Translations under genes and position numbers: made by a program | In this document: one piece after another, positions 1 to 33,941 of the stretch | Numbering within the stretch: position 1 is the stretch's first letter | Layout: each line of letters starts with the position of its first letter | Notes under the pieces: model-generated | Database searches by the model: none | Told to the model about the DNA's origin: nothing | What the model saw: the letters and a program-made list of their open reading frames with translations, nothing else | Source of the DNA: a virus | Direction: 5' to 3' (one strand) | Length of the DNA stretch: 33,941 bases | IMG/VR virus record: IMGVR_UViG_3300034418_003237 | Span: 1-33,941 of that record

Positions 1-99
1 AATGACGATGGGATTGTTAATCTTGTTCTTGGGTATTTGGGCGGTATCGTCTCATCTATTATCAGTTTCTACTATGGCGCATCACACAAGCACGAATAA
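1..99 (+). CDS. Putative holin, C-terminal end (partial)
   Basis: The reading frame is open from base 1 to a TAA at 97-99 and gives 32 residues, so the gene begins outside the window. The visible part has a hydrophobic glycine/serine-bearing stretch (NLVLGYLGGIVSSIISFYYG) followed by a short polar tail with His and Lys. This is the usual look of the last membrane segment of small phage holins. The stop overlaps the start of the lysozyme gene in a TAATG arrangement, which implies translational coupling and a lysis cassette. A holin permeabilises the inner membrane to release the lysozyme. Only the tail end is visible, so the family is an inference from hydrophobicity and from the neighbour. 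Confidence 0.6.
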   Translation, partial: NDDGIVNLVLGYLGGIVSSIISFYYGASHKHE

Positions 100-433
100 T
101 GAATAGACTAGTAAATATGTTAAAGCGGCACGAAGGCGTTAGAGATAAGGTCTATATGTGCTCTGCGGGTTACGAAACTATTGGTGTTGGCAGAAACATA
201 TCAGAATCTGGCCTTGGTCTTTCTGAGGACGAAATAGATTATTTGTTGAATAACGACATAAAACGTTGTCGTGAAGAGTTAACGATTGAATACGAGTGGT
301 TCTCAAAGCTAGATAGGGTGACTACGAAGAGGCGGGGCAAGAGTTTTATCGAAGTCGCTGGGCTGAACAAGTGGGTGATCGGTCGTTAGAAATCTGCCAG
401 ATGATTAGTTCTGGAGAATATCAGAAGAGGTAG
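99..433 (+). pseudogene. T4-type lysozyme (GH24 endolysin) with an internal deletion and frameshift
   Basis: The frame starting at 99 encodes 96 residues. The first ~74 are a clear T4-type lysozyme N-terminus: RHEG with the catalytic Glu at residue 12, then GYETIGVG with Thr27. The sequence then leaves the family and stops at 387-389. From base 320 the next frame continues the family to a TAG at 431-433, beginning DYEEAGQEF and including SRWAEQVGDRS, the usual lysozyme C-terminus. The conserved middle helices (~35-40 residues) between these two parts are missing, so an out-of-frame deletion near 318-320 is the simplest reading. The product as written would lack the C-terminal lobe. The position equivalent to T4 Asp20 is Cys21. 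It lies between the holin and tail genes. It may be a true pseudogene, or an assembly or base-calling error. Confidence 0.75.
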
Positions 434-435
434 TT

Positions 436-2319
436 ATGGCGCTACAACAATTTCTGTTTAGGCCGGGAATTAATAAAGAAGGGACTAGTTTAACTGCTGA
501 GGGAGGCTGGTTCGACGGTAATCTTGTTCGATTTCGTATGGGGTTTGCTGAAAAGATTGGTGGTTGGGAAAAATATCTAACACAGTCCTATTTAGGAAGC
601 GGTCGAGCTTTACACCCTTGGGTAAATTTAGACGGCACTAAGCTGTTGGCGTTAGGAACTACTTATAAATTATATATCCAAGAAGGCGCAAACTATAATG
701 ACATAACTCCTATCCGTAAAACTACGGCTGCAGGAGGCGCAACGTTTGCAGCTACTAACGGCTCTTCTTCTATTACTGTTACGGTATCCAGTCACGGGGC
801 AAATGCAGGAGATTTTGTTACTTTTTCTGATGCTGTAACTTTAGGAGGAAACATTACCGCAGGGGTACTTAACCAAGAATATCAGATCGATCAAGTACCA
901 ACAACTAATACTTTTTTAATTACTGCGAAAGATACTAACGGAGACACTGTTACTGCAAATGCAAGCGATACGGGTAATGGAGGAGCCTCGACCGTTGCTG
1001 TCTTTCAAATAAACGTGGGTCTCGATGTTTTCGTAGCTGGTTCTGGCTGGGGAGCTGGTACTTGGGGTAGCGGCACTTGGGGATCTACTAGTGCGCTTTC
1101 TGCTTCTAATCAGCTAAGACTTTGGTCATTAGATAATTTTGGAGAAGATTTAATTGCTTGTCCTAGGGCCGGGGGTATTTATTATTGGGACAAAACAACC
1201 ACTTTAAATAACCCAGCTGTAGCTATAAGTTCTTTATCCGGATCAAACCTTGCTCCGACCGTTGGGCTTCAAGTTTTAGTTTCTGACGTTGATCGCCATG
1301 TTATTGTTTTAGGGGCTGATCCTATTTCTGATACTGGTAGAACTTCTGTTATTGACCCCTTATTAATTGCGTTTTCTGACCAAGAAAATATCCTTGATTG
1401 GGAGCCTACGGCTACAAATACCGCAGGCTCTTTACGGTGTTCTGCTGGTTCTGAGATTATAGGGGGCTTACGAGCTAGACAAGAAACATTAATTTGGACG
1501 GATGCAGCTTTATATAGCCTTCAGTTTATCGGGCCACCTTTAACTTTCGGATTAAACCTAATTAACGAGGGTGTTAGTCTTATTGGACCTAATGCAGCGA
1601 TTAATACTCCTGCGGGGATTTTTTGGATGGATCGTAAAGGTTTTTACAATTATTCCGGAGGAGTACAAGCAGTTCCGTGTTTAGTCCACGACTATATTTT
1701 TAATGATTTAAATGAATTCCAAGCCTATCAATGTTTCGCCACTTTAAACAAAGAATTTAACGAAGTAGGGTGGTTTTACTGTAGTGGAACAGAAACCGTA
1801 ATAGACCGATACGTTACTTATAACTATATTGATCAAACATGGGCGATAGGTCAGTTATCTCGGACAGCTTGGATGGATGAGGGTATTTTTGATAACCCGA
1901 TTGCTGCTGGAAAAAATAACGGAACTTCTTATTTATATAACCATGAAGTAGGTACAGACGCTGACGGTCAACCAATGCAAAATGTGTTTATCCAGTCGGG
2001 AGATTTCGATTTAGGGGACGGTAATGATTTTCAATTTATTAGAAAGTTTATACCCGATATTAAGTTTCAAAATTCTACTACGGCAACACCTAAACTAAAT
2101 GTTGTCTTAAAAACAAGAAACTATCCCGGTCAAAGTTTAACGTCTGACCAAACAACCTCTTTTGATAGTTCTACTACCAAGATTGATATGAGAGCTAGGG
2201 GTAGGCAAGCTGTAGTACGATTTGAATCAGACGATGATGGAAGTACTGATGATCAATTAGGGTTAGCTTTTAGAGTTGGTGCAACTAGGCTTGACTTATT
2301 AGCTAATGGTAAACGGTAA
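436..2319 (+). CDS. Tail/connector structural protein, possibly P22 gp10-like
   Basis: This 627-aa protein starts with a motif seen in many marine phage virion proteins: a Phe-x-Pro-Gly-Ile-Asn segment, then GGWFDGNLVRFR and EKIGGW within the first ~45 residues. The C-terminus has the matching family ending, with RGRQAVVRFESD near residue 595 and then LGLAFRVGATRLDL and a final GKR. Residues ~90-190 are rich in Thr, Ser, Ala and Gly and look like an inserted beta-sandwich module. Length and layout are reminiscent of head-to-tail or nozzle proteins of podoviruses such as P22 gp10, but this rests on recall of the pattern, not an alignment. It begins 3 bases after the lysozyme remnant, and its TAA shares bases with the next ATG. 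It is probably a virion component at the tail connector. Confidence 0.6.
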   Translation: MALQQFLFRPGINKEGTSLTAEGGWFDGNLVRFRMGFAEKIGGWEKYLTQSYLGSGRALHPWVNLDGTKLLALGTTYKLYIQEGANYNDITPIRKTTAAGGATFAATNGSSSITVTVSSHGANAGDFVTFSDAVTLGGNITAGVLNQEYQIDQVPTTNTFLITAKDTNGDTVTANASDTGNGGASTVAVFQINVGLDVFVAGSGWGAGTWGSGTWGSTSALSASNQLRLWSLDNFGEDLIACPRAGGIYYWDKTTTLNNPAVAISSLSGSNLAPTVGLQVLVSDVDRHVIVLGADPISDTGRTSVIDPLLIAFSDQENILDWEPTATNTAGSLRCSAGSEIIGGLRARQETLIWTDAALYSLQFIGPPLTFGLNLINEGVSLIGPNAAINTPAGIFWMDRKGFYNYSGGVQAVPCLVHDYIFNDLNEFQAYQCFATLNKEFNEVGWFYCSGTETVIDRYVTYNYIDQTWAIGQLSRTAWMDEGIFDNPIAAGKNNGTSYLYNHEVGTDADGQPMQNVFIQSGDFDLGDGNDFQFIRKFIPDIKFQNSTTATPKLNVVLKTRNYPGQSLTSDQTTSFDSSTTKIDMRARGRQAVVRFESDDDGSTDDQLGLAFRVGATRLDLLANGKR

Positions 2320-2660
2320 TGACGATTGGACGACTATTACAAGGTCGTTTACCTTATTCTTACGTTGGGCCTTCGGTTCCAACAAATGTATATAACAGGG
2401 CGATTCGGTTATTAGAGATAAATTTAAATGCATTTAATCCAGTTAACACTCCAGCATTTACTTCACCAAATAGGGATTTGTTTAAATTTACAGCAGGGGA
2501 CGTAATTTGGAATTTAACAGAAAATGTATTACAAATGTGGGATGGTTATAAATGGGTAAATATAACCACCCCGGAACCTAATAAAGGATTACAAGCACAA
2601 GGTGAGATAGGAAACGTTCAAATAATTATTGATGGATCACTTACGGTAGAGGTTGGGTAA
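2319..2660 (+). CDS. Hypothetical small structural-module protein (113 aa)
   Basis: I do not recognise a family. The start codon overlaps the preceding stop (TAATG) and the stop overlaps the next start in the same way, so it is translated as part of the tail gene run. The protein has no membrane segment. A middle part (DVIWNLTENVLQMWDGYKWVN) resembles short beta-hairpin segments of phage proteins that carry a WDGxxWVN signature, often in fibres or tail tips. The C-terminal 25 residues are predicted beta (NVQIIIDGSLTVEVG). A minor tail or tail-tip role is likely from the position only. Confidence 0.55.
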   Translation: MTIGRLLQGRLPYSYVGPSVPTNVYNRAIRLLEINLNAFNPVNTPAFTSPNRDLFKFTAGDVIWNLTENVLQMWDGYKWVNITTPEPNKGLQAQGEIGNVQIIIDGSLTVEVG

Positions 2661-2953
2661 TGCCTAGAACAGCTGAAAAACCAATTAAAAGAACTACGAA
2701 GGGAAAAGGCGCTAATTATCGCCCCACTAAGAAAGGTGCGGGGATGACGGAAAAAGGCGTTAAGGAGTATCGAAAAAAGAATCCCGGTAGTAAACTACAA
2801 ACAGCCGTTACTGAAAAGAACCCTACTGGTAAACGTGCTGCTCGCAAGAAATCATATTGCGCTAGATCAGCTGGACAAATGAAAAAGTTTCCTAAAGCTG
2901 CTAAAGATCCAAACTCTAGACTTAGACAAGCTCGAAAGCGATGGAAATGCTAA
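2660..2953 (+). CDS. Small very basic conserved phage protein with KSYCAR motif
   Basis: This 97-aa protein is dominated by Lys and Arg. It begins with a disordered basic tail, then has GMTEKGVKEYRKKNPGSKLQ, the motif KSYCARSAGQM at residues ~64-74, and a C-terminal LRQARKRWKC. Proteins with a (R/K)KSxCAR motif and a terminal RKWKC-type end are widespread among marine phages and some bacteria, where they are uncharacterised. The two conserved cysteines and the charge suggest nucleic-acid binding or packing inside the virion, which is inference. The gene is coupled to its neighbours (TAATG upstream, next ATG directly after its stop). Confidence 0.7.
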   Translation: MPRTAEKPIKRTTKGKGANYRPTKKGAGMTEKGVKEYRKKNPGSKLQTAVTEKNPTGKRAARKKSYCARSAGQMKKFPKAAKDPNSRLRQARKRWKC

Positions 2954-3784
2954 ATGATTAATCGACCAAACATTTCTCAGTTGATCACTTCTAAATACGG
3001 TAGACCTGCCTCTAGCGTAGGGGTTAGTGGGATAGCTAACCGTGAAGCTCGAAACGAGGCTTATCGGGCCTCGGTTGATTCGCTAATGGACCAACAACCT
3101 GAGTATAGACAGGACGGTGGCGGGTTTTTCTCAGGTATTTACGACTATGTTAAAAACATTGATCCAAACGCAGCCGATGGCGAAAGTTTATTTAGAGATT
3201 TTTCTAAAGCATTAAACCCTAGAACTTATGAAATGCTTGAAGGTGTATTTAACTCACAAGAAGAATCCTCTGTTAACCAAGCGGAAGCAGCGGTAGCTAA
3301 CGCACCGGAAGCTGTAAACAGTCCGATAAGTACGGCGATTCCGTCTTCGACAACGGCTACTGTTGTTGAAGAGACAGAAGAACCTACAATAGGGGCTAGA
3401 ATCAGTGAGGGTTTATCTAATGCGTTAAAGGCTATTTTGCCAAAACTTTTAACAATGGGGGTAGGTATGGGTGTTCAAAACGCCTATAAATTTGAACCGA
3501 CCCAGTACGCTATGTCTAATACTCGCAAAAAATCGGCCCAGCCTATCGGGATTAACGTTAATCCGATCTCGGGAAGCGGTTTTAAGGACGGAGGATCGCT
3601 TTTAGGGCGCGACCTATACCTAGGTGGAGGGGAAATAACCGGCCCCGGAGGGCCTAAAGAAGACCTCGTACCGATTTGGGCGAGCGATGATGAGTATGTT
3701 GTATCGGCAGACGCAGTAACGCGGTTAGGGAACGGCGACCACGCTAAAGGGATCGCTGCATTAGATAGAATAAACTTCGGATAA
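2954..3784 (+). CDS. Virion-associated protein with C-terminal GPG...DDEYVVSADAV motif
   Basis: This 276-aa protein has a polar N-terminus, a low-complexity Ala/Ser/Thr/Glu middle (~residues 105-150) and a conserved end. The end reads EITGPGGPKEDLVPIWASDD followed by EYVVSADAVTRLG. This matches a short recurring motif in phage tail and internal virion proteins, in which a GPG element precedes an acidic/Pro segment and an EYVV-x-A-x-AV element. Just before it is FKDGGSLLG (Phe210 onward), related to the C-terminal DGG motifs of three downstream proteins. The exact role is unknown. It sits one base after the basic protein and 4 bases before the next gene. Confidence 0.55.
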   Translation: MINRPNISQLITSKYGRPASSVGVSGIANREARNEAYRASVDSLMDQQPEYRQDGGGFFSGIYDYVKNIDPNAADGESLFRDFSKALNPRTYEMLEGVFNSQEESSVNQAEAAVANAPEAVNSPISTAIPSSTTATVVEETEEPTIGARISEGLSNALKAILPKLLTMGVGMGVQNAYKFEPTQYAMSNTRKKSAQPIGINVNPISGSGFKDGGSLLGRDLYLGGGEITGPGGPKEDLVPIWASDDEYVVSADAVTRLGNGDHAKGIAALDRINFG

Positions 3785-3788
3785 GACC

Positions 3789-4967
3789 ATGGCAGAACAA
3801 GAATCTACATATAGCTATCAGTATCCCGCAGAAGGGATATTAAACATGCTTTACGGTACTAGCGGAGCGCCGGGATTCTTTCCGATGCTGCAAAGCTATT
3901 ACACAAACCAGTTACAAAACATGGGGGGAGCAGACAGTAGCCCCTACACCTATACAGGTGAGCGAATTGCTGGATTTGCGCCCCGTGAAGAATATGCAAT
4001 GGAGTTAGCTGATCAAGCTGTTGGTCAGTATCAGCCTTATTTCGATAGACAACGTCAGTTAACTGAGCAGGGTATAAACGTCACCCAACAAGGAGCCGAA
4101 GAAGCGGCTAGACTGTTCCGTGAAACAGGACAAGCTCAGTTTGACCCTAGTTCTTATACTGCATACGAAGATCCATATACAGATGCGGTTACTAACAAAA
4201 TATTAGAAGATCTTTCTAAAAGCACTGCACTACAATCACAAGGTTTAGCTTCGAACCAAGTAAGCCAAGGAGCTTTCGGTGGTTCTCGGGGGCGTATTTC
4301 TCAAGAAGAATTACAGCGATCCATGACTGATCAAGCCGTAGGAGCTTTAGCAGGGGTACGTTCTCAAGGTTATCAACAAGCACAAGATAGGGCTGCGAAC
4401 GAATTTGCTCGTCAACAACAAGCTCGTTACCAAACTGGTCAAGGTATTGCAGGATTAGCTAATCAAATGGCGGGACAGTATGGTGCTGCTGGACAAACTT
4501 ACGGGGGCCTTGGTTCTCAAATACCCGGAATGGCTCGCGAAGACATTAATCTAATGATGGGTATCGGTGGGTTACAACGAGGAATGGGTCAAGCAGGACT
4601 CGACCTCGATTATCAAAATTTTGTTGGTCAGTATAACTTACCCGGACAAATCTTCGGACAGTATGGTAACTTCCTCGGGAGCCTTGGACCGTTGGCTGGT
4701 GGAGTTGGTTATTCAGGTGTAGGAGAACCTCCCGCATTTGGACAGTACGGAGGTTCTGGGTATAACCCATACATGCTGCCGTATGCTGGTGGTACAGGTA
4801 ACTCAGTTACTGGAGGAACTGGAACGAACTATACGACTACTGGAGGAACTGGGATGGCGTATGGAGGAAAAGTTCCTAAAATGCAGGCGGGGGGTGAAGT
4901 TCCTACTAAAACTGCTCAACGCATGAGTAGTATTGCTGAAATGTTAAAAACATTACGGGAGAGCTAA
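3789..4967 (+). CDS. Probable internal virion or tail protein (392 aa, Gln/Gly-rich)
   Basis: The protein is rich in Gln, Gly, Tyr and Ala. Its centre (residues ~130-200) is a helical stretch with DPYTDAVTNKILEDL and GAFGGSRGRISQEEL, a pattern I recall from uncharacterised structural proteins of marine podoviruses. From residue ~205 it becomes Gly/Tyr/Gln-rich (QYGAAGQTYGGLG). The C-terminus carries MAYGGKVPKMQAGGEVP and a basic/amphipathic ending (AEMLKTLRES). There is no signal peptide. It starts 4 bases after the previous stop, and its own stop abuts the next start (TAAATG). A role as an internal core or DNA-ejection protein fits the position but is not proven. Confidence 0.55.
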   Translation: MAEQESTYSYQYPAEGILNMLYGTSGAPGFFPMLQSYYTNQLQNMGGADSSPYTYTGERIAGFAPREEYAMELADQAVGQYQPYFDRQRQLTEQGINVTQQGAEEAARLFRETGQAQFDPSSYTAYEDPYTDAVTNKILEDLSKSTALQSQGLASNQVSQGAFGGSRGRISQEELQRSMTDQAVGALAGVRSQGYQQAQDRAANEFARQQQARYQTGQGIAGLANQMAGQYGAAGQTYGGLGSQIPGMAREDINLMMGIGGLQRGMGQAGLDLDYQNFVGQYNLPGQIFGQYGNFLGSLGPLAGGVGYSGVGEPPAFGQYGGSGYNPYMLPYAGGTGNSVTGGTGTNYTTTGGTGMAYGGKVPKMQAGGEVPTKTAQRMSSIAEMLKTLRES

Positions 4968-7052
4968 ATGGCCCTTCAATTTGCACCTGCACCTACCTTT
5001 AGTCAACCTCAAAGTTTAGTTCCTGAAATTAAGGTTCAACCTGTGGCACGACAAAATGTCCGGACTAGGGATATTCCATACCGGGATCGTCAACAAGAAA
5101 AAGACGAACGTCGAGATATGTTGTTAGCCCTTGCTTTAGGGGCCGGTGGTGGTGAATTAATTGGTAAAGGTTTAACTTCTTTAATCGGTAAAATTCCCGG
5201 TGTCGATAAATATTTTGAAGATGTAGAAGTTAGTGGTCCTGTTCCCGGAGCAACACGAGCAGATTTTGAAGCTCGGGCTAGGCAAATGGGCCTTGGTCCT
5301 GTTGAAACTAAAGCCTTCGTTGATGCTAGTGTTCAAGCAGAAGCTATTCCAGAGTATTCAAGAGCGCGTCCTGCACAAACTCGTCCGTCAGGTATTAAAA
5401 CGTTATTAGAAAAAGGATTAAGCCTTGCTCCTGCTGCTGCTTTAAAAACAGCTAAAGGAGTTGAAACGTTCGGAGATTTGTACGGTAGACGGCAAACGGC
5501 TCAAGCAACTGCAGAAACGACAAAGGCTAGTAATCTTCAAAAAGCTGAGGAAAAACTTAGGGAACAACGGGCCGCGATGGTTCGAGAACGTTCGAAGGCA
5601 TACCTTGGCGACCAAAAACAAGTTAAGTTTTTTGGATTAGACCCAAACACGGGGGCACAAGTTAGTCGAAATGGTATTGATGTAGAAGGCGATCGTTTTG
5701 TTATTAGCCAAGGAACTGAGTACGATGTAGGGACGGACGGTAATATTGTTCCAAGAGGACAACTGTATCGTAATCCGATCTTGACGTCTAATACAGGAAC
5801 CGAGGCCCGTGGTACTCCTGTTTGGAACAATTACATGAGCCAAGATGGAAAAACTCGGGTAAAAATGGGCTATAGCACAATAATTCAAAACGAAGATGGA
5901 AGCACTCGTGGAGCCACTTTTATTATTGGAGAAGGCCCTAACGGAACTAATTTAGAAGTTGGCCCCGGAAATTATTGGGTTATCGCAAAAGGCGATGCGC
6001 TTAACGAACTAAAGGCTAATCTTGGTAAAAATGAAAACGAAGAAGACTTTTGGGCTGAAAGAGCTGACCAAGCTAATAATGCAGCAATAACTTTTAGGGG
6101 TATCGGACAAGTTGTTGATATTTTAGAAAAGAATCCGACAGCATTAACGGTAGTTGGTGGGGCTATCCCTGCGGCATTAGATACCGTCGAAGCTAATCTT
6201 AAAGGTATGGAAGCGTTTTTTGGAAATCAAAAAATTTCTTCAGTTTTTAATTCTAAAAATGACGATGGCGACGATATATATAATGCTCAGGAGCGAGCAA
6301 GAGCATTAAGGTTAAATATACTAGCTAAGAAATATGCGGATAATCCGAACGACCCTGCAATAGAAAGACAATTTTTAAACACTTTTGAAGATTTTCGAGG
6401 AAGTGTTAATGATAAATATGATGCAGGGCCTTTAGGTAAGCTAGATGATTTATTCGGTGGAACAAGTAATCAACAAGTTGCATCTGCTCGGGCAAGAGTT
6501 TTAGCAGCTCAATTAAGATTAGCTTATCAAGCGGCTGCAACTGCAGGCCAAACTGGTCGAACGCTATCCGATAAAGATTTAGCTAATTTCTTACAAATAG
6601 TCGGTTATGGTGGTTCTCAAAACCCGGAAGTTGTTAAAGAACAACTTTATCAGTTTACCTCTGGTATTCTTGAAGATTTTGACGGAAATCCGACAGTGTT
6701 TAACTGGGTTCAAAACCCAGATGAGTTTTCCAGATATCTTCGGAAAGAATTAAATATAGAGGATTCGTTACTAAAATCCGCGTTAGAAGAAACTGGGGCC
6801 GAGGCTCGAAGTGCTGTATTGGATGCTGTTCAGGATGCCGTAGGACCAGCTGGAGTTCAGTTTTTTAAGTTTGAACAAAAAGAAGACGGAACGTATGAGT
6901 TAATTCTTAAAGATTTTGAAACGTATATTGGACAGCAGGAGGTGATTCAAAACGTTATAAACAGTACTCGAGATTTTTACGCTGGGCAAAGTTCTAAGTC
7001 TAAGACTCCAGACCCACAAGGTCCAGCGGCTAATATTAATTTAAGTTTGTAA
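4968..7052 (+). CDS. Large virion protein, probable internal/ejection protein (694 aa)
   Basis: I do not recognise a named family. The N-terminus is Pro/Gln-rich, then a highly charged stretch (RDRQQEKDERRD, ~residues 38-52) precedes a glycine/leucine-rich amphipathic segment (LALALGAGGGELIGKGL, ~53-70). The middle is a mixed alpha/beta region, with helical Ala-rich segments towards residue 500-540 (ARVLAAQLRLAYQAAATAG). No catalytic motif is evident. The final residues are polar (TPDPQGPAANINLSL) and lack the DGG motif found in its neighbours. It lies in the run of long virion genes with no gap upstream and a 9-base gap downstream. Internal virion proteins of podoviruses show this size and composition, so that is the likely class. 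Confidence 0.5.
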   Translation: MALQFAPAPTFSQPQSLVPEIKVQPVARQNVRTRDIPYRDRQQEKDERRDMLLALALGAGGGELIGKGLTSLIGKIPGVDKYFEDVEVSGPVPGATRADFEARARQMGLGPVETKAFVDASVQAEAIPEYSRARPAQTRPSGIKTLLEKGLSLAPAAALKTAKGVETFGDLYGRRQTAQATAETTKASNLQKAEEKLREQRAAMVRERSKAYLGDQKQVKFFGLDPNTGAQVSRNGIDVEGDRFVISQGTEYDVGTDGNIVPRGQLYRNPILTSNTGTEARGTPVWNNYMSQDGKTRVKMGYSTIIQNEDGSTRGATFIIGEGPNGTNLEVGPGNYWVIAKGDALNELKANLGKNENEEDFWAERADQANNAAITFRGIGQVVDILEKNPTALTVVGGAIPAALDTVEANLKGMEAFFGNQKISSVFNSKNDDGDDIYNAQERARALRLNILAKKYADNPNDPAIERQFLNTFEDFRGSVNDKYDAGPLGKLDDLFGGTSNQQVASARARVLAAQLRLAYQAAATAGQTGRTLSDKDLANFLQIVGYGGSQNPEVVKEQLYQFTSGILEDFDGNPTVFNWVQNPDEFSRYLRKELNIEDSLLKSALEETGAEARSAVLDAVQDAVGPAGVQFFKFEQKEDGTYELILKDFETYIGQQEVIQNVINSTRDFYAGQSSKSKTPDPQGPAANINLSL

Positions 7053-7061
7053 GGGTTTACT

Positions 7062-10000
7062 ATGGCTTCTAATGAGCTGTTAGATTCAAATATCTACTCC
7101 CAGTTTGAAACTGATTTATATGCACGTAGATTTGATCCTGTTAGTACAGACCCAGATCAAGAAAACCCTAACCCAACTTTTGGAGAAATTTTTGACCCAA
7201 ATCCGTTAGAGAAAAAAGCGTTTTCTGAAATGCATTTTCTAAATCAACTTATAAATGGTGATCCGTTAGTTATAAACGACCTTGTTAAAGATACTGGTAT
7301 TATGCAACCAGCTATCCAACAACTTGCACAAAGAGAGTTTGAAAAATACGGAGGAATACAGAGACTTCGTGAACTAAACGAGTACGCTAACCAATATACC
7401 GTACAGGAAACTACCCCGGAATCTCCTCCACAAAGAATAGAAAGTACTCCTGTTGGTGAAACAATGGTTCGCCCATTAACAAGTTATCGAAGAGGTATGG
7501 GACCGCCTTTATTAACAGATGACGTTGAGCTTCTTGAACAACGACGAAAAGAAATGGAAGGTGAACCTGTTCGCCCACTTACTCCGGAAGAAAAAATAGT
7601 TCTTCAACGAGGTGGGGATATTACAACCGACTATTACACAATGCAGAATTTAGATGCCTCCGATAGGTACTTCGGAGAACAAGGCTTTCATGCGTTTCCG
7701 AACATAAACTCCCCTTCTTTAATGAAAGGTCTAGTTAGTTTAACTTACCCAACTAAAGAGGAAGCCTATGAGCTAGTTAAGGACGAAGATCCTGACGCAG
7801 AGTTTTCTTACATTGACCCTAGGGACGTGACCCGTGGTTTGTTAGTTCGAAGTCCAAAAACTAACGGCCAACTTGTTCCTTGGAAAGCCAGTATAGGCTC
7901 CGGGCTTTTTTCTTCTGCAGATGAAACTTTTAGAACAATGCCTGAAGCTCTTAAAGGCCCGATGCTCGATGGTTTTACAGAAACAATGTTCCGTGACTTG
8001 ATGCCCGAACTGTTTGCAGGGGGTGCTGCTCTAGGTATTGGTGGTTTAATAAGAAAAGGCAATAAAGAAGTTCAAAAAGAATTAGCTAAACGCGGTCCTG
8101 AAGCAGCTCTTGAAGCATTAAAAGAAACAACACTAGGAACGAAAGCTGTTAAAGGGCTGCGAAACGTAGCAGTAGGTGCTGCAGTGATAGGTATTCCTGT
8201 TGGTTTAGCTCGGTTTGCACAACTATCATACGCTAGAGCTGAGGGCATCCATCCAACACTTACAGCTGATCGAATGGCCGAAGATGCAGGACTTGTTGGT
8301 GCAATGGCCGCAGCGGGAGGTGTTGGTGGTGAGATAGTTATGCGAAGTATGCAAAATGTATACCGCAGACTTGTTGGTAAAAACATCCCTGACGAAGTGG
8401 TTCAAAGAATACAGCTTAGAGTAGAACAATTACGTCAAAGAACAGAAAAACCTGATACAGCTCAGTATAGTCGTGCAGAAATAGATAAAGTTTTAGAACC
8501 ATTCGCTCAAGCTACGGGTCGAGAATATTCTAAATTAAAAACTCTTGGTGAATTAACTGATGATGAAATTTTACAACAACTTGAAGCTGATCTACTAAGA
8601 GGTTTAAGCGAGAGAACGGATTCTAAAATTGCAATAGAACAAATGCTTTTAGAGCGAGGAAGTACACTTCAAAATTTCTATGAAAGTATGCTTAATAACT
8701 CTGGAGCAAACCGTAAAAACATGCCGTCGTACAGGCAGTTTAAAGAACATTTTGAAGCGATTGCAAGACAACAAAAAGAAGCAGCATTAGCTGCTGAAAA
8801 AGCATCTTTAGCTGAAATGACTCCCGCTTCTGTTTTAGGGGAAGGACAAGCTGTAACTGAAGTTGCAGAAACTGTTGCAGAACAATTACCAACGTCCACA
8901 GTGTTTCCTGATTCACGAGCTGTTTTATTTTTACAAAGAGATGCGGCATTTAGAGATGCTCAAGATCAGTTAACAGGTGTTTTAGCTTCAGAAGAAGCAC
9001 AAAACTTAACTACGACTAGTTTAGATAAATACATTGGTCCAACGGTTCAAAAGTTTTTATCCGGTAAAAACGCTCCGATTAAAAGCATGGAAGAAGCAGA
9101 AGCCTCTGGAGTTCTTCGAGACTTAATCCCTATGCGCGATGGGCAAAGTATTATAAAAAACTTGTTAGGTGTCCGTGAAAGAAATGAACTGGGGCAATTT
9201 ATCGCTAGACCTCAATTTACCTTAGAAGATTTAGTTAACGCCCGAGTTAATGTGCAAAGTTTAGAAAGTAGTCCTAACGCCGCTTTGCGAGAATATGCTT
9301 CAGAATTAAAACTTGGTTTTGATGAAGCAATTACTGCCTTAACTAGAAACAACCCTGAGCTTAAAAATAAGTTAACCACTGCGTTAGCTAACTCAGCCGC
9401 TGTTAGAGACGAAGTTATTGACGGTAAGTATTTACTTAGCATAATTAATTCTGAAAATTATCAAGAAGTAGCTGGTAAAATGCTCGGAGGTTCCCCAGCC
9501 AATGCTCGAAAATTATTCTCTATGCTTAGAACCCGCGACTTAGAAGAAGGAACTCCGGGGTTTAGAGAGGAAGAAGTTAGAGCGTCCGTACTTCAATATT
9601 TACGAAAAGAAATTCAAGGAGGAGATCCTCCTGAGTTTACCGTTGCTCAACAAAATAAAAAGTTTAGAGAATTTTTAAACAATAACGGCGATCAACTTGC
9701 AGAGATTTTCCCTGAAGAAGATATTGTTAGGTTTAAATCTTTCGCAAATTTCTCTAAAGCGGCTGAAGCTGATATAAAAGCAGGAGAAGCAAGGGCTTCT
9801 AGGTTATATAAAGAACTTCAAAACTTTGAAGCAAAACCTTTTGAGATAGTTTCAAGGTATTTAAAAGCAGACAAATCTAATTTAGAAGAACAAGGTGTTC
9901 TTGACGAGATGCAAAGGTTATCTGACCTTGCAGACGAGTACCCTGAGCTTAGAGAATCTTTACAAGGTGTTTTTTCTGACTATCTTCGAAGAGCGATGCA

Positions 10001-10691
10001 AGGGGTGGACTACGGTGAATTTTTCCCCGGTCAAACTATTTTTCAACCAGACGCCTTTAATGCCGGGGCTTTGTTAAATCTCGTAAGCGGGAAAGGTGGG
10101 GGTAAACAAGCAACTAAAGAGCTTACCGATGAGTTTAGTTTGCTACTCGGTAAAGACATGGCTAAAGATTACGCTAGAAACTTACAGATATTAGAACGAG
10201 AAGTTAGAAGAATACGGGATAGACAATATAAAAAAGGACTTTTAGGAGGCGCTGATTCTGTTCTTTCTTTAGGGGATGAAGCTCAGACGGGAATTAAAAC
10301 TGTTATGAGGTTTATTATTCCACCGTTAACACAAGCTGGTCGTAGAGCTGGAGCCACTGTTAGTTTGCTAGGGAACCAAACTCAACGTTACTTGTTAGAA
10401 GTTTTATCTGATCCAGCTAAAACAGCAGAATTAGTTGCAATGAAAGATAAACAAATGAGCCAACGGGAATTTGCTAAAGTTCTTGGACTTTTAGCATTAA
10501 ACCCTAGTACTGAGATTGGTGGGATGAGGCAAGAAGACCCGTATGACAGAGGTGTCCGAGTAATTAAAGAAGCTTCTCCTGAAAAAGTTAGAGATATTTT
10601 CGGTATTGAACTGGCTGACGGTGGCTCGGTAAACTCGGCCCTAGCTCAAGCGGAAGCAAGAAACGCTGAATTGCGAAGGAGCCGTGGCTAG
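7062..10691 (+). CDS. Very large internal virion protein, probable DNA-ejection component (1209 aa)
   Basis: The N-terminal ~300 residues are acidic and Pro-rich. Three moderately hydrophobic Gly/Ala segments follow at about 317-330 (LFAGGAALGIGGLI), 369-388 (VAVGAAVIGIPVGLARF) and 409-427 (AGLVGAMAAAGGVGGEIVM). The remaining ~780 residues are almost entirely predicted helix with many Glu, Lys, Gln and Arg. This layout, membrane-active helices inside a huge helical virion protein, is typical of podovirus ejection proteins that form a channel across the host envelope; the role here is inferred. The C-terminus has the shared motif LADGGSV (Asp1186) about 24 residues from the end. No lysozyme or transglycosylase motif was seen. 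The stop TAG shares its G with the following GTG start. Confidence 0.5.
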   Translation: MASNELLDSNIYSQFETDLYARRFDPVSTDPDQENPNPTFGEIFDPNPLEKKAFSEMHFLNQLINGDPLVINDLVKDTGIMQPAIQQLAQREFEKYGGIQRLRELNEYANQYTVQETTPESPPQRIESTPVGETMVRPLTSYRRGMGPPLLTDDVELLEQRRKEMEGEPVRPLTPEEKIVLQRGGDITTDYYTMQNLDASDRYFGEQGFHAFPNINSPSLMKGLVSLTYPTKEEAYELVKDEDPDAEFSYIDPRDVTRGLLVRSPKTNGQLVPWKASIGSGLFSSADETFRTMPEALKGPMLDGFTETMFRDLMPELFAGGAALGIGGLIRKGNKEVQKELAKRGPEAALEALKETTLGTKAVKGLRNVAVGAAVIGIPVGLARFAQLSYARAEGIHPTLTADRMAEDAGLVGAMAAAGGVGGEIVMRSMQNVYRRLVGKNIPDEVVQRIQLRVEQLRQRTEKPDTAQYSRAEIDKVLEPFAQATGREYSKLKTLGELTDDEILQQLEADLLRGLSERTDSKIAIEQMLLERGSTLQNFYESMLNNSGANRKNMPSYRQFKEHFEAIARQQKEAALAAEKASLAEMTPASVLGEGQAVTEVAETVAEQLPTSTVFPDSRAVLFLQRDAAFRDAQDQLTGVLASEEAQNLTTTSLDKYIGPTVQKFLSGKNAPIKSMEEAEASGVLRDLIPMRDGQSIIKNLLGVRERNELGQFIARPQFTLEDLVNARVNVQSLESSPNAALREYASELKLGFDEAITALTRNNPELKNKLTTALANSAAVRDEVIDGKYLLSIINSENYQEVAGKMLGGSPANARKLFSMLRTRDLEEGTPGFREEEVRASVLQYLRKEIQGGDPPEFTVAQQNKKFREFLNNNGDQLAEIFPEEDIVRFKSFANFSKAAEADIKAGEARASRLYKELQNFEAKPFEIVSRYLKADKSNLEEQGVLDEMQRLSDLADEYPELRESLQGVFSDYLRRAMQGVDYGEFFPGQTIFQPDAFNAGALLNLVSGKGGGKQATKELTDEFSLLLGKDMAKDYARNLQILEREVRRIRDRQYKKGLLGGADSVLSLGDEAQTGIKTVMRFIIPPLTQAGRRAGATVSLLGNQTQRYLLEVLSDPAKTAELVAMKDKQMSQREFAKVLGLLALNPSTEIGGMRQEDPYDRGVRVIKEASPEKVRDIFGIELADGGSVNSALAQAEARNAELRRSRG

Positions 10692-13600
10692 TGACTATTC
10701 CACAGTGGGTACGCAACCTTTTAGATAATTGGTCCTCTGCACCTGAAGCTACAAAACAAGCCTATCGGTTATGGGTTTCTATGCAAAGCCCTGTTGCTAT
10801 GGTTATGTATATTGGTCAAGGTGTTTTAGAACAAACATTGCAACGTCAAGAATTCGAAAGAATTTATGGAAGCCTTAACCCACAAGAAAGAGCTGATGCG
10901 GCACAAGCTGAAGTCGATAGACTTATGCAAGTTTCTGCAAATGCGACTGGCCCAAGTGCCGCTGCTTTTGAACAACAATTAAATACTGCGTTAAATGATG
11001 CGTCTATTGCTAATTTAAATCTTGCAATCTATAACGGAGATGTAACTAGTACTGATCAACTCTGGGGTTACTTAGGGATTACAGAAGCTGATTACCAAAA
11101 CACATTAAACGATCCTTTAATGTATCCTCCTCCCGAAGGTTTTGAATTTTTATTTGAAACAGCAATAGACCCAGAAACTGGGGCTACGGTAACAGCATTA
11201 GACCAAATTTTTCAAGATTCTCAAGAATACATAGACGCACAAAAAGCTCTACAAGCAACTATGGAACTAAGAGCTGAGAATCGACTAACTATGGAAAACC
11301 TGTATACTCGATTAGAAGAATCGGGTATTAATCCAGATATTTATGCGGGAATTGCACTTCGAGGTGATAAAGATGCTATCGCAGCTCAGTTAGGTTTTGG
11401 TTCTCCAAGAACAGGGGCGCAAGAGAACGCAGGGGTTTGGACACCTCGGGGCCAAGGCAGCTTCGGAATGTCTACTTTCTCATCTAATTACGCAGCCCCG
11501 GATAGCTATTCTGATTCAACAGGGGCTGGTGGCGAAGGTTATGTCGTTACGACTCAACCCGATCTAAATGTTCAACGAAATTTAGTTCCTCAAGGGTATC
11601 AAGGTCCGGCAAATACTTTTCAAGTAGGTGTTCAGGGTGGAAGTATGGAGTTTAATCCATACAACAACCCCGGAATGGCCGCACACGGTAATCCAGACCC
11701 TATGCGAGTATTAAGTGGTAACTCGCTTCCTGAAATTATTATGAGAATGGGTATGGGGGGTTATGGTATTTATAGCGGGGAAGGTAAAGCTGAAGCTGTA
11801 AAAAACTTACCTAATCGATACTTTGATTTAACAGATCCTGAAGCACTGTATGGATATTTATCAACAGCAACCTACGCAAAAATACCTTACGACATAGCTA
11901 TTGGACAGCTAATTTCCCATAATCAACAATACCATGCTGATCGGTTTAATGCAGATCTTACAGCTGCTGGAGCAGATTTTAATCCGTTTGATCTAGCTTT
12001 ACAGGTTATCGATCAAAACGAACAACTTCAATACCCTTTAGCACAAAATCTTGCACAAAATTTAGAAACATACACCACTCCGATTTCTGAAATTATTCAG
12101 TCAACTCAAGATCCTGCTACAGGTGCAGTAGAAACTTTTGAAGAAATCGAAGAAACTCCAGTACAAAACACAGGGATCACTGAGAATATAACTATGGCTA
12201 ATAATGTTTATACGCCTCAACAATTAGAAGATTTGTACAATAATAGCCGAGGTGCTCAAGAGTTTGGTCTAACTGTTGCTTATAACCCTGAAACTAATAC
12301 TTTTATTAATGACATAAGTGCTTTTGGATTTACTGGAGACGCTGCAACTAGGGAATATACGCCTGAAGAATTTATACAGCAACTAGGGGTTGAAAATGGT
12401 CGAATGCTTGACCCGGCTGTTATGGATTTCGTTCAACAAGCTATTGAAAATATCGAATTTCCAACAGATATTTTTAGAACTAATGAAGAAATTGAAGCAT
12501 TATTTCCAGACGTAGCTGGTCAAATTCAAGCGGCGATTGATGATATTGAATTTCCTGTTGGAACAACTACTGAAGATATTAATACAGCTATTGGTAATTA
12601 TCTAACTGAAAACAATTACGTCACTGAAGATCAACTTCCTAACGTTGAAGAATTTTTAACTGATGCAGATGTAACTGATTTTATAACAGCAGATGAAGTT
12701 GACCAAGTTATTATAGATAAACTAGACAGCATAGGTGAAATAGATCTTTCTGACTATGTGACATCGGGTGATTTTGAAACCTTATTTAATGAATTAGCTG
12801 AAGGCTTACCCAAACCTCGTACTAAACCACAAATTGCTTCAGTAGTTGCTAAGTATTTAACTGATAATAATTATGTAACAGCTGAACAAATCGCTGGGCT
12901 TTTAACAAAAGATGACGTTCTTGAAGTAATTCGAAACAATCCAACACTAACCACCGACGATGTAAAAACAATTATTGAAAATAACCCAACGATAACTGTT
13001 GCGGATGTTGAAGATATTGCAGCTGCTTCTGGTTATACGGATGCGGAAATCGATGAATTATTAGATCTTCGAGATACCGCGATAGAGGGCCTAGGGGTTG
13101 ACCTTACCGATTTAGAGACAGCTTTGGAAACAGGGCTTGGTGGGGTAGAAACAGATCTCGAGACACTTAGTGGAAGATTAACTTTAATTGATGAAACTTT
13201 CCAAGGGCAGTTGTCTGATCTTAAACTTCAACATGAAGAAGAAATTAGAATTATAAATGAACAGTTAGAAACAGATATTCCTGCTTTACAAACTGCTTTA
13301 GATGACTTAACTGTTTTACACAATCAAGATATTGCAGATGTAACTGAAGCATATACTGCAGCGATTGATGCTGCGAAAAACGCAACAACCGAAGAATTTT
13401 TAGGTATTTTAGAATCGTACACAACTAAAGACGATTTAGCGGAAGCTCTTGAAGGATACTATACAACCGAAGAAATAGACAGTGCGTTTACAAATTTTGT
13501 AAGCCAGATTCAAAATGATTATGAAGATTTATTAGATCGTCAAGAAGACCTAAAAGACCAATTAAATGCTGCCGATAATCAATATGAAGTAGACGCTCTT

Positions 13601-14559
13601 TCAGTTCAATTAGAAAACGTTACCCAGCAATTAACCGACTTTATAAATGAAACTGGTTATGACCCTGAAACTGGAACCGTTGATTTACGAGACGTACCCG
13701 GTGGCGGCACTACTGGTGATGGCGGCACTACTGGCGGTGGCGGCACTACTGGTGGTGGTGGTTACGGTGGACCCGATGGAACTGGGGTTGGCGATTATTA
13801 TGACCCCGATGCAGGAACTGGGACTACTGGCGGTGGACCCGGTCCTGATGGTACAACAACAGGGGGTAGTGGACCCGGTGGCGGTGGACCCGGCGGTGGC
13901 GGTGGTGTAGATAATGGTGGACCCGGCGGTGGTGGTCCTGATGGTGGTGGACCCGGCGGTGGCGGTGGGCCCGGCGGTGGTGGGCCCGGCGGTGGTGGAC
14001 CCGGTGGCGGTGGTGGTCCTGGTGGTGGTGGACCCGGCGGCGGTGGCGGCGGTGGCGGCGGTGGCGGCGGTGGAGACGACCTAACCCCAGATCCAACCGA
14101 AGGTCGAACCTACCCTGATCCAAACATACCTCAATCTCAGTACGGAATAGGCTTTTTAGGTAATCAAATTCCTGCTAGAAATTACCAAGGAGGTTATGAC
14201 CCGTATACTCGTCCGGGGCCTCCTGCTCCATTAACAGGGCTTACTGCATTAACGCAACCATTAAACCGCCCTCGGCGAGGAGAACCTGTAAATCCGATGT
14301 ATAATCCTCAGTATAACTATCCTTATCCGTATTATGGTCCTCCCCCTGAAGAAGGCCCTGATCCGATCCAACCTCAAGAGTTTGAAGCTGAACGTCAAAG
14401 ACGTTATTACGATGGAGGACAAGTTCAAGATTTTCTTAGTATGTCAATGAACCAAATGATGGATAATAATAACCAAGGTATCGGCAGTCTTGTTGATTAC
14501 CAAACTAATGTCGCGCCTTTTCAAGAGGCGTTTAGACCAAACGTAAGGAGATACAACCG

Positions 14560-14563
<4 letters not shown>
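10691..14563 (+). CDS. Giant repetitive virion protein with coiled coil and poly-Gly region (1290 aa)
   Basis: The start is GTG overlapping the upstream stop by one base (TAGTG). Residues 1-500 are helical then mixed. Around 630-790 there are degenerate repeats of the type YLTENNYVTEDQL and YLTDNNYVTAEQI, followed by short V/I-xx-I-xx-NP units. A coiled coil runs from ~825 to 990. From ~1004 to 1129 the chain is almost pure Gly/Pro/Thr (see the repeat entry). The end is rich in Pro and Tyr and carries YYDGGQV (Asp1241). Long segmented proteins with NNYVT-type repeats and glycine linkers occur among tail fibres and internal proteins of marine phages. I cannot tell which of these this is. It overlaps the next gene by 4 bases (ATGA). 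Confidence 0.5.
13700..14074 (+). repeat. Glycine-rich coding minisatellite
   Basis: About 375 bp of GGY-rich sequence within the 1290-aa gene, made of variants of GGTGGACCCGGCGGTGGC-like units. It encodes runs of GGGGPGGGGP, first with Thr-Thr spacers (GGGTTGGGGTTGGGG) and later as uninterrupted glycine just before an Asp-Asp. GC content is far higher than in the flanking gene. Purine/pyrimidine asymmetry is strong, so a long Arg/His-rich open frame on the other strand is an artefact. The repeat could slip during replication, changing linker length. Confidence 0.85.
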
Positions 14564-15095
<532 letters not shown>

Positions 15096-15099
<4 letters not shown>

Positions 15100-16538
15100 A
15101 GGATCCAATCCTTCCACTTCTCGTCGCCAAGTACTTCTTGAGCAAGATTTAATTTGTTCCGAAGTGCTTTCACGATCTTTTCATCAACGGTGTTTTTAGA
15201 AACCAGATCAACGTAGGTAACTCTGTTGGTCTGGCCTATCCGGTGTGCTCTGTCTTCAGATTGCAAACGTTTTTCTAAATCAAAATTGTTAGAATAATAA
15301 ATAACGTTCTGGCTTTGCGTCAAAGTAATGCCGTAGCCTCCGGTCTGAGTATTGCCTACAAAATATTGTAGCGGTGAGTCTGGGTCTTGAAACCTAGTTA
15401 TAACGCTCTCTCGTTCTTCATCAGAGGTATCCCCGTAATAACTAGCCACTGAATCAGCCCCAGCTAAACCTGAAATCGTTTCTACAATCTCTCTAATATT
15501 GTGCCGGTAGTTAGCCCAGATAATAACTTTACCCTGCATTTCAGCTAATATGTTGATCAACTCGTCCATACGGTTATTGTTTATTTCAATCTCAACACCT
15601 TCGTCAGTTTTAACAAAACCACAGGTTATCTGGTGAAGTCGTAGTATCTGTGTGAGAACATTATTAACAGTGACCTGTTCGGTCGAAGACAGTAACGCTA
15701 TCGCATTCTCTTTAATTTGTTCGTAGTACGATTTTTGTTCTGCAGTCATCTCGACATCTCGCCGCTGGTAAATCTTATTAGGTAGATCTAGGCAATCTTT
15801 CTTTAACACACGGTACGAGAACGGTTCGATTCGTCGGTTTAATTCATCTAAGTTTTTATATCCGACTACTTGTTTAAACTTTCTACCGCCAAACGATCGA
15901 TTAATCACTTGCCCGAAATGATTTTGGAAAGAATAAAACGAGCTGAAGCCAAGGAGGTTAGGGTTTAGTACTTCTAGCTGACTGTAAATATCCATAGGAG
16001 ATTGGGTAATTGGGAACCCCGTTAAAATCCTACGATAAGCAGCTTTCTTAGATAACTTCACGAGGGCCTTGGTTCTTGCAGCCTTCGGATTCTTAATCGT
16101 AGTAGATTCGTCTACAGCTAACAGAGCTTTATGCAGCTCTAAGAACTTTTCGGCACAAGCTACGCCTTTTTTGGTACTAAAGGCTTCGACATTCATAACT
16201 AAAATCTTTAGCTCTTCTGTTATATCAAATAAACTTAGTATTGCATCCTTTTCTTTTTTCTTAGGAGAAGCTGACCAAACACCTATCCTAGTCGCTATGC
16301 AGTCTGGTAGATGCGTAGAGATCTCTCGTTCTGACCAGTTACGGTAAACGCCTTTCGGAGCGATGATTAAAGCAGCGTTGATTGCTCCTTTACCATACAG
16401 TATTGCCATGTTATCTACGAGAACTTTAGACTTACCAGTACCCATTTCCATGAAGTACGCATACTCTCGTCTGTTCCAAGACTTAATCAATGCCGTTGTT
16501 TGATGCGCATACGGAGTCGTTTTAAACTCATATTTCAT
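15096..16538 (-). CDS. SNF2-family (SF2) DNA helicase/translocase
   Basis: This 480-aa protein has a complete two-domain SF2 core. Visible motifs are the upstream Gln motif (AHQ, residues 11-13), Walker A MEMGTGKSK (30-38), Walker B as DEST (143-146), motif III ILTGFP (171-176), motif V GNTQTGGYGITLTQ (395-408) and motif VI QSEDRAHRIGQ (426-436). The last is diagnostic of the SNF2/RapA group. It lacks accessory domains and matches the compact SNF2-like helicases common in phage replication modules. The protein probably translocates on double-stranded DNA or acts at forks. It is the only minus-strand gene, with AAAGGA upstream of its ATG. It has the same long AT-rich leader as the terminase gene at the right end, suggesting shared control. 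Confidence 0.93.
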
Positions 16539-16724
16539 ACTTAATCCTTTCTAATTTCTGCGTATAGTTTAATATCTAATAATAATATTTTATATGATTT
16601 TAAAGAACTTTCCTCCTGTCCTTCTTAAAAATCTAATATCTAATATTTTTCTATTACTTTTGTTACAAAGAATTTTCCTTTCTATTTAGAGGAGTTAGTG
16701 TATAATCTATTAGAAATATTACTC

Positions 16725-16784
16725 TATTAGTAAATTCTGTTTATTTTTTTCAAAAAACTTTTATTTTTTACAGAGAACAATAGC
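16725..16784 (-). repeat. Inverted 60-bp control element, copy A
   Basis: Read on the minus strand it begins GCTATTGTTCT, has three A/T tracts (AAAAAATAAAAG, TTTTTTG, AAAAAAATAAACAG) and ends ACTAATA. By eye it matches 33172-33231 on the plus strand at 57 of 60 positions without gaps. The conserved 28-bp block follows after 64 bases in both copies. It points towards the SNF2 gene. Confidence 0.93.
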
Positions 16785-16818
16785 GATAACTTTAATAGCG
16801 TTCGGCAGTAAAAAGTAC

Positions 16819-16847
16819 TTTACTTTGCAAAGAAGGTTTACTAAAGT
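16819..16847 (+). promoter_or_regulatory. Early promoter copy 1 (TTTACT-17-TAAAGT)
   Basis: TTTACT at 16819-16824 is followed by a 17-base spacer and TAAAGT at 16842-16847, the same geometry as five other intergenic sites. It lies 26 bases before ATG 16874. The leader contains CCTTATAAAGG overlapping the ribosome site. It drives the primase-helicase operon. Confidence 0.7.
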
Positions 16848-16873
16848 AATAAACCCTTATAAAGGAGAAAGAT

Positions 16874-17224
16874 ATGACTGTCTATGTGGTACAGGAAGTT
16901 GAGGGCCGTAACGTTCTAACAGCTTCTAAATATGGGACATTAGAGGTTGTGCTTCCGAGCAAAACCAACCTAATGCTTACAACAGCCCCGGCGGTGAGAA
17001 CCGTCAAACGGGTGTTGTCTAATTTTAGCGACGAGGATTACTTGTTGTTAATGGGCGACCCCGCATCCATCGGCCTCTGCTGTGCAGTAGCCGCCGCAGT
17101 AAACTCAGGAAGGTTTAAAGTCCTTAAATGGGATCGCCAGTCGAGAGACTATTACGCGGTTTCTTTAGAGCTTTATTCTAAAACTGCATCTGAACCGGAA
17201 GACTTAGGAGAACTTAATGTCTGA
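16874..17224 (+). CDS. Conserved phage protein of unknown function (116 aa)
   Basis: This is the first gene of the first early operon, with a strong ribosome site (AAAGGAGAAAGAT) directly before the ATG. The N-terminus MTVYVVQEV and the later DYLLLMGDPASIGLC and FKVLKWDRQSRDYY form a pattern I recall from many uncharacterised marine phage proteins located at the head of replication operons. It has a small alpha/beta look without catalytic motifs or membrane segments. It overlaps the next start by 8 bases, so the two are translationally coupled. A role tied to DNA replication or early takeover is likely from context only. Confidence 0.65.
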   Translation: MTVYVVQEVEGRNVLTASKYGTLEVVLPSKTNLMLTTAPAVRTVKRVLSNFSDEDYLLLMGDPASIGLCCAVAAAVNSGRFKVLKWDRQSRDYYAVSLELYSKTASEPEDLGELNV

Positions 17225-17804
17225 AGATAAAGAACTCTCTTTTGAAGAGTTGACTGGATCTACCACTGTTTCTGAATGGCAAGAAACTTTAAACGATAAA
17301 GAAATATCTTCTATTTCGGATATCGCACAAGAGCAAGTTCAGCTACAAAACGAACTTGAAGCCTTAGAAGAACAGCTAAAAGAAAAGAAGAAAGAACTAA
17401 GACATGTGGCAGAGGTTAAATTACCAGAAGCTATGCAATCCGCTAACTTAATGGAATTTGTAACTGCGACAGGTTACAAAATATCTGTTAGTCCTTTCTT
17501 TCAAGCGTCTATTTCCGAAGCAAATAGAGAAGAAGCATTTTCTTGGTTAAAAAACAACGGTCATGGTGGTTTAATTAAAAACCAAGTAAACCTTAGCTTC
17601 GGTAGGGATGAGGATCAAAAAGCTAACGACACTGTAGAAAAGTTAAAGCAGCTTGGTCTAAGTCCAGAGGTAAAACAGGGAGTACATCCTTCAACGCTTA
17701 AAGCGTTTGTGAAGGAACAACTTACTGCAGGGAAGGATATACCTTCCGAAACATTCGGGATATATGTAGGTTCCCGCTCAAAAATAGAAAAGAAGAGGAA
17801 GTAA
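17217..17804 (+). CDS. Conserved replication-module protein with coiled coil and VHPxTLKAFV motif
   Basis: This 195-aa protein has an acidic N-terminus, then a coiled coil at ~40-70 (QLQNELEALEEQLKEKKKEL). A conserved C-terminal domain follows: EAFSWLKNNGHGGLIKNQV at ~102-120 and VHPSTLKAFVKEQL with IPSETFGIYVGSRSKI at ~157-186. I recognise the VHPxTL plus (D/E)xFG(I/V) pattern from phage proteins found beside ssDNA-binding, polymerase and helicase genes; no function is established to my knowledge. A helper of the adjacent ssDNA-binding-like protein is possible. It overlaps the upstream gene and ends 3 bases before the next ATG. Confidence 0.6.
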   Translation: MSEDKELSFEELTGSTTVSEWQETLNDKEISSISDIAQEQVQLQNELEALEEQLKEKKKELRHVAEVKLPEAMQSANLMEFVTATGYKISVSPFFQASISEANREEAFSWLKNNGHGGLIKNQVNLSFGRDEDQKANDTVEKLKQLGLSPEVKQGVHPSTLKAFVKEQLTAGKDIPSETFGIYVGSRSKIEKKRK

Positions 17805-17807
17805 ATC

Positions 17808-18581
17808 ATGTCAAAAGAAGTAGCGAAAGCGAACGTTGGTGAAGTTTTAGTTTTAGACGACGACTTATTGTCTAGCGGAACAGGTTTGGAGGATACTAGT
17901 TCCGAGGATTATGCGATTCCGTTTATCCGTGTGTTGCAATCTGGTTCCCCCCAGTTAAAGAAAAATAACGGTAAATATGTTGAGGGAGCTGCTCAAGGGA
18001 TGCTTTTTAATACCGTCACGAATGAGTTGTATGACGGTGATGAGGGTATTCTTGTTATTCCTTGTGCTTACACTAAAAAGTATATCGAATGGGTTCCGCG
18101 AGACGCAGGAGGCGGTATTGTAAACTCTGATCACACAGCTGATATCTTAAAAAGTGCGGTTCAAAACGAGAAGAAAAAGTACATTTTAAATAATGGTAAT
18201 GAAATACAAGAAACGGCTCAGTACTTTGCACTGATTGTTAATAATGAGCTAGAACCACAAGAAGTCTTATTAAGTTTCACCTCTAGCCAGCTAAGTTTTT
18301 CTCGACGTTGGAACTCTATGCTTCGAACTTCGAGAGTAAAAAACTCAGCAGGTGAAACTGTTCTAGCACCTATGTTCGCTAATATTTACCGTGTAAAAAC
18401 GGTAGAGCAATCTAACGACCTAGGGAGTTGGTATGGATTTACCGCAGAGAAAGAGAAAGCTACGCCTCTTGAGTTAGCTAGAATGGCGCGAGACTTTATG
18501 ACAGCTGCTCGTTCCGGTGCTGTAACAGTCAAACAAGAAGCTGCGGTGGACGAAGAGTCTGGAGAAGATATCCCGTTTTAA
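17808..18581 (+). CDS. Probable single-stranded DNA-binding protein (SSB-like tail)
   Basis: This 257-aa protein has a mixed beta core. Residues ~35-95 (DYAIPFIRVLQSGSPQLKK, then GMLFNTVTNEL and GILVIPCAY, then EWVPRD) match a family of phage proteins often placed in replication clusters. The C-terminus is acidic and ends in DIPF after DEESGE, which closely resembles the partner-binding tip of bacterial SSB proteins. That tail, and the position directly upstream of primase and helicase genes, suggest coating of ssDNA and recruitment of partners. I see no canonical OB-fold signature by eye, so the ssDNA-binding assignment is an inference. It starts 3 bases after the previous stop, and the following gene begins 14 bases later. 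Confidence 0.55.
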   Translation: MSKEVAKANVGEVLVLDDDLLSSGTGLEDTSSEDYAIPFIRVLQSGSPQLKKNNGKYVEGAAQGMLFNTVTNELYDGDEGILVIPCAYTKKYIEWVPRDAGGGIVNSDHTADILKSAVQNEKKKYILNNGNEIQETAQYFALIVNNELEPQEVLLSFTSSQLSFSRRWNSMLRTSRVKNSAGETVLAPMFANIYRVKTVEQSNDLGSWYGFTAEKEKATPLELARMARDFMTAARSGAVTVKQEAAVDEESGEDIPF

Positions 18582-18595
18582 TAGAAAGGTGAGAA

Positions 18596-20119
18596 ATGTC
18601 GCTAGAAGAACAATTTGCACAAAAGTTCGCTGGCCTACGACACGCATATAGTGTATTCACACCATCGAGTGAGACAAGAGAAGACGGGAAAGCTAAAGGA
18701 ACAAACGTCACAATATCTAAGACTCTTACGAAAGAACAGTTAAAAGATTTGTGGCGTCAACATCTTGACGGTAAACAGAGTATAGGTATTGTTGCTATTG
18801 ATGAAAACAATTCCTGTGTTTGGGGGGCCATCGATATTGATGAGTACCCCCTCGATCTCAAGGGTTTAGCTAAAAAGCTAAAAAAGTTTAAGTTGCCTTT
18901 AGTTGTCTGTCGATCTAAAAGTGGTGGAGCACATTTATTTTTGTTTGTCTTTGACCCAGTTCCTGCATATCTTATGCAGAAAAAGCTGCGTCAGGTAGCC
19001 GCGTCAATCGGATTCGGAACAGCTGAGATTTTTCCGAAACAAACTAAACTATTGTTAGAAAGAGGAGATCGTGGAAGCACGTTAAACATGCCATACTTCG
19101 GAGGTGAAGATTCAACAAGGTATGGGTTTAGTCCATCAGGGAGGACCTTTACCCCGGAGGAATTTTTAGAATATCTCGATACGATTACGTTAACTGAAGA
19201 AGAGTTAACACAACTGGATACGGCTCCAGCGGTTAAAAATATCGACTGGTTAGAACACGCCCCACCTTGTTTAGATCATTTGATCGCTCAGGGTTTTCCG
19301 AAAGGAATGAGAAACTCAGGTTTATTTAATCTAGGGGTTTTCTTACGCAAAAAGTATGCAGATGATTGGGAAAAACGTATCGAGCAAGTAAACCATGAGT
19401 ATATGCAGCCTCCGTTAGGAGCGCAGGAAGTACTTACGATTACAAAACAGGTGCAGCGAAAAGATTATTTTTATCGCTGTAACGACCAGCCAATCGCAAG
19501 CCATTGTAATAGTCCTCTTTGCAGAACTAGAAAGTTTGGTGTTGGAGCTTCAGGCGGTACTCCTTTGTTTAGTAACTTAACTAAACAGAATAGCGATCCA
19601 CCAATATGGTTTCTTGACGTAGAAGGTGGTCGCCTTGAGTTAGAGACCGAAGAACTTTTGAATCAAACTAAGTTTCAGCGTAAATGTATGGATATGCTAA
19701 ATACTATTCCCCCGAAAGTACGGGATAACGTATGGCGACAAGTTATCCAACAACTACTGGATAAGTTAACTGTTATAGAGGTGCCGAAAGATTCTTCGAC
19801 AGAAGGACATTTTAGTGAGCTGTTAGAAACGTTTTGTACTGAGCGGCCCGCTAGAGAAAAAGATGAGTTACTACTTGGCAAACCTTGGAGCGATAAGGGC
19901 AGGACATATTTTCGGTTAGCGGATCTTATGGATTTTTTACATCGTAAAAACTTTAGAGATTACCATCGAAGCAAACTAACTGCTCGATTACGAGATATGA
20001 AAGGAGAGGCTTACTTTTTTAATATAAAAGGCAAAGGTGTGAATGTTTGGCACATTCCTGAGTTTCAGGTGCAAAACGAAAGCCATGAGCTTCCTGAGTT
20101 TAACGAGAGTCCACTATGA
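18596..20119 (+). CDS. Archaeo-eukaryotic-type primase (AEP superfamily) with four-Cys module
   Basis: The N-terminal ~200 residues form an AEP catalytic domain. AIDIDEY (78-84) supplies the metal-binding Asp pair, SKSGGAHLFLF (107-117) is the SGGxH-type motif and TAEIFPKQ (142-149) is the third conserved element. This arrangement is like primases of TOTE-type systems and related phage primases. Residues ~220-315 form a second module with Cys225, Cys295, Cys304 and Cys309 (PPCLDHLI, YRCN, HCNSPLC) that could bind zinc or an iron-sulfur cluster. The last ~190 residues are uncharacterised and may be a winged-helix region. It makes RNA or DNA primers for replication. The ribosome site AAAGGTGAG precedes the start. 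The end overlaps the helicase gene by 4 bases. Confidence 0.85.
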   Translation: MSLEEQFAQKFAGLRHAYSVFTPSSETREDGKAKGTNVTISKTLTKEQLKDLWRQHLDGKQSIGIVAIDENNSCVWGAIDIDEYPLDLKGLAKKLKKFKLPLVVCRSKSGGAHLFLFVFDPVPAYLMQKKLRQVAASIGFGTAEIFPKQTKLLLERGDRGSTLNMPYFGGEDSTRYGFSPSGRTFTPEEFLEYLDTITLTEEELTQLDTAPAVKNIDWLEHAPPCLDHLIAQGFPKGMRNSGLFNLGVFLRKKYADDWEKRIEQVNHEYMQPPLGAQEVLTITKQVQRKDYFYRCNDQPIASHCNSPLCRTRKFGVGASGGTPLFSNLTKQNSDPPIWFLDVEGGRLELETEELLNQTKFQRKCMDMLNTIPPKVRDNVWRQVIQQLLDKLTVIEVPKDSSTEGHFSELLETFCTERPAREKDELLLGKPWSDKGRTYFRLADLMDFLHRKNFRDYHRSKLTARLRDMKGEAYFFNIKGKGVNVWHIPEFQVQNESHELPEFNESPL

Positions 20120-21612
20120 CCTTAACGGCTAGGGCACAAGTTATACTGGGACCTCCGGGCACAGGTAAAACTAGTACCCTTTTAGGGTTGCTCGAAGAAG
20201 AACTCGAGAAGGGTACTCAACCTGAACGCATAGGGTTTTTTACATTCACAAAACAAGCCGTAAAGGAAGGAAAAACTCGGGCATTAGAGCGATTTGAAAT
20301 TAGTCAAAAACAGCTGCCGTATTTTAGAACGCTGCATTCACTTTGTTTCTTACAGTTAGGATTATCGAAAGAATCGGTACTTGGAGCACAAGACTTTCGA
20401 GACTTAAACGACAAACTTAATTTAAGGTTAACTGGTTCGGTAAATACCGAAGACGGGAATATCTTGAGTGTATCTAAAGATGATCGTTTACTGTTTATAG
20501 AAAACCTTGCTCGCATGCGACAAGTTTCACTAGCACAGCAATGGCAGGAAGTCGACGATGTTGTAGGTTGGTTCGAGCTAGAGAGATTTTCTCGAGGATT
20601 AAATTTATTTAAACGTGACCGAGTGCTGCTCGATTACACAGACATGCTAGAGATGTTTTTAAAACGAGGACATGCTCCTAAGCTCGACGTAATGTTTGTT
20701 GACGAAGCTCAAGATTTATCTCCGTTACAGTGGGCGGTGGTTCGTAAACTTTGCGACCACGCTGATAAAATCTATATCGCTGGAGATGATGACCAAGCGA
20801 TTTATCGTTGGGCTGGGGCAGACGTTGAATATTTAATTAGTAATTCAAAAAATGCGATGGTTCTTAAACAATCGTATCGGATTCCTAAATCTATACACAA
20901 CCTTGCCGAGCGGTGTATCGGGCAAGTTGCCTCTCGAGTTCGAAAGAAATGGGAACCTCGAAAGGAAGCTGGTCAAGTTCGATGGGAAGCGTCTTATGAA
21001 TCTATCGACATGTCGGAAGGTGACTGGTTAGTTTTAGCTAGGACAAATTACCTTTTAGAAGGTGTCGAAAACTACTGTCGATCAGAAGGTTGGTTCTTTA
21101 AAAATAAAAATCGAGCCAGTATCTCTGAGAAAAAAGTTAAGTCTGTTAAAGATTGGGAAACGATAAGAAGCGGGGGACGTATTCTTGTCACGGAGCTTAT
21201 CAATCTCTTAGCTTACATGAATATTCGTGTACCCAACTCCCTGTCCAGTTTAGACTTTGACAGCTTTATCACGCTAAAAGATACGAAAAACCATATACCA
21301 AGTATTCCTGCGGAACATTGGTACGATGTTTTTAACGGAATGTCTGTTCGTGAGCGTAGCTACATTCAGGCAATGCTTCGACGCGGAGAAAAGATCACAA
21401 AAGAACCTCGTATTCGTTTATCGACGATCCATGCTGCTAAAGGTGGTGAAGCGACAAATGTAATTTTAATGACAGATCTTTCGACAAGAGTCTATAACTC
21501 TTACCAGAAAAATCCAGACGATGAATCGCGGGTATTTTATGTTGGGTTAACTCGCGCTAAAGAAAATTTGTATCTTATCGAGCCTCGCTCGACCAAGTAC
21601 TTCCCAATATAA
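20116..21612 (+). CDS. UvrD/Rep-like superfamily 1 DNA helicase
   Basis: This 498-aa protein has the SF1A motif set: Walker A GPPGTGKT (12-19), motif Ia FTFTKQA (~42-48), DEAQD (196-200), GDDDQAIYRW (223-232, motif III), QSYRIP near 255 (motif IV), STIHAAKGGEA near 438 (motif V) and YVGLTRAKENL near 477 (motif VI). It is shorter than UvrD (about 720 aa) because the accessory subdomains are reduced, as in many phage versions. It unwinds DNA 3' to 5' and probably serves as replicative or repair helicase together with the primase encoded just upstream, whose stop overlaps its start. It is the last gene of the first early operon and is followed by a new promoter. Confidence 0.93.
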   Translation: MTLTARAQVILGPPGTGKTSTLLGLLEEELEKGTQPERIGFFTFTKQAVKEGKTRALERFEISQKQLPYFRTLHSLCFLQLGLSKESVLGAQDFRDLNDKLNLRLTGSVNTEDGNILSVSKDDRLLFIENLARMRQVSLAQQWQEVDDVVGWFELERFSRGLNLFKRDRVLLDYTDMLEMFLKRGHAPKLDVMFVDEAQDLSPLQWAVVRKLCDHADKIYIAGDDDQAIYRWAGADVEYLISNSKNAMVLKQSYRIPKSIHNLAERCIGQVASRVRKKWEPRKEAGQVRWEASYESIDMSEGDWLVLARTNYLLEGVENYCRSEGWFFKNKNRASISEKKVKSVKDWETIRSGGRILVTELINLLAYMNIRVPNSLSSLDFDSFITLKDTKNHIPSIPAEHWYDVFNGMSVRERSYIQAMLRRGEKITKEPRIRLSTIHAAKGGEATNVILMTDLSTRVYNSYQKNPDDESRVFYVGLTRAKENLYLIEPRSTKYFPI

Positions 21613-21617
21613 ACTCC

Positions 21618-21647
21618 TTTACTTTGGTAAAGGGCCTAAAGTATAAT
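21618..21647 (+). promoter_or_regulatory. Early promoter copy 2 (TTTACT-18-TATAAT)
   Basis: TTTACT at 21618-21623 and TATAAT at 21642-21647 are separated by 18 bases, a near-ideal sigma70-type promoter. The -35 region is inside a perfect hairpin CCTTTAC-tttg-GTAAAGG. The leader contains TTTATTA-gtt-TAATAAA, then AAAGGAGAAAGAG before ATG 21676. It drives the hypermodification and polymerase operon. Confidence 0.8.
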
Positions 21648-21675
21648 TTTTATTAGTTTAATAAAGGAGAAAGAG

Positions 21676-22536
21676 ATGGCTTCTATTAGGAAGAATCTGA
21701 CAATAAACGAGAACGATAGTAAGAACACTCGGATGGATATTGCAGGGGCTGGGGTTTTAGCTAACTGGCGACCGGACGAGCTAACGCATATTAGTCGGTT
21801 CGATAAGATCTCTTCATTATGTATTGAAGAATCTATTGAGTTAGCCCAACCACTAGATGTTTTAGAAATAGGCTGCGGTGAGCTGTGGGTTCTACGAAAT
21901 TTGTATAAAGCCTACACTGTTAAAAAATCAGACGTAATTTCTAGCTACCATGGATTTGATATTGATCCAGCGGTGTTGCGAGAAATACCTTGGTGGTCGA
22001 ACGGCGGCGGTGATATAAACGACTCGCAATGGCTAAAGAATTTTAACGCAACGATTACCGTTCAAGATCTAACGGTAAATCCGATTTTAGACGTACCCGA
22101 TGCCTCGAAACACTTTTGTTGGTCTACCGAAGTTATCGAGCATATGAAACCTGAGTTTGTACCCGCTTGGCTTGACGAGGTAGATCGAGTGACTAAGCCC
22201 GGAGGTTTACTCTATTTCACAACACCTAACCATGACGGGTCGAACGATAAGTTACCCGAGGATCATGTTTACGAGTGGGGGTTTGAGGAGCTTAAAACTG
22301 AGTTGGAGAAACGCTGGGAACTTCAGTCGGTTGTCGGAACATTTATACAGCTTCCTAAGTTACGGAAAGCGATGCGTAATCATGAGATCAACGACTTCGG
22401 TTTCCCTAGTTGGAGTCCGAAACAATTCGAGATGCTTAGTAATCGATATGGCCGACAGTTTTTAAGAATGGTCGCCGCAGTTTTCTTCCCCCAAGCCTCT
22501 AACAACTGTGCATGGATTTTACGAAAACCGGAGTAG
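21676..22536 (+). CDS. Class I SAM-dependent methyltransferase
   Basis: This 286-aa protein shows the Rossmann methyltransferase pattern. Motif I is VLEIGCGELWVL (~62-73), an acidic residue at the end of the second strand is in FDIDP (~94-98), CWSTEVIEHM lies at ~150-159 and VTKPGGLLYFTTPN at ~173-186. It belongs to the broad Methyltransf_11/23-like group, which methylates small molecules, RNA or sugars. It lacks the DPPY or PCQ motifs of DNA adenine or C5-cytosine methylases. It is the first gene of the operon that contains the hypermodification protein and the thymidylate synthase family enzyme, and ends 4 bases before the former. Methylation of a hypermodified base or its precursor is therefore plausible but unproven. 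Confidence 0.82.
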   Translation: MASIRKNLTINENDSKNTRMDIAGAGVLANWRPDELTHISRFDKISSLCIEESIELAQPLDVLEIGCGELWVLRNLYKAYTVKKSDVISSYHGFDIDPAVLREIPWWSNGGGDINDSQWLKNFNATITVQDLTVNPILDVPDASKHFCWSTEVIEHMKPEFVPAWLDEVDRVTKPGGLLYFTTPNHDGSNDKLPEDHVYEWGFEELKTELEKRWELQSVVGTFIQLPKLRKAMRNHEINDFGFPSWSPKQFEMLSNRYGRQFLRMVAAVFFPQASNNCAWILRKPE

Positions 22537-22540
22537 TCTT

Positions 22541-23449
22541 ATGCAGTTTCTACCCGAGCGCGTAGATACCTATCTCTATTGGATAGAAGAACGAGAAAGA
22601 ATTAGACATAAGAAAGAAGAACTAAAACAAGAGCCGCCATGGTCAGAAGACCCAATACTTAAAGAATTTAAATTCTGTCAAGTGTTTCGAGAAGATGATC
22701 GCACGACGCGTTGGTTTCGGACACATATTCGTGACCCACTAAAGAACAGTCCAGACGTTGCAATGGCTACGATTATCTTTAGGTTTTTTAATTTAATCGA
22801 AACAGGTAGGACACTTCTCGATAATAATCTACATCTTGAATGGGATCGTGAGAAAGCTATCCGAGAGGTTAGTAAACAACCGAAATGGGTGACGGGGGCT
22901 TATATCGTTAAGACTCCTAATCGCATGAATAAAGTAACAGGTGTTGCTGAATGTGTTTCTCATATTTGGTATCACCGCGAAGAGTTAGTCAAACAGCTAG
23001 AGCAGATGACAACTTTACAGGAGGCTTGGCAGTTTTTACTTCAGTACCCGTACATTGGCCCGTTTGTTTCTTACGAGATCGTTACCGATCTTCGGCACAC
23101 CTATTTGTTAAATAACGCCACCGATATAAAAACTTGGGCTAATGCTGGTCCCGGAGCGATGAGAGGACTTAACCGTCTTACGGGCAGACCGCTGGAGTTC
23201 TGTCGAAGATCACACGATTGGAACGCAGAGATGCAGGAACTTTATTGGATCTGTAACGAAGCATTAAACCTAGAGTATTCTGATCGACCGTTTGAAATGC
23301 GGGAGATAGAAGGAGGCTTATGTGAGTTTGATAAATATTCTCGCATAAGCAACAAGGAGGGACGTACTCGAAGCGTCTATAACTATAAGGAAAGGAACCG
23401 TCCTTTAATTGAGGATTTAGAAAGAGGAGAAAGTATATGGGCCGATTAA
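22541..23449 (+). CDS. DNA-base hypermodification protein (HMUDK-helical / aGPT-PPlase type)
   Basis: The 302-aa protein starts at ATG 22541, with CGGAG upstream; an in-frame GTG at 22508 has no ribosome site. The sequence follows a distinctive family: EPPWSEDPILKEFKFCQVFR (~32-51) with DDRTTRW, then KWVTGAYIV (~123-131), YPYIGPFVSYEIVTDL (~167-182), WANAGPGAMRGLNRL (~198-212) and GLCEFDKYSR (~258-267). The family corresponds to the helical domain linked to 5-hydroxymethyl-dU DNA kinases and alpha-glutamyl/putrescinyl-thymine pyrophosphorylases, described in phage thymine hypermodification by Iyer, Aravind and colleagues. The fold resembles HhH glycosylases. No kinase P-loop is fused to it. 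It probably acts on a modified thymine in DNA; the exact reaction is unknown. Confidence 0.8.
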   Translation: MQFLPERVDTYLYWIEERERIRHKKEELKQEPPWSEDPILKEFKFCQVFREDDRTTRWFRTHIRDPLKNSPDVAMATIIFRFFNLIETGRTLLDNNLHLEWDREKAIREVSKQPKWVTGAYIVKTPNRMNKVTGVAECVSHIWYHREELVKQLEQMTTLQEAWQFLLQYPYIGPFVSYEIVTDLRHTYLLNNATDIKTWANAGPGAMRGLNRLTGRPLEFCRRSHDWNAEMQELYWICNEALNLEYSDRPFEMREIEGGLCEFDKYSRISNKEGRTRSVYNYKERNRPLIEDLERGESIWAD

Positions 23450-23658
23450 AAGAACATTGTTTAGCTATATCAGAAGAACATACCGAAGAAGTACTTGAGC
23501 ATTATCGAAGATTTTTAGAGTTTTCTTGGCATAACAGAAAGATGCCGAGTAGCTATGAAGATGCGCTAACGCACATTGTCCATCGAACACAACTAAAGAA
23601 GTTTGAAATTGACTTCATCATTAGACAACAAATAGAGAGTATATATGAGGGTTATTAA
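23437..23658 (+). CDS. Hypothetical small helical protein (73 aa)
   Basis: The gene begins inside the end of the hypermodification gene (13-base overlap) with AGAGGAGAAAG just upstream of its ATG. It ends 14 bases into the following thymidylate synthase family gene. The protein is charged and helical, has no membrane segment and contains HCLAISEEHTEEVLEHYRR and DALTHIVHRTQLKKFEID. No family is recognised. Tight double overlap makes it part of the modification operon, and a small partner of one of the flanking enzymes is possible. Confidence 0.65.
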   Translation: MGRLKEHCLAISEEHTEEVLEHYRRFLEFSWHNRKMPSSYEDALTHIVHRTQLKKFEIDFIIRQQIESIYEGY

Positions 23659-24652
23659 AGTTAGAAACGTAAACGATGCATTCTATAGAGGTATTGAGTT
23701 GTTTACGATTAAAAGTAATTTTAGAAAACAGATGAGCCGCAACGGTTCAACACTAGAATCAAACGAACCTGTAGTTACTGTATATCTACATCCGTGGGAA
23801 CGAGTTTTATTTGATAAGGATCGAGACGCTAACCCTTTCTTCCATCTTATCGAATCTATTTGGATGTTAGCAGGCAATCGGGAGCTACATCCACTAACTT
23901 ATTTTAATTCAGGAATGTCTAACTTCTCTGATGATGGTGAAAATCTGAACGGAGCTTACGGATATCGCTGGATTAATAAGTTTGGTTTCGATCAAATTCA
24001 AATGATTATTGAATTATTAGAACGAGACCCAGAAAGTCGTCGGGCAGTTTTACAAATGTGGGATTGTGTTCATGACCTAGACAGTCCGAGCAAAGATGTT
24101 CCGTGTAACACTCAAATCTTTTTTAAGGTTAGAAGTGGCAAGCTGCAAATGACTGTTTGTAATCGTTCTAATGACATGATTTGGGGGGCTTACGGTGCCA
24201 ATGCGGTACACATGTCTATCCTGCAAGAGTATATAGCCGCTGCTTTAGATGTTCGAATGGGAGCTTATTATCAGGTTAGCGACAGTTTTCATGTTTATGA
24301 AAATAAAGGCTGGGATTCAATTAAGCATAAGGCTGGGCTGTTCCCTACGCATAAATATCCTGAAGTCTACCCTTTGGTTTCAAACCCTAAGACTTTCCCA
24401 TTTGAGTGCGAAAATTTTATTAAAAATATCTCGGGTGTATTAGACACTAGCACTCTTAAATTTCCTGAATATGAAAACCATTTCTTCAACGAAGTATTGA
24501 AGCCTATGGTTAAAGCATTCGTCGCACATAAGGAGCGAAACTATGCCGACGCTGACAGATACCTTTCAGAAATTAAGGCAAACGATTGGAAAGTCGCCTG
24601 TACCAACTGGATCGAAAAACGAAGAACAGCCTACGAGAAAAAACATGGGTAA
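23645..24652 (+). CDS. Thymidylate synthase family enzyme (thymidylate synthase or dUMP hydroxymethylase)
   Basis: This 335-aa ThyA-type protein has the catalytic Cys in DVPCNTQIFF (~154-163), the paired phosphate-binding Arg in DPESRRAVLQMW, CNRSNDMIWGAYGANAVHM for nucleotide binding, and SFHVYEN with the His and Tyr that contact the sugar. It has IESIWMLAG for the conserved Glu near the N-terminus. The C-terminus is longer than in bacterial enzymes and does not end in the usual P-V-A-I-like tail that closes over folate. Family members make dTMP, or hydroxymethyl-dUMP in phages with modified thymine. Since a hypermodification protein is encoded beside it, hydroxymethylation is an attractive possibility that the sequence alone cannot settle. 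Its end overlaps the next gene by 8 bases. Confidence 0.85.
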   Translation: MRVIKVRNVNDAFYRGIELFTIKSNFRKQMSRNGSTLESNEPVVTVYLHPWERVLFDKDRDANPFFHLIESIWMLAGNRELHPLTYFNSGMSNFSDDGENLNGAYGYRWINKFGFDQIQMIIELLERDPESRRAVLQMWDCVHDLDSPSKDVPCNTQIFFKVRSGKLQMTVCNRSNDMIWGAYGANAVHMSILQEYIAAALDVRMGAYYQVSDSFHVYENKGWDSIKHKAGLFPTHKYPEVYPLVSNPKTFPFECENFIKNISGVLDTSTLKFPEYENHFFNEVLKPMVKAFVAHKERNYADADRYLSEIKANDWKVACTNWIEKRRTAYEKKHG

Positions 24653-24968
24653 TAAATGGGAACAGATGCGAGATATCGCACAGAAAGATTTAACTCAATT
24701 AATCGCAGCAGAAAAATCTTACGGGGATTCTTGGCGAAGACGCGGAGGTACAGGGGCTTTTATGATGTTAGCTCGTAAATTTGATCGTATCGAGCAACAG
24801 TCTAAATCCGTTAACTGGGATATTTTTGAGGCTTGCGAAAAGTACGATGGAGAAGATGGTTTACTCGACGATATTGGAGATTTACGCAGATATCTACTTC
24901 TTGTTGAACAGTTCGTGCGCCACGGAGATAAACCCTTAGAGGCTATAGAGTGGAAAAAAGATGAGTAA
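24645..24968 (+). CDS. MazG/Nmad1-like small helical protein, possible nucleotide pyrophosphohydrolase
   Basis: I choose ATG 24645 (107 aa), which overlaps the upstream stop by 8 bases. An earlier in-frame ATG at 24543 would lie wholly inside the previous gene and adds a segment unlike the rest. The chain is all helical with AEKSYGDSWRRRGGTGAFMM (~23-42), ARKFDRIEQQ (~44-53) and LLDDIGDLRRYLLLVEQFV (~80-98). The spaced acidic residues and the K-x-YG-x-SW start recall all-alpha NTP pyrophosphohydrolases (MazG and DUF1599/Nmad1 groups), which are often coded beside base-modification genes. It might cleave unwanted dNTPs. Homology is inferred from the pattern. It overlaps the polymerase start by 8 bases. 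Confidence 0.55.
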   Translation: MGNKWEQMRDIAQKDLTQLIAAEKSYGDSWRRRGGTGAFMMLARKFDRIEQQSKSVNWDIFEACEKYDGEDGLLDDIGDLRRYLLLVEQFVRHGDKPLEAIEWKKDE

Positions 24969-26817
24969 TCAGCTGCCCTTATTCACACCAGATAGCACAT
25001 GGAATGCCCCTGACGTATTACCTAAGTTCGATCCGACTGATACTTTAGCAATCGACCTAGAAACTTACGACCCTTCGTTACTGCAACGAGGTCCGGGATG
25101 GGCAACAGGCGATGGGCATATCGTAGGTATTGCAATCGCCTCTAATAAATGGTCAGGATATTTGCCCATCAGACATACTGGCGGCGGTAATTTAGACGAG
25201 GATGTTGTTCTTCGTTGGATGAAGCGTACTGTTGAAAACCATAAAGGCCCATTAATTTTTCATAACGCACTATATGACGCTGGTTGGCTAAAGCGTGAGG
25301 GTGTGGAAGTAAAAAGCCAAATATACGATACGATGTTCGCGGCTCCTCTGCTCGATGAAAACCGTCGTTCGTATTCGCTTAACAATTTAGGCAAAGATTA
25401 TTGTGATGAGGTTAAGGATGAATCCTTGTTGCAAGAAGCTGCTCAAGTCTGGGGGGTAAACGCTAAATCTGGTTTACATCAGCTTCCTGCTCGATACGTT
25501 GGTCCTTACGCGGAGCAAGATGCGGTTTTGACATTAAAACTCTGGGATAAGCTGTCTGGTCAAATAAAAGATCAAGGTTTACAAAAAGTATTTCAGATGG
25601 AGTGCGACCTTATCCCACTACTTTTAGAAATGCGCTGGCGAGGTGTTCGCATTGATACAAATCGAGCTGAAGAGGTTTGTGAAGAGTTGTCTAAACGTGA
25701 GCAACAAATGCTTGTACAGTTTAAACGTAAGTTTGGAACTACTGTAGAAATCTGGGCTAACGCCTCGATAGAAAAAGCATTTAAAGAGAACAATCTTTGG
25801 TTCCCTAAGACCGAAAAAGGTATGGCAAGTTTCCAAGCTCCTTGGCTTGAAGCTCATGAGCATGAACTCCCGCAGACGATTGTCAAGTTACGCAAGATTA
25901 ATAAAGCTCGGACTACATTCATTGAAAAGATGATCCTAGGGCATACTGTTAATGGTCGTATCCACGCGGAAGCCCACCCATTACGCAACGACGGAGGTGG
26001 TACAGTTAGCGGTCGGTTTAGTTATACCAATCCTAATCTACAACAGGTTCCTGCTAGAGACCCTGAACTCGGCAAGTTAATTCGATCCTTATTTATCCCG
26101 GAAGACGGAGCTAAATGGGGAGTTTTCGACTACTCGCAACAAGAGCCTAGGCTTACGGTACATTACGCCTCTCAGCTCGCTCTACGCGGCTCTAAGGACG
26201 CGGTAAAGGCTTACTCGGAGGACGGGGCAGATTTCCATCAGATCGTAGCGGATATGGCTGGTATACCTCGTAAGCAAGCGAAGAATATCAACCTCGGATT
26301 AACCTACGGGATGGGACAGACTAAGTTGATTAACGAGCTTGGACTAGAACCTGACGAGGCTAACATTCTACTAAACAAATACCACGACAGGGTTCCTTTC
26401 ATTAAAGCATTACAAGCTCAGTGCACTCGGATAGCTAACGAGAGAGGCTATATCACGACACTCGGAGGCAGACATTGTAGATTTGACTATTGGGAATCTA
26501 CTAATGGCAATAGCATCCCGTTACCTGAAGAAGAGGCTATAGAAAAATATGGAACCGTTAAACGTTCCTACACATACAAAGCCTTAAACCGACTAATTCA
26601 AGGTTCAGCCGCAGATATGACAAAGTTAGCGATGCTCGACCTTTGGAAAGAGGGCTATGTACCTCACATACAGATTCACGATGAGCTTGACTACTCTATC
26701 TCTAGCGAGGAGGAGTCGAAGATGGTTGTGGATAAAATGGTAAACTGTGTTGACTTAGCTGTTCCATTAGTCGTAGACGCAGAATTTGGTAATACATGGG
26801 GAGATGCTGAAGAATGA
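24961..26817 (+). CDS. polA: DNA polymerase A (3'-5' exonuclease and polymerase, no 5'-3' exonuclease)
   Basis: This 618-aa family A polymerase starts with a 3'-5' exonuclease domain: LAIDLETYDP with Asp32 and Glu34, HNALYDAGW near 101-109, and PYAEQDAVLTL near 180-190. The polymerase core has motif A VFDYSQQEPRL, motif B RKQAKNINLGLTYGMG (437-452) and motif C IHDELDYS near 580. The first (5'-3') exonuclease domain of E. coli Pol I is absent, as in other phage enzymes. The residue matching E. coli Phe762 is Leu445, a class reported as common in marine virioplankton. It replicates the phage genome. It lies in the modification operon, overlapping both neighbours by 4-8 bases. Confidence 0.96.
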   Translation: MSNQLPLFTPDSTWNAPDVLPKFDPTDTLAIDLETYDPSLLQRGPGWATGDGHIVGIAIASNKWSGYLPIRHTGGGNLDEDVVLRWMKRTVENHKGPLIFHNALYDAGWLKREGVEVKSQIYDTMFAAPLLDENRRSYSLNNLGKDYCDEVKDESLLQEAAQVWGVNAKSGLHQLPARYVGPYAEQDAVLTLKLWDKLSGQIKDQGLQKVFQMECDLIPLLLEMRWRGVRIDTNRAEEVCEELSKREQQMLVQFKRKFGTTVEIWANASIEKAFKENNLWFPKTEKGMASFQAPWLEAHEHELPQTIVKLRKINKARTTFIEKMILGHTVNGRIHAEAHPLRNDGGGTVSGRFSYTNPNLQQVPARDPELGKLIRSLFIPEDGAKWGVFDYSQQEPRLTVHYASQLALRGSKDAVKAYSEDGADFHQIVADMAGIPRKQAKNINLGLTYGMGQTKLINELGLEPDEANILLNKYHDRVPFIKALQAQCTRIANERGYITTLGGRHCRFDYWESTNGNSIPLPEEEAIEKYGTVKRSYTYKALNRLIQGSAADMTKLAMLDLWKEGYVPHIQIHDELDYSISSEEESKMVVDKMVNCVDLAVPLVVDAEFGNTWGDAEE

Positions 26818-27209
26818 CATCAGGAATAGAGGTTTTACGAAAACTAGAGCAACAGGAACTCTACTTAAAAATTTACAATGAGTATTTATCTTCAGATATC
26901 ACTCTACAAGATCTTGGTGAAAAGTACGGGATCACTCGCCAAAGGGTTTCACAGATTGTGATTCGATGCAAGGTAGGTGAGGGAGACTACTACTCGGGAG
27001 GACAAAAAGCGAAAGAACTTTGGGACACGATTGGCGAAGATCGCACAGAAAACGACTCTATGTCTCTAGCTATTCGCAAAGAGTTGTTCAGGTCGCACCT
27101 TGAGCAGAACTTCGACATCAAAATTGCTAAAAACAACCATAAGTTCACTCTACTCTTAGGAAGAAACTATGCCAAAAGAAAGCCTACTTTGGAAGCAACT
27201 GCGGGATAA
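26814..27209 (+). CDS. HTH protein resembling sigma-factor region 4
   Basis: This 131-aa protein carries a helix-turn-helix at ~residues 30-53, ITLQDLGEKYGITRQRVSQI, that is strikingly like region 4.2 of sigma70 factors (a TL-x-EIG-x-x-x-G-x-TRERIRQI pattern), the part that reads the -35 element. The rest is a charged helical region with no region 2. It could be a small transcription regulator, an anti-sigma-like or appropriator-type factor, or a diverged sigma fragment. Its operon neighbours are polymerase (4-base overlap upstream) and VRR-NUC (41-base overlap downstream). It is the only obvious DNA-binding regulator in the window and is therefore a candidate to act on the repeated promoters described here. 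That link is inference. Confidence 0.7.
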   Translation: MTSGIEVLRKLEQQELYLKIYNEYLSSDITLQDLGEKYGITRQRVSQIVIRCKVGEGDYYSGGQKAKELWDTIGEDRTENDSMSLAIRKELFRSHLEQNFDIKIAKNNHKFTLLLGRNYAKRKPTLEATAG

Positions 27210-27585
27210 CTCTACCAATATCCATTGGCAACGGATCGAGTCTGGTGGAACTGCTTCCGGTATTCCTGATGTTAATGGCTGTTATCGTGGTCGAGAAATC
27301 TGGGTTGAGCTGAAAGTAGTCCGTGGTAATCAAATCGGTCTACGTCCTATGCAGAAGTCATGGCTCTACAATCGAGTTCTGCATGGCGGTGAGTGTTACG
27401 TTCTCGCTAAGAAAGATAAAACGATTAAGGTATATAAGATTCCTGCCGATGTGGAGTACTTCGATACATTCACATGGAAGAGCGAACCCGAGTTTTCGAC
27501 AGACGCACCTTTTAATTGGCAAGGGATTCTCGCGGCTATGGGCTTTTACTCGGGCGCTGTTAGTACTGCTTTACTTTCGCTTTAG
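27169..27585 (+). CDS. VRR-NUC domain nuclease (PD-(D/E)XK)
   Basis: This 138-aa protein matches the VRR-NUC family. RIESGGTASGIPDVNGCY (~24-41) contains the catalytic Asp of GIPDV, WVELKV (~46-51) contains the Glu-x-Lys, and LRPMQKSWL (~58-66) is the downstream conserved Gln segment. Such stand-alone phage enzymes are structure-specific nucleases, some resolving Holliday junctions. It probably trims or resolves replication and recombination intermediates made by the neighbouring polymerase and helicases. The ATG at 27169 has TAGGAAG before it and lies within the end of the HTH gene. The last residues (STALLSL) are encoded by the -35 region of the next promoter. Confidence 0.88.
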   Translation: MPKESLLWKQLRDNSTNIHWQRIESGGTASGIPDVNGCYRGREIWVELKVVRGNQIGLRPMQKSWLYNRVLHGGECYVLAKKDKTIKVYKIPADVEYFDTFTWKSEPEFSTDAPFNWQGILAAMGFYSGAVSTALLSL

Positions 27586-27598
27586 TGCCCGCTAAAGT
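27570..27598 (+). promoter_or_regulatory. Early promoter copy 3 (TTTACT-17-TAAAGT)
   Basis: TTTACT at 27570-27575 lies in the final codons of the VRR-NUC gene, and TAAAGT at 27593-27598 is 17 bases downstream. GGGCGCT and AGTGCCC flank the -35 region as inverted arms. A leader hairpin GGTAGCG...CGC..TACC follows, then AAAGGAGAACGAA before ATG 27653. Confidence 0.75.
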
Positions 27599-27652
27599 AG
27601 GTAATAGGTAGCGCACACCGCGTTTACCAAAAAACCTAGAAAGGAGAACGAA

Positions 27653-28678
27653 ATGGTTGCAGCAGTAGAAAGTATGGCGTGGACCGGAGAGGTTCCTTGG
27701 CATCGCGAAGGTGTTAAAGTGGACCCCAACCTCACTCCACAAGAGATGATGATTGCAGCACAACTTGATTGGACGGTTAGTAAACGTCCCGGTTACACGA
27801 TAACCACCCCCGAGTATGGCGAAGACGGTATGGAGCTTATGCAAACGCCTAGTAGCTTCTTTATTGTGCGCGATACGGACAACTCAATATTGTCCCATTG
27901 CGGCCCTAAATACTTACCCGTACAAAATGAGAAGATCTTCCAGTTCTTTTCTGACTTCACTACCGCAGCACAGATGACAATGGAAACTGCTGGTAGTTTA
28001 CGCGGCGGTAAAAGTATCTGGGCACTTGCGAAACTAGCCGATACGTTTGAACTTCCCGGAGAAGATCAGATTGGCGGCTATTTATTGTTACATCAGCCTC
28101 ATGAAGCGGGGCATGCGTTAACCGCCCGCTACACGCAAATAAGAGTTGTTTGTAACAACACCCTTCAACTAGCCTTTTCTAACGGCAAAGCACAGTTCAG
28201 TATGTCGCACATTAGAGAGTTTAATGCAGACATGGCGCAACAAGCTGCTGAGACCCTCGGATTAGCTAACGATACCAGCAAGCTGTTTAAAGAGTCTGCC
28301 GAGTTCCTCGCTAAGAAGAAAGCGCAACATTCGAACGTGCTTGAGTTTATTGGCCGTATCTACCAACCAGACGTTATCGCCCAGCGTGTTAAAAACGATG
28401 AGCTTAGGGCCGAGGGCCGCAAGGTTGGTGAAGAAGGGCCTTTAATCGACGAATTTAACCGCACGACGCGCAACGTTGTCGAAGCCTTAGAACGTGCTCC
28501 CGGAGCCTTGCTAAAATCTTCAGCAGGAACTTGGTGGGGTGCGCTAAACGCAGTAACCTATGTTGAAGATCATATGCGCGGTGGCGAGAATAAGGTGTAC
28601 AACTCGTTAATCGGCGATGGTTCTAAGCGTAAGGAAAAGGCTTATCGAATGGCGCTTGAATATGCGGAGGCTGCGTAA
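27653..28678 (+). CDS. DUF932 / phage-plasmid-like protein (TIGR03299 type)
   Basis: This 341-aa protein has the DUF932 layout. An N-terminal VPWHREGVKVDPNLTPQEMM (~19-38) and a YLPVQNEKIFQFF stretch (~92-104) lead to GGKSIWALAKL (~123-133), then RYTQIRVVCNNTLQLAF (~158-174). The C-terminal part includes GTWWGALNAVTYVEDHM (~294-310) and the ending AYRMALEYAEAA. The family is frequent in phages and plasmids and its biochemical role is not settled. It is the first gene of a short operon behind its own promoter, suggesting early, strong expression. It has no visible membrane segment. Confidence 0.9.
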   Translation: MVAAVESMAWTGEVPWHREGVKVDPNLTPQEMMIAAQLDWTVSKRPGYTITTPEYGEDGMELMQTPSSFFIVRDTDNSILSHCGPKYLPVQNEKIFQFFSDFTTAAQMTMETAGSLRGGKSIWALAKLADTFELPGEDQIGGYLLLHQPHEAGHALTARYTQIRVVCNNTLQLAFSNGKAQFSMSHIREFNADMAQQAAETLGLANDTSKLFKESAEFLAKKKAQHSNVLEFIGRIYQPDVIAQRVKNDELRAEGRKVGEEGPLIDEFNRTTRNVVEALERAPGALLKSSAGTWWGALNAVTYVEDHMRGGENKVYNSLIGDGSKRKEKAYRMALEYAEAA

Positions 28679-28680
28679 CC

Positions 28681-28950
28681 ATGGGTGAAGTGAGAAGATT
28701 ACATAATTGTCTTGTAATTGATGGAGATTTTGCCAGTGAACTTTGGGCTACCCTTCGTGATAAGGAGGGTAGTTTAAGCTCAGAGCGTTTATCAGAAATG
28801 ATTGCGCTTAAAATGTACGATCAAGACTGTGGCTTTTCTAGCACAGTTCTTGATAGTATCGGAGGCTCAGAAACTAGTGATGAAATTATTTCTCAGTGGG
28901 CCGCGCCAATTAGAAAACGGCTGAAGGAGGCAGAACAATCTAATGGGTAG
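28681..28950 (+). CDS. Hypothetical acidic protein (89 aa)
   Basis: The ATG follows the DUF932 stop by 2 bases. It has no ribosome site of its own beyond GGAGG 14-18 bases upstream, so coupling is likely. The protein is mixed acidic with LVIDGDFASELWATLRD and ISQWAAPIRKRLKEAEQ, has no recognisable family and no membrane segment. It ends 17 bases before the next early promoter's -35. Confidence 0.6.
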   Translation: MGEVRRLHNCLVIDGDFASELWATLRDKEGSLSSERLSEMIALKMYDQDCGFSSTVLDSIGGSETSDEIISQWAAPIRKRLKEAEQSNG

Positions 28951-28967
28951 CTATGAGAAGTTAATGC

Positions 28968-28996
28968 TTTACTTTCCGTTTAGTGTGTAGTAAAGT
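28968..28996 (+). promoter_or_regulatory. Early promoter copy 4 (TTTACT-17-TAAAGT)
   Basis: TTTACT 28968-28973, 17-base spacer, TAAAGT 28991-28996. The two boxes are inverted relative to each other (CTTTACT and AGTAAAG). The leader holds GTTTTT...AAAAAC, then TAAGGAGAAAG before ATG 29057. Confidence 0.75.
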
Positions 28997-29056
28997 AGTT
29001 TTTGTTGGTTAGTAAAAACAACTTAGAAAGTAGAACCTCAGTAAGGAGAAAGTACT

Positions 29057-29458
29057 ATGGCGATAGCCAAAAAGAAAGTAGTTACGGCTGCTACGAAAAA
29101 GCCGACCGCTCGAAAGACTGTAGCAAAAGCTAACCCAGCTCCTGTTGCAAAACTTTCGATACCCGCCCCTGTCAAGAAAAGCAGTAGCCGAGCGCAACGC
29201 TTTGAGTACACGGGTAAACTGGCCAGTGAGACTAAGCAAAAAACTCCACAGTTTGTTGCTATGATCACAGCCATGCAGGATATAGAAGACACGAGTTTTG
29301 ATTCTAAAAACTTTGAGCTTCTTGAGTTAGTACGACTGGCAGTAAAAGAGGGCCACCTCGCAATGCCAAATACTAAGAATCCTGAAAAACAGATGCGCCG
29401 CATCGTGGCGTATTACAAAGGCCGCTTGGTAGAAGAGGGATATATCAAGCTAATTTAA
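29057..29458 (+). CDS. Basic protein with Lys/Ala-rich tail, possible DNA-binding (133 aa)
   Basis: Residues 1-45 are a disordered Lys/Ala/Pro tail (KKKVVTAATKKPTARK and similar) like the tails of H1-type histone-like proteins. Residues ~50-133 form a helical domain ending GRLVEEGYIKLI, which could be a winged helix. This suggests nucleic-acid binding, but no family is recognised. It is a single-gene unit between its own promoter and a Rho-independent terminator. Confidence 0.6.
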   Translation: MAIAKKKVVTAATKKPTARKTVAKANPAPVAKLSIPAPVKKSSSRAQRFEYTGKLASETKQKTPQFVAMITAMQDIEDTSFDSKNFELLELVRLAVKEGHLAMPNTKNPEKQMRRIVAYYKGRLVEEGYIKLI

Positions 29459-29464
29459 ATCGAC

Positions 29465-29487
29465 GGGGGCGCAAGCCCCCTTTGTTT
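29465..29487 (+). terminator. Rho-independent terminator/attenuator with GCAA tetraloop
   Basis: A perfect 6-bp stem GGGGGC-GCAA-GCCCCC is followed by TTTGTTT. It lies 6 bases after the preceding stop. The next gene's ribosome site begins 2 bases after the U-rich tract, so the gene at 29499 probably depends on read-through. Confidence 0.85.
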
Positions 29488-29498
29488 CGGAGAAAGAA

Positions 29499-29831
29499 AT
29501 GAATTTAGAAATTGTTAAGCAAGAGCCGTGGATTGGCAGGAATTACAAAGGTAGCTCAAAATATCAACCAATTCTCGACGCTATTAGAGCGTTAGACGTA
29601 GGTGATTCAGTTTTTATAAATCTTGATGAATTTAGAGAATTATCTGGTCGTGTGAAAAATCCGTCTTTTGAGAAAAAAGAAATGGAAAGTAAATACACGG
29701 AACGAGTTAGAGTTTTAATGAAAACCGTAGGCAAAAAACTTGAAAGGTCTTTTGTACTGCGAAGAGAACGCGGTATGGAGCCGTGGAACGAACCTCCCGG
29801 TGTTTGGATTTTCCGTATTAGTCAAAAATAA
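29499..29831 (+). CDS. Hypothetical protein (110 aa)
   Basis: The gene has the ribosome site GGAGAAAG immediately downstream of a terminator and no promoter of the TTTACT type. The protein is basic with KGSSKYQPILDAIRAL, FINLDEFRELSGRVK and a final GVWIFRIS. It is a plausible small winged-helix or nucleic-acid-binding protein, but no family is recognised. It is likely expressed at lower level by read-through. Confidence 0.6.
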   Translation: MNLEIVKQEPWIGRNYKGSSKYQPILDAIRALDVGDSVFINLDEFRELSGRVKNPSFEKKEMESKYTERVRVLMKTVGKKLERSFVLRRERGMEPWNEPPGVWIFRISQK

Positions 29832-29852
29832 TGGTAGCTGTCCCAGTACTGC

Positions 29853-29881
29853 TTTACTTTCGCGGTACTGGGGCGTAACCT
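29853..29881 (+). promoter_or_regulatory. Early promoter copy 5 (TTTACT-17-TAACCT variant)
   Basis: TTTACT at 29853-29858 is well conserved, but the hexamer at the usual spacing is TAACCT (29876-29881); a TATATA just downstream at 29881-29886 could replace it. The -35 sits in the loop of a perfect inverted repeat CCCAGTAC (29842-29849) and GTACTGGG (29865-29872). AAAGGAGAAAGAT precedes ATG 29917. Confidence 0.6.
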
Positions 29882-29916
29882 ATATATAGTACGCGCTAAC
29901 GAGAAAGGAGAAAGAT

Positions 29917-30207
29917 ATGATCGTACACGGTTCGATACGCCACGACTATAGCGGCAAGAAACGTAAGAAATTACCACGCACAACTAAGCGTGTTCCGAAG
30001 TTCGAAGAGCTTACCAGCTTACCTAAGCCAACAGCTTACCGACCGAACGACTACCCCTCAGTCGCCTCTACTCCAGCGAGTACTGCCCCCAAGCCTGACC
30101 AGTCTTACCGACAGGAAATTAGTTCTCAATACACTGTGTCGATACCCTACAATAAGGGGGCATACCAAGTGATATCTCGAGAAAACTTAGAGGAAATAGG
30201 TAAATGA
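29917..30207 (+). CDS. Conserved hypothetical basic protein (96 aa)
   Basis: The first gene after promoter copy 5. The N-terminus MIVHGSIRHDYSGKKRKK is basic, the middle is Pro/Ser/Thr-rich and probably disordered, and the C-terminus (GAYQVISRENLEEIGK) looks structured. A similar head and tail occur in small unknown proteins of marine phages, from memory. Its TGA overlaps the next ATG (ATGA). Confidence 0.6.
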   Translation: MIVHGSIRHDYSGKKRKKLPRTTKRVPKFEELTSLPKPTAYRPNDYPSVASTPASTAPKPDQSYRQEISSQYTVSIPYNKGAYQVISRENLEEIGK

Positions 30208-30392
30208 TATTCAAACTAGAGGTTTCTGTTGAAGATGGAGACGAAAAAGATTTTTACGGTATTTGGGAATACGAAGCAGAAAACCCCAGTCGCCGCACCA
30301 AATTAAAGTGGTTAAACGAAATCGCGGATGAGTTAATCAACCGCATCATGGTAGAAGAGATGCACGAGTTGGACGAAGGAGGAGACAGATGA
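30204..30392 (+). CDS. Hypothetical acidic protein (62 aa)
   Basis: Coupled on both sides by 4-base ATGA overlaps. It is highly acidic: a short beta N-terminus (MIFKLEVSVED) precedes a helical C-terminus with many Glu. No family is recognised. A GGAGGAGA sequence near its end provides the ribosome site of the following gene. Confidence 0.55.
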   Translation: MIFKLEVSVEDGDEKDFYGIWEYEAENPSRRTKLKWLNEIADELINRIMVEEMHELDEGGDR

Positions 30393-30673
30393 ACGACGAA
30401 GAAATGACGTTTGAGATTGAAGAGCGTAATTACGAATATTGCGATAGTTGTCAACAGCTCGGAGAGACTGGCCCTTCCGGAATGAAAACTCATCGTAGTA
30501 TTCCCCTCGATACAGTTTGGGTAAAAACGACCGTAGATGATGAACGATTCTTTTTAACGCTGTGCGGGGATTGTTTAGCCGTTGCTCAAAATCAAGGGGT
30601 TACTGTGATAAAGAATGGCGAGCCATGGGTGCGAGACGATATGTCTATTATGAGAAAGGAGCTGCGAGCATGA
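30389..30673 (+). CDS. Hypothetical protein with two CxxC pairs (94 aa)
   Basis: The protein has Cys-x-x-Cys at YCDSCQQLGE (~residues 17-26) and LCGDCLAVA (~59-67), a likely zinc ribbon. It is otherwise acidic, with a beta-rich central part, and ends in RKELRA. It overlaps its neighbours by 4 bases on each side. A 21-bp sequence including its last codons and the next start is repeated 116 bases later. It may bind nucleic acid or a protein partner; no family is recognised. Confidence 0.6.
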   Translation: MNDEEMTFEIEERNYEYCDSCQQLGETGPSGMKTHRSIPLDTVWVKTTVDDERFFLTLCGDCLAVAQNQGVTVIKNGEPWVRDDMSIMRKELRA

Positions 30674-30674
30674 A
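30654..30674 (+). repeat. 21-bp duplicated stop/start junction, copy 1
   Basis: Bases 30654-30674 equal 30770-30790 exactly. The unit holds the ribosome site AAAGGAG, codons for KELRA and the overlapping ATGA junction. Confidence 0.95.
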
Positions 30675-30789
30675 CACTCCAAAGTATATTAAAGCTTGGA
30701 ATGCTTGGTGGACCACTACCGATCGCCGAAAAGTAAAGCGACTCGAGCGGATTATGAAAGAACAGAGCCGAAAGGAGCTGCGAGCATGA
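30670..30789 (+). CDS. Small hypothetical basic protein (39 aa)
   Basis: ATG at 30670 overlaps the previous TGA. Its TGA overlaps the next ATG at 30786. The ribosome site AAAGGAG lies ~10 bases upstream. The product contains YIKAWNAWWTTTDRRKVK and ends SRKELRA, the same tail as the preceding protein. It is rich in Trp, Lys and Arg with no known family. The coupled overlaps support that it is translated. Confidence 0.6.
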   Translation: MNTPKYIKAWNAWWTTTDRRKVKRLERIMKEQSRKELRA

Positions 30790-30790
30790 A
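30770..30790 (+). repeat. 21-bp duplicated stop/start junction, copy 2
   Basis: An exact copy of 30654-30674 providing the ribosome site and start of the 175-aa gene at 30786. Probably arose by duplication of the junction. Confidence 0.95.
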
Positions 30791-31313
30791 TATCTTTTAT
30801 ATAAGTGACTGCCCCGAATACGCGGCCCAATGGCAATGTGATAAGCACGTTGTGAAAATGTGCCTAGAAACCGCTCAGATGCTCTGTACGGCATATCGGC
30901 GGTGGGAAGACCCTTTGCCCGAGGAGCTTTCGACTAAGCTTTATAAGAACGCCCACGTACACCACCCTATGACAATCTGGGTAGGCGACTCTACTCAACA
31001 ATATGCGTGGACCTACCACCATTTCATGGCTCTACTCAACGAGTACACTTACCGCTATGGAAAAGTCCACGCCAGCGCCCGATTACTTAAGCCACTAGAT
31101 AAAATCCCCGAGATGATGCCTAATATAAAAATCACCCCGCCACCACAATGTATGCCCGATGCATTTAAAGGCTCGGATTGTGTTGAAGCGTACCGACGAT
31201 ACTACATACATAAAGCTGAGACTGCGTTTGAAATGCGGTGGACCGAGCGTGATGTCCCGGAGTGGTTCGACTCTAAATTAATAGATTTTTACTTCGAGGA
31301 GAAGGATACATGA
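30786..31313 (+). CDS. Conserved phage protein with CDKHVVKM motif (175 aa)
   Basis: I choose ATG 30786, where the conserved family start MNIFYISD begins. An upstream in-frame ATG at 30696 lies within another gene. The family signature is clear: QCDKHVVKMCLETAQML (~17-33), HHPMTIWVGDSTQQYAW (~59-75), LLNEYTYRYGKVHAS (~82-96) and AYRRYYIHKA (~141-150). Such proteins occur widely in tailed phages and some bacteria and are uncharacterised. The paired His residues (DKHV, HHP, KVHAS) suggest a metal-binding or enzymatic centre. It overlaps the next gene by 4 bases. Confidence 0.7.
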   Translation: MNIFYISDCPEYAAQWQCDKHVVKMCLETAQMLCTAYRRWEDPLPEELSTKLYKNAHVHHPMTIWVGDSTQQYAWTYHHFMALLNEYTYRYGKVHASARLLKPLDKIPEMMPNIKITPPPQCMPDAFKGSDCVEAYRRYYIHKAETAFEMRWTERDVPEWFDSKLIDFYFEEKDT

Positions 31314-31453
31314 CTAAAAACGAGCTGTTCGAGATTCTTTGGAAAGCAATAAAAGACACTGACGTGGACTTTCAATATATGGATGGATTCGATGACTTTT
31401 GTATAGAAAGTGAACTGTGCATCTGTTTCAAGAATGTTCAGGAGGACGAATAA
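31310..31453 (+). CDS. Small hypothetical protein (47 aa)
   Basis: An ATGA overlap links it to the gene upstream. The product is acidic with four Cys and Phe-rich spacing (DDFCIESELCICFKN). No family is recognised. Its TAA overlaps an ATG at 31453. Confidence 0.5.
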   Translation: MTKNELFEILWKAIKDTDVDFQYMDGFDDFCIESELCICFKNVQEDE

Positions 31454-31515
31454 TGTCCGACTTACAAAAAGTCTACGATCTTCGTAGGCTCCCCCCTAGT
31501 GCTTTACTTTCGTAA
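31453..31515 (+). CDS. Tiny open frame ending inside promoter 6 (20 aa)
   Basis: ATG 31453 overlaps the previous stop and has a strong AGGAGG ribosome site. The frame ends in TTACTTTCGTAA, so its last codons are the -35 region of the next promoter (encoding SALLS). Translation is plausible but function is doubtful. Confidence 0.25.
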   Translation: MSDLQKVYDLRRLPPSALLS

Positions 31516-31531
31516 AAGTGGGGGCTATAGT
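31503..31531 (+). promoter_or_regulatory. Early promoter copy 6 (TTTACT-17-TATAGT)
   Basis: TTTACT 31503-31508 and TATAGT 31526-31531 with 17 bases between. The -35 is bracketed by CCCCC and GGGGG arms plus CTTTAC/GTAAA. A leader hairpin and AGAAAGAGAGAAAGAACT precede ATG 31588. Confidence 0.78.
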
Positions 31532-31587
31532 ATAAAAGGTAGCGGTAACGCGCCGCCGAAAAACTAACTAGAAAGAGAGAAAGAACT

Positions 31588-31818
31588 ATGGAACTAACGC
31601 TATTAGTCGAGTGTAACCCAGACGACCGTACCGAGGTGCGTGACGTGGTTGTCGAATTTAACTACTACCCCGCAGACCCTGAATGCGGGACGAGGGACGA
31701 GTACGATATTATCAATTTCGAAGCGTACACCGATTTCGAGTACGACAATATCATACAACAGCTTCACGAAATGAACGCTGGCCCGAATGCTTTAGAGGAA
31801 CTACAATATGACCTCTAA
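31588..31818 (+). CDS. Hypothetical acidic protein (76 aa)
   Basis: The first gene after promoter copy 6. It is very acidic, with a beta-rich start (MELTLLVECNPDD) and aromatic segments (FNYYPADPECG, FEAYTDFEYDN). No family is recognised. Its acid-rich, small make-up resembles early phage proteins that bind host enzymes, but nothing specific supports that. It overlaps the following gene by 11 bases. Confidence 0.55.
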   Translation: MELTLLVECNPDDRTEVRDVVVEFNYYPADPECGTRDEYDIINFEAYTDFEYDNIIQQLHEMNAGPNALEELQYDL

Positions 31819-31978
31819 CCCTGAGATCAGAGCGATTAAAGCCTTGCTTGATGAACTCGAGCAAGAATTTAACCCCGAGGAATTATCCTCACCCGATGCG
31901 ACAGTAAAGTTATTAGAGGTTCAGATAGCTTTGTACGACTTGCGCAAACTTATGATAATAAAGGAGAAAGTAGAATGA
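31808..31978 (+). CDS. Hypothetical helical protein (56 aa)
   Basis: ATG 31808 lies within the end of the previous gene, and its TGA overlaps the next ATG (ATGA). It is an acidic, all-helical protein with KALLDELEQEFNPEEL and a basic end. An 18-base stretch (31937-31954), encoding DLRKLM, recurs at 33075-33092 in the last early gene. No family is recognised. Confidence 0.5.
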   Translation: MTSNPEIRAIKALLDELEQEFNPEELSSPDATVKLLEVQIALYDLRKLMIIKEKVE

Positions 31979-32496
31979 ACGATTGGAAATTTAAGACAAA
32001 AGTGTTTCGACGATATTTAGGCGACGATGTTGAAGAAACAAAGTATGCCATTCCCGAAGATCTGACAGATAAAGTGATCTCACTTATGGAACAAGCGCAT
32101 GGCTACTTGATGACGCATAACAGCGAGTCTACGGAAAAGTTTCTCGAAGAATGGCCCGAGATTGCCTCATTAGCTCGGACGTACTCGCAGCTTAACCCGA
32201 AGCTAAAAACTTCAAAAGGATATGCGAACTTGATCCCCCGAGTTTTACAGATGAAGCACGACCAACGCGTCGAAAATATAGTAACGTGGATCGTGGACAA
32301 TCGGCTCGACGAAACCGATACGTGGCGCAAGGATGAACAAGACTATCTAAAAACTATTCCTGAAGTTGCCGCACTTCTACGGCAGCGGGAAGAGGACAAA
32401 GAGGTTGAAGACGAAGCCAAAGCGTTTTATGATACTTACCTCGTCGACACAACTATCGACGATCCCGATGACGAAAATATTTCATGGAGGGTATAG
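31975..32496 (+). CDS. Hypothetical acidic helical protein (173 aa)
   Basis: The ribosome site AAAGGAGAAAG is ~5 bases before ATG 31975. The protein is helical and acidic throughout, with MEQAHGYLMTHNSES, NPKLKTSKGYANLIPRVLQM and a Glu/Asp-rich end (DDPDDENISWRV). Trp and Tyr are frequent. No family or active-site motif is recognised. It is the last gene of its operon and is followed by a possible RNA hairpin and a terminator. Confidence 0.6.
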   Translation: MNDWKFKTKVFRRYLGDDVEETKYAIPEDLTDKVISLMEQAHGYLMTHNSESTEKFLEEWPEIASLARTYSQLNPKLKTSKGYANLIPRVLQMKHDQRVENIVTWIVDNRLDETDTWRKDEQDYLKTIPEVAALLRQREEDKEVEDEAKAFYDTYLVDTTIDDPDDENISWRV

Positions 32497-32505
32497 TTCT
32501 GTTGA

Positions 32506-32562
32506 CCGAGACGCAGCGATTAGATAACGTCCCTCCTTGACCTTTGCGTTGTCTAAACTCGG
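32506..32562 (+). other. Possible structured RNA or long stem-loop
   Basis: CCGAG (32506-32510) can pair with CTCGG (32558-32562), and TAGATAACG (32521-32529) with CGTTGTCTA (32547-32555) with one G-U pair. The loop is ~17 bases. It follows the stop of the upstream gene and precedes a terminator, so it is transcribed if the operon is. It could be a 3' UTR structure or a small RNA. Confidence 0.4.
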
Positions 32563-32575
32563 AACCCCGCCCTCG

Positions 32576-32611
32576 GCCCCTGTCCCTTAACAGTGGGTCG
32601 GGGGCTTTTTT
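32576..32611 (+). terminator. Rho-independent terminator
   Basis: GCCCC...CCC pairs imperfectly with GGG...GGGGC across a small loop and is followed by six T. It ends the operon that started at promoter copy 6. Confidence 0.75.
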
Positions 32612-32624
32612 ATGGGCGTAGTGC

Positions 32625-32653
32625 TTTACTTTCCCTTTAGTCGCCGCTATAGT
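32625..32653 (+). promoter_or_regulatory. Early promoter copy 7 (TTTACT-17-TATAGT)
   Basis: TTTACT 32625-32630, 17 bases, TATAGT 32648-32653. The leader contains a perfect GGCGGC-CCGC-GCCGCC hairpin, then ACTAGAAAGAGAGAAAGAT before ATG 32712. It starts the last early gene. Confidence 0.78.
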
Positions 32654-32711
32654 TAAAAAGGTGGCGGCCCGCGCCGCCGATTTTAAACATTAACTAGAAA
32701 GAGAGAAAGAT

Positions 32712-33104
32712 ATGAATAGAAGAGTACAAGTAACCGAACTACTTAACCACTACACCAATAACATTAACTGGGATTTGTCAGACCCAGACTGCTGGGGAGT
32801 GGTTGAATTACCGGAAGACCACATATACGAGATAAATGGATTCGAATTCCCGTATGTCGAAGAATTTTGCGACACCCTTAAATTAAGCGAAAACGTCGAC
32901 GAAATACAGTTCACCCAATTTGATATGAACGGGGGAATAACGTGTTCGACCTTATTGTTTAGAGCCACCCTCCCGGACGAACCGCCACGATTTTATAAGT
33001 TCGACCTTTATGAAGGAGGGTCAGTGACTAACTACGAAGTCCGACGATGGGTCGACGAGAGCTTTAGCGACGATGACTTGCGCAAACTTATGCTAGTAAA
33101 GTAG
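32712..33104 (+). CDS. Hypothetical acidic protein (130 aa)
   Basis: A single-gene unit between promoter copy 7 and a strong terminator. The protein is acidic and aromatic (ELPEDHIYEINGFEFPY, FKFDLYEGGS-like segments) with a helical end (ESFSDDDLRKLML). The DNA for DLRKLM repeats 18 bases of the 56-aa gene upstream. No family is recognised. Its isolation with a dedicated promoter and leader hairpin suggests strong expression of one product. Confidence 0.6.
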   Translation: MNRRVQVTELLNHYTNNINWDLSDPDCWGVVELPEDHIYEINGFEFPYVEEFCDTLKLSENVDEIQFTQFDMNGGITCSTLLFRATLPDEPPRFYKFDLYEGGSVTNYEVRRWVDESFSDDDLRKLMLVK

Positions 33105-33122
33105 GACCGAGGATCGTTGACA

Positions 33123-33145
33123 GGGGCCGAAAGGCCCCTTTTTTT
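33123..33145 (+). terminator. Rho-independent terminator with GAAA tetraloop
   Basis: A perfect GGGGCC-GAAA-GGCCCC stem with seven T follows the last early gene. It should insulate the downstream control region from early transcription. Confidence 0.92.
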
Positions 33146-33432
33146 GCCCCTAATTAGACTATTAGATTATTGCTATTGTTCTGTGGAAAAAATAAAAGTT
33201 TTTTGAAAAAAATAAACAGAATTCACTAATAAACTAATAGAAGTAATAGAATCAAGCTGAAAGTCTCTAGGACAGTGGATCTTGTGAAAAAGAACAAAGT
33301 AATAGAAATGTATTAGATATTAGTTTCATAAGTAAGAATCAGAAAGATTTTAGAGAAGGACACGAGGAAACTTTTAGACTTTCATAAAATATATTATATT
33401 TAAAACATAACTATCCACACTGGAATTACCGA
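33146..33432 (+). promoter_or_regulatory. Long AT-rich control region upstream of the terminase gene
   Basis: No gene is seen. The region repeats, in inverted orientation, the region upstream of the SNF2 gene: the 60-bp block (33172-33231), then after 64 bases a 28-bp block (33296-33323, 26/28 matches) and a 16-bp block (33355-33370, 15/16). A possible promoter in the first block is TTGAAA (33203-33208), 18 bases, TAATAA (33227-33232). No good ribosome site precedes ATG 33433. Confidence 0.8.
33172..33231 (+). repeat. Inverted 60-bp control element, copy B
   Basis: Matches copy A (16725-16784, minus strand) at 57 of 60 bases with no gap. It contains alternating A and T tracts suggestive of bent DNA. 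It points towards the terminase gene, just after the early terminator. Confidence 0.93.
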
Positions 33433-33941
33433 ATGAAAGACCTACAGTACACGCCAATGATCCCTGCAGAAGATGGTAACGGTTGGCTCGACCCTGATGG
33501 TAAGAGGTGGCAAGAGTTAAACCCGAAACAAAAGAAGTTTGTCAGGGAGTACATTAAAGGTCAAAACGCTACAGAAGCAGCGGTAAAAGCAGGATATACG
33601 AAGAACAGGAACGCTGCCAAGAGACAAGGAAGTGTGTTACTAAACCACAACCCACTCATCCGAAACTACCTCATTAACCAGCAAATACGAGAGGAAGAGC
33701 GAGAGAAGGTTTCTATGGAAAGTCACCTTTCCGCTTTACATGACCTTCGGGAAGAGGCGAGGGACCAAGGTCAAATCAACGCAGCGATTACCGCCGAGAT
33801 TCACCGAGGCAAGGTCGGGGGACTCTACATCGACCGACGCGAGGTGTTGACCGCAAAGATCGACGGACTAAGCAAGGACCAGTTGATCGATCGACTGAGC
33901 GGATTGATCGCGAAGCGAATTCCACGGACGTTTGAGAGCGA
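33433..33941 (+). CDS. terS: Terminase small subunit (partial, runs off the window)
   Basis: The frame starts at ATG 33433 and is open to the end (169 codons). Residues ~30-80 have the Terminase_2 pattern: LNPKQKKFVREYIKGQNATE (30-49), AAVKAGYTKNRNAAKRQG, then NPLIRNYLINQQ. This is the HTH part that binds the packaging site. A charged helical region follows (EEREKVSMESHL, EEARDQGQINAA), as in terminase small subunits that form rings. It recognises phage DNA and directs the large subunit. Codon choice here is richer in G/C-ending codons than in the left virion genes. The large subunit should follow outside the window. Confidence 0.88.
   Translation, partial: MKDLQYTPMIPAEDGNGWLDPDGKRWQELNPKQKKFVREYIKGQNATEAAVKAGYTKNRNAAKRQGSVLLNHNPLIRNYLINQQIREEEREKVSMESHLSALHDLREEARDQGQINAAITAEIHRGKVGGLYIDRREVLTAKIDGLSKDQLIDRLSGLIAKRIPRTFES

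What the first reader, a model, noticed from the sequence alone, without database searches (positions are those of the whole stretch)
16539..33432. A complex control region occurs twice in inverted orientation and brackets the whole early region
The minus strand of 16725-16784 matches 33172-33231 at 57/60 positions. A second block (16633-16660 versus 33296-33323) matches 26/28 and lies exactly 64 bases downstream in both copies. A third (16609-16624 versus 33355-33370) matches 15/16. Each copy reads outwards, into the SNF2 helicase gene on the left and into the terminase gene on the right, with AT-rich leaders of ~190-200 bases. The bases between the blocks have diverged, so the blocks are probably under selection. 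Possible roles: paired late promoters, a replication origin with bent DNA, or recombination sites that could invert the 16-kb early region.
Basis: seen in the sequence. Interest (0 to 1): 0.8.

Follow-up and report, generated by a model that had tools for sequence, protein, structure and literature searches.

The report
Paired late-promoter control regions in phages
Two near-copies of a roughly 200-base control region flank the early genes of this marine phage and point outward, most likely as switches that turn on the packaging and virion genes and one helicase late in infection; the same pair is found across a large group of uncultured phages.

Summary
In detail: all three block matches check out exactly (57/60, 26/28, 15/16; best 60-base match in 500 randomised pairs was 38). 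The window is a 33.9-kb fragment of an uncultured marine phage. The element lies upstream of the small terminase gene (T copy) and of the SNF2 helicase gene (H copy) in the related contigs examined. Both copies are present, inverted, in 18 of 18 genomes that include both sites. An exact TAATA-3/4-TAATA-3/4-TAATA triple occurs only at these sites. Architecture: A/T tract, three direct TAATA boxes, inverted TATTAG boxes, a GGNCAYGAG block, then a -10-like hexamer 49-52 bp downstream of that block and about 30-40 bp before the ATG. In one clade the TATTAG boxes repeat every 20.2 +/- 0.9 bp (two helical turns). No RNA structure is conserved. Early genes use a different promoter (CTTTACTTT-N15-TAWAGT). 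Best reading: paired activator-dependent late promoters, working like the phi29 p4/A3 switch but not shown to be homologous. The early region is never seen inverted. The 57/60 identity of block 1 is lineage-specific, probably gene conversion. Promoter activity and the activator's identity are inferred.

The parts
16538..16797 (-). H copy of the composite control region (reads into the SNF2 helicase gene)
   Evidence: Inverted partner of 33160-33432; model R1 match 16601-16783, E 1.2e-23; present upstream of helicase homologues in many contigs
16738..16770 (-). A/T-tract part of H copy
   Evidence: Sequence; composition conserved, letters not, across genomes
16708..16729 (-). Three direct TAATA boxes, spacing 8 and 9
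   Evidence: exact triple found only at element sites
16633..16656 (-). Block 2: TAATAG then two inverted TATTAG boxes
16609..16625 (-). Block C (AGAAGGACAGGAGGAAA)
16566..16571 (-). -10-like hexamer TAAACT, 51 bp after the AGG of block C (weak; an alternative is TATACG at 16561-16566)
   Evidence: position predicted from the family spacing 49-52
15096..16538 (-). SNF2-type helicase gene, first gene downstream of H copy
   Evidence: PF00176 85.9 bits, phrog_62 E 1.4e-115
16818..16847 (+). Divergent early promoter CTTTACTTT-N15-TAAAGT next to H copy
33123..33145 (+). Terminator-like hairpin GGGGCC/GGCCCC plus T run closing the early operon before T copy
   Evidence: Seen in sequence
33160..33432 (+). 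T copy of the composite control region (reads into terminase small subunit)
   Evidence: Model R1 match 33173-33381, E 5.8e-31
33187..33218 (+). A/T-tract part of T copy
33227..33248 (+). Three direct TAATA boxes, spacing 8 and 9
33249..33294 (+). Middle segment partly conserved among T copies of both clades, not shared with H copies
33300..33323 (+). Block 2: TAATAG then two inverted TATTAG boxes
33354..33370 (+). Block C (AGAAGGACACGAGGAAA)
33406..33411 (+). -10-like hexamer CATAAC, 49 bp after the AGG of block C
   Evidence: homologous position is TATAAC/TATACT/TATAGT in relatives
33433..33941 (+). Terminase small subunit gene (cut by contig end)
   Evidence: PF03592 57.7 bits, phrog_51 E 6e-21
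26814..27209 (+). Small HTH protein, candidate activator (inferred, weak)
   Evidence: Sigma70_r4 23.2 bits (cut-off 24.1) and Mor 17.7 bits; present in all 19 family sequences, absent from 4 relatives without the element
29057..29458 (+). Early protein with Lys/Ala/Pro-rich tail, candidate accessory DNA-binding protein (speculative)
   Evidence: Alignment; found in 18 of 19 family sequences and in none of the 4 relatives without the element; no significant fold match

Best explanation
The two inverted copies are a pair of late-promoter control regions. Early in infection host RNA polymerase uses strong early promoters (CTTTACTTT-N15-TAWAGT) inside the bracketed region. An early phage protein then binds the repeated TAATAG/TATTAG boxes on an A/T-tract scaffold. 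Together with a factor at the GGNCAYGAG block, it recruits host RNA polymerase to a promoter that has a -10-like hexamer but no visible -35. From the T copy transcription runs into the terminase and virion operon. From the H copy it runs the other way into the SNF2 helicase gene. Shown here: the architecture, its conservation, its two positions and polarity, the fixed spacing to the -10-like hexamer, the two-helical-turn spacing of boxes in one clade, and the separate early promoter class. Inferred: that it is a promoter, that it is late, that a phage activator binds it, and which protein that is.
For: A model built from the element finds strong copies at two places, in opposite orientation, in 19 records; nearly all remaining hits overlap these sites on the other strand or are near threshold. 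Both copies lie upstream of TerS and SNF2 in all 18 genomes that contain both sites. The exact TAATA triple occurs 32 times in 19 genomes, always at element sites, against 0.0 per shuffled genome. It is exact in 55 of 61 sequence clusters (305 upstream regions) and never worse than 2 mismatches. Block C to an exact TATAVT is 49-52 bp in 23/25 H clusters of the AT-rich clade and 9/13 T clusters of the window's clade, while block C to ATG varies from 80 to 93 in the former: the block follows the hexamer, not the start codon. TATTAG boxes repeat at 20.16 +/- 0.87 bp (38 spacings), with 1, 2 or 3 boxes and the last usually 8 bp before block C. One-turn (11-bp) insertions occur between T-copy blocks. 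RNAalifold predicts 0 pairs; Rfam none. Six early promoters all lie on the plus strand in the early region, expected 0.51. HTVC027P, a distant relative, has no RNA polymerase gene, uses host polymerase and shows early/middle/late clusters (PMC12753301).
Against: No transcription data exist for this clade. In the window itself both -10-like hexamers are imperfect (CATAAC, TAAACT). Three H clusters have an off-phase triple-to-block-C spacing (107) and two others 92 and 95. Some W-clade H copies have lost a recognisable block C. The four named relatives lack the element, so the transcriptome of HTVC027P cannot be transferred directly. The activator candidate rests on one clade-level presence/absence contrast that several other genes share.
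Confidence: 0.72

Rival explanations
1. A pair of replication origins: TAATAG iterons plus AT-rich DNA, bound by a phage initiator.
For: A/T tracts and direct plus inverted short repeats; location at the two transcription divides of the genome.
Against: Fixed polarity toward the gene, block C locked to a -10-like hexamer; two copies each tied to a gene start in the contigs examined; GC skew shows no sign change near 33.2 kb and only follows gene direction at 15-17 kb (limited by the fragment).
Confidence: 0.1
2. RNA-level control: a long 5' leader carrying an antitermination or RNA-protein binding site.
For: The element sits just upstream of genes, and the boxes could be read in RNA.
Against: No conserved pairing, no Rfam match, boxes used in both orientations with two-helical-turn spacing, and a -10-like hexamer downstream of all blocks.
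Confidence: 0.08
3. Recombination sites that invert the 16-kb early region.
For: Long inverted repeats; the W-specific 93% identity of the 56-bp A/T segment suggests at least one exchange (gene conversion) between copies.
Against: Early-region orientation is the same in all 19 genomes and in the 151 of 160 helicase loci where it could be read; none of 160 terminase loci show the flipped neighbour. The copies share little contiguous identity in other genomes. No recombinase was identified among the proteins scanned.
Confidence: 0.03
4. The T copy contains the packaging start site (pac/cos) as well, which would explain its T-specific middle segment and its place next to terS.
For: Middle segment partly conserved in T copies of both clades and not shared with H copies.
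Against: Does not explain the H copy; no terminus data.
Confidence: 0.04

Closest known systems
Bacillus phage phi29 early/late switch (proteins p4 and p6, promoters A2b, A2c, A3; PMC3100819)
   Same: Late promoter with a poor -35 used by host RNA polymerase, several upstream activator sites built on A-tracts, divergent early promoter in the same control region (here on the left side).
   Different: p4 sites are CTTTTT-15-AAAATG inverted repeats; here TAATAG/TATTAG boxes and a GGNCAYGAG block. Two copies per genome serve two outward units. No p4 or p6 homologue identified.
Phage Mu late promoters and the Mor/C activators (PMC4461284)
   Same: Phage-coded activator and host polymerase at late promoters; the window's small HTH protein has a sub-threshold Mor match (17.7 bits, cut-off 24.9).
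   Different: From general knowledge, Mor/C act from a compact site next to -35; here the region is about 180-200 bp with many boxes.
Pelagibacter phages HTVC023P and HTVC027P
   Same: Similar overall gene order: helicase convergent with late genes, replication genes next to it, then terminase.
   Different: No match to the element. HTVC023P has an array of five CTAGGAAA boxes and AGAGGACGTCATTTG upstream of terS, perhaps an analogous region with other boxes; no room for an H copy.

Membership tests
phi29 p4-dependent late control region | Weak -35, sigma-70-type -10 at the late promoter | tested here: inconclusive
   -10-like TATAVT at fixed spacing in relatives, no -35 seen; imperfect in the window; no start site mapped
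phi29 p4-dependent late control region | p4 sites CTTTTT-15-AAAATG | tested here: not met
   Not part of the conserved pattern; A/T tracts vary in letters
phi29 p4-dependent late control region | p4 and p6 homologues | not tested
   No dedicated search; no protein scanned was named so
Mu Mor/C-type activation | Mor-family activator encoded | tested here: not met
   Pfam Mor 17.7 bits, below cut-off 24.9
Activator-dependent phage late promoter (general kind) | Lies upstream of late genes and points into them | tested here: met
   Upstream of TerS in 18/18 genomes
Activator-dependent phage late promoter (general kind) | Transcript starts there only late | not testable with these tools
   Needs RNA from infected cells
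Iteron replication origin | Replication starts at the site | not testable with these tools
   Needs infected-cell DNA
Invertible segment | Both orientations of the bracketed segment occur | tested here: not met
   Single orientation in all loci examined

The most novel reading that the evidence does not exclude
The element is a replication-coupled late switch: its T-rich boxes are recognised only after the phage's 5-hydroxymethyl-dU DNA kinase pathway has hypermodified thymines in newly made DNA. A dedicated HTH protein and a protein with a basic tail wrap the region into a compact nucleoprotein that turns on both late units at once.
Probability: 0.07. Interest if true: 0.85.

Novelty: new variant of a known kind. 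Interest (0 to 1): 0.52.

Why it matters
It gives a simple sequence signature (TAATA triple plus GGNCAYGAG) that finds the early/late boundary in uncultured genomes, and it names two small early proteins to test as the switch. It also offers a natural series of box-number and spacing variants for studying how distant activator sites work with host polymerase.

Tried and rejected
RNA structure: RNAalifold on 20 copies gave no pairs, and Rfam gave none. Block 1 as a sigma-70 promoter of its own (TTGAAA-N18-TAATAG is readable in the window) was dropped because the TTGAAA is not kept in relatives. Helical phasing was first judged from raw triple-to-block-C distances (58, 79, 89, 99, 110, 122, 125); with five off-phase clusters this alone was weak, so I rely on the box spacing instead. 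Named phages by megablast: none. Host by search of genome contigs: one MAG contig with 63% helicase identity and no element, uninformative. Foldseek of the two candidate proteins gave no significant match. The text of a published pelagiphage transcriptome does not state the timing of the helicase or terminase genes.

Full report
What the window is. It is a 33,941-base virus record from IMG/VR. It starts inside the late region (endolysin-like fragment, virion, ejection and tail proteins) and ends inside the terminase small subunit gene. Reading left to right: virion genes on the plus strand to 15099; an SNF2-type helicase on the minus strand (15096-16538); a plus-strand early region with a Pam3 gp32/33/34-like trio, AEP-type primase, UvrD-like helicase, methyltransferase, 5-hmdU DNA kinase helical-domain protein, thymidylate synthase, DNA polymerase A and many small genes; then terminase (33433 on).

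The observation. All three matches are exact as stated, and far beyond chance.

Relatives. No named phage matches at the DNA level. The nearest named relatives by helicase are 023Pt_psg01 (57%), DSL-LC04 (53%), HTVC027P (51%) and HTVC023P (45%). IMG/VR holds many closer contigs: 80 terminase and 80 helicase loci were fetched with window queries and 80 + 80 more with queries from an AT-richer clade. Upstream of both genes the same composite element appears.

Genome-wide count. A sequence model of the element searched in whole records finds the two places strongly, in opposite orientations, in 19 records. Of 19 sequences read in full, 18 contain both upstream regions and all 18 have both copies. 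The exact box triple TAATA-3/4-TAATA-3/4-TAATA occurs only at these sites: 32 hits, no others, 0.0 per shuffled genome. Across 305 upstream regions in 61 clusters the triple is exact in 55 and has at most 2 mismatches in the rest. None of the four named relatives has it.

Anatomy. From upstream to the gene: an A/T tract of about 30 bp whose composition but not letters is kept; the three direct TAATA boxes, spaced 8 and 9; a middle segment; TAATAG followed by inverted TATTAG boxes; a GGNCAYGAG-like block C; AT-rich DNA; a -10-like hexamer; the gene. Block C and the hexamer keep 49-52 bp between them even where the distance to the start codon shifts from 80 to 93. In H copies of the AT-rich clade, TATTAG boxes recur every 20.16 +/- 0.87 bp (n = 38), with one to three boxes, the last usually 8 bp before block C. 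In T copies the spacing between the triple and block 2 takes two values about 11 bp apart, and the window itself has an 11-bp longer spacing between block 2 and block C than its near relative L012. These are the steps expected if proteins bind on one face of the DNA. Not all spacings obey: five H clusters are off-phase. No RNA pairing is conserved.

Two promoter classes. The early region carries six CTTTACTTT-N15-TAWAGT sites, all on the plus strand (16818, 27569, 28967, 29852, 31502, 32624), expected 0.51. In the relatives such sites likewise lie on the early-gene strand. The leftmost one stands back to back with the H copy. A terminator-like hairpin ends the early operon just before the T copy.

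Block 1. Its 57/60 identity is special to this lineage. Over the 56 bp before the triple, own T versus own H is 93% in the window but 60-75% in 17 other genomes, close to the between-genome mean of 66%. The window's T segment is 98% like that of L012, while its H segment is 59% like that of its nearest H relative by helicase, L089. The simplest reading is that the T-type segment was copied into the H site (gene conversion); the direction is an inference. So this identity should not be read as the footprint of selection; the boxes, block 2 and block C are what is kept.

Inversion. The start of the early operon lies antisense next to the helicase in 78/80 and 73/80 loci and next to the terminase in none of 160. 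No flipped genome was seen.

Mechanism. I conclude that these are paired, activator-dependent late promoters. Steps shown: conservation, number, place, polarity, spacing. Steps inferred: transcription start, timing, protein. The gene set unique to element carriers in this comparison includes a small HTH protein (26814-27209; sub-threshold sigma-70 region 4 and Mor matches; helical model with pLDDT 75, no significant fold match) and a protein with a Lys/Ala/Pro-rich tail (29057-29458). The same set also contains the methyltransferase, kinase, thymidylate synthase and 24543-24968 genes, so the assignment is weak.

Comparison. It works like the phi29 switch, where p4 on A-tract sites, with p6, activates late promoter A3 (poor -35) and represses early promoters (PMC3100819). 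It is not shown to be a member: the p4 site pattern is not met and no p4/p6 homologue was identified. HTVC023P may hold an analogous single region with five CTAGGAAA boxes upstream of terS.

Verdict. Real, conserved and in all likelihood functional; a new variant of a known kind (activator-dependent phage late promoter). The inversion idea is disfavoured and the origin idea is unsupported.

Noticed in passing
window 16818-32653: A family of six early promoters CTTTACTTT-N15-TAWAGT, all on the plus strand; related sites occur on the early-gene strand in many relatives.
   Followed up: partly
window 21676-24968: Methyltransferase, 5-hmdU DNA kinase helical-domain protein (PF18723), thymidylate synthase and a conserved small protein form a block kept in all 19 family sequences: likely thymine hypermodification.
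   Followed up: no
window 33249-33294: T copies of both clades share a partly conserved middle segment (around CTCTNGG) that H copies lack; possible extra regulator or packaging site.
   Followed up: partly
L170 11680-11771 (HTVC023P): Five CTAGGAAA boxes cluster upstream of terS, with one other plus-strand and one minus-strand copy elsewhere in the genome; may be the counterpart of the element with different boxes.
   Followed up: partly
window 29057-29458: Early protein with Lys/Ala/Pro-rich N-terminal tail and a folded C-terminal part, conserved in the family; reminiscent of linker-histone-like tails, no significant fold match.
   Followed up: partly
window 13685-14106: Glycine/proline-rich repeat tract (GGPGG-type) in the 1290-aa virion protein.
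   Followed up: no
L001 9780-9880: Just after terS the contig runs into CTCTACTCTA-type repeats and ends; several contigs of the family, the window included, end in or near terS.
   Followed up: no
L168 15254-15781 (HTVC027P) and L172 14383-14916 (023Pt_psg01): In HTVC027P and 023Pt_psg01 terS lies on the minus strand, opposite to this family.
   Followed up: no
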